DNA of 64,000 nucleotides from Dendrolimus kikuchii. Taxonomy: Eukaryota > Arthropoda > Insecta > Lepidoptera > Lasiocampidae. The position numbers and the translations under genes were made by a program. The notes below the pieces were generated by a model. The model was not told where the DNA came from. It worked only from the letters and a program-made list of their open reading frames with translations, and made no database searches. Within the stretch, counting starts at the first letter, position 1. The number at the start of each line of letters is the position of its first letter. Below are positions 1-64,000 of this stretch, in pieces. Location of the stretch: positions 5,599,763 to 5,663,762 of the forward strand of contig CM034397.1 in assembly GCA_019925095.2 (NCBI GenBank). Reading direction: 5' to 3'.

Positions 1-814
1 CGACCTTACGAACTCGAAGAGCCCTGTCGCACATAATAACACTTTTAAAAAGTTACTTATATAAAAATTAAACACACATGTACAGTACGCACAAAACTTA
101 AATGCATTTCGAGTACAGTTGGTTCCATAATATTGCAGATCCAGTTAAATGTTAACAATGAAAGAAATAGCATGCGAGTTCGAATAGCGGTCGAACGAGA
201 ACGCAACAGTGCCCTCCTAGCTCTGTGGGTGAACCTTATAATTGTGATCTGCGCATTTATGTGTTCGAACTTCAGGGACGCGTTTAAGTTTTGCTCGTAC
301 TCTGCATCATTTAACTGATATTGAAGCAAGCACTAACAACAAGATACATATTGTAGATATGCACTCAGTAAACCATATTTGTATGTCATAATCCAAGTGC
401 GTGTGTTTGTTTTTTTTATATGACGGTAACCTACACACGAGTGAGTTTTCATTTTTTGTACCAATGACGTCGATCCAAAACCTTTGTGGACTTGCCACAA
501 AGGTTGTAAGTGAAACAGACGCCATAACGTTTGAACAATGACTACATAGAATGTCTTAAGTTAGGATTTTTAATAATTGTTCAATTCGTATTTCAATTAT
601 TTATTAAAGAAACGACCCCTAATACCACACAACAGGCTTTAATTTCAAAGACTTAATTCTACTTACTATCTAAATATGTATTAAAAAAATATTTTTGTAA
701 CTTGACTCTTATTTTAATAAGCACAAGTTTTTTTTTAAATTAACACTCATTTTTTTCATTAGCACTTCCATTTGTCTTTTTTATTTGTAATATAATTTAT
801 TAATTTTAATTTTT
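1..814. other. AT-rich spacer downstream of exon F1
   Basis: No gene recognised. Short open frames here lack recognisable domains. AATAAA-like signals on the minus strand just below 815 could end the F1 transcript. Confidence 0.4.
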
Positions 815-1011
815 TTATTTTTTATCATGGAAATGCTTATTTCTTATCATGACAATGTCTCCGCCCTCCGTGTCAACCATTGCTCTGCATCCATGTTCGC
901 TGTGAGTCGAACACACCCACCTCGTTCTGAGTCCATACACTTTGTGAGCTCCGAAGGTATAGCCGTCAATACTAAGTAGACCTCTTCCTTGATCTGATTT
1001 CACAAAGAGCA
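815..1011 (-). CDS. mod(mdg4): FLYWCH exon F1 (alternative 3' exon)
   Basis: The acceptor reads TTTTTCAG with TG as the first two exon bases. The 65-residue tail starts VLFVKSDQGRG and has Y18, F20, W32, C34, C42, H60 and H62, all at consensus positions, then a short basic end (DKK). The Cys-Cys loop is STHSEHG and the segment after C42 is acidic (DTEGGD), unlike its neighbours. It is the leftmost exon seen, so it would be the most distal choice for a transcript running right to left. Whether more exons lie below position 1 cannot be judged. Confidence 0.88.
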
Positions 1012-1839
1012 CTGAAAAATTATTATTTATAAATAATTATATGAAATAAATATTTCATTTAAAACGTTCAATCAAGTAACTGTCTTTGAATTGACTATAC
1101 ACTTTTAGAGACTGAGAAAATCCGCATGACAATATTATACTTAAGATATATATATTTAAGAGCATAGATGTGAGAATGAGGGAATTACAGGAAGGGCAAT
1201 GGAAATAAGTCGAAGGCAAAGTTATTTTTCATTTTATATTTTTGATTTCTTTTACTATTTTTATTGAATACACCGGTTTGTATATAAATTTAAGATAAAA
1301 GGAAGATAAGATATATCCTGATATTATATTGTACGTTAATGTATTATAAAAAAATGTAAATAAGTCAAATTAAGAAAATTTAAACGAGAGACAATAATAA
1401 TAAACATTTATTTCGCACAAATAACTATTATTATCCATATTATGAATATATCTTGCTTTAGATCACGGGCCATAAGAATGGGTTGGACTTTTGCATAGAG
1501 CAGTGCGACCACGTAGTAACCTTTTGGAAAATTTAATCTAGATGTGACTAAGATTAATTTAGATTGACTAGGAAATATTCCTGTATACACTATAGAAATT
1601 CATCCGTAATACTATAACGGGAGAAAAAAGGACTATCCACACATTAGTCGGCACAGTTCGGCAAATACATGCCAAAAGAGCTTTACACTTATGACAAAAG
1701 GATATCAGTGATATTGTTCTCATTGGCTTGATACCGTACATCTTATATTTGCCGGATCCGTGCCGACTAGTATGGGACTTTCCTTATACTCTTAAATATT
1801 TGTTACTTACAATTTACTTAAGAGCTAATTTTGACATTG
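1012..1839. other. Spacer between F1 and F2, with a possible decayed exon
   Basis: Mostly AT-rich sequence. At 1408-1590 an open minus-strand frame follows TATAG and ATACAG acceptors and begins GIFPSQSKLIL, faintly like the start of a FLYWCH exon, but lacks the W-x-C, second Cys and H-x-H. It is not annotated as an exon; see findings. Confidence 0.3.
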
Positions 1840-2087
1840 TTAGTAAGTATTCCTGTTATTTTGTACTTTATTTTTTTTACTCCGATATGTTGATTGTTTG
1901 CTATGGCAATGTACATTTTTCATCTTAACTATTTCATTTTCAACCGTGAAAACGACTGCAGTACACCCTCTGCTATTGTGAGTTGAGCAGACCCATCTGG
2001 TTTTTACTCCGTCAACACTCTTAATACAAAATTTATAACCATCAACGTTGATGAGATCTTTGCCTCGCTGCGATTTCTCATAGAACA
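1840..2087 (-). CDS. mod(mdg4): FLYWCH exon F2 with a basic C-terminal extension
   Basis: Acceptor CTTTTACAG, first bases TG. The start VFYEKSQRGKDL is close to F3 and F4. W32, C34, C42, H60 and H62 are all present (H-C-H ending). Unlike most copies, it continues for 20 residues past the last His in a Lys/Arg/Asn-rich tail (SKQSTYRSKK and onward) before TAA, making it the longest exon at 248 nt. The tail might be a nuclear-localising or DNA-contacting addition, or simply loss of the ancestral stop. Confidence 0.9.
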
Positions 2088-3343
2088 CTGTAAAAGTAGA
2101 AATGATGAATATAATATAATAATGATTAAGCAAGAAGCTTCGAAAAAAATGTGCACCTAATTAAATGTAGCATTATCGTAACATAAGATTTTAGCAAGTA
2201 TAAAATTAGAAGCAGTAAGTATATCAATAAATAATAATTCAGACTCCCTTATTCATAATCATATTATTAAACCGCGACATCGTTCACGCTGGACTTGAAA
2301 TTCCCGCGGGATTCACGGGACACAAAGCATCGCAGCATTTAAAAAAAGAATGTAAGCTATCGTTTTACTGGAAACTGTGTCGGAGTAAGCTAATTTTTAT
2401 GGATCCGAACAACTTCAAACCGCTCCCGAGATAAAAAATATTACGCATTTATTATTTTCTATCGATCAGTAAAAAAATCACATTGGAATTCGATTATTTT
2501 TAATCTGGCCATTTTAAATTATTCCCAGAAAATTCCCGCAATAAAAAGTAGCGCAGAGTTTAAGTCTAAGAATTAGCTATCGATCAGCGAAAACCAAATC
2601 GATCGAGTTTTTACATGAATCCCGAACAAATAGACAATATATTTTTTTTAAATTGCATCGTATTCTCCATCGTTTGTATAGATTATTCCAGTTCTATTTT
2701 TAATTGCTTTTATGTACAGACATGGCATCTTTAGAATTTTTAAATATTATAAACAGGGATACAGGAACTTTTGTTATATTAATTGTTTAGATAACACATT
2801 CTACAATAAATAGAATAATGGCCTTACAATGCGTGTATAGATTTTATCGCTTTGTCTTGCGTCATTATAACACATCGTTATTCTCTACGTTTTTTCATTG
2901 TATATTAGGGTTAAATAAAATATCATATTTTGACCTAGTCCTCATTAGTTCATTTTTAAATTTTAAAGTCATTTATCAATATGAAACCCCATGAGGTTCG
3001 TCAAGACAGAAACAATTGGTATAAAAATTTGACTCTGTTTATTCATAAAATCATAAACAAATATGTGACTGATTTGAAAACGGTGAATAACACACACATA
3101 CATACATACACACAAGCACGCACGCACACTCACACACGCATGCACGCAAAAACACACCCGGATACGCTGAATCTCATTGGTATATTGTTTTATTATATAG
3201 CTGTAGGGCATCGATATTGCAGCAGTTTTTAATAATCATAATGATAGTAGTATCACTATTGTAACTATTCTTTATGCTTTTAAACATCTGAAATAATGTT
3301 AGCGACTGTGGCTAAATGCAACTTAATTATAGTGTTAAATTAT
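2088..3343. other. Spacer upstream of F2
   Basis: No gene recognised. AT-rich, apart from a CA/CACA tract near 3091-3150. Confidence 0.4.
3091..3150. repeat. CA-rich simple repeat
   Basis: Imperfect run of ACAC/ATAC/GCAC units, which produces low-complexity open frames on both strands. Confidence 0.85.
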
Positions 3344-3610
3344 CCGTGCAGGAACGGAGAAACAATATAATTTCCTGCGGCTGGGTGGCCTGTCGTAAGA
3401 GGCGACAAAACATCTCATAGCTAGGTGGTACGGTGTTTTCCCATATGGATGAGTACCACCTTGAGTTGTGTTCCGGCATTAGTGATCAGGTTCCAATCAC
3501 CCTTTAGAGAGCGACAGCAAATTGGTAGCACCTTTGGTGTTACAAAATGTCCACAGGCAATGTTAACTGCTTTCCATCAGGTGGGCCGTCTGCCTGTCTG
3601 CTGAACTCAT
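3344..3610 (+). repeat. Family A repeat (LINE 3'-end-like), copy 1
   Basis: Starts at CCGTGCAGGAACGGAGAAA and runs through the family landmarks: CTGTCGTAAGAGGCGACA, GGTTCCAATC and GGGCCGTCTGCCTGTCTGCTGA. At least ten related copies lie in both orientations in this window, the fuller ones ending in CAATAAAAA. The 3' portion matches the end of the LINE coding fragment at 61960-62345, so this is probably a truncated LINE tail or a SINE using it. Confidence 0.8.
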
Positions 3611-3784
3611 CACTGACACAGTCTTTAATACCAGGGGATTACAAAAAGTTTGTTGAAAATAGAAGTACACAGAAAAATATGACCCTTTAAATTCCAGACA
3701 AAAACTTCTGTGAGAAATGACTAAAGTTTTGATTGCCAAGTTCCTGAATAGATGTAACACAGACCTCGTTTTTACTTTAAACAG

Positions 3785-3984
3785 TTATAATATTTTATTA
3801 TGGCAATGTCTATTCCAAATGTCGACTATTCTGCCATCCATAGTCTGCACAACTGCTTTACACTGTTTGCGACTGTGGGTAGAACACCGCCATCTTATTT
3901 TTTGACCCGATCTCTTTTTAAAACAAAACGTGTACCCGCCAACACACAGAAGATCTTTGCCTCGCTTAGATTTCTTGTAGAATA
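3785..3984 (-). CDS. mod(mdg4): FLYWCH exon F3
   Basis: Acceptor GGTTACAG, first bases TA. Starts VFYKKSKRGKDLLCVGG and keeps Y18, F20, W32, C34, C42, H60 and H62. The loop residue before C42 is Gln instead of the usual Gly (SRKQC). Ends H-C-H then NKIL and TAA. Closest by eye to F5 (K-K-S-K, LLCV, H-C-H), pointing to local duplication. Confidence 0.9.
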
Positions 3985-4855
3985 CTGTAACCAAATTTCA
4001 TACGTGTATGTTAGTGAATACTATATAGAATAAGAATAATTCATGCAAAACTAAAACAAAGTATACACAAAATATTATTAAAAGTTTATGACAGTACGCG
4101 TGAATTATATGTTATCAGCGTCTAAATATAGCTATGGAAGAAGAATAATACTAAAAATCCCAATTGCCCAGAAAAACTTAACGCCAAAAATATTTTAAAT
4201 GCTACTTAATACTAGATGGCGTTAGTCATTTTTTTGCATACTGACATTTTATTATTTAGATGTATTTATTTAATGAGACATTGAACATAAATTGTTATAT
4301 CCATTTATTATTTAGAGCGAACCAGTTAAAGTTTAAATTCTTAAAAAGTTTATTTTCAATATTTGGGTGATTTGAGTTAAAAAATCTCGTAAATAATAAA
4401 ACTTTACAAAAAAACAATATAGGGACGAATGCTATTACAATAGTGTCAGAATAATTAATCACTTGCGTCATAAAGGCTGATTTACATTCCACCTACTAAC
4501 TTGGAGAGCGCACTAACATTAAATCAATTTACACGATGCTAGTATGAAGTCAGTCCTACTGGCTTTTTTTCGAATTTGAAGTAGCTGAATCAATGTAAAT
4601 CACCTTCTACCTAAAGGAAACCATTATACATCTGTTACAATTGGAATAATGTTATTAATTATATCACGCAGACTGATGTAGCTAAGAGTTTAAAGCACCA
4701 CAGTCACTAACACTAACGCAGGTGGATGGAGCACTTACGGTGCCATGATGACGGCACTAGTCGACTATTCTGATACTATTGTAATTGCAGATTCAGGGTG
4801 GTAAGTTTAATATATTGAGACTTAACAAGCAATATGTTTATTAACTCTTAAATAT
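3985..4855. other. Spacer between F3 and F4
   Basis: AT-rich; no gene or recognisable repeat seen. Confidence 0.35.
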
Positions 4856-5046
4856 TTACTCATGGAGATGTGAATTGTTAATCTTAACTATTTGATCTTC
4901 AACAGTGTGAACGATTGCTTTACAGCGTTTGTAATGATGAGTAGAGCATCTCCATCTTGTTTTTATCCCATATTTTTCGTGAATGCTAAATGTATATCCA
5001 TCAATACTAAGGAGGACCCTGCCTCTTTGCGATTTCACATAAAATA
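4856..5046 (-). CDS. mod(mdg4): FLYWCH exon F4
   Basis: Acceptor TTTTTCAG, first bases TA. Begins VFYVKSQRGRVLLSIDG, with W32, C34, C42 (loop STHHYKR), H60 and H62, then a single Glu before TAA. A tRNA-derived SINE (5087-5370) is inserted about 40 nt upstream of the acceptor, so the branch-point/polypyrimidine region is squeezed between exon and SINE. Confidence 0.9.
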
Positions 5047-5086
5047 CTGAAAAAGTTATATTAATAAATATTATATTATAACAACT

Positions 5087-5370
5087 GAGTCGTGGTAGCG
5101 TAATGGCTAGTGCAAGCGTTCCAAACTCAGAGGGTACGGGTTCGATCCTGGCCGGAACGCATGCACCACTTAAGTCAGTTTTCTGATCTAATGTGCATAT
5201 TATTACAATTACAGAAGGAAAACATCGTGATGCAACCTGCACATCGAGATAACCGATGTGTCAAACCTGCCAAGCCGCCTTGGACAAGCGTAGCGGGTAT
5301 ACGTCCGTTCCCCCTATAATGGGAGGCCCGAGCCCAGCAGTGGAACATTTAGCAATTACATTATTATTAT
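5087..5370 (+). repeat. tRNA-derived SINE, copy 1
   Basis: The head has pol III promoter boxes: a box A-like TAGCGTAATGGCTAG at about 5095-5109 and box B GGTTCGATCC at 5139-5148. The body contains CATCGAGATAACCGATGTG and AAGCCGCCTTGGACAAGCG, and the tail is an ATT-type repeat. A minus-strand copy lies at 18405-18655 and a 3' fragment at 43168-43280. Confidence 0.85.
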
Positions 5371-5803
5371 AAAACATTAGCAATTTAAATTTGCCGCGTC
5401 ATATTCATATTATATGCAGTCGCTGCCCTCCATAGTTTATTTTGTCAACATACAGTGGTAGCACCAACGTAAGCCCTAAGTAAATTAATTAAGAAGGGAG
5501 ATAAACAAATATTAACGCTAACAGGACAGAAAGAGAGAAAGTATAACGTTTTGCAGCGCATTCCATTAGTAGCTCACAACGCCCAAAATGCTCCGTTATC
5601 CGCTCCACAAGGCGACCGTGGTTTTTCCTGTTCCACTTGCTTGCCGGTGTTACAATCATAGACCCAAGTGTAATAGTTATTCGACCCACCTCTTAACATG
5701 GGTCGTTGTGAGCATTGTGTGATCGAAAATTATGACGTCATTAGTGACGTTTTCGCCACGACCACAACGACCGCAGTCGAATTGAAAGGTCATAGATTAA
5801 ATA
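5371..5803. other. Spacer upstream of F4
   Basis: No gene recognised; no repeat identified. Confidence 0.3.
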
Positions 5804-6115
5804 TTTTTTTATTGCAGGAGTTCAGCAGACAGGCAGACGGCCCACTTGATGGAAAGCGGTTAACATTGCCTGTGGACATTTTGTAACACCAAAGATGCTA
5901 CCAATTTGCTGTCGCTCTCTAAAGGGAGATTGGAACCTGATCACTAATACCGGAACACAACTCAAGGTTGTTATGGCGACATACTTTAGACCAGGGGTGG
6001 TAGCCATCCAGTCGGGCAAATGCCCTACCACCTGGCTGTGGGTTGTTTTGTTGCATCTTAAGACAGGCCGCCCGGCCGCAAGGAATTGTATTCTTTCTCC
6101 GTTACTGCACGGATA
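5804..6115 (-). repeat. Family A repeat, copy 2 (near full length)
   Basis: Reverse orientation: starts with TTTATTGCAG on the plus strand and ends near CTGCACGGATA. Includes all landmarks, with a few changes in the CTGTC-GTAAG region. Confidence 0.85.
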
Positions 6116-6945
6116 GTAAAACTAAACAAGAACGCAATAAATATCTTCCTTCAAACAGATGACGTTTTGATCAGTAAATCCATATTTTTTTATAAAGTCT
6201 GCAGTAAAATTGCAAAATAAGACTAAATGATCCATTTCCCACAGTTTTTCGGATAATTTTAATATATTCTTGATACATTAACATAATTTAATAATGTTTA
6301 CAATTAACTTTACATTATGGTACGTGCCAAATCAATCCGCACATAAATCCTTTGATGAAAGTAGTCAAAAACATAAAAAACGAAATTCTATAAATAAATT
6401 ATACCGTAGATATTTATGTACTTAACAAAATATAATTCCTAATAATTAGAAGTTTTGTCATTCTTGATCTAATCCTGATATCTGACAGATGAAACGAATT
6501 GAATCAATTTGGTTGAAAGATACAGATTTTAAAGGACACGACGGTCTTCAATGAACATGAATGATTCAAGTTTATGTTTGATGAATTAACATCGAACTTG
6601 AAAGACCAAGACCGCCTTTAGGAGGAAAAAATATCGGAGTTTGTGTTAATTGGATTGGCGCACAGTATTTTACAATAAAATCTAAAATAAATAACATTAT
6701 CATTTAATTATTTATAATTGTGATTATTGTTAGTTAATTTTATGCATTGTAAGATAGCCATGGGACATGTTTTCTTGAAATAAAAAGATCTACATATAAA
6801 TAAACGCTATTATCTTGATATCATCTTACTTTTGTAAAATTATAATATTAAATAATAATAATTATTATTATTTATGAGTGGCATTGTTGTTTATGTATTA
6901 TACTGGTTACTTGTCTGTTCTTTACACATCTTATTATTCATTTTT
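6116..6945. other. Spacer between F4 and F5 side repeats
   Basis: AT-rich. Around 6485-6605 there is a degenerate piece of a small repeat (AATTTGGTTGAAAGAT) also seen near 39990, 41825, 43010 and 56850. Nothing else recognised. Confidence 0.35.
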
Positions 6946-7145
6946 TTATAATCTATATACTTTCTCATGGCAATGCTCATTTTTTATCTTAACTATTACA
7001 TTGTCGATGGTGTGGACAGTCGCTCTACATTGTCCGTGGGTTGAGCATATCCACCTTATTTTAAATTTAGTTTGTCTTTGTAACCGAAATGTAAATCCAT
7101 CAACACAGAGAAGATTTTTGCCTTGTTTCGATTTCTTGAAGAACA
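6946..7145 (-). CDS. mod(mdg4): FLYWCH exon F5 (shortened Cys loop)
   Basis: Acceptor TGTTACAG, first bases TG. Starts VFFKKSKQGKNLLCVDG; Tyr18 is replaced by Phe. The loop is STHGQ, so spacing is C34-x5-C40 rather than x7, and the His pair moves to H58/H60. Ends in a basic/hydrophobic EKVYRL. The same two-residue shortening occurs in F6 and F7, the next exons in line. Confidence 0.9.
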
Positions 7146-7221
7146 CTGTAACATATTTTGAATATGTGAAACACTGATTATATAAAAACAAATTGTAGAA
7201 AGTATACAAAATTACACTGCT

Positions 7222-7562
7222 CCACAAAAAAAGTGGTCTTTACTTTTGACCAGACTCATTTAATCTTATGTATTTCGATGCGCTGAATCCGAATTCGAAC
7301 CCATTTGGAAAAATCCAAGTATATTGCTAAAAAATCCCTAAAAATTGCTACAAAATTACGAAAATTTGCAAATGATAATGATAAAAATAATAATTTTTTT
7401 GTACAACATTTAAAAAAATAGATTCAGCGAATCGGATTAAAAAAAAATATACCTTATAGTTAATAACTGTTTTTTATCATAACTGCAATTCTTAGGAATT
7501 TTCCGGAGGATTTTTTTGCAATTCACTTAAAAGTAAAAAAGTACATATCACTTTTTTGTGGG
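7222..7562. mobile_element. Inverted-repeat element (MITE-like)
   Basis: The left end CCACAAAAAAAGTGGTC and the right end CACTTTTTTGTGG are inverted copies, and similarity continues inward for about 30 bp. An internal pair (CGCTGAATC / GATTCAGCG) is also inverted. No coding capacity. It lies about 75 bp upstream of the F5 acceptor. Confidence 0.6.
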
Positions 7563-7842
7563 CCGGTATTATTAGACGAATAATGTGAAAAAGATGTTTA
7601 TTCGGAAGATTATGTGCCAAATTTTATAGCTCCTTATAATGACAGAAAGTTTTACAATCTCTGATTTAAAATTAAAAATATCTATTGTAGCCATCTGTTG
7701 TTACTAAACTATATATACAGTTAAATAGGTACTTTCGCGACATTCCTCCGATATCGTCCTATCTGTCACAATTCATTATAATAATATGATGATCTACAGC
7801 TACATATTTAAACAAGTTTCTTCTCTTAATAATAACAAGATA

Positions 7843-8412
7843 CATACATACATACATACATACATAACTTCACGCCAGTTCCCTTGCGGGGTAGGCACGA
7901 ACAACAGAGCGCCATCTAGGCTTATTCTTACACACCTCACTTGCTTCTTTGACATTCATAACTCTTGTCATGCACGCTCGTCTGTTCTTAAGGCTCCTGA
8001 CATCACCTTCTGCTAGTACAAGATCAATTTGATCATGGATGGTGTGTCGTGGCCTTCCACGACTTCTGCATCCATCCACTTTTGCATTGTATATCTGTTT
8101 AGTCATTCTTTCATCATGCATTCTTTCCACATGCCCGAACCACCGGAGCATTCCTTTCCTTACCTTCACCCCGACACTCTCTTTCAGACCAACTCTCTTT
8201 CTTACTTCGGTATTACGAACGTGGTCCGCGAGCGTCACTCCGCAGATTTTGCGCAGTGCTCGCATCTCGACCGCGTTTACTCTACTTTCATGCTCTCTCT
8301 TCTATACCCAACTCTCGCTTCCATACGTGAGCGTAGGTACCAGCCCCGCGTTGTGTACGGCGAGCTGGGCCTTCTGGCTGAGGTTCTTAGCGCCTAGAAG
8401 TTAGCGCCTAAC
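7843..8412 (-). pseudogene. RTE-type LINE 3' end, copy 1
   Basis: The minus strand encodes the C-terminal part of an RTE-clade reverse transcriptase: the stretch MRALRKICGVTLADH, then LRWFGHVERM, GRPRHTIHDQ and the terminal AYPARELA. It ends in a CATA tetranucleotide run, typical of RTE tails. Further minus-strand coding upstream (AKNLSQKAQLA) is joined out of frame. 5' truncated and broken. Confidence 0.85.
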
Positions 8413-8418
8413 AAGATA

Positions 8419-8942
8419 CAACTAGCTTTTTTCCGCGGCTTAGCTCGCGTTGATGTTGTCCCACGGGAAACATACATTTTTCGGAATAAAAAGTAGCCCA
8501 TGTGTTGTTATTCCAGATTATAATCTATCTGTGCTAAATATCATTCAGATCCGTTCAGTCATTTTGGACTGTTTGAGTAACAAACATGCATCCAAACATT
8601 CACATTTAATTATTATTTATACATACATAATTGCTTGGACTGCTGATTGATTGATTTGATTGCTGAAATCCACAGCCCAAACTACTGGCGCTAGGATCGT
8701 GAAAATTCGCATGTGGATTCTTTCTATACTGTAGGTACGCACTAAGAAAGGATTTTTGAAAATTCACCCACTAAGGGGGTGGAAATGGGGATGAAAGTTT
8801 GTATGAAAATTCGTCATTTTCAAAGCATTAAGCACGAAATTTTATATACCTGCTTCTGGCTCGTAATACTCGAAGTAAACACGACCCCTAAGGGGGTAAA
8901 AAATTGTAATCTACGCGGTCGAAGCCACGAGCAACAGCTAGT
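8419..8942 (+). mobile_element. Family D non-autonomous element, possibly Helitron-related
   Basis: Begins near CTAGCTTTTTTCCGCGGCTT and ends near GAGCAACAGCTAGT. A CTAGT end preceded by a short palindrome is Helitron-like. The '(T)GCCCGCGACTTCGTCCGCG' motif family recurs at 13221, 23205, 48705 and 56270. No coding. Confidence 0.5.
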
Positions 8943-9371
8943 TATGATTGAGTAAGAATACATATGTAGCTGATAGGAAGATGCAGGACTTTCCAGCGCA
9001 TTTTGTAATAATTAATGTAAATTCAACATATCGATATTTATTTTATGTATATTGGGAAAGAAATCTAAACAAAAAATGGTGTATAAAATCCTCATGTTGA
9101 TATTTAAAAATTGAGCATAAACATTTTTAACATTTATTAAATTATGGTATGGAATGAAATAGTAATAAGTTTTATACACACACAAAATATAGCATATATT
9201 ATTTTAAAATCCCTTATTATAATTATAATCAAAAATACGCATAATATACATGTGTATGACTTCATAATCTTATCATTTGCAAACTTGTAGATATTATGTA
9301 CATATATGTAAGTCTATCACTTCTTATGGACTTATAGAGCGTGATAAAACGTTTAAATGTACGAGTATTAT
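8943..9371. other. Spacer downstream of F6
   Basis: AT-rich; nothing recognised. Confidence 0.3.
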
Positions 9372-9571
9372 TTAGAACCTTAAAATCTTTTCATGACAAT
9401 GGTCATTCCTGACCATGACTATAACACCGTCCACGGAGTGGACTGCTGCTTTGCACCGTTTATGAGAAGAACATGCCCATCTTGTTTTCCTTCCGTACTT
9501 CTGATGGCACCGGAATGAATATCCATCAATACAAAGAAGATATTTGCCTCGTGGTGTTTTCAAGTATGTCA
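9372..9571 (-). CDS. mod(mdg4): FLYWCH exon F6 (shortened Cys loop)
   Basis: Acceptor TTTTCAG, first bases TG. Starts VTYLKTPRGKYLLCIDG; Thr2 and Tyr3 replace the usual aromatic pair, and Pro7 is unusual. W32, C34, then loop SSHKR and C40 (x5). H58/H60 as H-C-H, with tail EKILRF. Shares the LLC-DG core, H-C-H ending and EK tail with F5. Confidence 0.9.
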
Positions 9572-10129
9572 CTGAAAATATGTTTATAATTTTTAATATG
9601 GACGTTTTTGGAAACAACTTCCTTATCGCACGTTATTCGGCCGACGGAAGCTAGATGGAAAAAGTGTTAAATGCAATGAAAAATGCTGACCGCTGTATAA
9701 TAATATACAATTTCATCAAACTTAATGCATAAAATGAGGTCCAAAATAAAACGATATCCATCAGTTAATATGCGGTATTTTGAAATTAAATTGTCTTGTA
9801 ATTTGTCCTTATTACCATCCAACTTCGAACTTCAATACAATGAAATAAGATCTTAAATAATACCCATTAGTGTAATATACGCTGTTTTGAAAATAGAAGA
9901 TCTTGTAAGCGCCGTTGTTATTGGGCCGCATTCGGGCGCTATTGCTGCTGACGTGCAGATGTTTTTGTATAATTTACTATTTTTATATCGTTTTCCAAAA
10001 AGAGGAGGTTCTCAGTTCGGCTTTATGTTTTTAACTTCGAGTTCATTTAATTTCCGAATTGTTACAAAATTTTGATACAATTTCTTTGTTTATGTAGAAT
10101 GACATTTTATGCTACATTTTAATATATCT
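9572..10129. other. Spacer upstream of F6
   Basis: No gene or clear repeat seen. Confidence 0.3.
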
Positions 10130-10336
10130 TAATATATATAAATTACGTGTCACGTTGTTTGTCCGCGATAGTCTCCTAAACTACTTGACCGATTTTAATC
10201 AAATTTGCACACCGTGTGCAGTTGAAAGATAGGATAGCTTACATTTGGACCCGGTAGGTGGCGATGCAATCGGGTTCTAAATTTTATTTCTTCAGGGCAG
10301 AACACCGTCTGCCGGGACAGCTAGTATTTATATATA
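10130..10336 (+). mobile_element. Helitron-like 3' fragment
   Basis: Contains CACGTTGTTTGTCCGCGAT, ACTTGACCGATTTTAATCAAA and ends GCCGGGACAGCTAGT. I recall this layout from lepidopteran Helitron-type repeats, whose 3' end is a short hairpin followed by CTAGT. No coding. Confidence 0.5.
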
Positions 10337-10572
10337 GTGAAAGGAACGTCATTCCAACAATGTGTCCCAAAGACATCTCATTAGTTTTTTTCTTTCAGGC
10401 TAAGTTTAGTGTTATACTGGCCATCGGTGCGGATCAAATCCGATAAATCGCAAATGCGTATGTCACTACCGAACACGTCGTCACAGTAACGCGAATGAAG
10501 TTTCGCTGGATCTATTATACTAATACTTATGTAAACTTACCGACGCAGTGGGGGTTTAGATAAAAACACTCT

Positions 10573-10754
10573 CTAATGATTGTGGTCATTTTTAATTCTA
10601 ACAATGTTTTGGTCAATTGTCCAAATGGTTGCTTTGCATCTGTTATGGGTGGAACATCTCCAACGCGATTTAAAACCCGTAGTTAAATGGTGGCAAAACG
10701 TATATTTTCCTACTTTTATCATATGCTTTCCAGAGCGAGATAGCACGAAACGGC
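10573..10754 (-). CDS. mod(mdg4): FLYWCH exon F7 (shortest; shortened Cys loop)
   Basis: Acceptor TTTTCAG, first bases GC (split codon Gly if joined to G). Reads GRFVLSRSGKHMIKVGKY and continues to W32, C34, loop STHNR, C40, H58, H60 and TAG with no in-frame stop. The opening belongs to the FVLSR type of F8-F21, yet the x5 Cys loop is that of F5 and F6, so it bridges the two groups. At 182 nt it is the smallest exon. Confidence 0.9.
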
Positions 10755-10904
10755 CTGAAAAGAATTAAAAATTCAAATTCAAAAGTTTTTATTCAAAATA
10801 AATTCCACTGGAGAATACTTTTTGAAGGTCATACATACTTATAAAATTTAATTTTCCTTAAACGTATTATGACGTACGCTATAGTAATTTTGTGATATCT
10901 TCTT

Positions 10905-11125
10905 CGTCAATCAATGCCTACTGCTGAGCGTAGCCCTCCTCAAGTCTACGACTACACTATATCCCGGTGTCCCACCTTCCTTATCCAGCTGCTGCCGGCG
11001 ACCTTATGCAAGTCGTCGATCCACCGGGCTAGAGGGCGTCCTCCTTCACTCAGTGACACGTTTGCTCCATCGACCGTCGGTCCTGCGACAGACGTGACCA
11101 AGCCTACTGCCAGTTCAACTTGCTA
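10905..11125 (-). pseudogene. LINE C-terminal fragment (RTE-like)
   Basis: The minus strand reads GRPLARWIDDLHKVAG followed by a W and an R-rich end broken by stops. GRP-x-RW-x-DD near the C-terminus is common in insect RTE-like and related non-LTR elements. Short and degenerate; the clade is uncertain. Confidence 0.6.
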
Positions 11126-11126
11126 A

Positions 11127-11966
11127 TTTTGCGAGCTAAGTTGATTATCTTAGTTCTCTTACTGATATCCCAATGTCTGATTCTATCGATAAGAAACGCC
11201 TAACCAGACCAGTCCCCCCACCAGTGTCCATAACACGGCACCGTATGTCGTAACTGGTAAGACGCACTGCTCGACGAGTTTCGTCTTCACGTATTGCGGA
11301 ACGGTCGACGAGTAGCTTTTAGACTTACAAGCCAATGGATGGCGCTCTGCAATAATTGAGGTCGCAAACGATTCCCGAAACTACATAGAATATATACAAA
11401 TTTACAATAATAATAAACGGGCCTAGGCCTGCGAGGAACAATAATAACCTCGCTGGAAGATCTTCCTTTGAGACGGAGGAGTATACCATCTTGCTCCTCT
11501 ACCCTATATGGGGCACGCCCTTCATACATACCTAATAATACGTTTCTTGAATTGGAATTCACGCCAGAAATATTTACAAATATTTACTTTTAAACTCGTG
11601 ACGTGAGAAAAGTAGTACATAAAGTTTTTAGAATAGTGTGGTAAGGTTATTAGTTTAGTCAGAATAATAATTAGGTTATGAATTATGATGGTGATGTGGC
11701 AATCTCGGGTTAGACGTAAATTATTAATTATTGTTTTATTCTTTCTTCATATTTATGGCTTGGCAGCTAGATTCTAAAGTCAGAGTCATAGTTTGGACAG
11801 TATAATATACGTTTATTTCCAGTATATAAAAGTACCCTGTGATACATATATTATACAGTAGATACACCATGTGGATAAATGTGGCAAACAGTGAGTACGT
11901 ACAATTCGCCACAACGGCGGACAAAGGAAGTAAGTTCATAAAGCTTTGTTGGATTAATCTTATATA
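11127..11966. other. Spacer upstream of F7
   Basis: No gene recognised. At 11290-11560 there is a somewhat more GC-rich stretch of unknown origin. The motif GGCTTGGCAGCTAG at about 11757 recurs near 44612, suggesting an undefined repeat. Confidence 0.35.
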
Positions 11967-11968
11967 TG

Positions 11969-12018
<50 letters not shown>
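11967..12018. repeat. TA dinucleotide repeat
   Basis: About 25 TA units, directly abutting the RTE fragment at 12041. Confidence 0.9.
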
Positions 12019-12022
<4 letters not shown>

Positions 12023-12040
12023 TGTATTCTTCTATTTTAT

Positions 12041-12190
12041 ATCTTGGATGTGCTTTTAGCAGGGATGGAAGGTACACCGCTGATATAGAAAGAAGAGTGA
12101 ATTTGGGGAATAGTGTGAATGGAGCGTTAGGTAAACTTCCAGGCGCTAAGAACCTCAGCCAGAAGGCCCAGCTTGCCATACACAACCGGT
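12041..12190 (+). pseudogene. RTE-type LINE fragment, internal part
   Basis: The plus strand reads YLGCAFSRDGRYTADIERR and then AKNLSQKAQLAIHN, the region just before the C-terminal piece seen at 7843-8412. Truncated on both sides. Confidence 0.8.
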
Positions 12191-12846
12191 GGGTTGTGTA
12201 TGGCAACCGGTTGGAACCGGCAGGTGGCGCTGAGATCGGGTTCTAGATTCCTCCTAATCACTTGGAGCGATTTTGGTTTTGGTTTTTAAAAAGGGTCTCA
12301 TATACGTGTGATTTGGGAGGTGGGCACTGAAAATCAGTGCTCTGTCGGACTACGCTTCGGCACAGCAATATACTGAGTGCCAACCTCATTTCCACTTCAC
12401 GCATTCTTGGGAGTCTCTTGTGTTCAAACCATCGATACGTATGTCATTCTTCACAATGGCAAGCCGGTATTTTTTAGGACTTCCTGTTTTACCGGGACTA
12501 GGCGAAAACGGAACGGTTATAGACACTTTTTTCCCACATAATTAGTCGGTTTCCATAAAACGCCGCCGCACCAGCATAAGCGACTCTCTTACACTTTGTC
12601 TACTTAATAATTGTATCTTATTATATTATGGAAAAATACTAACCTTGACAATAAAATCTATAAAATATGTGATAAAATCGGTTCTTATTATTAATTCATT
12701 TATTTAAATAATTTATAATATTCATAACATATAATTACATTCAGATAAAAAATATCATCTATGAATTTAAGCGTGTTCTTTTCTTGAATATTAAATTATT
12801 AAATTAAAATATAAAGTTTTTAAAATTATTTTCCTATTACTCGACT
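12191..12846. other. Spacer downstream of F8
   Basis: Contains the short motif CCGGCAGGTGGCGCTGAGAT near 12217, resembling Helitron-like pieces elsewhere. Otherwise nothing recognised. Confidence 0.3.
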
Positions 12847-13034
12847 TTAATGATTATGTACATTTTTATTTGAAATAATTTCCCCTTCCATTGTGCTTAT
12901 AGCAGCCTTACATCCTTTGCTGCTATGCGTTGAACATCTCCAGTGTGACTTGGGGCCGATTGTTTTAAGGTGATAAAATTTGTATTCCCCTATTTTTATC
13001 AACTTATTTCCGAAACGGGATAATACGAAACATG
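12847..13034 (-). CDS. mod(mdg4): FLYWCH exon F8
   Basis: Acceptor TTTTACAG, first bases CA. Starts ACFVLSRFGNKLIKIGEY, with W32, C34 (loop STHSSKG), C42, H60, N61 and H62, and TAA immediately after the last His. The block TIG-x-KSHWRC is shared with F9, marking them as a recent-looking tandem pair. The frame stays open about 70 nt back into the intron, so the acceptor and not the first Met sets the true start. Confidence 0.92.
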
Positions 13035-13220
13035 CTGTAAAAAAGATATATGTGCATATTATCCATAGACTAATAAAAATAATTGAAGGGTTTGGCTTGG
13101 ACTTCAAGGTTAAACTTTAGCTTAGCACTGAATTTTAAGTAGTGAGAGGGCAGAGCGGGTCGGAAAATTGCCAATAACGCCTCAGGTAATTAATGGACGC
13201 CCCCCTAATTATAAATTACT

Positions 13221-13470
13221 AGCTTCTGCCCGCGACTTCGTCCGCGTGGATTAGTTAAAAAAATCCCCCGATTTCGAAACGTTCTTCATTGGAACTCCGC
13301 TCTTATTACTCTTAGTGTGCTTATATATAGCCTATAGTCTTCCTCGATAAATGGGCTATCTAAAATTGAAAGAATTTTTCAAATCAGACCAGTAGTTTCT
13401 GAGATTAGCGCGTTCAAGTAAACAAACAAACAAACTCTTCAGCTTTATTACTTTATATATTAGTATAAGA
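13221..13470 (+). repeat. Family D element, copy 2
   Basis: CTAGCTTCTGCCCGCGACTT start, CTTCCTCGATAAATGGGC core, ends near TATATATTAGTATAAGA. Strongly similar to 23205-23450. Confidence 0.75.
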
Positions 13471-13905
13471 TACTTTAGAAACATTCTCTCGGATAGGCTT
13501 CGAAATTTTTATCTTATGGTTGGTCCCTGTTGCCGCAAAATGTCGAAAGTGTGTCATCGTCGTTAGTATTCACTGATCAATAATTTACCAAAAAAATATC
13601 ATAAATCGCAATATGAGACGTAACGTGGTTTGTTTCGTAATTATTTTGTATTTATTTTAAGTTAAGGAAAAAAATCAATAAATCATCTTCAAATTAATGA
13701 CATGAAACCATTGTACTCCTTCAATTTCTATCTAAACAGGATAAAAAAAGTATGTGCATATTTATAAAAGAGGAGTAAATAATTTTATTGCATTATTTTT
13801 TATATACCTATATAATAATTTTATGAACAGATTGTTAAACAACTGTATTTTTAAACCCTACGTCTTAAAGGAAATGAATGAAATTACACGTTTAAATAAT
13901 ATTTA

Positions 13906-14108
13906 TTATGTTATTCGAGTCTGATGATTGTGCTCATTTTTAAGGACGACAATATTCTCCTCGATAGTGTATATAAGTGCCCTGCAACCTTTGTTGTGAT
14001 GGGTCGCACATCTCCAATGTGACTTGAGGCCGATTGTTCTACGATGGCAAAAAGTGTAGTGCCCTACTTTTATTAATCTATTTCCATAGCGCGATAGCAC
14101 GAAATACG
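13906..14108 (-). CDS. mod(mdg4): FLYWCH exon F9
   Basis: Acceptor TTTTTTACAG, first bases CG. Starts AYFVLSRYGNRLIKVGHY. W32, C34, C42 and H60/H62 are in place. The residue after C34 is Ala (ATH) rather than Ser. A five-residue tail QTRIT follows the final His. Sister of F8. Confidence 0.92.
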
Positions 14109-14741
14109 CTGTAAAAAATATTTAATTTTTTTAATGTTTTCTTTAATATTGATGTAAAAATACTGTAATATATTTACTGTGCCATTCTATAAATAAAATA
14201 TATAAATATATTAAACTGTTGGTGCAAATGTTGTTTTTAAAAACTTGTCTCGACTCAAACGTTTTTTATGTAGGGGTCGTCGGTGTTGAGGTGGTACGGC
14301 GTCGGAGTAGCCTTCCTAAAGTTTCAACACCAAATAACGTTCACAAAATATAAGGGGTTGCTAAGTTTATTAGCGGATATCAAGTTAGTGAACCAGTTGT
14401 ATGAATTTATTATATAATGTAAACAACAACAAAACACGACAAAAATACAATTATTATAATTCGTAAGACGGTATGTACGCGTGACACTACACAAGGTCAT
14501 TGAGCTGCACTGCTGATCGAACGAATCGGGTGCGTGTCCACGGGCGATACCCGTCGTGTCGCGCAGGCGCACCCGGCCGCGGGCTCCGCTCGCGCATCTC
14601 CATCGTTTGAGTATCTACGACATGCTGAGGCAACGGTGTGATTATTTAATATAGCGGAAGGCCAAAAAAAAAACTTTTTGTTATAAGATAACTTTGGCAT
14701 CACTAGTATTGTTATTCCTTTTTTATTGCTTAATAATATTT
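14109..14741. other. Spacer upstream of F9
   Basis: No gene recognised. A local GC-rich patch (about 14510-14600) is of unknown origin. Confidence 0.3.
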
Positions 14742-14982
14742 TATCCGTGCCAGTTGGTAGGGTATTTGCCCGTCTGGATGGCTACCAGCCCTGGTATGGA
14801 GTATGTCGCCGTAACAACCCTAATTTGTGTTCCGGCATTAGTGGCCAAGTTTCAGGCTCCCTTAGGAGAGCAGCAGCGCATTTATAGCCACTTTCATGTT
14901 ACAAATGTCCATAGGCGATGGTAACCGCTTTTCATCAAGTGGGCCGTGTGCCTGTCTGCTGAAGACATGCAATAAAAAAATT
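14742..14982 (+). repeat. Family A repeat, copy 3 (internally deleted)
   Basis: Starts CCGTGCCAGTTGGTAGGG; the usual 60-bp head between the 5' end and the GGTAGGG motif is missing. Ends GCAATAAAAAAA. Confidence 0.8.
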
Positions 14983-14989
14983 ACCAAAA

Positions 14990-15080
14990 GTTGGCAAACA
15001 GGCCGACGGTCCATCTGATACAAAGCGGTTACAATTATTTGTGACTGTTTGAAATACCAGAGAGATTTCCAACACATTGC
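14990..15080 (-). repeat. Family A-related fragment (A' type)
   Basis: GGCAAACAGGCCGACGGTCC start, with a distinct body. Related pieces lie at 34980-35100 and 57740-57840. Confidence 0.65.
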
Positions 15081-16034
15081 TGACCTGCAAAAGATTCAAA
15101 TTCTTCCACGGTAAGTAAGATTGGTGACCAGTTATTTCAAAATGCAGAAGCTGAATCTAGATCTGAGTTAAATACAAGTGCGGTATGAATGTAGGTATAA
15201 TAAAAAAAAAATCAAACAGGCACTGTATCTTTTATCTTCTATAATTTTACAAAATTCTAAATATGCTGTGTCTGTATATTGATTGCTATTAAAAAAAACA
15301 ACTGAGAAACCATGTGATTTTATGACTTGCTTGATGTGACAGTTTCTATATGTATTAGATATATTTAGTAGAACAACTGTAGTTGTTTATTCCTTTAGTA
15401 ACAACCGGGATTTTACAGGAATTTCCGGGATTCAATTATTTGCATACTAAGAAATCCTTTGCCCTGTTGGAAATAACCTTTGATTTTAAATATTGGCAAA
15501 ATAACTGTAATCATTGTTAAATGTCCAACGTGGACGAAGTCGCGGACAAATGTTAGTTAAACAATGTCTTTCAAAAACAACTCTAGTACAGTTTTACACA
15601 AGTTATTATTCCGATCGACGGTTTTTGTTCCCACAGAAAAGTGTAAACCGGTTTCCGACTAGTAAATAATTCATATTGAATTTTATTCGCAAGCGGAAAA
15701 AGCAGAGTGGTACTTGCTATGCATTGTTAGTCCTATTGCGCTTACGCCATTCGTACACTTGCGCGCTACTAAAATTGGTCAACTGCATACATCGAGAGCA
15801 ATTATTACTTGCGTAAAATTGTACGTATTGTAATTAGTTATTTATGATACTAGTGCGGTAGTTGGTTTTTACTAACAAGTAGAAGAAGAAAGTAAGCCGG
15901 AGACCAAGTCCAGGTCTTTCTATAGTCACGAGTATGTAAAACCCAACTTCCACGCGTGTGTCATACAACGTTTTTAAAAGAAAGAAAGAAAATAATGTTT
16001 ATTTAGAGTTGTTTATAATGAATGTTATACATAA
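15081..16034. other. Spacer
   Basis: No gene recognised. A short family D-like motif (GTGGACGAAGTCGCGGAC) lies near 15530. Confidence 0.3.
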
Positions 16035-16115
16035 ACGGCCTTATTCAGAAAGAGTTATATTAAATTTGAATCAAACTTACTCTAACTCTCTATGATTAAG
16101 ACCGAAAGAGATTAA
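16035..16115. mobile_element. Small inverted-repeat element (CTTATTCA family)
   Basis: GGCCTTATTCAGAAAGAGTTA at the left and CTAACTCTCTATGATTAAGACC at the right form an imperfect inverted pair. Related elements are at 20570-20640 and 27458-27665. Confidence 0.55.
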
Positions 16116-16139
16116 CAAAAGCCAAAGGTTAACTTAACT

Positions 16140-16575
16140 CTAAACAGGCCCGAACTCAGCAACACTAGCAGACTGCACCGCCTGTGAGCCTCAGTGGGTC
16201 GAAATGGAAAGAGTTGTCGGTCCGGCGGATTCGCTTCGGGACTTAGTCAAGACTATGCTCCGAAGGAAATAGCGAACGAGAGAGGGAGGAGAGCGCGTCA
16301 GCGGACCCCATCCGCAATAGGCGGCTTAGAAGTCGTAGGGGCCACTACGCGCAATTTTTCCGCAACCATCATACCAATACGACACCAACCCATTACAAGG
16401 GGTCGTGTGAAACTGGGGGAGCCCGCGGACTCCCTCCCCCTCAGAATATCCACAGATGTAATGTTTATGATCTAGTTACTGTGGCACCCCGTAAAACCGC
16501 ATGGTAGAGGGGCGACCTAAGTTTAGTGGTAGTTTGACGGCCGACATCCCCCTGTCCTCCGCTCGGAAGCCACAC
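16140..16575. other. GC-rich island of unknown origin
   Basis: Markedly GC-richer than its surroundings, with one 93-codon plus-strand open frame lacking recognisable motifs. Looks like an untranslated-region fragment of a LINE rather than a host gene. Confidence 0.4.
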
Positions 16576-17325
16576 TGGAAACGTCAACAAAAAAAGGTCC
16601 TAATTCAGTAAATGCTAGTTGATAATTACCAACGCTGGTCTTCCGTTAGTGCCAAGCATTAACGGCACCTTCACAGAAAAAAAAACTGATAATCATTTAA
16701 AAATTTATACCTAAGAAAATTCTAGAGATTAATATTGTTTACAGTGAGAACAACAACAAGCAAATAATAGACAAAATATATTTTAAATGTATTTGAACAA
16801 TATAAGTACATAATATATTATGAAACGTGAAAATAATCATTTGAAAAATAAAAATAAGTTCGACAAGTAGAAAATAAATAAAATTAAATAGACAACATTT
16901 GCTCATAAAATAAATTTACGAAACCTATATAAATATCAGTCAGAAAGTCGCAACAATCTTTGATGTTTCTAATATGAGAATGGCGCGCATTTGTAAAAGG
17001 CGTCACGTGCGTGTGATGAAAATTAAAACTACATCTTTCGTCTCATTTTCTCTTTAGTATTAAAGTGAGACAATTGTATTGATCAAAAGCGCTTCCAAGG
17101 ATGTTCGATCATTCAGTTTATTTATACTCTTAATATAAAACTTCGTCGTGGAATCCTTATACATTCAGTGGAGTAGGCGGCAAAACAGGTATTTAGGCGA
17201 GAGAGAGTACCTATTTTAACTTACATTCCATTGTATGGTGCGTAATTTTCAACTTTCAAAAAATGTATACAGGCTTTGTAAATGCATTTTTTGAGCAAAG
17301 GCGTTGAAAAATACAAATATATTTT
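16576..17325. other. Spacer downstream of F10
   Basis: AT-rich; nothing recognised. Confidence 0.3.
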
Positions 17326-17510
17326 CTAGTGGTTATGATCATTTTTAATCTTAACAATTTCTTCTGCAATAGTGCATATAGACGCGGTGCATCCCCTGTT
17401 ACTGTGTGTTGAACACCTCCAATGTGATTTAATGCCTTGTCTTTTGAGACAAAAGTTGTATTTTCCTACTTTTATCATTGTTTTTCCATAACGGGATAGT
17501 ACGAAACATG
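17326..17510 (-). CDS. mod(mdg4): FLYWCH exon F10
   Basis: Acceptor TTTATTTATAG (TAG rather than CAG), first bases CA. Starts ACFVLSRYGKTMIKVGKY. One residue is missing between F20 and the Trp (LKRQGIKSHW), so the landmarks shift to W31, C33, C41, H59 and H61. Shares KSHWRC with F8 and F9. Confidence 0.92.
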
Positions 17511-17908
17511 CTATAAATAAAGCGAAAACACTTATTAATTTCATTTATAAAAAGAAATTTCTATTATAGGTACATATAACAAAGGTATATACGAAAATTT
17601 AACAAAATTGGGTCGTTATGGTCTCACGCCAAAAGGAAGGTTTGCACTGAAAATCAGCGTTGTGTCCGTATACAATTTTATTAATTCGCAATTTAAACAA
17701 AATTTTGAGGGTGTACGAGCCAAATGGATCTCAGATTCGGATTCAGCAGATCGAAATACATGTAGGTAAGGTAAGTGTTCACGGTCAAATTTACACATTA
17801 CTTTTTTTGCGCCAGTGTTATGACATTAATTTAAAAAATAACAGAATCTTCCTCTTATGTTAATTTTGTTTTGATTTTAAAATTGTTAATTTGCATGTAT
17901 GACAAAAT

Positions 17909-18099
17909 CTAATGATTATGTTCGTTTCTCAATTTAACAATTTTCGAATCTATTGTGGTGATTGCAGCACTGCAACCTTTCCTGTGATGTGTGGAACACC
18001 TCCATCGCTTCTTGAGACTTACTCCCTTGTCGCAATAAAAAGTGTAGCTGCCAATCTGTATCAATTTGTTTCTTGAGCGAGAGGATTTTACGAATTTTA
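17909..18099 (-). CDS. mod(mdg4): FLYWCH exon F11
   Basis: Acceptor CATTTACAG, first bases TA. Reads VKFVKSSRSRNKLIQIGSY, with one extra residue before the Gly/Tyr core, giving W33, C35, C43, H61 and H63. The loop is STHHRKG, followed by SAAITT, which ties it to F12 and F13 (AAITT/ATITT). No in-frame stop until TAG. Confidence 0.9.
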
Positions 18100-18404
18100 C
18101 TGTAAATGAGATTCAGCGTATGTTGAATTACATTATATTTTAATAAACATTACGAACGATAATATATAAATACTAATTCATGAAAATGTTATATTAAAAA
18201 TAATATATACTTTTTTATGTAAAAAAAACTTAAATTATAAAAAATAAATAGTGTTACACGTCAGCAGCGAGGTGTATGTAGTGCCTCGCGTCTACTTTCA
18301 CTTTGCGCACTTTGTTCGTTGCGCATTTTTTTCTCTGAGTATCTTCAAGTCCCGCATGAATAGGTCCTTACAAGGCAAGCGTGGTATAAATAACAGCCAC
18401 TAAA

Positions 18405-18655
18405 CACTATAGGAGAACGGACAGTAAACCCGCCATGCTTGTCCAAGGCGGCTTGGTAGGTTTGACACATTGGTTATCTCGATGTGCAGATTTCATCACG
18501 ATGTTTTCCTTCACCCCTGTTAGCACGTGGTAATTGTGACAATATGGGCATTAAGTCAGAAAACTGCCTAAGTGGTGCATGCGTTCCGGCCAGGATCGAA
18601 CCCGCGCCCTTTGAGTTTGGGACGCGTGCGCTAGCCATTACGCTACCACGACTTG
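18405..18655 (-). repeat. tRNA-derived SINE, copy 2
   Basis: Reverse complement of the SINE at 5087, with box B (GGATCGAACCC on the plus strand) near 18592 and box A near 18635. It retains an internal segment (CACGTGGTAATTGTGAC) absent from copy 1. Confidence 0.85.
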
Positions 18656-18840
18656 CATGCTAAGCTAAGCGTGGTATAGACTAGATTATATTATCTTCCC
18701 TTAATATTAGCCGAGATCGTAGTCAAATGCGACGCTATTCTACAATAAATAAATTGGGTAATTGCTTGGTAATCTATGCATATTAAGGGTTCGACCACGG
18801 CAGAAATATGTCCACTCTTCATGTTATTTAGCTATACTTT

Positions 18841-18957
18841 TTTTTTATTGCAGGAGATCAGCAGACAGGCAGACGGCCCACATGATGGAAAGCGGTTACC
18901 ATCGCCTATGGACATTTGCAACACCAAAGTTGCTACAAATGCGCTGCTGCTCTCTTA
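18841..18957 (-). repeat. Family A repeat, copy 4 (truncated)
   Basis: Only the terminal ~115 bp of the family, from TTATTGCAGGAG to GCTGCTCTCT. Confidence 0.8.
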
Positions 18958-19792
18958 CTATACTTAGCTATACATAAAAAATCATTTAAACGAAAACATC
19001 ATATATCTTATAAGCTACTGAATAGGGCTGTGGATAAATGTTACAATCAATACTAACATTATTTACATAATTATAACAGAACAGGCGTTAAAAAATCATC
19101 TTACCATGTAACTTTTAAAATGTTATGTTAGAAATAATTGAAATTACTGTGTAAACAACAATCAATGCGTTATACGTCTCAATTTTCTTATACAAAATTT
19201 ATACGACATTTTGTAACATGATAAAAAGTATAAAAAAGATATAACTTAATTTTTCATATAAAATACCTATAGCCATAACGACATATAAAGAAGGCGAAAC
19301 TAACCATGACAGCAACGTATTAAAATTGCGGTCTTGTCACTTTTGTTGCCATGACGATGTTTGTTTATTAGCGTATTGCAACGGTGGGAGCCCATAAAAC
19401 ACGATCAGAGAGCCATCTTTTTGTTTATATTCGTCTACCCCTCGAGAACAGTACCTTTTCTCTGAATGAAAGATATATATCTTTCTTTTCACTCCTGAAA
19501 ATGTGTATGCAAAGTTTCGTGAAAATCTGCTAGTAGTTGAGGCCTCATAGCGTAACAAACAAACATATTAACGTTTATAATATTGTAGTTAGGATTGATA
19601 AAACCAATTTTTGATGAAAGTGTTTTTGAATTTCATCCATAATATCAGGTATATATCCCAAGAATAATGACCGTAACATACAAAGATAAAAGGATAGACG
19701 GAGTGACAGATGGACAAAGACGATGAAAACAGAACTGTTCCACATTTGCCAAAATGGCGACGGAAGTCTAATAAAAAAAAATTATAGTATAA
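18958..19792. other. Spacer
   Basis: AT-rich; nothing recognised apart from weak transposon-like sequence near 19380-19560. Confidence 0.3.
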
Positions 19793-20096
19793 ATTCAGCA
19801 GACAGGCAGACGGCCCACCTGATGTAAAGCGGTTACCATCGCCCATGGACATTTGCAACACCAAAACCGCTACCAATGTGCTGCCGCTCGCTAAAGGGAG
19901 ATTGGAACCTGGCCACTAATGCCGGAACACAAATCAAGGCTGCTATGGCGGCATACTATAGATCAGAGGTGGTAGCCATCCAGATGGGCAAATAGCGTAC
20001 CACCTGGCTGTGGGTTGTTTTATCGCCTCTGACGACAGGCCCCCCGGCTGCAGGAAATTGTATTCTTTCTCCGTTCCTGCACGGATAAAAGATATA
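19793..20096 (-). repeat. Family A repeat, copy 5 (near full length)
   Basis: From CAGCAGACAGGCAGACGGCC to CCTGCACGGATAAAA, all landmarks present. Confidence 0.85.
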
Positions 20097-20569
20097 TGAC
20101 AAAATAAGGATATAAGATAAAATAATAATATTTCTTCGAAGAAACAGTAATGTTTTAACTGCCTGAATCAAATAGAACTATCAATAAATCGTGGGTGAAG
20201 AAATTTATTATAACACGTTTATTAAACAGCCTAATATCGCAGTGTCTGGAGGAAACTTATTCAATAAGTTCCTTCTAGATCGTTTCTGGAGTACGTACCG
20301 TTTTGTACTTGAAGGTGATAGCTGATGGAAATGAGTCTGTTGTCGTGTTATTGCCATTTGAATACTTTAAAAAAATACTTTTGATACAAAAGTATTTGTA
20401 TAATTTACATGAATGTTATGTATAATAAATATATATACATAAGTCTTGAACAACTATTAAAGGTTGCCACCCATAATGATTAGCTTATTCTCATGTATTG
20501 TTGGACGTTGGTCTCTTAGGAATTTTATTCCATAGAGATTGCTTTACTAATAAAAATAATTTAATAGTC

Positions 20570-20640
20570 TTATTCATATTGAGTTAGTAAGTTTAAAGAA
20601 ACTTACAAACTTAATCTAACTCATTATGAATAAGATCGTA
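20570..20640. mobile_element. Small inverted-repeat element (CTTATTCA family)
   Basis: GTCTTATTCATATTGAGTTA pairs with TAACTCATTATGAATAAGA; about 70 bp long. Confidence 0.6.
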
Positions 20641-20778
20641 CTCTATATGAATATTTGACACAGGGTATAGATAGTATAGTATGTATCGAATCGAAAGTAC
20701 ATTAATATTCAGTGCTTATATGATTTAAAAAAAAATAATAGGATCTTTATATTATTAAAAATTCAGGCATGCCAGTAT

Positions 20779-20966
20779 CTAATGATTATGTGTATATGAC
20801 CCTTTAACAATATTCATGTCGACTGTGGTAATTGCAGCAATGCATCCTCTGTTGTGATGTGTGGAACATCGCCACCGTTTCTTGAATCCTCCTTCCCTTT
20901 CACAGTAAAAAGTGTAGCGACCAATCTTTATCAATGTCTTTCCTGTGCGGGACATTACGAAGGATA
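20779..20966 (-). CDS. mod(mdg4): FLYWCH exon F12
   Basis: Acceptor TTATTTACAG, first bases TA. Starts VSFVMSRTGKTLIKIGRY and keeps W32, C34, C42, H60 and H62, then TAG. After Val54 the sequence KGSYTHNH departs from the usual K-I-K-N-E. Very close to F13 (identical GKTLIKIGRYTFYC core), so they are a tandem pair. Confidence 0.92.
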
Positions 20967-21560
20967 CTGTAAATAAGATTCAGTTTCTTTTAATTTCATT
21001 ATTTTAATATAAATTACGAAAAATAATATATAAACATTTCTTTATTCTTTTATATAAAACACCTAAATGAAATATTTATTTTAGGGCACCAGATACTACT
21101 AGACAGGGTTCTAGAGACAGGAATCTCCTCACTTAGATCCGAGTCAAACAAAATTTAGTGACAAAATTAAATGTATAAAATATTACGTTCAATAAAAAAA
21201 AACAATTTAGTGAGAAAGTTCGTTACGATATATTGCGTCAACGATTCAAAAGAAAAATGTTCATGGCACCAATATCTAACTTATAAAGGCTGTCAAGGTT
21301 CTTGAGCATCAACGATGAGTTATTTATTTATGCCGAATTTTCTTCGATATCATATATTCCCATGCAAACAATCATACAATCGTAGATAAGTACTGCTTTT
21401 ATTTTTTTGTATCCTTCGTTATATTTTTATTATTAGTTCTTTTGCTTCATAGGTTGATAAGTTTCCATAGACTTACGTCGACTACTGTAAGCTTGCTATT
21501 TCATCTTGATGTTATTTGTTGCTTTATTTGTAGTAATTCCAAAAGGCTGGCTTAGAACAT

Positions 21561-21748
21561 TTAATGGTTATGGTTATTTGACACTCTAACAACAAACGAT
21601 TCAACTGTGGTAATTGTAGCAATGCATCCTTTGCTGTGATGTGTGGAACATCTCCACCGCTTCTTAAAACCTGTTGCCGTAACACAGTAAAAAGTGTAGC
21701 GTCCAATCTTTATCAATGTTTTTCCTGAGCGGGACTTTACGAAGAATA
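21561..21748 (-). CDS. mod(mdg4): FLYWCH exon F13
   Basis: Acceptor CATTTACAG, first bases TA. Reads VFFVKSRSGKTLIKIGRY, then FKKRWRC with W32, C34, C42 and H60/H62, ending NNHNH and TAA. A 60-codon open frame on the same strand in another phase overlaps it but carries no motif and is a shadow. Confidence 0.92.
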
Positions 21749-21879
21749 CTGTAAATGAGATTTAGATTTGTTAAGATTTCTCCTCTTTATGTATTTTGAT
21801 ATAAATTATTTATTGAACAAAGATAAGAATATATTTCCTCTAAATAGAAACCTTTAAAATGTTTGTAATGTATTTATTT

Positions 21880-22700
21880 TAGGGCCCCAGATACTCCCCA
21901 GTGCCGTGGGGTGTCCTGGTCCTAGGGATACCCCTCTTTGTCGGCTTGCATCGAGGCGTCACGGCAGTCGTACTCATTATTACGGTCCCGTGACGCCTAA
22001 TTACAATGCGGAGGGACATAGGAATATTTGATGGGTAGTCTACCGATCGGTGTTTGCAACTTCTTCTATCATCAGAAGCTTGAATGAAGAAATACTTCTA
22101 ACTGATAAAAAAAAGGAAGAACTTAATCAAATGCAAGAAACGAAATTGTATATAATACGGTAAGCTAAATATAGTTGATTTTGGACGACAAATAGTTTCT
22201 CCACCTTTTGCGAGTGAGTTCTGTTGCTAAGGCGAGCGGGAGTGAGAGCGTATATCCTTGATCCGCTTCTGCCAAAGGAGGACGGAGAGCCTGTTTGGAC
22301 CTTAGGCAGCCGTGAGCGGACGGCGCAGGTAAGTCCCTGGGTAAAGGGTTCTCATCCACCGTATGCCGTCGAGACGGGGGAGCGCTATATTCCACGCGCG
22401 CTTATCTCTCCTCCCGTGGGGCACATTAGAAACCGCCCTACGCAGTAAAGAGCTTGAAGATGCCGGGGGACAAAAAGTTCCCCGGCAATGATGAGGCCAT
22501 TGGGCCACCGTCTGCCAGGGCCTTGAGGAATGGTGAGACTATATACCCTTCTCCCCGGCATTATGGAAAAGGAAGGAACACCGAGGGGTTTTAGAGGTGC
22601 TAGTGCAAGTTCGACTTGGGAAATCCCACACACCGGTCCCTCGTGCGACTGATGGGCCTCAATCAGATTACCCCTCACTCATGGGCAACAATAAGCTGTG
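21880..22700. other. GC-rich block, probably LINE-derived
   Basis: Two GC-rich patches (21880-22010 and 22200-22680) in an AT-rich setting. Open frames on both strands are short and carry no recognised domain. The abrupt composition change resembles UTR pieces of R1-type or similar LINEs; assignment unproven. Confidence 0.4.
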
Positions 22701-22737
22701 AGAATAAAAGGTCACTTATCAATCATTTAACTTTGAT

Positions 22738-22743
22738 TCTTTA
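22738..22743 (-). promoter_or_regulatory. Possible poly(A) signal for the piggyBac-type exon
   Basis: The plus-strand TTTATT in TTCTTTATTGTAC reads AATAAA on the minus strand, about 210 nt past the stop of exon 22952-23151. Confidence 0.4.
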
Positions 22744-22951
22744 TTGTACACAAAAAGTTATATACAAAACTATAAAATAGTAGTGATGTCCAAAGGCTAG
22801 TAAAAGAGTTTTGCTCCAGCAAACAAATTAATGGATTTAGCAAGAAGGGAAGAGACAAAAGGTAGTGCTGTGCACATATGTTAACAAGGCAAGAAAACCT
22901 AACTTTAATCTAAATGAATCATACATAAGACATTTGGTAGCTACCTGAATT

Positions 22952-23151
22952 TTAAGGAAAGTGTTTTTCATTAAAACACGGTAAACACATCGTATGTTTA
23001 CAGTGCTCACAATATGTTATTACTCGTTTAGTTTTTTTAGCAGCCATTGTACTATTTAATGTACGCCGTAACTTACTGTAACAACCAATACATCGTCTTT
23101 TTTTCTTACCACGTTGAAAAACGTGATGTAGACGTCTACTCTCATGGCATT
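22952..23151 (-). CDS. Alternative terminal exon with a piggyBac-type Cys-rich finger
   Basis: Seen: acceptor TTTTATTGCAG, first bases AA, then a 66-residue open frame ending CFNEKHFP and TAA. It has C21-x2-C24, C48-x2-C51, C56-x2-C59 and H64, with a basic linker (KKTKR). The pattern and the words RRC-x2-CY, TYC-x2-C and C-x2-CF-x3-H resemble the zinc-binding C-terminus of piggyBac-family transposases (recollection, not a search). No catalytic DDD region adjoins it; the DNA upstream on its strand is a different repeat. Its splice phase equals that of all FLYWCH exons. Inferred: a captured finger used as an alternative tail. Alternative: a dead transposon scrap with a chance acceptor. Confidence 0.6.
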
Positions 23152-23204
23152 CTGCAATAAAATACAATATAGTTATAGACTATATATAAAATTGCTTTTA
23201 TTTA

Positions 23205-23450
23205 TTACTAGCTGTGCCCGCGACGTCGTCCGCGTAAAATTTGTTTTAAAAACCGCCCCGATTTTGAAACATTCTTCATTTGTGCTCCGCTCTTATTAGT
23301 CTTAGCGTGATGATATATAACCTATAGCCTTCCTCGATAAATGGGCCATTTAACACTGAAATAATTTTTCAAATGAGACCAGTAGTTCCTGAGATTAGAT
23401 CGTTCAATCAAACAAACTATCCAGCTTTATATTGTTACGAGTGCAGGACT
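23205..23450 (+). repeat. Family D element, copy 3
   Basis: CTAGCTGTGCCCGCGACGTC start with the CTTCCTCGATAAATGGGC core; lies about 55 bp upstream of the acceptor of exon 22952-23151. Confidence 0.75.
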
Positions 23451-24492
23451 CGAGTTAAAATGCCGTTGGAATTACTATAGAATTTATTAGAACTATACAA
23501 ACACGTATAACACAGGTACAAATATAACTGGACACAGCCAGTACAAACGTGATGCACTATTTAATAATCCGCACAAAGTCCGTCACTATATAGCTCATCG
23601 AATGTACACACGTCTTGCTCGTATCGTAATCGTTGCTTGACTGCCTTACCCCTCCGTTCGGGCATTGTTTTATACTAAACTATACAATACAACACTCGAC
23701 CGCATGGACTGAATTTTCTAATAATTACACCTGGCTAACGACCGTCATAAAAAATTACAATACAATAGGCGGCTTTACTAATTACAAATTTTAATATTAT
23801 AAAATATTTATATATTATTAATTATTTATATATTATTAAACGTACATTCGCCTTACTATCGACTAAAATTTGACATAACCTCCATACAAGTGATGTCAAA
23901 TTTCTATCGATGGTAAGGAAAGTATATGAATAAAGAAACAGGCCATTAGGCCAACGATATACCAACGAACCTTGTATCAAAACTTGAGAATAGCACCAAC
24001 TTTTGTGTAAACAAAATTAGTAATCGTCAAAACTTCAAACATAGATTACTATACAATGTTTTTCCTTAATCCTCCTTGTTCTAATAATATACATAATAGT
24101 TAATTAAAAATTGCATTTATGAAGAGGTTAATGAAAGTAGATGAAACGAAAGTTGTTTGTCAGGATCGTCACGAGTAGAGATCCATAGTACCTGCCTACC
24201 CCCCATCGGAAACAGGAGTGATAATATATGTGGATGTATGTAAATGATTAAAATTAACCATCTAAACATTTTTTTTTATTCAAAAATCAATTGAATAAGA
24301 AAAAATCAAATGTAAATAAAAACATAAGAAAACTAAGGTAGTATAAAATAAAAATATTATTTATTTCTGTAAATAACATTAACATCTTGTAAGGTAGATT
24401 GTAATCTAGAATGGAGAACGTTTGTCTAGAAAATTGACATGAAACTTGGAAGGCACTCAGGTTGCAGGCGATGTTACTTCAATAAAGAAGGT
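23451..24492. other. Spacer downstream of F14
   Basis: No gene recognised. At about 24140-24240 there is a diverged RTE 3'-end scrap (GAGATCCATAGTACCTGCCTA, with a GGATGTATGTA tail). Confidence 0.35.
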
Positions 24493-24680
24493 TTAATGAT
24501 TGTGCTCATTAACAACTTTAACAATTTCCGCGTCAATCGTCATGATAGCAGCCTTACATCCTTTATTTTTATGAGTGGAACATCTCCAGCGTGTCTTTGG
24601 GCCAGTGGTTTTTTCGAAGCAGAAAGTGTAGTCTCCTAAATTTATCATTTGTTTTCCTGCGCGAGATAAAGTGAAATATG
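24493..24680 (-). CDS. mod(mdg4): FLYWCH exon F14
   Basis: Acceptor CTTTGCAG, first bases CA. Starts AYFTLSRAGKQMINLGDY; W32, C34 (loop STHKNKG), C42, H60 and H62 are present, then TAA. Thr4 replaces the usual Val of the FVLSR motif. Confidence 0.92.
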
Positions 24681-25084
24681 CTGCAAAGAAGATATTTTTA
24701 TTTAATTTATTTGGGAAACATACAATAATAACGTTCTTAAATGTAAAACACAAATTTAATACATTTATCAATCAAGTTTCCACTAAAAACAATTTATATA
24801 ATAAACAATTTAGCTCAAATAGTTACAAGAAAAAAAATATTACGAAAATAAATGTATTTCTCTGATATTTTTTCAAAATTGACCTCGTTTAAATAGACAT
24901 TTTATGTATTTTTTTATAACTGTAATTTTTTACTTCTAACCAATGCAATGACCTACACTTTTTTTCTTTATTTTGTTAGTAAATAATTATTGTGGTTACT
25001 TTTTTTAAATTGTGACATATGCAATCATTATTCTGTAGTACAATATTTTTTCATCAGCTAAATAAAGTACGTACATATTTCTGC

Positions 25085-26096
25085 CTAGCTGTGCCCGTCA
25101 CATCTTTCGCGCTGAAAACTATATCATATGAATTCATAGGAATTACCATTGGCAGAGAAATGTCTTGGCGGCCTCACCTGACTGAAATCAGTCGGAAACT
25201 TTTCGCGTCATCTGCTTCACTAAGAAGACTGAAGAATTTCCTACCTACTGCTACTAAAATTATGCTTGCTCAATCTTTGCTTCTCCCCTGCTTGATTATG
25301 CTCATGCCTGATATCTAGACATCACCCAAGAACAACTAGATAAGCTTGAACGCCTTCAAAATGTTTGTATCCGGTTCATATTTGGGTTGCGTAAATATGA
25401 CCATATCTCCGAATTTCGTAATAAACTTAAATGGTTGTCAATTCGCCCTCGCCGGAATGTTCACTTACTCTCACTTCTGCACAATATCCTTTTCAATCTC
25501 TGTACTCCCCCATATTTAAAGGAACTTTTTAATTTCCTCTATCAATCTCATTCCCGTAATTTGCGCTCAAATGAAAATCTTCTACTAACGATACTTAAAC
25601 ACATTTCGTCCTTTGTAGAAAACTCTTTTGCCGTACAAGCAGTTCGCCTGTGGAACACCCTCCCCTTGAAAATCAGACAAGCTACATCTATTTCTACATT
25701 CAAACACTTGATCACTGACTATTATTTGTCCAAGAAATAAAATTTGTTGCAGTAAATGAAATTGTATTATTGTTCGCATGTAAGTATATGTAATTTATAT
25801 TATTATAATCTATTTAATTATGTATATCTATATTAGTTTATTATTGTTATTATTTTGTTTGTTTTTTTTTCTTTAATTACGATAGAATTAGTTTTAATTG
25901 AGTTAAACCACCAAATATTATTTAATTTTTCTTGTAATTTCTACTTGGACACCGGGTTGCCTGGAAGAGATCGCTATAAGCGATAAGGCCGCCCATTGTT
26001 CTAATGGAAATGTATTTATATTTAATGTCTAAGTTTAAGTTATGGTGAACAATAAAGAGTTTTCATTTATTCATTCATTCATATCTTCTAAACCTT
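25085..26096 (+). pseudogene. Non-LTR LINE 3' end (CR1/Jockey-like)
   Basis: Two plus-strand frames: ITIGREMSWRPHLTEISRK and beyond, then LKWLSIRPRRNVHLLSLLH to VRLWNTLPLKIRQ and FKHLITDYYL. This is the usual C-terminal end of non-LTR reverse transcriptases of the CR1/Jockey kind, broken by a stop and frame change near 25318. The 3' end is a TTCA tetranucleotide tail after GATCGCTATAAGCGATAAGG. 5' truncated. Confidence 0.8.
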
Positions 26097-26344
26097 ACAA
26101 GATATCCAAATGAAATACAAATTGCTGTTTTGATATCTACAATTTTCATTGAATTCCCTTGAGCAGTGTGGCAGCCTATTCGAAACAGACTGAACCATAA
26201 AATCCCTAAAATCGATATAATAAGGCATCGTATAAATAGCAGTGTCCGCTTAAACTCTGATATTTATTTCAAAATAACCGGCGAGCATTTTAACGAGTGT
26301 GCATTTATAATATTAAAAATAACGAACTCTTGAAACCTGTTGGC

Positions 26345-26470
26345 AATGAATGAATGAATGAATGAATGAAAACTTCAATCTAGACAATTAATATGAATAC
26401 ATTTGCTCCAGAACCTCATCTACCGCTCCTAGCGATCTCTTCCAGGCAATCCAGTGTCTAAGGAAGTTTT
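26345..26470 (-). repeat. LINE 3'-tail fragment, opposite orientation
   Basis: Begins with a TGAA tetranucleotide run and contains CCTAGCGATCTCTTCCAGGC, matching the tail region of the LINE at 25085-26096. Similar tails lie at 58190-58330 and 62980-63080. Confidence 0.75.
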
Positions 26471-26559
26471 AAAGAAAAATATACGATTTTTGATGGTGTA
26501 CTAATCTAAAATTAATGTAATCATATCATCAACTACCATCAAAAATGAATAAATTATTA

Positions 26560-26718
26560 TATATATATATACATACATACATACATACATACATACATAC
26601 ATAACTTCACGCCAGTTCCCTCGCGGGGTAGGCACGAACAACAGAGTGCCATTTAGGCTTATTCTTACACTACCTCACTTGCCTCTTTGACATTCATAAC
26701 TCTTGTCATGCAAGCTTA
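26560..26718 (-). repeat. RTE-type LINE 3' tip, copy 3
   Basis: CATA repeat followed by AACTTCACGCCAGTTCCC; only the last ~150 bp of the family. Confidence 0.8.
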
Positions 26719-27457
26719 TATATATATAATTAGTACACATACATAATTAGATACATGATGATATTATAAATTACATATCGTCCCTTGTAATATGGATGAA
26801 ATGATATCTGTATCGGGTATATAATTCTACCTAATAACAAATTACCGCAAACGGCAAATTATTTGAAGAGTTATTAACGAAACATACAGGTATATGCCAC
26901 TTGATGTTATAATTTGCACATTTTTAAAACAAAAATCATTATCACCTTTCATAATAATCTTTATTCATTTTCATTGGTTAACAACTATGTCATTTGTGGA
27001 CAACATACTTATGTATTTAATTATATACGTAAGTTTTTACTATATTAATTTACCCATAAATTGTTTAAGGCACCAAATAAATTTATAAAAAGATATTGAA
27101 ATCTGTAAAGATTCCTACAAAGATACACTCAGAGCAATTCAAAAATATTTATGATATGTTGTCACGACTCACTTTGCATATCTTAAAATTCTATTGTACT
27201 CAATGCGTAGTATTAAAAACATAAAAAATACTTGTTTTAATCTCTACAAGTAAATAAATAGTCAGTGGGCTTTAGTTTGGGAGCAATCACATTACTAATT
27301 TGTACCAAAAATAACAGAATAAAGATACCTAACCAGACTCCTACTTGTTTAAATTCTCGATGGAAATTTGAAATTGAAGTCTTTTAAATATTTCGTGAAA
27401 TTTTACATTTCAGGATTGACATGATAGATGTTTGGCGCTGGTTAAAGACTAGCGGTC
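26719..27457. other. Spacer
   Basis: AT-rich; no gene recognised. Confidence 0.3.
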
Positions 27458-27665
27458 TTATTCATATTGACTTAGAGCTTATTTATAGGGTTTTAAGGTC
27501 CTTAAAGAAGCCTATAAACTTATTGTAACACAATATCAATAAAAACGTAAGCCTTTGCTTGCTACGGTCATATTCATATTGAGTTAAAGTAAATTTGTAG
27601 ACTTCTTTAAGGTTCTTGAATAAGCCTACAAACTTATTCTTACTCAATATGAAGAAGACCTATGC
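27458..27665. mobile_element. Two CTTATTCA-family inverted-repeat elements
   Basis: GGTCTTATTCATATTGACTTA at 27465 and GGTCATATTCATATTGAGTTA at 27567, each with inverted partners; the second ends ACTCAATATGAAGAAGACC. Confidence 0.55.
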
Positions 27666-27736
27666 AATTTAGTTGAAGCTTGGAGTGGAAGAGCTGTTGG
27701 TCCCATAACACCATACTTTTTACATTAAAAAGTACT

Positions 27737-27927
27737 CTAATGGTTGTGATTATTATTGATTTTAATAATTTCCTCCTCAATTGTGACGACAGTTGCTTTA
27801 CACCCTTTACTGGTATGCGTGGAACACCTCCAGTTCCTCCTTGGTTTTATTCCTTTTGTCGAAGAGTAGAACGTATACCCTCCCAAACTTATCATTTTAT
27901 TTCCAAGTCGTGATAAAACGAAACGTG
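27737..27927 (-). CDS. mod(mdg4): FLYWCH exon F15
   Basis: Acceptor TGTTTACAG, first bases CA. Starts ARFVLSRLGNKMISLGGY. One extra residue before Trp (RRNW) gives W33, C35, C43, H61 and H63. Loop STHTSKG; ends NNNHNH and TAG. Shares the rare ISLGGYTFY core with F16 and F17, marking a three-exon cluster. Confidence 0.92.
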
Positions 27928-28167
27928 CTGTAAACAAGATTTAGTCTTAATACTTTATTTTAGTTGCCACACCGTCTTTCTAATTAATTTAATACACAAA
28001 CATTACCTATAATGAATGCCTTATTTTACGTAAATACGTAGATTTCATAAGTACTCGCGATTATAAAACTTAAACTAGTGCTGAAAGACAGAAAAAATGA
28101 TTATATCGAATTCTGACAATTATTTTAATTTCCGTTAAGATATGTATGGCAAGGTAAAAATCACCTG

Positions 28168-28545
28168 TAATTTATTTTTCAACACACTTGCTCATAAAGT
28201 GGCTCTATGGTCACCGCAATTAGGCACAGAATGACACCCATAATCAAACTGTGAGTAAAAAACATTATAACTCACTAGTGAGTTATAGATTTTTTTTTTA
28301 ATTTTATTGGTTGAGTTGCTTTGTTCTTAAAAAAGGTTTTATTCAAAAAAAAAAAATCGTGTTCTATAGAACAAATAAATTAATGTTCCTATTGCTTGCT
28401 CATTTCATGCAACTTCTTATTTAAATAGATAATTTTAACTCGTGCGTGTTTAATAAATAAAACTTTCACTCATATATAACTTTTTTTTATCTACTAAATA
28501 AAATGAGTTTTTGTTGTTATTTTATTCACAAGTGTGTTGAAAAAC
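28168..28545. mobile_element. Inverted-repeat element with CAACACACTTG ends
   Basis: TTTTTCAACACACTTG near 28170 and CAAGTGTGTTGAAAAA near 28531 are perfect 16-bp inverted partners enclosing about 360 bp of AT-rich noncoding DNA. Confidence 0.6.
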
Positions 28546-28549
28546 GTCG

Positions 28550-28668
28550 TATGATACACGTGTGTATTGATGATTACCGTCCTCGGCTCTCTTAAGACCC
28601 TCGCCTACGGCTCGAGTCTCAATGGCGCCTCGGCGGTAATCACCAATGTTACACACTAGTATCATAAT
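28550..28668. mobile_element. Snap-back element next to 28168-28545
   Basis: TGATACACGTGTGTA at the left and TACACACTAGTATCA at the right are inverted partners, and GATGATTACCG / CGGTAATCACC continues the pairing, so most of this ~120 bp could fold on itself. Confidence 0.6.
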
Positions 28669-28715
28669 GTAGTATTATTTTATATATTTGGTTTACCAAC
28701 AATTGCTTGCACTTG

Positions 28716-29010
28716 CTTGTGGAAAGAATGCATGATGAAAGAATGACTAAACAGATATACAATGCAAAAGTGGATGAATGCAGAAGTCGTAGAAGGCCAC
28801 GACACACCTTCCATGATCAAATTGATCATGTACTAACAGAAGGTGATGCCAGGAGCCTTAAGAACAGACCAGCGTGCATGATAAGAGTTATGAATGTCAA
28901 AGAAGCAAGTGACGTGTGTAAGAATAAGCCTGAATAGCGCTCTGTTGTTCGTGCCTACCCCGCAAGGGAACTGGCGTGAAGTTATGTATGTATGTATGTA
29001 TGTATGTATG
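28716..29010 (+). pseudogene. RTE-type LINE 3' end, copy 4
   Basis: The plus strand encodes ERMHDERMTKQIYNAKVDE through MNVKEASDVCKNK, ends at a premature stop and runs into a TATG tail. Confidence 0.85.
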
Positions 29011-29139
29011 CTTGCACTAATACCAAGGATGTACATAGCTTTATTAAAAACATGTCAAATGCAGTAATTACTTATAGGCAAACAATACATGCAATTAATT
29101 AACGAGTATGTATGAATGTTGATGAAGCAAAACATGTAT

Positions 29140-29222
29140 TGAAGATCGTAGCAAGTGGAAATCCATCGTCTCTGCCTACCTTTATGAGAAACAGGGATGA
29201 TATTATGCATGTATGTATGTAC
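29140..29222 (+). repeat. Diverged RTE 3' tip
   Basis: GTGGAAATCCATCGTCTCTG followed by a TGTATGTA tail; a second RTE subfamily also seen at 40555-40665, 24140 and 47265. Confidence 0.6.
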
Positions 29223-29329
29223 ATTAGGATTTTGTAAAATAAAGACTATAAATAAATATGTTGATTTGAAGTCTTATTATCCAGAATCAATCGTATTAAT
29301 CGATTTCGTAAAATTATTCGACTATAGGC

Positions 29330-29465
29330 CGATTATTCACACACCATCAATTGTTCTATAGAATAAAACACAACATGGGAAAATTAAAAATGACATTGAA
29401 TTTAGTCAGGTTATAACTTATTCGACTGATAACTTTTATCTGTCGATTGAAAAATTGGTCCTAAA
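29330..29465. mobile_element. Small non-autonomous element (family F), copy 1
   Basis: Shares ACTGATAACTTTTATCTGTCG and GAAAAATTGGTCCTAA with 44985-45095 and 59335-59515. Ends are inverted partners in the fullest copy. Confidence 0.55.
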
Positions 29466-30291
29466 TTAGAATAATTTGTGGGATAAGAGCCATGAGTTGA
29501 AATATTGATTTAATGCTTCAGCAACGAAAGAACCAATAATATAACGGGTTCGGAGTTTTGCCGGAATCATTATCATGATTACAGCAGTTCTTAGGTCCGG
29601 CTTAACTGGTGTGATACCACGCTCGCACAGAACATCGGCGTGAAATGGTTAATCTTGAGCTAATCATTTTCGTACGGTAAATGAGCGTGCCGTTGGCACA
29701 TTGTTCCCTCATCTGTCCAATCTCCTCTATCTTCACCTTCTTATTTCATCCCCATAATGACCTTTATCCTATTTCTCCATTCTTCTCCCGTCTATCCTAT
29801 TCTAGAGGTTTGTAATCTATTGGCATCGTCTCTGGTGTTGTAAAGGTTCATAGACAATGGTGTTCACTGTCCAACCGATGTTCCGTCTCTTTATTAACCC
29901 GCTTCACGTAATAAAACAAATAATAATTAGAATAATTATTATTGACAGATGATTTAGGATTTATAATAATTTTAATACATATATTGAAGTATATGTTACT
30001 ACACGTATTTCGTAATATAGCTATAGGACTTATGAGGTAACTGCCAGAGTTAAGGAACGTACCCATGCATTACCCGTACTATGGGCGGGCTTAGCTTTTC
30101 GTCACGTAATCAATATTTCCTAGAGCCTAGGAAATCGCGATTTTTAGAGCTATATTAAAAATGGCCCGATACGTTTAGCGCTTTTTAAACGGCTTAAAGA
30201 TAAATTCTTTTCTAACCTTTTGTTTGGAAAAAGTGTTTTAAAACCATATTTATGAATTATACTACGTGAAAACTAGAGAGGCAGGGGGAAG
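29466..30291. other. Spacer
   Basis: No gene recognised. Confidence 0.3.
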
Positions 30292-30590
30292 TTTTTTTAT
30301 TGCATGAGTTTAGCAGACAGACAGACGGACCACTTGATGGAAAGCTGATACTATCGTCTATAGACATTTCTAACATCAAAGGGGCCACCAATATGCTGCC
30401 GCTCTTTAAAGGGAGACTGGAACCTGGCCACTAATGCTGGAACATAATTCAAGGTTGTTATGGCGGCATGCTTTAGACCCGGGGTGGTAGCCATCCAGAC
30501 GGGAAAATGCTGTGGGTTATTTTGTCGCCTCTTACGACAAGCCGCTCGGCCGCAGAAAATTTTACTTTTTCTCCGTTCCTGCACGGATTG
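30292..30590 (-). repeat. Family A repeat, copy 6
   Basis: Near full length; from TTTTTATTGCATGAG to CCTGCACGGATTG, with a small deletion around the GGTAGGG motif. Confidence 0.85.
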
Positions 30591-30989
30591 GATATAGATA
30601 GTCTTGGTATATTCTAAGGATGGTCACCGACGGGGGTGGGGAGTAAAGAAATGGGTCATGTAGTACGGGTACGGTCCCTTAACGCCGCCATACCAAAAGT
30701 ACCGTCAGCAACATAATGTAATTCTAATAATAATTAATAAATCAAATACTTCTGGTAGGATTTGAGCATACCAATTCTGGATGCCAGCCAATTAAGTGTA
30801 CTTACTATTATAAATCTACATGATACATGATTTTAAATATATTAATACGCTTTTTTATTTACAAAATGGCCAGTTTATATTCTGCCTACCGCTTTTCTTA
30901 TATCATTGGCACTGAAGATACCTGTATATTTCCTTATATACAATTATTTACAAACATGTATAAAAAATCACTGTAATTTTATTAAGTTT

Positions 30990-31145
30990 TCACGACTAGC
31001 ACGCATAATAAAACTAAGTTTTAACGGTATGAAGCGCGTTGACATATTTGCCTTCCTTAACCATGGCTACTGAAAAGTGCCCGAAACGTCGGAACAAAAA
31101 TTAAATAAAATGCCGCGCTTAAAACCGTTAAAATATAGTTTAATT
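30990..31145 (+). repeat. Diverged Penelope-like terminal fragment
   Basis: CGCATAATAAAACTAAGTTTT at one end, GCCCGAAACGTCGGAAC in the middle and CCGCGCTTAAAACCGTTAAA at the other: a decayed relative of the terminal repeat of the element at 32399-33913. Confidence 0.7.
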
Positions 31146-31285
31146 AAACTACGACACTAAGACACCTGTAGCCATTTGCAATATAACAAAGAACGTAATA
31201 TATGTCTTTGGTGGGAATTTTTTAAATTGTTTAATACGAATGTGTATTTTCAAATTGTGAAAATAACTTACTACTAATTCTTTGT

Positions 31286-31473
31286 CTAATGATTGTGATT
31301 ATTGTTGATTTTAATAATTTCCTGGTCAAATGTGACGACAGACGCTTTACATCCCTTGTTGTTATGAGTAGAACACCTCCAACACTTCCTGGGAGATTTT
31401 CCTTTCATACAGTAGAACGTATAACCTCCCAGACTTATCATTTTGTTTCCTGTTCGGGATAGCACGAAGCGTA
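31286..31473 (-). CDS. mod(mdg4): FLYWCH exon F16
   Basis: Acceptor TTTTTTACAG, first bases TA. Reads VRFVLSRTGNKMISLGGY, with W32 preceded by RKC, then C34, C42, H60 and H62, then TAG. The extra Cys just before W32 is found in no other exon except F25. Opens with Val where its neighbours F15 and F17 open with Ala. Confidence 0.92.
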
Positions 31474-32386
31474 CTGTAAAAAAATACTAAATCTTAATAT
31501 GTGGTTACTTTATTTTAGTTACCACATGTTTTCTCTATAATAGCACACACAAACAAATTTCTGTTACGAAAAGAAAGAGGATAAAAGATTAGTGAAGATA
31601 AAATCGATTTTACTCGTCAATTATGATGAGTGCAATGTTACCATTTGCTGTCATCTCACTCATAACTAATAATAGTGACAGGACAAATGTAACTGTACTC
31701 AAAGTACCTCATCGTTATTATTTGTACGTGCAAAGTATTGTTCACCGTAGACTGTTCTTAGCCTCTTAGTCAAATACTTCCAGTTTTAGAAGTAGATATA
31801 CATAAATTACGTATTATATTATTGAAATAAGATTATTTTTACAAAAATACCATCGATTTTTATTGATATTTGTATAATTATTACGTCGTAACATAACGAG
31901 CACGCATTAACAACTAAGTTTAATGCTCCAGCATACAAAGTATCGCCAACAACATAATCAAATTCGAAATCTCTATAATAGTTTTGATATATAGATAACA
32001 CTTTATTATACACCAATACAAAAATGAACTTAAAGACTAAAATTGTATCTAATTATGTACAAAGGGTGGTCTTATCGCTAAAAAGCAATCTCTTCCCGAC
32101 AACCCCAGAAATGAATGGGATGATAATGGCGATGGTGGTATACGTAACGTACTACTTACTTTTTAATAATAAATACATAAATTATATATGCAGTAATTTT
32201 AGTTGTAGTTTTGTATATAACAATCGGGTAGTTGACACATTTCACAATGGATTCTAAAACAATATTAACTAGTTATCGTCATATTTTTAAAATATCATAA
32301 TTAAAATAATTTTAATTAATGTTCAAACAAAAGTTGCTGCGCTATTTGATTCGTTAAAGAAATTACGTTATAACTTACGCTCTAAC
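31474..32386. other. Spacer up to the Penelope-like insertion
   Basis: AT-rich. Near 32059-32105 there is a short LINE-tail motif (GGTCTTATCGCTAAAAAGCA). No gene recognised. Confidence 0.3.
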
Positions 32387-32398
32387 AACATTACGCTC

Positions 32399-33913
32399 AA
32401 TATTTTCTTAAGTTTTCGCGACTTGTATACATAATAAAACTACGTTTTACGTATTTCGTGTGGGACTACGGCTTCTACGACCAAATCAACGGTGTAGCCA
32501 TGGGCTCACCGGTGTCTCCTGTCGGAGCTGACATTTTTATGGAAGACTTCGAGCAGAAGGCACTGGATACCGCTCCGGCTAAGCCGAAGATGTATAAAAG
32601 GTACGTAGACGATACTTTTGCCGTCCTCCCAAACGATAAAGTCTCTGCATTTCTAGATCATCTCAATTCCATTAGCAGTAATATTAAATTTACTATGGAA
32701 CTAGAGGCAAATAATAAATTAGCTTTTCTGGATGTGCTCATCCTAAGGAACCCTGACAATACTCTTGGTCATACGGTGTATAAGAAACCTACCCATACAG
32801 ATAAATACCTTAATGGTTCGTCTCACCACCATCCTAGTCAGTTAGCTACCGTGGGCAAATCTTTGTTTCAGAGAGCACGGAAAATTTGTGACGAGAACCA
32901 CATAGCTGGAGAGCTTCAGCATGTCAAGCGAGTTCTACAACGCAATCAGCTGAAGACTCCACACCAACGTCACAAAGGCCCCAAACCACCTTCAGTTGAG
33001 CGGTGCCCTGCTACCCTACCCTACATCAAGGGGGTCACAGACAGAATTGGTCACATCCTCAGGCGAGCTTCAATCAAAACATATTTCAAGCCGCAGAAAA
33101 AGATTACCCAATTTCTGAGACCTGTGAAATGCAATATCCCACTCCAGGATGCAGGGGTTTACAAGCTTGATTGTGAGTGTGGATTGTCATACATTGGGCA
33201 AACAAAGAGGAGCATAAAAACACGAGTAAAAGAACACATTGCTGACATGAAACACACAAGGTCTACGAAGTCTGCGATCAGTGAACACACGCTGGATAAA
33301 CCCAACCACTACATCAGATTCGATAACCCACAAATCCTCGCGAAAGAGAATCGTTTCATACCTAGAATGATGCGTGAGGCTATTGAAATCAAAAAACACC
33401 CAAATTTCAATAGAGAAGATGGTTGGCAAGTACCACCTGTTTGGGATCCAATTATCAAAACTATTAAGACCCAAACCCAGCAAAAACCAGCTGCCAAACC
33501 TCAAGACACTGTGAGCTCTTTCTGCGTACAACGGAACACAAACCAACTTGACTGATAATTACTTTTATTTTTCCTTCCACCCATTTTAATATTATATAAA
33601 ATTATTAGAGCTAGGCATGTTTGCTGAAGAGTTTCTTGCGCCGCTTCTTCTCTTCAAGCCATAACATGTTGCGAAGCGGTAGTAAATTAGATTAGGCTCC
33701 CATAGATTAAATAATAACCATAAACCAAATTAAAAATTAAATAATTAAAATTAATAAGTTGGCGGTAGGCTAAATAAAACTTTAACAATACTCGTTGACA
33801 CTTGACATCTTTGTCTTCCGTGATCACGGCCACTGAAAAGTGGCCGAAACGTCGGAAAAACCAAAATCAAATAAAATTACCGCGCTTAAAACCGTTAAAA
33901 CGTAGTTTTATTA
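32399..33913 (+). mobile_element. Penelope-like retroelement, 5' truncated, with target duplication
   Basis: Bounded by a perfect 12-bp direct repeat AACATTACGCTC at 32387-32398 and 33914-33925, the target-site duplication. The left end carries about 50 bp of terminal-repeat sequence (AATAAAACTACGTTTTA), which jumps straight into the reverse transcriptase frame. The right end has the fuller terminal region with CCGAAACGTCGG and ends AACGTAGTTTTATTAA. Confidence 0.88.
32458..33555 (+). pseudogene. Penelope-like reverse transcriptase / GIY-YIG endonuclease, N-terminally truncated
   Basis: A 365-codon frame, open to its end. Reverse transcriptase motifs: GVAMGSPVSP at residues 12-21, catalytic YVDD at 49-52, FLDV at 90-93. 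A linker with Cys and Arg/Lys follows. The endonuclease of GIY-YIG type starts at GVYKLDCECGLSYIG (233-247), with K-R and R-x3-H following. Complete Penelope-like proteins carry several hundred more N-terminal residues (fingers and the first catalytic Asp), which are missing, so this copy should be inactive. The first codon given is a GTG and has no special standing. Confidence 0.88.
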
Positions 33914-33925
33914 AACATTACGCTC

Positions 33926-34656
33926 GTACAGCAATTAGGCGGCTTCGGAATTTCATAAGATGATAACAATATCTCAGTTGATGTGACTGTCAACTACCCT
34001 TTTCTTGCTTGCAACCAATTTAGTTTCCGTAATGTTCAACGAAATTAATACAATATGTCTTCAAACAAATATTTATTACAAAATAGAATATACATATATA
34101 TAACATTTTTTGTCATAAAAACAATTAATAAAGGTCCTAAAACGACCGCTCTCGCAGATTCGTATTACAAATATGATAAGTATGAAAATAAACCGTAATT
34201 TTATGTTATGTCTTATATCTGTAATTTTACCATGCAATTTTCCAAATGCAGCCGCTTTAGCCTCCTGATATTAAAAAATTAACATAAATTAGGTTATCTC
34301 TAACCTACTCATCAAAGTCATACTTATTTAACGGATAATGCGCCGTTTCGACGTTTGCACTGCCTCTGCTTCACCTGTATTATAATAGTATTAGTTTCAA
34401 TGAGTGTCACCAAATGCGACTTACTTGTAGCGATCAAAAATAGCGAGTCGAGTTATCTGTCAATGTTTAACGTCGCATCTCAAATAACGCATTAAGCCCT
34501 TGGCTACATCTGCGTGACACAATAATGAATACTAAATATACTGGGCGTAGCAGAGGATAATATAGTGGCGGTAATTTTGAAAACTGTTTATTAAAATGTA
34601 ACTCTTCCTCTCTCTCTTAACGTGTTGCTATCAGATCTCCGTGTTTAAGAAAATAC
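33926..34656. other. Spacer downstream of F17
   Basis: No gene recognised. Confidence 0.3.
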
Positions 34657-34844
34657 TTAATGAATGTGGTTATTATTGATCTTAACAATTTGCTCCTCGA
34701 TTGTGACGATAGACGCCCTACACCGTCTATTGTTATGTGTGGAACACTTCCAGCTCTTTCTGACATCTGTCCCTTTCGAAAAGCAGAACGTGTACCCTCC
34801 CAGACTTATCATTTTCCTTCCTGTCCGGGACATCACGAAATGTG
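34657..34844 (-). CDS. mod(mdg4): FLYWCH exon F17
   Basis: Acceptor TTTATTTACAG, first bases CA. Starts AHFVMSRTGRKMISLGGY. W32 is followed by K-C34, the loop is STHNNRR with Arg instead of Gly before C42, and it ends NNNHIH and TAA. Plus-strand frames over the same bases are shadows. Confidence 0.92.
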
Positions 34845-34979
34845 CTGTAAATAAAACTTAGCCTTAATAGGTAGGTGGTTACTACTTTTTAGCTGCATTA
34901 ACTACTACACCATTTCTCTGTAGTAATACACACACATACACCCACACACATTTTATCTTTATTTTATAATTTTTTTATT

Positions 34980-35100
34980 GTGAGATTGACAAACAGGCAG
35001 ACGGCTTACTTAAAGGAAATTGGTTACCGTCACCGATAGACGTTTGCAACACAAGGGGCGAAGCAAATGCGTTCCCCAGCTTTTAAGGTGGGATAGAGGA
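34980..35100 (-). repeat. Family A'-type fragment
   Basis: TTGACAAACAGGCAGACGGC start; see 14990 and 57740. Confidence 0.6.
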
Positions 35101-35187
35101 GATGAGTTAGGAAGGATAAAATAGAGATGGGATAGAAATATGTGATACAGGGATCAGACAGGAGGCATGGGATAATATAACACCGTC

Positions 35188-35429
35188 TGTTACGTCACGT
35201 ACATGGAGTAATCATTTCTTAATTAATTTAACATTAAACTTAAGAATAATAATATATACAGAAATCTTAACTACTACGTGAAAATATATAAAACCTAAAC
35301 ATGTTCGCAGATGCATCTCCGAAGGTTTTTTGTTTGGTGTATTGACAAATTTTGGCACGTTACATGGACTACTCGGTTTTAACATTGCAAATTATGTAGC
35401 AATAGTTACTCCATGTATGTGACGTAACA
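35188..35429. mobile_element. MITE-like element with ~24-bp inverted ends
   Basis: TGTTACGTCACGTACATGGA at the left and TCCATGTATGTGACGTAACA at the right are inverted partners with one mismatch, enclosing about 240 bp with no coding. Confidence 0.65.
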
Positions 35430-35760
35430 ATGTTATAATTTTAACAAGTCAAATTCTTATTTGACTACACTGAGTATCGTATCATAAAACTGGAATGATA
35501 GAAGAATATTTTAACGCTTGCTCTTTTATATGTATATAAAAGATATATATTTTATATGGCAGGTTGGCGGGTTGAACACATAGGTTTCTTACGCAGGTTT
35601 TGCTTGGTTCCTTTCCTTCTCCGTACATATTACAAAAATCTATGTCAATTATGTTATCTGTAACCTATCTAAGTCATATTTAATAAAATTTTCATACTCT
35701 ACACATTTGCAACAGCAAGGGACGTAATGAAGTTTTTTGTAGGAATTGTAATTAAAATAC

Positions 35761-35948
35761 CTAATGATTGTGATTATTATTGATTTTAACTATTTCCTCC
35801 TCAATTGTGAGGATAGACGCCGTACACCCCCTATTGTTATGCGTGGAACACCTCCAGCGTGTTCTCAGACCTGCTCCTGTTGCAGAGTAGAACGTGTAGC
35901 CATCCACATTTATCATTTTCTTTCCCGAGCGGGATAGCACAAAAAATG
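35761..35948 (-). CDS. mod(mdg4): FLYWCH exon F18
   Basis: Acceptor ATTTTCAG, first bases CA. Starts AFFVLSRSGKKMINVDGY; W32, C34 (STHNNRG), C42, H60 and H62, then TAG. The VDGY core is that of the F1-F6 group, while the FVLSR opening is that of F8-F21. Confidence 0.92.
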
Positions 35949-36013
35949 CTGAAAATATGAACTTTCTTTTTAAGTGTATTTCTGTTATTAATATTTGTTT
36001 AATACAGTGGTAA

Positions 36014-36328
36014 GTGCTTACTGTCAATAATGGACCACAAATTCAAAAAGAGTCGCTACGTCACCTAAACCTTTTAGACTTTAAATATCTGTTTACGCAC
36101 TGTTTAAAAACTTCATATTTTAGTCCTTTTGGCCGACCGTGGAAGAGAGTTCTTCCACAATTTGCACACATACGAGAAGAATACAACCATAATTTCATAC
36201 AAGCTCTGATTCAATATCTTAGAAAAGTGGACGCAGTGGAAGGTTTTGCACAAATTGAACATGATTTTTCTATCGGGAACAGAATTACAGTTTTGAAATA
36301 TTTAAGAAATTCACAAAAAGATACATAG
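36014..36328 (+). other. Unassigned plus-strand open frame
   Basis: A 104-codon frame opposite in strand to the exons, in the spacer between F18 and F19. It contains a charged, helix-like stretch (FGRPWKRVLPQFAHIREEY, then YLRKVDAVEGF and NRITVLKYLRN) and ends in TAG. I do not recognise the family. It could be a remnant of a transposon or retrocopied gene, or a host exon. The first codon is a GTG following a stop, so no real start is implied. Confidence 0.3.
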
Positions 36329-36808
36329 TTTGAGTCATTTCTATCTACGAATAGTAAAAAAATATTAATATAAATTAATTATTTCATCATCATTGCATTT
36401 TATGGTCGTTTTTTTACAACCTATATATTTAAAGTATAAATGTGTCGTTAAAAATGTACGGATTGATTTAATTTCCTAATTGGCACGTCTATCTGTTCAA
36501 ATAAACAAAAATTATACGCTCCATAGAGCAGCTCCTTCAGATTAGTTCTAGACCAAATTATATAAATATAGTAACTTTTGCTATCAGTGTATCCTTATAT
36601 ATGTGTGTAGCTTATAAAATAAAATTAGATAATATTATTTTATAGATAATTTTTAAGTTATATCTAAAATGTAACAAAATTAAACAACAGTATTTGGATC
36701 AGTCAGATACACATTAATAGTATCTCTCTTTATTAAATCTTTATCAAATATAGTCTTGAGACTTATTTTAATACTCGTAGTTATTAATGTCGCAGTTTTA
36801 AACATAGT

Positions 36809-36996
36809 CTAATGATTATGTTCACTTATTACCCTAACAATTTCTTCACCAACTGTGTTGATAAAAGCTTTGCAACCTCTGCTGTGGTGTGTAGAACAAG
36901 ACCAACGTGATTTTAGACCTGTAGTTCGCTGCCAACAAAACGTGTATTTTCCTAACTTTACAAGATGCTTTCCTGAGCGGGACATCACAAAGCATG
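36809..36996 (-). CDS. mod(mdg4): FLYWCH exon F19
   Basis: Acceptor CTTTAACAG, first bases CA. Reads ACFVMSRSGKHLVKLGKY, then CWQRTTGLKSRWSC with a Trp at residue 22, W32, C34, C42, H60 and H62, then TAG. KSRW and TTG link it to F7, F20 and F21. Confidence 0.92.
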
Positions 36997-38470
36997 CTGT
37001 TAAAGAAAAGTTTTCTTAATGACTTATGACGGGTTCCATATATTACCTTACTATCCATTCAATTGCCTTATTAGTGGTTAAAATTTGATATCAATGATTG
37101 TATGGGTACAAGCGATATTTACCAATGGTAAGATAAAACAGTCGATAATAAATCGAAATATGGCTCTGATAGGTTACAATAGGCACTACAATTGCCAGTG
37201 GACTTCGCCAATTGGGTAATATATCGTCGACGAAGTGCCAACACTTCCTAAGCGATTGAGCACATATTTTGCTGTAGAGGTAATAAATAACGTTAAAATG
37301 AAAAATGTTCATTTATTGAAAAATTAAATATAAAAATATATAAAAACATGCGCACGAGCTCGGCTCCGGCGCTCGAATAAGGGCTGTTACAAGACCTTCT
37401 AATTTCAAAACACCGTATGTACCCACTGGTGGATATTATTTTATTTAGGATCTTATTTCATTGTATTAAAGTTTGAACTTGTACATAAAAAAAATTATGT
37501 ATGGTCGACTGGAGTGAGCGTAATGCATTTTCGTAACCTAACGATTGCTGCGAGTCCATTCTGCAAGCTGCGTAAGAGAACTTCGTACCAAAAAAGTGTT
37601 GTAGCAAACCTTAGTATTATTGAAATTATAATGCTATTTTATTAAGTACTAGTTAAGTATAAAGTTATATGGGTTTTATTTTTTCTTTAACTGCACTATT
37701 TTCATAAAAATGTTAGCAATAGGCACTTCTTTGTCGACATAGATATTTTACGAAATCCGTTTGCAATGTCTCTTGTTGTGCGTGCACACGTAACATTGTT
37801 TTAATGTGTTTAGTCTGGTTGTTTATTGTATCTACGCTTGGTAACGTCAGCATAGAAAAAAAGGGCAAAACAGCAGTAAATACTATAGTGAACTATCAAA
37901 TTATGAACCTACACCAAAATTTTTGTTGGTAACGTTACCTAGTTCAAACACATAGATAAGCTTATTAAGACATGTCACTATTACTAACTATTATACTTAT
38001 ATTATAGATTTCTAGTAATTTTGCGCAGAGGCCGGATAAAGACGTAGAATCCCACATTCATTACATCTATTACCCACAAAACCGTTTATTAAAACCACAT
38101 ATTCACTGAAACCTTTCAAAACTATCATATAATCTGAAAATCGCGTTGATTTAAATATTGAATGCCTAACTTGCCGCCGTTACCGAGGTCATACAACCAA
38201 AATCTCATACGCAGCGCAAGACAGACTTTATAATAAAGTGTCTAGCATTTTCGCAACTATTTTTCTTGTGCAGTGGTCCGTTACAAACGCTGTACATGAT
38301 CGAAGAATGCTTATTATAAAAAAAGCATTACAGTGATCTCTCTCACACGCCTGACGTATATACGCCGCATCAGACATCTGAGAGAAAGCACTGAAGCCCT
38401 GAACATTGACCGATACCTTACTTATTCCATCTTTCTCCTTTATTATGGTTCTTTAGGAAAATTTGAAGGA
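36997..38470. other. Long spacer between F19 and F20
   Basis: About 1.5 kb with no gene recognised and no FLYWCH remnant seen. Confidence 0.35.
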
Positions 38471-38728
38471 AATGCAGGAACGTGTAAACAACCCACAACC
38501 AGGGGGTAGGGTATTTGCCCATTTGGGTGGCTACCATCCCTGGTCAAAAGTATCCGCCATAACAAATTTGAGTTTTGTTCCGGCATTAGTACCCAGGTTC
38601 GAGTTTCCCTTTAGAGAGCGGCAGCACATTGGTAGCGCCTTTGGTGTTATTAATGTCCATAGGCAATGGTAAATGCTTTCCATCAGGTGGGCCGTCTGCC
38701 TGTCTGCTAAACCCAAACAATAAAAAAA
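38471..38728 (+). repeat. Family A repeat, copy 7 (5' deletion)
   Basis: ATGCAGGAACGTGTAAACAA start, then the usual body, ending AACAATAAAAAAACT; most of the GAGAAAGAATAC-to-GGCGAC head is missing. Confidence 0.8.
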
Positions 38729-39250
38729 CTGCATTCAGGTAAAGAATAATAATAGCATATTAAATATTTATATATGTATTGTTGCTTAGATTAACATTTA
38801 TGACATTAAAAAAAAAGATGGATAAACATTAAGGCCATATTTGGAATTATATAACTTATGAGCAAACCGACGCTTGAGCCACTTGACAATCGATATAAAT
38901 ACTTTCTTACAACTCCATTATCTCCTTGAAAAGTAATTATACAACAATTTCTATATGCATTTTTAAGTTTAGACGTGTTGCTGGGGAGTTTCTTGCCGCT
39001 CCTTTAAACAGCGTTAACACGTTGCGAAGCGGTGTACACAGAATAAGAAGTAGATTTAAATTTGTGTTCGCCAATGAGACTTCTTATGAATTTAAAAGAA
39101 AATGTCTACGACTCCGTGACGTTTCGTATATTTAAAACTACTTTTAAAATAGACCGGGTTATTAACTCAAGATTCGATTTCTTTATGAGTTTTATTTTAT
39201 AGAACGTGCCTGCTCCAGAGGACATTGGTTGTAAGTAAATGAAATCTAAT

Positions 39251-39572
39251 GGTTATAATATTTTCTTAAGTTTTCGCGACTTATATACATAATAAAACTA
39301 CGTTTTGACGGTTTTAAGCGCGGTAATTTTATTTGATTTTGGTTTTTCCGACGTTTCGGCCACTTTTCAGTGGCCGTGATCACGGAAGACAAAGTTGTCA
39401 AGTGTCAACGAGTATTGTTAAATACTCAATAAATAAAACTTTAACAATACTCGTTGACACTTGACATCTTTGTCTTCCGTGATCACGGCCACTGAAAAGT
39501 GTCCGAAACGTCGGAAAAAACAAAATCAAATAAAATTACCGCGCTTAAAGCCGTTAAAACGTAGTTTTATTA
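39251..39572. mobile_element. Penelope-like terminal repeats in head-to-head inverted pair
   Basis: Left half ATAATAAAACTACGTTTTGA to AAATACTC, right half the reverse complement from GAGTATTG or so to CGTAGTTTTATTAT. CCGACGTTTCGG on one arm and CCGAAACGTCGG on the other. Inverted terminal-repeat pairs are a known Penelope-like product. It abuts the stop codon of exon F20. Confidence 0.8.
39566..39571 (-). promoter_or_regulatory. Transposon-borne AATAAA immediately after the F20 stop
   Basis: The minus strand reads TAG ATAATAAAACTACG: the poly(A) hexamer begins 2 nt past the F20 stop and lies inside the Penelope-like terminal repeat. Confidence 0.45.
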
Positions 39573-39573
39573 T

Positions 39574-39761
39574 CTAATGGTTATGTTCATTTTTAATGCG
39601 CACGATTTCTTCATCAACCATGCTGATAACAGCCTTACATCCCTTGCTGTTGTGAGTAGAGCAAATCCAACGTGACTTGATCCCCAACAACATCTGCCGA
39701 CAGAACGTGTACTTTCCTACTTTTATCAGGTTTTTCCCAGTCCGTGATCTAACAAAATGTG
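39574..39761 (-). CDS. mod(mdg4): FLYWCH exon F20
   Basis: Acceptor CTTTACAG, first bases CA. Reads AHFVRSRTGKNLIKVGKY, then RQMLLGIKSRWIC with W32, C34, C42, H60 and H62, then TAG. Its 3' untranslated region is entirely Penelope-like sequence from the base after next, so that element may define its transcript end. Confidence 0.92.
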
Positions 39762-40554
39762 CTGTAAAGAGAAAAAAATGTTTTTATGTATTTCAACTGG
39801 AACTAAATTATCGACGTGCAAGCTTTCTAGCTGTGTTTTTATCTATGTGTGTACTTATTATATAACGAAATATTTTTTAAAGTTTACACATCTCATGAAG
39901 TATGATATATCTTAAAAATTAATCAATAATATTGTTAAAAATATTAAAGTACTTACGGCCACATTTAGATACAACAACTTAAGCTGGTACTAGACAATTC
40001 GACTGAATTGATTATATTTGGTCGAAAGGTTCAGAAATGAAAGAAAAAAACGACAATGATATTGAATGAGTCCTTTTTACATTTATATGGATCACTATGT
40101 ATTCGTAACGATTTCATAAAACAAAAGAATAATGCGGATACTCCTTATACTCCGGGATTTTAGTTTATAATATCAAAGCACAGTAAAATCCAATCATTTT
40201 TAAAATAATAAAATTATACATTTCTGGTCTATCAAATTGTATCTAATATTATACAATTATTCAATAATTTAAATCAATCATCGATCCAAAGCCTCAGACG
40301 CATAAAAGAAAAGAGGAACCCACGTGTGCCAAAGCTTCATATGAAGTGAAGCATTTTTTTAAAGTTGTGTGCGTAAATTTATGTAGTATACATACACATG
40401 GTTTGCGTCTCTGTGGTTAATAGTAATGCATCATTTACCGGCTTCACTGTGAGAGCTTGGGGCTGGGTCTACCTACTTTGTACGTCTGAATCCAAAGTAC
40501 GAAATCATTTATTCAAAATATGTTTATATACTATTGGTAATAAATGTGCACGAA
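39762..40554. other. Spacer upstream of F20
   Basis: A degenerate small repeat (TTGGTCGAAAGGTTCAG) lies at about 40018. No gene recognised. Confidence 0.3.
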
Positions 40555-40665
40555 TGAAAATATTAATCAAAGAAGATGAAGCGATTGTTTGTGAGGATTG
40601 TCACAAGTGGAGATCCATCGTCTCTGCCTACTTCATTGGAAACAGGCGTGATAATATTGTTGCGA
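40555..40665 (+). repeat. Diverged RTE 3' tip (second subfamily)
   Basis: AAGTGGAGATCCATCGTCTC and ACAGGCGTGATAAT; compare 29140. Confidence 0.6.
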
Positions 40666-41428
40666 GCCGATACTAATCCTTTGCAGGTGTATTTGAATAT
40701 TAGTGATCTATTGTTCACGCTAATTTCTTTGTTCACGCCGCCGTAAAACGTCAAAAAACTTTCTTTCCTCTGTTGGTATTTCATGCGAATTCTTAGAAGG
40801 CATTAAGCCAACAAGTTAATGATTTCAAGAACCAGTGGGCGGCATGTTACTAAGAGGCCATGTCTAATTTACATACAATGAGGGTTGCTCAGTCGGGAAA
40901 CACGCCAGTCGTGTTCTGGCCGCGAACGAAGCGTCACCTAGTGCACTTTCGGAGCGAGTATCTTATAACGACGAACTTTGCGATCGCGCATGAGCGTTTA
41001 TATGGTAACGATTTTGTGCCCCATACACGTACAACAAAATCAAACCGTGTGGTTTTGTTGTACGTGCATGAATGAAATTTGTATTGTAAATAAATGTAAA
41101 TTTTGTTGTATTCGGCTATACTTGTAAAAACTCTGAATTACGTGTATTTTATGTACTTCTAATAAACCCTGTGATAATGCCGAAGGCAGTTTCGAATTTA
41201 CAACCTTCAAATTCGTAACAATATGTTTGTTGTACGTATATAAGCTTTAAAAATTCGTATCGATAATGTAGATATTTGTATTAGTACAATATATTCTACT
41301 TTTCAGATAATATTCCGGGAATGTCCATGTATAACATTTCGTTTCAATGACAAAGATCGTACTATCTGATTTCGACCTCTGTTAATTAGTAATGTTTTGC
41401 AAGCGTCGAATACAGTTTAAGGAATAGC
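40666..41428. other. Spacer downstream of F21
   Basis: Holds a hairpin at 41024-41071. A moderately GC-rich patch (40870-41000) is unidentified. No gene recognised. Confidence 0.3.
41024..41071. repeat. Inverted repeat / hairpin
   Basis: CACGTACAACAAAA and TTTTGTTGTACGTG are perfect 14-bp partners about 16 bp apart. Confidence 0.75.
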
Positions 41429-41616
41429 CTAGTGATTATGTTCATTTTTGATTTTAATGATTTCCTTTTCTAAGGTAGTGATAGTGGCTTTACATCCTTT
41501 TCCATTATGCGTGGAGCACATCCAACGAGTTTTCAACCCAGTAGTTCGATGGTGACAGTACCTATAATTTCCCATTTTGATTAAATACCTTCCGGCGCGT
41601 GATAACACGAAATGTG
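41429..41616 (-). CDS. mod(mdg4): FLYWCH exon F21
   Basis: Acceptor TTTTTACAG, first bases CA. Reads AHFVLSRAGRYLIKMGNY; F20 is replaced by Tyr (YRYC). The block HHRTTGLKTRWMC holds W32 and C34; C42, H60 and H62 follow, then TAG. The reading frame is open about 210 nt back into the intron, so a naive gene call would be too long. Confidence 0.92.
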
Positions 41617-41824
41617 CTGTAAAAATATGTAAACATACTCTTGAGTCGTATACACTGTAAATTATATAGTTCAAATTTGCGATTAGTAAACAATGCGAAA
41701 GCATAAGCGTGGAAGAAGTACTAGGAATAAAAAACGAATTGCCCATTAACATATCTAACTCTGTGAACAGTTTCGAAATCCTAATGACTAAGGCTGATAT
41801 TACGTAGTGTTCAGTTCTGTCTTT

Positions 41825-41955
41825 CAATTTCTATGAGTCAACCAAAATGATGCATGTAACCATAAAATTGATACCAATCATTTAATATCGTCGCGCCTCT
41901 CATTTCTGTGCTGAAAACTCAAATTGATTTTGGTTGATTCACATAACGCATTCAG
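41825..41955. mobile_element. Small inverted-repeat element (GGTTGA family)
   Basis: GAGTCAACCAAAATGATGC and GATTTTGGTTGATTCAC at its ends are inverted partners. Related sequence at 43010-43150 and 56850-57005. Confidence 0.55.
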
Positions 41956-42604
41956 CTAGAGCAGATTGTTCTTTAGCGACATCTAGTCCTCTATGATTTC
42001 GAAACTTTTCAAAGCTATGTTTTTACTGAGCAAATGTCACACCATAAGTATATTAATCACAAGAAAATATGCATTCAACTACCAAACATTATTGCAGAGA
42101 AGTATACTTCTGGGATGGTTTTCAAGTCGATAAGACGCTGCATGGATGCGTCAACACCATTATACCCTAAACTAGCTTAATCTACATTAAATAATGTTAT
42201 AAACAAGGTAAATGTTATTGATTAATACTATTAATTAGTATGCAAATATGTATGACATCAAATCAAATCATTTATTTGCTCAAAAACATGGTAAATAAAA
42301 AACATCACAGGACAAAGTTAGTTTATGTTTCACGTGTTTTTGCCCTTTCAGGCATGCAAATGGTAACTAAAAAACACCGTAAAAATCAACAGAGTCCAGT
42401 ACAACCATTTTTTTAATATTTATATATGATTATATTAATTTAGCTTAGGGCAGAAATCGTATTATTGTAATTTGTCATGGCTACATTAAAAATCGCTTTC
42501 GGATTACCCGTAAATGCGTAAACTCATAGCAAAAAGGAAAAACTCTTTATTTCAGAGATAATGTGATGATGATGTACTATGCATTTCTATTATCCAGGCT
42601 TTTG
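41956..42604. other. Spacer
   Basis: No gene recognised. Confidence 0.3.
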
Positions 42605-42710
42605 ACGGCCACGGTGGTTGAGTGAGCTAAGCTTTTTCTGGCTTTGCTCACTGGAGAGTAGAGGCTCCGGGTTGGATTCCTGGCATGGTAAATTTCGTAA
42701 ACGAACTTTA
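42605..42710 (+). repeat. tRNA-like SINE head (second type)
   Basis: GGTGGTTGAGTGAGCTAAGC followed by CCGGGTTGGATTCCTGG resembles a tRNA-type box A/box B pair, with box B imperfect. No intact tRNA fold is claimed. Confidence 0.4.
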
Positions 42711-43009
42711 CGTTCTTTACTTTCTATGGTCTGGGTGTATGGGATTGGCCTCGGAGTGGTCCGTTGTATATTACCAATAACACAAACGTAACTTCCTTGA
42801 TTTGTGGAAAGACAATGATGTGTTCATCTGTAGATTATTTATTTATTGTTATTTATTTTAAAAGACACACAATTTGGTATATATTAACTAAATAAAAATT
42901 ACATTTCTAATCATACTTCTAACAGTTTTAAATGTGCAATTATCACACATGTGTAATTATCATTACATATTCGAATAATTAAATTACACACCGTTCTCTA
43001 CAAGCTGAA

Positions 43010-43150
43010 ACACATGACTCAAACAAATTGAATAACTTTGGTTGAAAGATGCTTAACTGATACGATGAATTGTATTATTCAACTTTCCATTTGCATGGAT
43101 CACTTTGGTTGGTTCAATCAAAGTGAAAGACAAGTGAACCATGTAATATC
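43010..43150. mobile_element. Small inverted-repeat element (GGTTGA family), copy 2
   Basis: Shares TTTGGTTGAAAGATGC and GGATCACTTTGGTTGG with related copies. Confidence 0.5.
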
Positions 43151-43167
43151 ACATTATTAAAATTTTA

Positions 43168-43280
43168 CAAAAACCTGCCAAGCCGCCTTAGACAAGCGTG
43201 GCTGGTATACTGCCCCCCACCCCCCCACAGTGGGAGACCCGAGCCCAGTAGTGGGACGTTTGTAGGCTGTTATTATTTTT
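43168..43280 (+). repeat. SINE 3' fragment
   Basis: AACCTGCCAAGCCGCCTTAG to GAGCCCAGTAGTGGGACG, then TATTATT; matches the 3' half of the SINE at 5087. Confidence 0.8.
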
Positions 43281-43298
43281 TCTTTAGATGATACTGAT

Positions 43299-43498
43299 TT
43301 AATGACTATCAGCGGTATGATTATGGTCGTTACAAATTTTCACTATTTCATTATCAATAGTGAAAACAACAGCTTTACACCTTCTATTGTGCTGTGCACA
43401 TATCCATCGTACCTTTGGACCTGAGTTTTTTCGACAATAGAATTTGTGTCCTGCCAAACGGAGCTGGAGAGTTCCATGTGGTGAAGTAAAGAATAAAC
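43299..43498 (-). CDS. mod(mdg4): FLYWCH exon F22 (divergent)
   Basis: Acceptor TTTTCAG, first bases GT. Reads GLFFTSPHGTLQLRLAGH, with His at 18 in place of Tyr; F20, W32 and C34 kept. The loop is AQHNRR (x6), so the second Cys is C41. The His pair is followed by TADSH and TAA. No stop or frameshift despite the divergence; the most unusual intact FLYWCH copy in the array. Confidence 0.88.
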
Positions 43499-44085
43499 CT
43501 GAAAATTAAGATGTTATGCGATTCATTTACGGTTAAAGGCATGCCCCATGGCCTCGCACATTCATATGCCATAGGATACATTACTTTCCTGAAATATAAT
43601 TAGAGCATTCCATGCTCCTCTTAGTACAATAGTTACGTGTATTAATTAATTGAAAAATATAAATGTTTTATACAGGTACAGACTAGAGGTCTCGGCAGAC
43701 GTTGTCGTGCCCTGAAAAAATAAAAATCTAGGATTCAATTCCAGCACCATCTACCGGTTCCAATTGTGAATATAAACTATAAAGGGAACACTCGAACACA
43801 AAAAAAATCATCAAAATCGATGCAGAAGATTAGGAGGACCTTAGAACCCGATCCCAGCGTCATGTACTGGTTACAATTGTGAATCTAAAACATGCGAGGA
43901 CCAACTCAAACACACACTAAAATTTTCATCACAATCGGTAAAGACGTTGTCAGGTTAAGCGCGTACATACATTTCTACGAATCATTTTCATTTATATATA
44001 ATTTCGTCTACAGTAGTATAAATCAAGAAATATGTATTGACAAGAAGATTCCGATACACATTTATAACACTATAATCAAAAAAGT
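43499..44085. other. Spacer upstream of F22
   Basis: Contains Helitron-like scraps (CCATCTACCGGTTCCAATTG) near 43750 and 43870. No gene recognised. Confidence 0.35.
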
Positions 44086-44372
44086 ATATGAAAGAATGCA
44101 TGATGAAAGAATGACTAAACAGATATACAACGCAAAAGTGGATGGATGCAGAAGTCGTGGAAGGCCACGACACATCTTCCATGATCAAATTGATCGTGTA
44201 CTAACAGAAGGTGATGTCAGGAGCCTTAAGAACAGACGAGCGTGCATGACAAGAGTTATGAATGTCAAAGAAGCAAGTGAGGTGTGTAAGAATAAGACTA
44301 AATGGCGCTCTGTCGTTCGTGCCTACCCCGCAAGGGAACTGGCGTGAAGTTATGTATGTATGTATGTATGTA
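44086..44372 (+). pseudogene. RTE-type LINE 3' end, copy 5
   Basis: The plus strand encodes ERMHDERMTKQIYNAKVDG through VVRAYPARELA and its stop, then a TATG tail. Upstream coding is missing. Confidence 0.87.
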
Positions 44373-44689
44373 AATTTCAGACATAGATAGGGAAGGAGTA
44401 ACTAGAGAAATAGAAATTAAAAAAGAAAGAAATCAGATTTACTTTCACGTTTATATTAGGACATATTAGTATGTTTTTTTTTTAATTGTATAACCTTATT
44501 TACAGTAATAATAAAAACACATGAGTATAAAGAATATACTATATTGTGAGTATAAATCAATTTCGAAACCGATACAGTACAGACTTACTACATTATTATT
44601 TATTAAGGTTTATGGCTTGGCAGCTAGGCCTTTAAGCCAAATCGTAGATTACAGTATAGTTTCTTCATTTTCTTAAGCCTAATCTCAGC

Positions 44690-44905
44690 TGAACTGTATA
44701 GGTTATCAAATGACGCCATTCAACGGAGTTCTTGTGACAACTCGAAAGGCCACATTTGACTATACAGTTCGCATTTCTCACAAAAACACATAATTACTAA
44801 TCAAATACTATCAATTTCCTACAACTACTGTTCATTTTAGAGTAATTTTACACATTTTTAGAAAATAAAACTGCACAGCACAACATCTCCTTTGAGTTCC
44901 CGCCA
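44690..44905 (+). repeat. Unnamed repeat, inverted copy of 48205-48420
   Basis: GAACTGTATAGGTTATC through GGCCACATTTGACTATACAG and CACAGCACAACATCTCC reappear reverse-complemented at 48205-48420. Confidence 0.7.
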
Positions 44906-44984
44906 AAAAAACCAACACTTACTACATATTACGACGATGTAGGACCGACTTTGCAATCACCAGACAGAATATTCAGAGAATAAA

Positions 44985-45095
44985 GTAGCATGGAAAAATT
45001 AAAAATGTCACTTGAATGGTTTCAATTTTGAATTCACTCGGGTTACATTTATTCGACGGATAACTTTTATTTGATGATTAAAAAATCGGACCTTA
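44985..45095. mobile_element. Small non-autonomous element (family F), copy 2
   Basis: Shares GGTTACATTTATTCGACGGA and GATAACTTTTATTTGATG with copies at 29330 and 59335. Confidence 0.55.
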
Positions 45096-45180
45096 AAATT
45101 CAAAAGTATCTAGAAATAGGTAATCAGGCGTGAATGTCCAAAGGATAAAAAACAATTGAAAAGATTATAGTAGTGTCAAA

Positions 45181-45368
45181 TCAGTGATTATGTTCATTTT
45201 TGATGTAAGTAATAATATCTTTGTAACGCCTTACAATTGCTCTGCAACCTCTACTGTGATGTGTAGAACACTGCCAACTGGTCCTTTCGCCTCTCATATT
45301 CTGCTTGTTAAACCTGTATCCATTGATACAAATTATTGGATATCCTTTTTTTGACGTTGTGAACATAA
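45181..45368 (-). CDS. mod(mdg4): FLYWCH exon F23
   Basis: Acceptor CGTTTCAG, first bases TT. Reads VMFTTSKKGYPIICINGY; W32, Q33, C34 (STHHSRG), C42, H60 and H62, then TGA. Basic between the Cys and His pairs (VRRYKD). Confidence 0.9.
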
Positions 45369-46169
45369 CTGAAACGAAAAATTGGTTTTATTTTCTCATA
45401 AATGATAATTATATTGCTTAAAACAAGGAAAATGTTATTGCAACGGATTAAATATACTCCATTTTCTATAATGTTCTGTATTATTTTTTCCTCAATCAAG
45501 AGGATTAGAAGTGATCAGTTTAAGTGCTAAAGATGCCTTTGTTGAAACTAATTTTTGAGAAGTTCATTTTAATTTATGGTGAAATACTTCCTGAAAACAT
45601 AGTAGTAGTAATAATAAGTAAAATCATGGAACAATGTAACCTCTAGCTAAAAGAAAACCCTGTAATAGAAATAAGTAGAATTTATAAATTTATTGGTAAA
45701 AAATTAATAAAAGTAATAGACTCGGACTTATCTCGCTCGCCCGGGCCAAAATTGAAAAAAAAAATGGTGAACAGTAAAGTGTTTTCACATTTCAAAACAG
45801 CTCGACGGATTGGTTTCAAACTAACATTTTTTAAAGTGCTTACAAGCTCCATTGCCTTGATTATTTTCAACGTTTAGAAAAGGCATAACAATTATCACAC
45901 ACACACACACACACACGCACACCCCTATTCTATCCTCCTGTACCTACTATCCTCGGTTTTTTGTCTCTCCGATCTCATCACCTCCATTTCATACCCCTAT
46001 TTTATCCTCCGATTATATCCCTATCCTATTTCCTATCCCCGCCCTTATATCTTATCCCTCATATCCCTTCTGTCACATCCTAGAGCGCTAATAGAGTTGC
46101 AATCTATAAACGACGGTAACCATTTTACAAAAAAGGTTGTTTCGGGCAAACAGGCGGTTAAGGTGCTTC
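45369..46169. other. Spacer upstream of F23
   Basis: CA repeat at 45898-45917 followed by a C/T-rich stretch to about 46080. No gene recognised. Confidence 0.35.
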
Positions 46170-46400
46170 AATAGAAGGCTAAAAACCAGCGGATGCTTAT
46201 TTAGTAAATGACTCGCTAACTGACAGCCAACGGCTAGCGGTTAAGCCATAAACTTGTCAGTTGTCGGTTTTATACGACAACCATCAGCCAGCTGGCGAGT
46301 TGATGGCGATGACTGACGGCTAAGCTTAAACTTCTCACTTTTCGGTTTTATGCAATAAGCATTAGCCAGCTGACAAGTTGGACAACTTGCTGTGAATATT
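46170..46400. mobile_element. Small element with internal repeats (family H), copy 1
   Basis: Motifs such as AACTTGTCAGTTGTCGG and GCCAGCTGGCGAGTTG alternate, and a second copy lies at 55560-55740. No coding. Confidence 0.5.
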
Positions 46401-46570
46401 TTGTGAACAATCGCTATTTAGCTAATTTTTAATATAGCTACTCATCTTTACTCCCTGCTCTTATTTCAATCAATTATAGTGCTTCGAATTGAAATTTCGT
46501 TGAAACATTCTAAGAGTATGCTGTGCTCCGTATATCCTTGTATGCGTGCTTTGTATATAGTAAGCAGCTG

Positions 46571-46915
46571 GGGCCCAATTCTACTAACACTATTCGTTAT
46601 AATCGCGACTATCATCTCAATCATAGTTTTGCTTGATTCCGGTATTTCGTTAATTCCAGTGGCGTACTCGTGGTATGCTACTCTGTCTTTGTAAATATTC
46701 ATAAGCGAATACTCGCAAAATAAATGTTTAAAATTTAGGTAGCTTTCAGTAAGTACCAATATTTATTTTTCTACTATTAATCCGTAGCGTCGACATCGAT
46801 AATATATTGTGGATTTAGTAGAATACGAATTTTGACAATATTGCTATAAAATCACACTTGCTGTGAATATCCTCGCAACGCCAAGACAAGATGTTTAACT
46901 AACAGAATTGGGCCC
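46571..46915. mobile_element. MITE-like element with GGGCCCAATTCT ends
   Basis: GGGCCCAATTCTACTAAC at the left and GTTTAACTAACAGAATTGGGCCC (last part) at the right are inverted partners, about 345 bp apart. No coding. Confidence 0.65.
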
Positions 46916-46948
46916 ATGGTGTAGGTCATGTTAAACTAAACACACAAG

Positions 46949-47148
46949 TCAGTGATTATGAATATCTTTTAATCTATCTATAATGTCGCCTACAGTATAG
47001 ATGACAGCTCGACAACCTTTAGCGTGATGAGTCGAGCACACCCATACAACTTTATCATTTTTTCTTATTTTTTTGGCATAAAAATTGTAACCTCCATATC
47101 GTATTTGGGTCCTACCCCGCTGTGACTTTACGTACTCCACGGTTTCTT
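46949..47148 (-). CDS. mod(mdg4): FLYWCH exon F24 (tandem acceptor)
   Basis: Acceptor TTTTTTACAGAAG: two AGs three bases apart, both in phase, giving EETVEYVKS or ETVEYVKS. Then QRGRTQIRYGGY, a Lys/Arg-rich stretch (KKIRKNDK), VWVC, loop STHHAKG, Cys, and a final H-N-H with TGA. The longer head and linker make it 200 nt. Confidence 0.9.
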
Positions 47149-47510
47149 CTGTAAAAAATAATAAAAATTATAAACTGATTTAATATTGGTTTCGCAGACA
47201 TTTTAAATAATATTTAGAAAACACCACACAGACGCACAGATGTGAAAAGAAAGATGTTTATAAAAGTCATAGCAAGCGGATATCCATTGTTTCTGCCCAG
47301 TACCATAGCAAGCAAGCGTGATAATACGTACTACGTAGACTTTCAAAAGTAATCACATGAAGCGGTCAATGCCAAAGTTACATTGCAACATTTGAAGCTC
47401 CAATTTGTAATCATACCTACTGTGTAATGATTAACAGAAGCTATAAGTGGAAAAATCTTTTGCAACCCAATAAGTTTTATTTACCATACCATAATAACCA
47501 GTTAAATATA

Positions 47511-47830
47511 TCCGTGCAGAAACGGAAAAAGAATACAATCTCCTACGGCCCGGCCGCCTGTCGTAAGAGGCGACAAAACAATCCACAGCCAGGTGGTAGG
47601 GTATTTGCCTGACTGGATGGCTACCACCCCTGGTTTAAAGTATGTCGCCATAACAACCTTGAGTTGTGTTCCGGCATTAGTGACCAGGTTCCAGTCTCCC
47701 GTAAAAGAGCAGCAGCGCATTTGTAGCACATTTGGTGTTGCAAATGTCTATAGGCGATGGTAACCACTTTCCATCGAGTGGCCCGTCTGCCTGTTTGTTG
47801 AACTCCTGCAATAAAAAAAATAAAAAAAAA
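47511..47830 (+). repeat. Family A repeat, copy 8 (full length)
   Basis: TCCGTGCAGAAACGGAAAAA to TCCTGCAATAAAAAAAATAA; all landmarks. Confidence 0.88.
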
Positions 47831-48018
47831 TCCAGAGTATGCCACTATAACAACCTCGAGTTGTGTTCCGGGATTTTTAGCCAGATTCCAGTCTCCCTTA
47901 GAGAGCGGCAGCACATTGGTTGCAACTTTTGGTGTTGCAAATGTCCATAGGCGACGGCAACCGCTTTTCATCATGTCGGCCGTCTGCTTGTCTGCCTAGT
48001 TCATGCAATAAAAAAATA
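47831..48018 (+). repeat. Family A repeat, copy 9 (3' half, tandem with copy 8)
   Basis: Starts at the GAGTATGCCACTATAACAAC landmark directly after the A-rich tail of copy 8, ending TGCAATAAAAAAAT. Confidence 0.85.
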
Positions 48019-48204
48019 TTTAAACAAAATGGGTTTTGATTCGTTAACAAAAACAGATTAATTTAAAGATCTTAAATGAGCAATATAAATGGTTTACAAC
48101 TAGTATATGCAACTGGAAAAAAACTGTTGCGGATATTATGCAAATATTCTTATGCTCCATGTGGGTATCCATCTGCACATTCATATATATGGCAAGACGG
48201 AATG

Positions 48205-48420
48205 TATTCTACGAAGTGGAGTTTTTGACGGGAACCGAAAGAGGACGTTGTGTTGTGAAGTTGTATTTTCTAAAAATGTACAATATTACTCTAAAATGAA
48301 CAATAGTAATTACGTGTTTTTGTGAGAAATGTGAACTGTATAGTGAAATGTGGCCTTTCAAGTTTTCACAAGAACTCCGTTAATGGCGTCAGCGGTAGCC
48401 TGAAATTCAACTGTGCTACT
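48205..48420 (-). repeat. Unnamed repeat, inverted copy of 44690-44905
   Basis: GACGTTGTGTTGTGAAG, GTGAGAAATGTGAACTGTAT and GTTTTCACAAGAACTCCG mirror the other copy. Confidence 0.7.
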
Positions 48421-48704
48421 ATACGAAGACATGTAATGAGTTGAGATAGGGCTTAAAAAGCGTTATACAAATTTCTCTATTATAAAATGGAAAATCCCCT
48501 AAATTCTACGTGGAAGACTAGAAATCTTAAAAATAGGGTCACAGATAAAATAGTTATCGGTTACCATAATCGATTTAATTGAATGAATCTCAACAGTTAA
48601 TAACATGAAAACATACCACACGATTAATTCATTCAAAATAACTAAACCCACTACAATTGCTAAAACGATAGTGTACATTCTTTTTTTAAATGCTGCTATA
48701 CTTT

Positions 48705-48752
48705 GTACCCCGCGAATTTCAAGGCAAGCATCGACGAAGTCGCGGGCACATC
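48705..48752 (-). repeat. Family D scrap adjoining the R1-like LINE tail
   Basis: Reverse complement reads GGATGTGCCCGCGACTTCGT; cut off at the LINE poly(A). Confidence 0.5.
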
Positions 48753-50606
48753 CTTTTTTTTTTAAGGCGGGGGAAATGCATTTCGCACATACCGGGGCCT
48801 TTGCTAGGGATTAGACCATAGTCGATTATGGAGGCATTCCATTGGGGGTAATCCAAACACTAATCGACCGGCTTGTATGGAAACTCGAGATTCCAACCTA
48901 CCGACCACACTCATCTCCACTAAAACCATCCTCCTCCCATGTGCCCCGCGCTTATGGCAGGAAGAGCGTGAGACTTAGAACGTAGTTACGCCCACGCTGA
49001 TCCTAGTGCGTCAGTGCTTGAGAATGCCCCGGGAGATGCAAACTCACTTCGTCAACAGGGTGAAGACTCATCTGCTCCCTAGATGCTAGAGGATATGCCC
49101 CCCTGCAGCGGTATTTTCAAGGAGGGAAGTCATGCGCGTATCTGCGCCTCCGGGACCCCGAGTGACGTCGGTACCCGTGAGGCGCATGGTGCGCACTTGT
49201 ACCTCTTCCTATCTCGTTCTGCGGCCTCCTTTTGAGACATTACAGTCTCGCAGAAATTGGACGCACCCATCCAATGATCATCGCTCTGCAGCATGGCTTG
49301 CACCAGACTGTCGAGCGAATCGATCGGACCTACTATTGTCTCGAGTTCAAACCTCTGCGGTGCCCATGCTGCGCACTCGACTAACGTATGAAACGCCGTG
49401 TCTTGTGCGCCACACTGGCGACACTGGGGTGAAGGCAGGCAGCCCACCATATGATTCAGATACTTATCGAAGCACCCATGCCCGGTAAGTACCTGTGTCA
49501 TCCTGAAGGTCAGGGTCCTGCGTTTCCGCGAGAGCCATAGCAACAGGTGGGGGCGCACCGCTTCCACTGTTACAATGCCGGCCACAAGGTTTTCCAACTC
49601 TACTGACCAAGTTTGGATCATGGCCGCGGTTTCCCGCGTCCTGATCGCCTGAATCTCGGCCTGGCAGTAGACCAGGCTACGTGCGAGGGCATCCTTCGGG
49701 AACGCCGAACTTTGGCAAGTACGTCCGCCTGGAAAGGCCAGGGCGGATCGCCTGCCAAGAGTGTCGACGCCGTCCACGACGGTATCCACGGATGGCCCTC
49801 ACCGCCTGGACCCGCTGTGCGCGGCACAGCAGAGTCCTATTGTGGCGGTGAAGTGCAGTGGACCAAACGGGTGCACCGTACAGGGCCATACTCCTAAGGA
49901 TGCCCGAGTAGAGTTTCCTAGTCGTCGTCCCCAGTCCCCCCACGTTGGGAAGGAGCCGAGAGAGGGCGCCTGCGGACCTCACGAGTTTGGAAACTAGCTG
50001 CTCAAAGTGCGCTTTAAACAGCCATTTTCCGTCGAGAATTAGCCCCAGATATTTCAACTAGGGTCCTACACGAATGTCCACCCCTTGTAACGGTCAAGTC
50101 CGCGGGGGGATTACGAAACTGCGTATGGAACATGGCGGCCTCCATTTTGCGAGGGGAAGACCTTCAAGCCCAACCTGGCCTGTTGGATCACGATCGCCAA
50201 CCCGTCATTGGCGAGGTCCACGGATTCCGCGTAAGACGCAGCGCGTGCCGTGAATAGAGTGTCATCCGCAAAGCATATTAGTCCTATTCCGGACAGGACC
50301 GGAACCCGAAGGATCCAGTCATAACGGACGTTCCAAAGAATCGTCCCGAGGACCGACCCCTCTGGAACGCCGCACGCGACGCGTCGCCGACCTAACGCGC
50401 GATTCTCGGATTCACCGCTCTCCCAAAGTATATACTTGGGCTGGAGGTACGCGCCCAAAAGCCTCGTGAGGTACGGGGCAACGCCGTGTGCACGGAGCCC
50501 CTCCCTGATAGTCTCGTGAGGGAGGCTGTTAAAGGCGTTCGCTATATTAAGCGACACCGCCAGGACAGTATCCTTTGCTTGGACGGCTTTGTCCGTTACA
50601 ATTAAA
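48753..50606 (-). pseudogene. R1-clade-like LINE, 5' truncated and frameshifted
   Basis: The minus strand holds a reverse transcriptase C-terminal half in three frames. At about 50606-50111: SLNIANAFNSLPHETI, then GVPEGSVLGTILWN and FADDT. At 50057-49677: the thumb-like MKYLGLILDG and LYGAPVW. At 49789-49130: a domain with CRQCGAQDTAFHTLVEC, the Cys/His knuckle typical of R1-group elements. A 3' UTR follows and ends in an 11-A tract (48753-48763). The catalytic FADD is intact, but frame shifts and the missing 5' half make it dead. It is much GC-richer than its surroundings. Confidence 0.85.
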
Positions 50607-51684
50607 AGGCACCAACAGTTTACTCTAGTTTATTTTGGCACACAATTTGTACACACACAACATGAATTAATAATAAAAGCAATTTTACCACGTAGGAGAC
50701 GAACACTGTAATAATACGTAAAGGAGGATACAGTAAGCAACAAACTTCACAACTATCCAAAATTGCCCAATCTACCTCCTTCACAACCATTTGATATGAA
50801 GGCGTCGAGTACACCTGGTGACAATTTCACCGGGTGCACCCGTACTTCAATTTTTTTTTATTATAGAAAATAAAATGTCAACAAACATAAAATTGAAATA
50901 AAACAAGTATTTGTTAATTAAATTAAATTATGATATATCATTAAATTTCATTCATTTTTCAAAATTTTTGGTATTTCAGTGCCATCCGATATTATATACA
51001 ATTAAGTAGTATTATATACTCTACACGTCTGAAGCAAAGCCACGTTTACACTATCAAAAGTCGCTCAGGCTGAATGCACTCGGATGGCTATTCGGACACT
51101 ACTCGTATTGTAGCAATTAACAATCCATGCGCACGTGCATAACATGATTCTGGAACAATCTGAATGGAATCAACTCTGACTGTTTTTAATTTTTCGAGTT
51201 CACTAATATCACAATAAGGCGACTTATATTTTTATTCTTATAAATCTACTTAAAAATTAACAGATTGCTACGATTTAATAGATTGGGTAAGTGTAAAGCA
51301 GGGCGCACTACGCAGCTACTTCGAGATATGATAGCTCATTAGAACACGCACTAGAAAGGTAAGAATCTCTGTTTGCGACAGTCATTAGAACACTAAAAGA
51401 GATTAACTGCTAAAATTGGATGGTTGACATTTTGACTGCCACTGCTAGGCTGTCTAATGTGTGGCCTGCCTAAGTCGCTATCTGTTTACACTTGTATAAA
51501 GTTGTTACATACAAGTACATTGGACCCGAGCGCATTATTATCGTGTGAACGTGGTTTAACAGCTACATATAACCTGCAACACTTAAATATTTATTTACAA
51601 TTTAAGTGAGAATGTGACTGACACCGTTACATCTAAAGATAAAGATAAGCCCATATCATAATAGAACAAAAAAAAACATAATTC
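50607..51684. other. Spacer
   Basis: AT-rich; no gene recognised. Confidence 0.3.
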
Positions 51685-51766
51685 GTCGGTTTACTCCAAG
51701 AAATCATTAACTGATATATAATTATATATATGACAATTAACGAGTTCTTGAAGTAAACCGACTTTA
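51685..51766. repeat. Inverted repeat
   Basis: TCGGTTTACTCCAAGAAATC and its partner GTTCTTGAAGTAAACCGA fold into a ~25-bp imperfect stem around an AT-rich centre. Confidence 0.6.
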
Positions 51767-51997
51767 TTAGCGCATAAGGAATAATATTAAATAAATATAT
51801 TAAATGGAGCTTTGAAAAATGTACGGACTTCGAGTTTGTAGATTTAATAAATAAATTTAAAATATATTTACATATGTATTTTTTTACAATTATGCTCTTG
51901 GCATTATTAAATACAATAAAACTAAAACAACTTGAAATAGGCATGATGTTGTCATGAATCACTCTAGACAGATTCCACAAGTTGATTTTGCTAAAAG

Positions 51998-52221
51998 TTA
52001 ATGCGTATAATTGTGTAAAGTATTTGATATTGAATGATTATGAGAATTGTTTAGTTTGACTATTGTATTATTATTGGTATAGAGAACTGCCTTGCACCCT
52101 CTGTTGTTATGGCTGGAGCAAACCCAACAACTTTTCATATCATTTACTATCCTTTTCAAGCAAAATGTAAATCCTCCAATAGATATTAACGGTTTTCCAC
52201 GACGTGACGTTATAATTTCAG
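51998..52221 (-). CDS. mod(mdg4): FLYWCH exon F25 with C-terminal extension
   Basis: Acceptor ACATTACAG, first bases CT. Reads AEIITSRRGKPLISIGGF, with hydrophobics in place of the F3 pair and Phe for Tyr18. One extra residue gives W33 (preceded by Cys), C35 (SSHNNRG), C43 and the H-N-H, then 12 more residues (SISNTLHNYTH region) before TAA. No internal stop. Confidence 0.9.
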
Positions 52222-53094
52222 CTGTAATGTAAAAACGTCATCAGTTACTTTTTATACTGAGGAAATTATTAATAAGCTAATCATTGTAGCTCAATAACAT
52301 ACGTATTATATACAATTAAGTAGATTCTAGTCATGGCAGAAGATATGCATAAATATCACTTTTAAGGGGCTAAATGTTAGTCACGATAATGGTACTTAAA
52401 AAGTGTCGTAAGAAAAACTGCACACCGAGATTTTCAATGTATGCAATTCGCCTTTTGGGGTCCGTTCAAGCTAGCGCAGAGTCGAAGCGAATCGAAGCGT
52501 CAATTTACTTGCTGTCATAGTAAATGCACCCTTATTTTCACAAGGTAATGCAAATATTTCTTAAAAAAAAAATCGCGGAATTCACGGACATTCTACGAAA
52601 TACGTGCGTCTGCCAGCAACCAACGTTGATTAGTGCGCGCGCGTTTGCACGAACCCAAGTGCCTACTACACGAACGAACGCGCGAGTCTTTCATCACACC
52701 CAGTCAACTGAGAACTGATGTCTATCACTACAAAAAGTACCAGGCTGCGATTGCACATGAATTCACGACAATAAGCTCGTATCCCTGCAACTTCGCTTTA
52801 ACTATAAAGAATTTGATGCTTCGATGCGCCTAAACAATATAGGGGAAATGGGAAACGCGTTGCTGGAAGAGTGGCAGAGGTTGTAAAATACACAACATCA
52901 TCTGCAGCGTGCTAGACAGATGGAAGCTGTAGTCAGAGGATGGGAAGAAATAAGCGATACTAAGCTTTCATTTATTTACAGTATTAATTTAATATAAAAT
53001 CCGGAAAAAAGTGCTCCTTATATTTCGCTTTTTTTTTCATTAAAAGTTACTTCAGAACCACAAATACCGCAATAATAAATATAATTTTAGTTGT
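52222..53094. other. Spacer upstream of F25
   Basis: No gene recognised. A GC-richer patch at 52630-52720 has short frames without motifs. Confidence 0.3.
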
Positions 53095-53220
53095 AATGGC
53101 GACGCGACCAAAAGGCTGGCGTCTATTTTGCTCAAAGTCTAAGTATTGCTACTCAACGTGGTAACGCCGCCAGCCTTTTGGGAACGTTCCCGGTAAGTGA
53201 CAGTGGTCTGGGACCAATAT
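53095..53220 (+). repeat. LINE-tail-like repeat, copy 1
   Basis: GCCAGCCTTTTGGGAACGTT and CCCGGTAAGTGACAGTGG, shared with 54655-54790. Probably the 3' end of a non-LTR element. Confidence 0.65.
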
Positions 53221-54184
53221 TTTATCTATAATTTTTTATTTAGTTCTAGTTTTTAATTTTAGGTTTATTTTTTATACTATAGTTTAGTTTTAGTATTTAA
53301 TTGTATTTTTCTTTTAATATTCGTTAATTATTAAATTAATCTACAAGATTGTTACAAAATATTGCAATAAAATTTTAGTTGTAACATAATTTATAATTAT
53401 TACTATTTTAAATACAACCTATATTATTCCATATTCTTTCTCTTTTACCTACCGCTTTCTTATTATTTTTTTCGGTTCCGCTAATCGTGCCGATTACGCT
53501 AATTTCCCAATTAGTATATAATACGTTATTATACGCAAATATTTTGTAAACCTATTTAAGAAAAAAATTAATAAAAATCTACAATGCCATCCATATGATT
53601 ATGGATGGCATTGTACAGATGCGTAATCTGGCAAAATACTTTTGTAACCCAATTTTCCCTCAAGGATAATGTTATAGTTATTGACCGTTTCATGCAGATG
53701 TAGCGATGGATATATGCGTTATTTGCAGTGCGATATGGTTATTAATTATTGATGACGTTAAATATTGACAGATGATGTATGTATAATGTATGTATGTATG
53801 TGTATATATATACTGTGTTTCTACATTTAGTTGAAACAATAGCAGGTACTTGGTAAAATATTGTAACTTATTTTTCTCAAAGGATTTACCGATTTTATTA
53901 CACTTGGTAATGCAGCGGTAATAGTTTCATTAGTTAGCGGTTTTAATTTTAAAACTATAAAATATAGTGAAAATTACGCAAAGGACACCTGGAGTTGGTT
54001 TTGATAAAAACTAAAAACGATACCATAACATTTTTGAAAAATCGATTATCATATTTGCGAATCGAAGTTATTGATACCGAAAAAATAAAACAACTTGTGT
54101 TATTTATTATATCAAACTATAATTGTACCTTACAAAGAGCATTAAAGTTAATTAAACAAATTCCTATATCCTAATATAATGTGC
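53221..54184. other. Spacer with a perfect hairpin
   Basis: AT-rich; apart from the hairpin at 53581-53614 and TATG-type simple repeat near 53775-53812, nothing recognised. Confidence 0.35.
53581..53614. repeat. Perfect 15-bp hairpin
   Basis: ACAATGCCATCCATA and TATGGATGGCATTGT flank a 4-nt loop (TGAT). Confidence 0.85.
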
Positions 54185-54372
54185 TTAATGATTATGATCG
54201 TTTTTGAAATTTATAATTTCATTGTTGAAGGTATGTACTACAGCTCTGCACCCTCTGCCACCATGACTTGAGCAAGTCCACGTCGTTTTGACATTAGATT
54301 TCCTTTTGAAGCAGAATTTATAACCATCAACAATAAGCATTGGCTTGCCACGCTCCGAAAGTTGAATTACTC
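54185..54372 (-). CDS. mod(mdg4): FLYWCH exon F26
   Basis: Acceptor AATTTCAG, first bases GA. Reads GVIQLSERGKPMLIVDGY; W32, C34 (SSHGGRG), C42, H60 and H62, then TAA. The opening VIQLSERG departs from both major types, and RGKP ties it to F25. A long snap-back element begins 43 nt upstream of the acceptor. Confidence 0.9.
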
Positions 54373-54417
54373 CTGAAATTTAATTGTTTTTGTTTAATTC
54401 TTAGTATTATCTTACTA

Positions 54418-54578
54418 TATAAGTCGTGCGCAGAAGGTTTGCCGATGGTCGTCCCTCCCGCTTCCTAAGACTGGGTCCGGGGCTTGTCTAAGTAGTACTC
54501 AGATCTAGACGACCGCGGGGCGCGGTTGTGGGAGCGAGGAAGGGTAATCATCGACAAACGTTCTGCGCACGACTTATA
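54418..54578. mobile_element. Palindromic snap-back element
   Basis: TATAAGTCGTGCGCAGAAGG at the left pairs with CGTTCTGCGCACGACTTATA at the right, and complementarity continues inward (TTTGCCGATG / CATCGACAAA). GC-rich in an AT-rich context, about 161 bp, no coding. Confidence 0.7.
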
Positions 54579-54654
54579 ACCTACCTTCATTCGTCTTACT
54601 ACTGTATGTATAGTCTATTTCTAGTATTTAATTTTATTTATACTTAAATATATC

Positions 54655-54790
54655 TCACGCGCTTTTTTTGCTCAAAGATTCAAACGTTGCAATACAATGT
54701 AGCAACGCCTTCAGCCTTTTGGAAACGTTCCCGGTAAGTGACAGTGGTTGGGGATCAATATATTATCTTTAATAATTAATTATTACCTTT
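54655..54790 (+). repeat. LINE-tail-like repeat, copy 2
   Basis: CAGCCTTTTGGAAACGTTCC and GGTAAGTGACAGTGGTTGG; compare 53095. Confidence 0.65.
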
Positions 54791-54952
54791 TTTGTTTAGG
54801 TTTATTTTATTTTGTTCTAGTTTTTAATATAGTATAATTTGCAATTTATTTTTAAGTTTATATTGTATTTTTAAAATAACAATTCGATAAAGCTTGTTAA
54901 AAAACATCATTATTTAAAACATATTTTTTAAATTTAAATCAATTATAAATTA

Positions 54953-55261
54953 TTCGTGCAGGAACGGAGAAAGAATACAATTTCCCGCGGCCGGACGGCC
55001 TGTCGTAAGAAGCGACTTAACAATCCACAGCCAGCTGGTAGGGCACTTGCCCGACTGGATGGCTACCACCCCTGGTCTAAAGTATGTCGCCATAACAACC
55101 TTGAGTTGTGTTCCGGCATTAGTGACCAGGTTCCAGTCTCCCTTAAGAGAGCAGCAGCGCATTTGTAGCAACGTTGGTGTTGCAAATGTCCATAGGCGAT
55201 GGTAACCGCTTTCCATCAAGTGGGCCGTCTGCCTGTCTGCTGATCTCCTGCAATAAAAAAA
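54953..55261 (+). repeat. Family A repeat, copy 10 (full length)
   Basis: TTCGTGCAGGAACGGAGAAA to TCTCCTGCAATAAAAAAATT; the clearest copy. Confidence 0.88.
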
Positions 55262-55319
55262 TTGAAAGTAATTAACTTCTTTTTAATTATGTAAATTTCA
55301 TAAAATGCGTTGATAATTA

Positions 55320-55375
55320 TAACAGCCCATGAACGTCCCATTGCTGAGCTCCGGCCTCCCACTATTGAGTAAAAT
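55320..55375 (-). repeat. LINE/SINE 3'-end scrap
   Basis: AACGTCCCATTGCTGAGCTC and GGCCTCCCAC are the reverse of the GGGAGGCCC-GAGC-CAG ending of the SINE family. Confidence 0.55.
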
Positions 55376-55559
55376 TCATCGAATTCATCGAAATTTATCG
55401 TGATTATTGAGATACATGACCGAAACACAAGACATGAGACCGCGACACACCTACTACTGTTTTGTATGCGATTGTATGTAGAATATTTGAAGCATGCGAG
55501 CGAAGCGAAGCGAGACACAGGTGAACGACTGCGCCGGGAGACGCTCGACAACCGTCTTC

Positions 55560-55740
55560 ACGACAGCTATCGGCTATAGAACGACTGACAAGCTACATTT
55601 TAATAAGTTGCCGACGGCTAACGGCTCAGCCGTTAACTTGTCAGTTTCAGTTTTATTGAGCAGCCATTAACTAGTTGGCGAGGTAAAAAACAACTTGGCC
55701 GTGACTATTTCGTGAACAATCGATGTTTAACTGCTGGTTT
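55560..55740. mobile_element. Small element (family H), copy 2
   Basis: AACGGCTCAGCCGTTAACTT and CTAGTTGGCGAGG; compare 46170. Confidence 0.5.
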
Positions 55741-56269
55741 TTACAATATCTACATCTCTAGGCATATTTAGCGGGAGTGTCGTGTATCGCGCTCCCTGTC
55801 TCGCGTCTCCATCACTTATCTCAGTTTTTGAACTAAAAATTCTGTAACATCTTCACATATAATCATATTTATGTTTCATTTCATAGACGCCGTCTCAAAA
55901 CTCAAATGTATGTTTAATTGCAGTCTTACTTCGGTTTTAGGGTTAATGTAAAAAAAAGAAAATGAAATAATACAAATATTTTGTCTAATATTTTAAGTAA
56001 TACAGTTTATGAAGAATGAATATGTGGTTTAACAATTTTCACCTGTCGAAGGGCTATTTAATTTAAAAGATACTTTGTGAAAGAAATCCTTTTTTTAATT
56101 AGAATGTTTCAAATATACGAAAAACAAGTATAAAGAATCTGGTTTCCTATGGAATATTTTCTTATTGAAATATATAAAAATTTATTATGAAATATATAAT
56201 TTCATTCTCCTGTGAACAAATTTTCACAACGCAACTTAAGCCTTTACCGTTCGATAATTTAACAATTAG
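55741..56269. other. Spacer
   Basis: No gene recognised. Confidence 0.3.
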
Positions 56270-56415
56270 GTTTTTCCCGCGGCTTCCCTCGCGTTACTGT
56301 GATCCCACGGGAACCGTACATTTTTCCGGAATAATATACAAGACTATAATCTATCTCTGGGCCAAATTTCATCCAGATCCGTTATGTCATTCTGGCGTGA
56401 TTGAATAACAAACGG
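56270..56415 (+). repeat. Family D fragment
   Basis: TTTTTCCCGCGGCTTCCCTC and CATCCAGATCCGTT, as at 8419-8600. Confidence 0.65.
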
Positions 56416-57172
56416 CCATCCAAAATCGCATTTATAAAGCCGTGTACCTACTTACCTGCGAACCGCAACCGTAAGCGTTGCAGTTACGTAGTACTGTTGT
56501 AACCAAAAATCATAGTGAGTACGTGGCTCGCGAGCTCGAGGCGAGCGGCACGCGTTGGCTTGCGCCGAGCCAACAAAGCGAAAATCAATGTCGATGTACA
56601 AATTAGAGCTCGTTGCTGTATCCGTTCGGTTACAGTTACAAGGACATGTCTACATGGCATGTAAAACGTATATTGGGTACGATAAACTCAACGTAAAACA
56701 CTTCAAAAAGTTCCTTTCGTCCGTAGTATCGCTTGATTTAGTAGCCAAGTATACAACATTATTCTTAGTGTAAGCAATTCACTAAATACCTATATAAAAC
56801 TATATCCTTATATAACCTTAGAGTTTACCTTAAGCCGATATGAGACAGTTCATCTCGGGTTTTCAATTTTGATGAATCAACCAAAGTGATCAATATATGT
56901 ATAAACTTGAATCAATCAATGCCATTGAATATTGACGTGTCCTTTTAGTTCTGTCCTATTCATACAAATCGATCCAAATTGGTTGATCCATCTAATTTCA
57001 ACATTACTTATGGTAAGTAACAAAAGTAAAAGGCACTTACTAGTCATATTTGGCTACAGTTTTATTTATTGCGAAACAGGTAAGCGGACCCTGGGCGTCG
57101 GAGTGAACGCTCCAAACGCAAGCGGAATTTAGCGCTCGGATGATGATGATGAGGAAAAGAGGCAAAAGGCCA
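56416..57172. other. Spacer downstream of F27
   Basis: Includes a GGTTGA-family inverted-repeat element at about 56850-57005. No gene recognised. Confidence 0.35.
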
Positions 57173-57414
57173 CTATTTTTGCACAATAAAAACTTCTAAA
57201 GGTTTCGAGCGCGCTGTGCTTATGTGATTATGTCCATTATTAATTTTAATAATTTTGTTATCAACCAATCCAGTATGTACTACTGCACGACATCCTTTAC
57301 GATGGTGCGTAGAACAAACCCACACCGTTTTAAATTTCATTTTTCTTTGCGCATAAAATTTATAACCTTCGATTGCAAGAAGAGATTTCCCTTTTTGACT
57401 AAGAATCGACATGA
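57173..57414 (-). CDS. mod(mdg4): FLYWCH exon F27 with C-terminal extension
   Basis: Acceptor TTTTTCAG, first bases TC. Reads VMSILSQKGKSLLAIEGY, then YAQRKMKFKTVWVC with W32, C34 and C42. Two extra residues (HTGLVDNK) shift the pair to H62/H64. A 16-residue tail (ISTARSKPLEV and more) follows before TAA. The AQRK linker is shared with F28. Confidence 0.9.
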
Positions 57415-58189
57415 CTGAAAAAATATAACACTACATACATTGATTTCACAATTTGGTTATTTCAGATATAGTCATGGTATATAACATTCTGCAAATCATG
57501 TTACAAAATCCGTGCATATTTAACCACGATTTGAATCTACGTTAATAATTAAATACGAGTCCCATAGCTACTGTACCGCCACCATCAAACCGATATGCTT
57601 TAAATACTGAAGAAATATTCAATACCCCTTTGTCTCTATATATAACTCACATGCATGCATATAAACGCTCCAAAATGATTAAGTACCCTGACAACCAACA
57701 CGCGTGTACTGCATGTCGGTTATTACTTTTTTCATTGTCAAAAGTTGGCAAATAGGCAGACGGTCCACCTGATGGAATTTGGTCACCGCAACCTATGGAC
57801 GTTTGCAACTTCAAGGGCGTTGTCAACGCGTTGCTGACTTCGAAATACTACTAACAACAATTAAACATAAGAGGTTATCTGATGTATATAAATAGATCAT
57901 TATTGTTGGTTTAGTAGTATAAAATAGACTTTCAAGAGATTCAAATTGTATTTAATAACGCATAAAGGACAGTCTTATCGCTAAAGAACGATCATTTCCA
58001 GATAACATAAATAGACCCACAAGCTAATACCATAGAAATTAACATTAAGTTATACATATATAGAATATTCCTTCAAGACATAATATATAAAATATAGAGA
58101 CTATGTCACGCTTTGTCTATATAATGTGTTATATCACGGGTGATAAATCACGATCCAAGTAACAACTTCTTATTTAGAATACAATAGAG
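57415..58189. other. Spacer upstream of F27
   Basis: Holds a family A'-type fragment at 57740-57840 and a LINE-tail scrap near 57948. No gene recognised. Confidence 0.35.
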
Positions 58190-58330
58190 AGAGAGAAATA
58201 ACACTTTATTGCACACCAAAATATTCGATTACAAAAGCAGACCAGATTTACAATATTTTTCTAGGCGATACAATAGGCGGCCTTATCGCTCTAAGCGCTC
58301 TGTTCCAGGCAAGTTAAATCAAAAACAAAT
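58190..58330 (-). repeat. LINE 3'-tail fragment
   Basis: AACACTTTATTGCACACCAA and GGCCTTATCGCTCTAAGCGC; compare 26345 and 62980. Confidence 0.7.
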
Positions 58331-58468
58331 TTGAATCAGGTGATGTAGGTGATGCAGGAAAAAGGCAATAGATACATAAACTTAACAACATGCTTACTTA
58401 CTATTCGGAGGCTTATTCATAATAATCCCGAATCAATAACATGTCTATTAATCCATAAATTTAAAGAA

Positions 58469-58495
58469 ACTCGCTCTCTCTCTCTCTCTCTCTCC
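58469..58495. repeat. CT dinucleotide repeat
   Basis: About 12 CT units. Confidence 0.85.
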
Positions 58496-58905
58496 GCGAT
58501 TTATTTACGTTGATTATTAAGAAGAAACAAAGATCCATATAACTTAATACTAACAGAACTGATGCGTGTCATGGTGTCGACTAGAACTGGAGGTGATTAT
58601 TATTGAAATGTAAACTGAAATAATTTGTCGTATCGTCAACATTTTTTCCCACGTTGTTACAAATAATTTCAAGTAAATTAATATCTAACACTTTGAAGGA
58701 TAAGATTCAATTTCACACAAACATGTTCGCTCGTTTACTGGCACGTACGTATTATCTCTGTCTCAGATATTGTTGTATACACTGAAGCTTGTCACACCAC
58801 GTGAAATAACGATCGTTTCCGATCAGTGCGTCATAACTGGCGTAATAAGTGATTTATTTGTGAAATTTACCATCACTAGACATAACATATCTCAACAGAC
58901 TTTTT

Positions 58906-59099
58906 TTAATGTCTATGAATATGATTATTATTTATTTTAACAATACTATCTTCATAAGTCGTGATTCTTGCACGACATCCCTTAGTGCTGTGTGTAGAAC
59001 AAACCCATATAGTCTTAAGCTCCGTTTTTCTTTGAGCATAAAATGTATAACCGCCAACGGAGAGAAGACTTTTCCCTTTTTTACTGCGAACGAACGTTG
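58906..59099 (-). CDS. mod(mdg4): FLYWCH exon F28
   Basis: Acceptor TTGTTTTTAG (TAG), first bases CA. Reads ATFVRSKKGKSLLSVGGY, then YAQRKTELKTIWVC with W32 and C34 (STHSTKG), C42, H60 and H62, then Arg-His and TGA. Close to F29 and F30 in its TFVRS opening and to F27 in its linker. Confidence 0.92.
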
Positions 59100-59334
59100 C
59101 TAAAAACAATAAAATGATAAATAAATGTACTTTATATAACTTTGAATATTTCTGATATTGTACAACACTCATGACAAAACCTATGCTGAATGAAGGTTAT
59201 AAACTGGTATAATGATGTTCTATGACGTTATGTAAATCCGAACATACTTTTTAATGTTGACGTCTTATAATATGAAACGTTGGTTTGACAATGAATCTTG
59301 TTCTAGAAGACTATAATTGTTGCATTTTGAGTTG

Positions 59335-59515
59335 GAGCCAATTTTTCAATTATAAGATAAAAGTTATCAGTCGAATAAATTACAACCTGAGTAAATTCAA
59401 AATCAAAACAATTCAACTGTTTTATACATGCAACTGACACTTTTAATTTTCCATGTCATGTCATACTTTTTTCTATGATCTTCTATCTAGTAATTGAAAA
59501 ATCGGTCCTAAGTGG
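59335..59515. mobile_element. Small non-autonomous element (family F), copy 3 (fullest)
   Basis: GAGCCAATTTTTCAATTATA at the left and GTAATTGAAAAATCGGTCC at the right are inverted partners, about 180 bp. Confidence 0.6.
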
Positions 59516-59869
59516 AACATAAATGTTAAATAGTAATACTACTATTAAAGTTTTATAGTAATATGTCTTTTAATTTCTCTCTTTACTCAACTACATGAAT
59601 GTATAGTTCGGTTTAGTTGGTTAAAAAGTATACACGTAATAATATGATTTATATTCACAGTTAAGTAAATTACGCTTGTTTCATAAGTATAGGTACAACT
59701 GATAACACTGAAACCGATTTCAAACAACACACTATGTACATAATTGAACCGGTCTGTGATACAATTTTACAGTACAATTTTAGCTATATCTTGTATGGAA
59801 TGGAGAAAAAACATTAAGAAGAAAATATAGTAGGTAGTGAAAGGCAAACAAAAATGAAAGTTATAATAC
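59516..59869. other. Spacer
   Basis: No gene recognised. Confidence 0.3.
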
Positions 59870-60350
59870 ATACATACATACATAACTTCACGCCAGTTCC
59901 CTTGCGGGGTAGGTACGAACAACAGAGCGCCATTTAAGCTTATTCTTACGCACCTCACTTGCTTCTTCGACATTCATAACTCTTGTCATGCACGCTCGTC
60001 TATTCTTAAGGCTCCTGACATCACCTTCTGCTAGTACACGATCAATTTGATCATGGAAGATGTGTCTTGGCCTTCCACGACTTCTGCATCCATCCACTTT
60101 TGCATTGTATATCTGTTTAGTCATTCTTTCATCATGCATTCTTTCCACATGCCCGAACCACCGGAGCATTCCTTTCCTTACCTTCACCCCGACACTCTCT
60201 TTCAGACCAACTCTCTTTCTTACTTCGGTATTACGAACGCGGTCCGCGAGCGTCACTCCGCAGGTTTTTCGCAGTGCTCGCATCTCGACCGCGTTTACTC
60301 TACTTTCATGCTCTCTCTTCCATACCCAACTCTCGCTTCCATACAAAAGT
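59870..60350 (-). pseudogene. RTE-type LINE 3' end, copy 6 (longest coding piece)
   Basis: The minus strand is open for about 152 codons, from YGSESWVWKREHESRVNAV through LRWFGHVERM and GRPRHIFHDQ to RTYPARELA, then a TATG-type tail. No catalytic reverse transcriptase motif is included; 5' truncated. Confidence 0.88.
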
Positions 60351-60550
60351 TATAATAAAAATACAAAATTAATCTGACCCCAGCCACAGAGGAGACTGGT
60401 CGGAAAACTCAAATTTAGAATGGTGATATACGAGACAAAAAATTGCATAGGCAACAACTACCAAGTTACGAATATAAAAATTCGTATTAAAGCTTTTGCT
60501 AAGAAATAAATAAATGTTTTTTGTAACCTTACAATTTCATTTTATTCACA

Positions 60551-60861
60551 AAAAAATATTACATGAGATCAGAAGATAGGCAGACTGATGGAAAGTGATT
60601 ACCATCGCTTGTGAACATTTTTAATAATAAAGGTGCTGTCAATGTGCTGCCGCTATCTAATGGGAGTCTGCAACCTGGTCACTAATGCCGGAACACAAAG
60701 CTTATGGCTTTGTTATGTCGGCATACTCTACACCAGGGGTGGCAGTCAACCAGACGGGCAAATACACTACCTACCAACTGGCTGTGAGTTATTTTGTCGC
60801 CTCTTAGAACAGGTCGTCCGGCCGCAGGAAATTGTATTCTTTCTCCGATTCTACACGGATA
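60551..60861 (-). repeat. Family A repeat, copy 11 (diverged)
   Basis: Landmarks present but with many changes; from ATTACATGAGATCAG to CTACACGGATAG. Confidence 0.75.
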
Positions 60862-61161
60862 GAAATAACGATAATAAAGGAATAAAACTAAACCAGTTAT
60901 AACGAAGGAGATCCCAGACACCCAGACCATAATAAATAAAGGAGTGACAATCGTTCAGTAAAATACGTAACGTACTCGTAAATTCTGAATTTTCTACAAA
61001 GTCAAGAACAGACTGGTAGCGTCAAATATGATTGCAGAATGTGTTAAGAGTTACGTTTTTTACTTAGCGATTATCATACCTTAATATACTTCTTCCATGG
61101 TAATATGAATACACGAAAATGACTATTTCAAGTTTTCCAATAATATGGTAATTTTTTACAT

Positions 61162-61349
61162 TCAATGCGAGTGGTAGTTGTTACTTTTAATAATCTCTCC
61201 ATTGTGTATGATAATCTCTGCACGGCATTTTCTGCTGACCCGTTTAGAGCATAACCACGTAGTTTTAAGCTCTGTTTTCCTGTGGATATAGAATGTATAA
61301 CCACTAATGGAGAGAAGATCTGTTCCCATTCTGCTGCGCACGAAAGTTA
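61162..61349 (-). CDS. mod(mdg4): FLYWCH exon F29
   Basis: Acceptor TTTTCAG, first bases TA. Reads VTFVRSRMGTDLLSISGY, then YIHRKTELKTTWLC. W32, C34, C42, H60 and H62 are all in place, but the loop is SKRVSRK, lacking the Ser-Thr-His and the Gly seen almost everywhere else. Ends H-S-H and TGA. Confidence 0.9.
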
Positions 61350-61433
61350 CTGAAAAGCATATTAAAATAATATTAATAATACTCGTATAACGTTTAATTG
61401 AGTTTTTTCTTATTTCTACAGTACAACTGACAG

Positions 61434-61565
61434 GATGACGATGCATCTGATGGAAAATGATTACCGCCGCCCAGAAATATTTGCAACACCGAAGTTGTCA
61501 CTGGCTACCGGCTTCGAAATGGTGATTGAAACCTGGCTGCTAATGCCGAAAGCAACTCAAAGTTG
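61434..61565 (-). repeat. Family A-related fragment
   Basis: GATGGAAAATGATTACCGCC and CTGGCTGCTAATGCCG; diverged. Confidence 0.6.
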
Positions 61566-61959
61566 TTAAAAATAGAAAAACGAAAATGAATGTATTCTTT
61601 TTAAATTGGAATCTTACAGATTACTTGTTGAAATTAAAGATTCTACTAACGCTTCCAAAGCAATTTCAGCAGTTAAACGAGAAGGAAGATGCGGCGCAAA
61701 AAATCCCCAGCAATAAGTCTTTACTTCATTATTTTGTATATACATTCGTGGTATTTTTTAATGTATTCTGAACTAATCCTAAGTTTTTGAATAAATAGTT
61801 ATTGAAAGACTTTGGCAGCAATTGCATTATTCCCATTCGGTGCAGTCGTCTAGAAAATCTTTCGTCGTATAATATGCCTTCTTGCACAAACGTGGCTTCA
61901 CTACTTTTTAAACTTGTTTACTATATAATTGTTATGTCGGCATACTCTAGACTAGACAG

Positions 61960-62345
61960 GTAAGGGATTTCATCCACACTTCCTCAACACCTGGGAGTTA
62001 TCCACTGTACGTGGCGCTCGCACCTCTATGCCATACGTGAGCAACTATGGAACGAGCTCTCTCCCGCGGATTTCCCAGAGCGCTACAATATGAGGCACTT
62101 CAAAAAGGGCGTAAACAATTATTTAAAGTCTCAACGAGGTGGGCAACGCATCGGCTCCCTTAGTGTTACCGAAGTCCATGGGCGACGGTAGCCATTTTCC
62201 GTTTCACCCGTTTGCCAGTTTGCCTATAAGCGAACATAAAAAAGGCAAATTCCTTCACCAGGATGTCAGTTAATTTGCCACCTCTTAAGAAAGGTGGCTG
62301 CAGGAATTAGTATTATTTCTCCCTTCCTGCACGGATGAGTATTAT
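61960..62345 (+). pseudogene. LINE C-terminal coding fragment with family A-type 3' end
   Basis: The plus strand reads LWNELSPADFPERYNMRHF, KKGVNNYLKSQRG and IGSLSVTEVHGRR, then a stop: the usual C-terminal end of a Jockey/CR1-like reverse transcriptase. The nucleotides at its end match the 3' part of the family A repeats, which links them to this LINE group. Confidence 0.7.
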
Positions 62346-62979
62346 AACTTTGGATTATATTCACTCTCTTTTTAGTCTTTACAAACTTATACACAAAGGA
62401 TTCAACTATTACTTCACTTTTCACTACTTAACTACACAAAAGATTCACTAAATTATTACTGAAACAAAACACGATATTGTACTGTAGTAGAAGTCTTTTA
62501 ATTAAATCGTAGTGAAGGTAGATCAAAACTAAAGATTTATGAGATTACGTCGGCGAATGTTAGTTATAGAAACTTGTCGCGTCATCTAGTTTTATTTGAA
62601 AAGACGAATGAAAAAGAAATAGATATTTTGTATAAGATTAAGAATGGACTAATGGTGCAACCTACGTCGTAAGACTTACGAGGTACATTTTTTAGCGTAA
62701 CAAACGTCACCGTGATAACGTGAAAGAAGTTGCAATGGCACTACTGTTCATAAATAAATATTGTATATAATATGGGTATCCATTAACAGAACTACTAGAT
62801 AACCACTTCAGAAAAACAACATTCCATTACAATAATTGTAATAATTCTCTAAACAGTGTATTCTCTATCAACCTATCCTGGATACGCTTTACTGTGACTA
62901 AGTTTGATATTAATTATTATGAAAGTGAGAGTACATCCACTATTATTCGAATTTTGCTGACACAAACATACATAACTTG
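62346..62979. other. Spacer
   Basis: No gene recognised. Confidence 0.3.
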
Positions 62980-63080
62980 AATGAATGAATGAATAACTTT
63001 ATTGCACATATATTAAAGTACAATGGGCTGTCTTCTCGCCATAGGCGATCTCCTCAGACTACCCTATTATACAATTATTA
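62980..63080 (-). repeat. LINE 3'-tail fragment
   Basis: TGAATGAATGAATAACTTTA and GCCATAGGCGATCTCCTCAG; compare 26345. Confidence 0.7.
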
Positions 63081-63488
63081 TCGCCACCGACTTTATATTA
63101 TACATTTGTTGACTTCATAATTATTAAACGGAAGCTGAATTTTTATATACAAGACATATGACGATAAGTAAAATCGATATTTCAAAAATGTCACAAGGTC
63201 GCTCCACACTTACGCTAGAATCTCAAAATGCTAGAATTTCAGATGCATGGGTTTTGTAAAACCATTAATGGCTGGTTTCTATATCTTTGTGACTATATCA
63301 TTGCCTTACTATTGGTTAAAATATGCCATAAGCTCACATAAGTAACTGCAAAATTCAACCGAAGGTAAGATGACAAGGCAAGGGAATAAATAATGAGATA
63401 TAGGAACCAGTCATGAATGAATATAGGAACTGGCCATCAAATGCTTCGTGACAGACAAGAGCTATATTATTTTGGTCATAAAGTTGGT

Positions 63489-63676
63489 TCAATGGGAGTG
63501 ATTATTATTATGTTTAATTATATCTGCACCAAATGTTGCAATTCCTGCATTACAATGCCTGCTGCGTCGTTTACAGCATAGCCATGTAATTTTAAGCCCT
63601 GTTGTCCTGTGGGCATAATATGTATGACCCCCAATCGAGAGTAGGTTGTTTCCTCTTCTACTGCGTACGAAAGTTA
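63489..63676 (-). CDS. mod(mdg4): FLYWCH exon F30
   Basis: Acceptor ACTTTGTAG (TAG; pyrimidine-poor), first bases TA. Reads VTFVRSRRGNNLLSIGGH, with His for Tyr18 and Tyr for Phe20, then YAHRTTGLKITWLC, loop CKRRSRH with an extra Cys at 35, C42, H60, S61 and H62, then TGA. No internal stop. Sister of F29 by its opening and by the loss of STH in the loop. It is the exon nearest the presumed promoter side of the window. Confidence 0.88.
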
Positions 63677-64000
63677 CTACAAAGTTTATTAAAACAATAT
63701 GTTATATACCTACCCATGTGTATCCGGAAACTGAGATATCGGCAAAATGGCAATATATACAGTACAACGTGTAGCAATATATACGCCGCTGCCAACATAG
63801 GCTGCAACTAGTGATACTAATAGCACTGCTACGAACAATTACTGAAGTAACTATCTACTGCTTTCATTACTTACTAATACAAATATGTATATAAACTGTA
63901 GCGTGTTAGTGGATATGAATTTTTAAATGATCTATACAAAAAATTAAACAGAGTGTTGTGTATACGTGTAAACATACACAATCATGAAGAACCTTTACAA
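63677..64000. other. Right-edge spacer
   Basis: No exon recognised; no BTB/POZ coding sequence and no promoter visible. Confidence 0.35.

What the first reader, a model, noticed from the sequence alone, without database searches (positions are those of the whole stretch)
815..63676. Thirty same-strand FLYWCH terminal exons in one locus
Thirty intact single-finger exons in 63 kb, all minus strand, each with its own acceptor and stop. This equals or exceeds the isoform count I recall for Drosophila mod(mdg4), and both ends may continue. In Drosophila some alternative exons lie on the opposite strand; here none do. It amounts to a combinatorial DNA- or protein-binding repertoire behind one shared N-terminus.
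Basis: partly seen in the sequence, partly recalled or inferred. Interest (0 to 1): 0.9.

Follow-up and report, generated by a model that had tools for sequence, protein, structure and literature searches.

The report
Moth mod(mdg4)-type alternative end-exon array
The stretch holds thirty intact, same-strand zinc-finger end-exons that look like part of a moth's mod(mdg4) gene, where one shared protein front is spliced to one of many tails; such large sets are already known in flies, mosquitoes, butterflies and moths.

Summary
Thirty intact FLYWCH exons lie on the minus strand from 815 to 63676; none was found on the plus strand. All 30 match Pfam FLYWCH, keep W-C-C-H-H, have an in-phase YAG acceptor (25 of 30 at one distance) and end in a stop. 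In 435 of 435 pairs synonymous exceeds non-synonymous difference, so they are probably functional.

The genome is a moth of or near Dendrolimus: a D. kikuchii protein holds E18 whole and the first 46 residues of E23, letter for letter. The array is best read as acceptor exons of lepidopteran mod(mdg4) (often labelled "tramtrack beta"). In 120 of 120 listed BTB models from other Lepidoptera the tail starts with a residue whose codon begins with G, the phase-1 junction that all 30 exons need.

It is a new member of a known kind: 31-41 isoforms in Drosophila, mosquitoes, monarch and diamondback moth, trans-splicing, and tandem exon duplication are published. No common BTB exon was found in the window, its strand is unknown, and no RNA was available. 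Trans-splicing is inferred.

The parts
815..9571 (-). FLYWCH terminal exons E01-E06: 815-1011, 1840-2087, 3785-3984, 4856-5046, 6946-7145, 9372-9571 (acceptor to stop). One clade; 1 to 20 residues after the last His
   Evidence: clade of 6 with SH-aLRT 86
10573..41616 (-). FLYWCH terminal exons E07-E21 (15 exons): 10573-10754, 12847-13034, 13906-14108, 17326-17510, 17909-18099, 20779-20966, 21561-21748, 24493-24680, 27737-27927, 31286-31473, 34657-34844, 35761-35948, 36809-36996, 39574-39761, 41429-41616. One clade; 14 of 15 stop directly after the last His
   Evidence: clade with SH-aLRT 88
43299..57414 (-). FLYWCH terminal exons E22-E27: 43299-43498, 45181-45368, 46949-47148, 51998-52221, 54185-54372, 57173-57414. 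More divergent; E22-E25 single branches in the tree, E26 and E27 a pair
58906..63676 (-). FLYWCH terminal exons E28-E30: 58906-59099, 61162-61349, 63489-63676 (E29/E30 a pair, E28 apart)
35761..35948 (-). E18: 61 of 61 residues identical to the end of Dendrolimus kikuchii protein K1T71_006546 (P0001)
45181..45368 (-). E23: its first 46 residues (of 61) identical to the start of the same D. kikuchii protein, whose order E23 then E18 is the minus-strand order of the window
20967..21097 (-). Upstream (intron-side) block of E12, alignable to that of E13

Best explanation
A lepidopteran (Dendrolimus-like) mod(mdg4) acceptor array. Each of the 30 units is a 3'-terminal exon: a phase-1 acceptor, one FLYWCH zinc finger and a stop. 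Shown here: the exons, their common phase, their intactness and purifying selection, and a BTB-FLYWCH family with a matching junction in other Lepidoptera. Inferred: a common BTB-bearing 5' transcript from outside the window, ending in '...GDAQ' plus one G, is joined to one of these exons at a time, mostly in trans to separately transcribed acceptor RNAs, as others showed in Drosophila. Each protein would multimerise through BTB, and its FLYWCH tail would help decide which chromatin partner or site it goes to. The set grew by local same-strand duplication. The confidence given is for the identity as mod(mdg4) acceptor exons; trans against cis is judged apart under the first rival.
For: 30 of 30 exons match PF04500 and keep W, C, C, A, H, H. 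30 of 30 have a phase-1 YAG, 25 of 30 at one offset; a YAG occurs at 0.025 of positions in the window. With a donor G the junction residue would be V 14, A 12, G 3, E 1. In 120 of 120 listed lepidopteran BTB proteins (of 3272 matches) the residue after the common part is V, G, E, A or D, all and only the G-codon residues, and 120 of 120 tails hold FLYWCH by the window's profile, though 11 of 120 lack a precomputed Pfam FLYWCH; two of them (P0074, P0124) are named 'modifier of mdg4'. ps > pn in 435 of 435 exon pairs and no clear dead copy. The E18 model resembles the FLYWCH structure 2rpr best. Published: trans-spliced mod(mdg4) in Lepidoptera, with FLYWCH in most acceptor isoforms; Drosophila acceptors have independent promoters.
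Against: No BTB exon found in the window (tblastn best E 2.7). No transcript data. Over 50 aa or more no window exon is above 60% identical to any of the 142 other proteins held, nor above 58.4% to a BTB-linked one; the 120 listed lean to butterflies because the query front came from one. 19 of 30 exons stop on the last His, against 8 of 110 listed BTB isoforms with a recognisable HxH. Only 9 trans-spliced isoforms are reported for Bombyx, which I recall as lying in the same superfamily as Lasiocampidae (one search gives Bombycoidea for Dendrolimus). Against the functional step: in Drosophila, Mod(mdg4)-67.2 lacking FLYWCH still fully restored the mutant phenotype and still bound its sites, with lower efficiency; a separate Su(Hw)-interacting region is called crucial, and most exons here have no room for one. 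No shared promoter-like motif upstream.
Confidence: 0.82

Rival explanations
1. Same gene and exons, but ordinary alternative cis-splicing and alternative polyadenylation of one very long pre-mRNA whose donor lies upstream on the same strand (beyond 64000). This overlaps the best explanation and differs only in cis against trans.
For: All 30 exons share one strand and one phase. 29 of 30 have AATAAA or ATTAAA within 600 nt after the stop (97%, against 85% from random starts), so each could end a transcript. PMC4667647 reports canonical cis-spliced homologues in a beetle, a bee, an ant and Daphnia, and same-strand donor and acceptors in Anopheles.
Against: Trans-splicing of this gene is reported in Bombyx, monarch and diamondback moth, with 33 of 40 monarch isoforms using the opposite strand; in Drosophila all isoforms are reported as trans-spliced. 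A single transcript would have to skip up to 29 acceptors.
Confidence: 0.17
2. Tandem FLYWCH genes or exons of another gene, not joined to the mod(mdg4) front (for example multi-FLYWCH proteins).
For: Gene models in several Lepidoptera string such exons together without BTB (P0001; P0002 to P0017, P0019, P0021, P0022, P0024 to P0026). For each of E07-E21 the nearest non-window domain in the tree lies in such a model, P0002.
Against: Every exon has a stop after one finger and a phase-1 acceptor; several of those models cut domains short, as gene predictors do when they chain terminal exons. The BTB-linked Aricia protein P0030 carries a FLYWCH domain 58% identical to E10 and E20.
Confidence: 0.08
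3. A dead or dying exon array kept intact by chance or gene conversion.
For: Dispersed repeats lie between the exons; E12/E13 show a dN/dS of 0.66.
Against: 30 of 30 open and complete, ps > pn in 435 of 435 pairs, six positions invariant, no dispersed repeat inside an exon in the 45 of 144 hits shown.
Confidence: 0.02

Closest known systems
mod(mdg4) of Danaus plexippus and Plutella xylostella (PMC4667647; passages and section 9 read)
   Same: Lepidopteran BTB front with a large set of 3' acceptor exons, most with FLYWCH, tandem duplicates clustering in the tree; 40 and 41 isoforms.
   Different: Monarch: 24 acceptor genes over 550 kb, 33 of 40 isoforms from the strand opposite the donor. Here: 30 exons in 63 kb on one strand; donor unseen.
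mod(mdg4) of Drosophila melanogaster
   Same: 31 isoforms, common BTB part, FLYWCH in most alternative 3' ends (26 of 31; 27 of 31 in PMC9723646).
   Different: 9 of 31 Drosophila isoforms join exons from opposite strands; tails here are minimal, 19 of 30 ending on the last His.
'Protein tramtrack, beta isoform' X-series of Lepidoptera (NCBI models, e.g. P0027, P0030)
   Same: BTB plus FLYWCH tail after a common '...GDAQ'; codon phase fits all 30 exons here.
   Different: Listed tails are at most 58.4% identical to the window's exons over 50 aa or more and mostly extend past the last His (median 16 residues).
lola of Drosophila (named in PMC4667647 as the other well documented case; the rest recalled)
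   Same: Shared BTB front, many alternative zinc-finger ends (recalled).
   Different: Ends carry other zinc-finger types (recalled), not FLYWCH.

Membership tests
FLYWCH zinc finger (PF04500) | Match to the Pfam profile, with C-C-H-H positions (their role as zinc ligands is recalled) | tested here: met
   30 of 30 members match at E <= 0.001; W, C, C, A, H, H invariant in 30 of 30
FLYWCH zinc finger (PF04500) | FLYWCH fold | tested here: met
mod(mdg4) alternative 3' exon set | Many alternative terminal exons, each with acceptor and stop, most with one FLYWCH | tested here: met
   (sequence only; use as exons not shown)
mod(mdg4) alternative 3' exon set | Acceptor phase fits the common donor exon | tested here: met
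   30 of 30 phase 1; donor phase inferred from 120 of 120 listed lepidopteran BTB protein models of other species
mod(mdg4) alternative 3' exon set | Common BTB-encoding 5' exons at the same locus | not testable with these tools
   None found in the window (tblastn best E 2.7); the window's own genome could not be searched
mod(mdg4) alternative 3' exon set | Transcripts joining BTB part and these exons (in trans) | not testable with these tools
mod(mdg4) alternative 3' exon set | Orthologous exons BTB-linked in another species | tested here: inconclusive
   Best BTB-linked match 58% identical (P0030 with E10 and E20); only 120 of 3272 hits were listed

The most novel reading that the evidence does not exclude
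The array is a fast-turning, lasiocampid-specific tail repertoire: two blocks (E01-E06 and E07-E21) arose by local duplication in this lineage, most E07-E21 tails shrank to the bare zinc finger and diversify at a few surface positions, perhaps in a race with transposons or other chromatin targets, while a separate core of mod(mdg4) tails conserved across Lepidoptera lies elsewhere in the locus.
Probability: 0.3. Interest if true: 0.55.

Novelty: new member of a known kind. Interest (0 to 1): 0.35.

Why it matters
It adds a dense, one-strand stretch of acceptor exons from a moth family (Lasiocampidae) that is not among the species named for mod(mdg4) in the passages of the 2015 survey that I read. 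It would make a good test bed for whether same-strand acceptors are still joined in trans, and for which FLYWCH surface positions set isoform specificity. It does not change what is known about the system.

Tried and rejected
Rejected: one multi-FLYWCH gene (each exon ends in a stop); chance ORFs (reversed-window control); pseudogenes; plus-strand FLYWCH exons. Non-FLYWCH alternative exons on either strand were not searched for.

Led nowhere: a k-mer search for a shared promoter or downstream motif found only splice-site words and A/T-rich words. Poly(A)-signal enrichment is slight: median first distance 145.5 nt against 211 from random starts. A sequence search of solved structures found nothing for E18. 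Scans of genome contigs and viral contigs with E18 found no relative. Rfam and tRNA scans of the window were empty. Pfam on 10 further ORFs found nothing.

Dropped rows: my first crude motif found one of the 30 and two plus-strand chance hits. The second motif returned 28 rows, of which 44204-44401 was not FLYWCH and was dropped, leaving 27 seeds; three exons (20779, 21561, 41429) were missed by it and recovered by the profile. For the tree, domains covering under 50 profile positions were left out before 194 were kept. The tree is a quick one, midpoint-rooted, with few columns per domain, and its non-window sample is what three word-based protein searches returned, so 'lineage-specific' is provisional.

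Papers: PMC4667647 (passages and section 9), PMC12692577 (abstract, outline, passages), PMC5666082, PMC9723646 and PMC5094011 (passages) were opened; all others were seen in search listings only. A search for FLYWCH + Lepidoptera + tandem listed 3 papers, one relevant. Only open-licence papers are in that library.

Full report
WHAT IS THERE. A profile search of 1142 six-frame ORFs of 30 aa or more finds 30 FLYWCH ORFs, all on the minus strand, with E of 2.5e-26 or better; 27 of them had seeded the profile, and the next best ORF on either strand is at E 0.23. The reversed window gives a best E of 0.48, and tblastn finds no clear remnant beyond the 30. Independently, 30 of 30 match Pfam PF04500.

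ARE THEY EXONS. In 30 of 30 there is a YAG that gives phase 1, 89-104 nt before the invariant Trp codon; in 25 of 30 the distance is exactly 92 nt and the others differ by multiples of three. In 15 of 30 the scanned stretch holds at least one other AG. YAG frequency in the window is 0.025 per position. The twelve bases before YAG hold 8.0 pyrimidines on average against 6.0 (SD 1.9) in the background. Six residues (W, C, C, A, H, H) are invariant in 30 of 30. In 435 of 435 pairs the synonymous difference per site exceeds the non-synonymous; in the closest pair, E15/E16 (77% identical), dN/dS is 0.18, but in E12/E13 (70%) it is 0.66. Many pairs are near saturation at synonymous sites (mean ps 0.78), so only the direction should be read.

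FLANKS. In six of the twelve exon pairs tested (those among E11-E13 and among E15-E17) the 50 nt upstream of the acceptor align with z 4.4 to 6.9, against a mean of 2.1 (SD 1.7) for random exon pairs; the other six pairs (z 0.4 to 3.5) do not clearly exceed it. Downstream of the stop only isolated 50-nt segments stand out. Five of the six exon-pair hits visible run 25 to 147 nt past the acceptor but end within 12 nt of the stop; the sixth (E08/E09) runs 28 nt past the E08 stop and only 16 nt past its acceptor. So the acceptor side may be constrained, in some exons.

WHICH ORGANISM. A search with E18 found one protein, K1T71_006546 of Dendrolimus kikuchii (Lasiocampidae, Lepidoptera). Its first 46 residues equal the start of E23 and its last 61 equal E18. 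The order E23 then E18 is that of the minus strand here, and the joining residue is consistent with the same E18 acceptor. So the window is from this species or a close relative; which one was not established.

WHICH GENE. A query of six joined exons found 28 proteins, all lepidopteran by their species names: 6 with BTB plus FLYWCH, named 'protein tramtrack, beta isoform' (P0018, P0020, P0023, P0027, P0028, P0029), and 22 with FLYWCH but no BTB. A query with the common BTB front gave 3272 proteins, of which the best 120 were listed. Two of the listed ones (P0074, P0124) are named 'modifier of mdg4'; I take both names as labels for one gene. After the common part ending in G-D-A-Q or a close variant, the first tail residue is V 43, G 28, E 21, A 15, D 13: 120 of 120 are residues with a G-first codon, so the donor leaves a single G in phase 1. 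120 of 120 tails contain FLYWCH by the window's profile; 11 of 120 have no precomputed Pfam FLYWCH. The 30 window exons need a phase-1 donor and with G would give V 14, A 12, G 3, E 1. From the junction to the Trp the listed isoforms have a median of 33 residues (118 of 120 with a W-x-C), the window exons 31 in 25 of 30. These are database gene models, so they show consistency rather than proof. No BTB sequence was found in the window.

HOW IT GREW. In a quick tree of 224 FLYWCH domains E07-E21 form one clade (SH-aLRT 88; it also holds the D. kikuchii copy of E18) and E01-E06 another (86); E29/E30 (84) and E26/E27 (77) pair, and E22, E23, E24, E25 and E28 sit apart. The two large clades are contiguous blocks, as expected from local duplication. 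19 of 30 exons end right after the last His, against 8 of 110 listed BTB isoforms with a recognisable HxH, 10 of 120 having none. Over 50 aa or more no window exon is above 60% identical to any of the 142 other proteins held. Some BTB isoform clusters stand for 77, 87 or 92 sequences (P0027, P0069, P0107), which suggests a widely conserved core of tails; by the same 60% ceiling none of these is close to a window exon.

KNOWN OR NEW. The 2015 survey (PMC4667647, passages and section 9 read) already reports lepidopteran FLYWCH acceptors, more isoforms than Drosophila in two Lepidoptera, and tandem duplication within lineages. The present array is a new, dense example.

Noticed in passing
3336-3610, 5803-6119, 14749-14989, 19776-20090, 30292-30588, 38486-38731, 47501-47825, 54946-55267, 60550-60869: At least nine copies of an approximately 300-bp dispersed repeat in both orientations (69-90% alike), between the exons (45 of 144 hits viewed).
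   Followed up: partly
7836-8326, 28715-29014, 44090-44379, 59855-60344: A second repeat family, up to about 480 bp and 94-97% alike, so probably recently active.
   Followed up: no
32386-33555 (+) and 50114-50629 (-): Reverse-transcriptase fragments (Pfam RVT_1; the second above the curated cut-off, the first below it), likely remains of retroelements.
   Followed up: no
20967-21097 and the matching stretch upstream of E13 (21749-21895): A block 100-150 nt upstream of the E12 and E13 acceptors is strongly alike (z 6.9) while the next 50 nt towards the acceptor are not (z -0.8); it could be a promoter or splicing element.
   Followed up: partly
61162-61349 and 63489-63676 (E29, E30): These two exons lack the otherwise invariant His three residues after the first Cys (R instead), though the C-C-H-H positions are intact.
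   Followed up: no
proteins P0018-P0143: Database names for this gene are inconsistent: mostly 'protein tramtrack, beta isoform', sometimes 'modifier of mdg4' or 'uncharacterized protein'.
   Followed up: no
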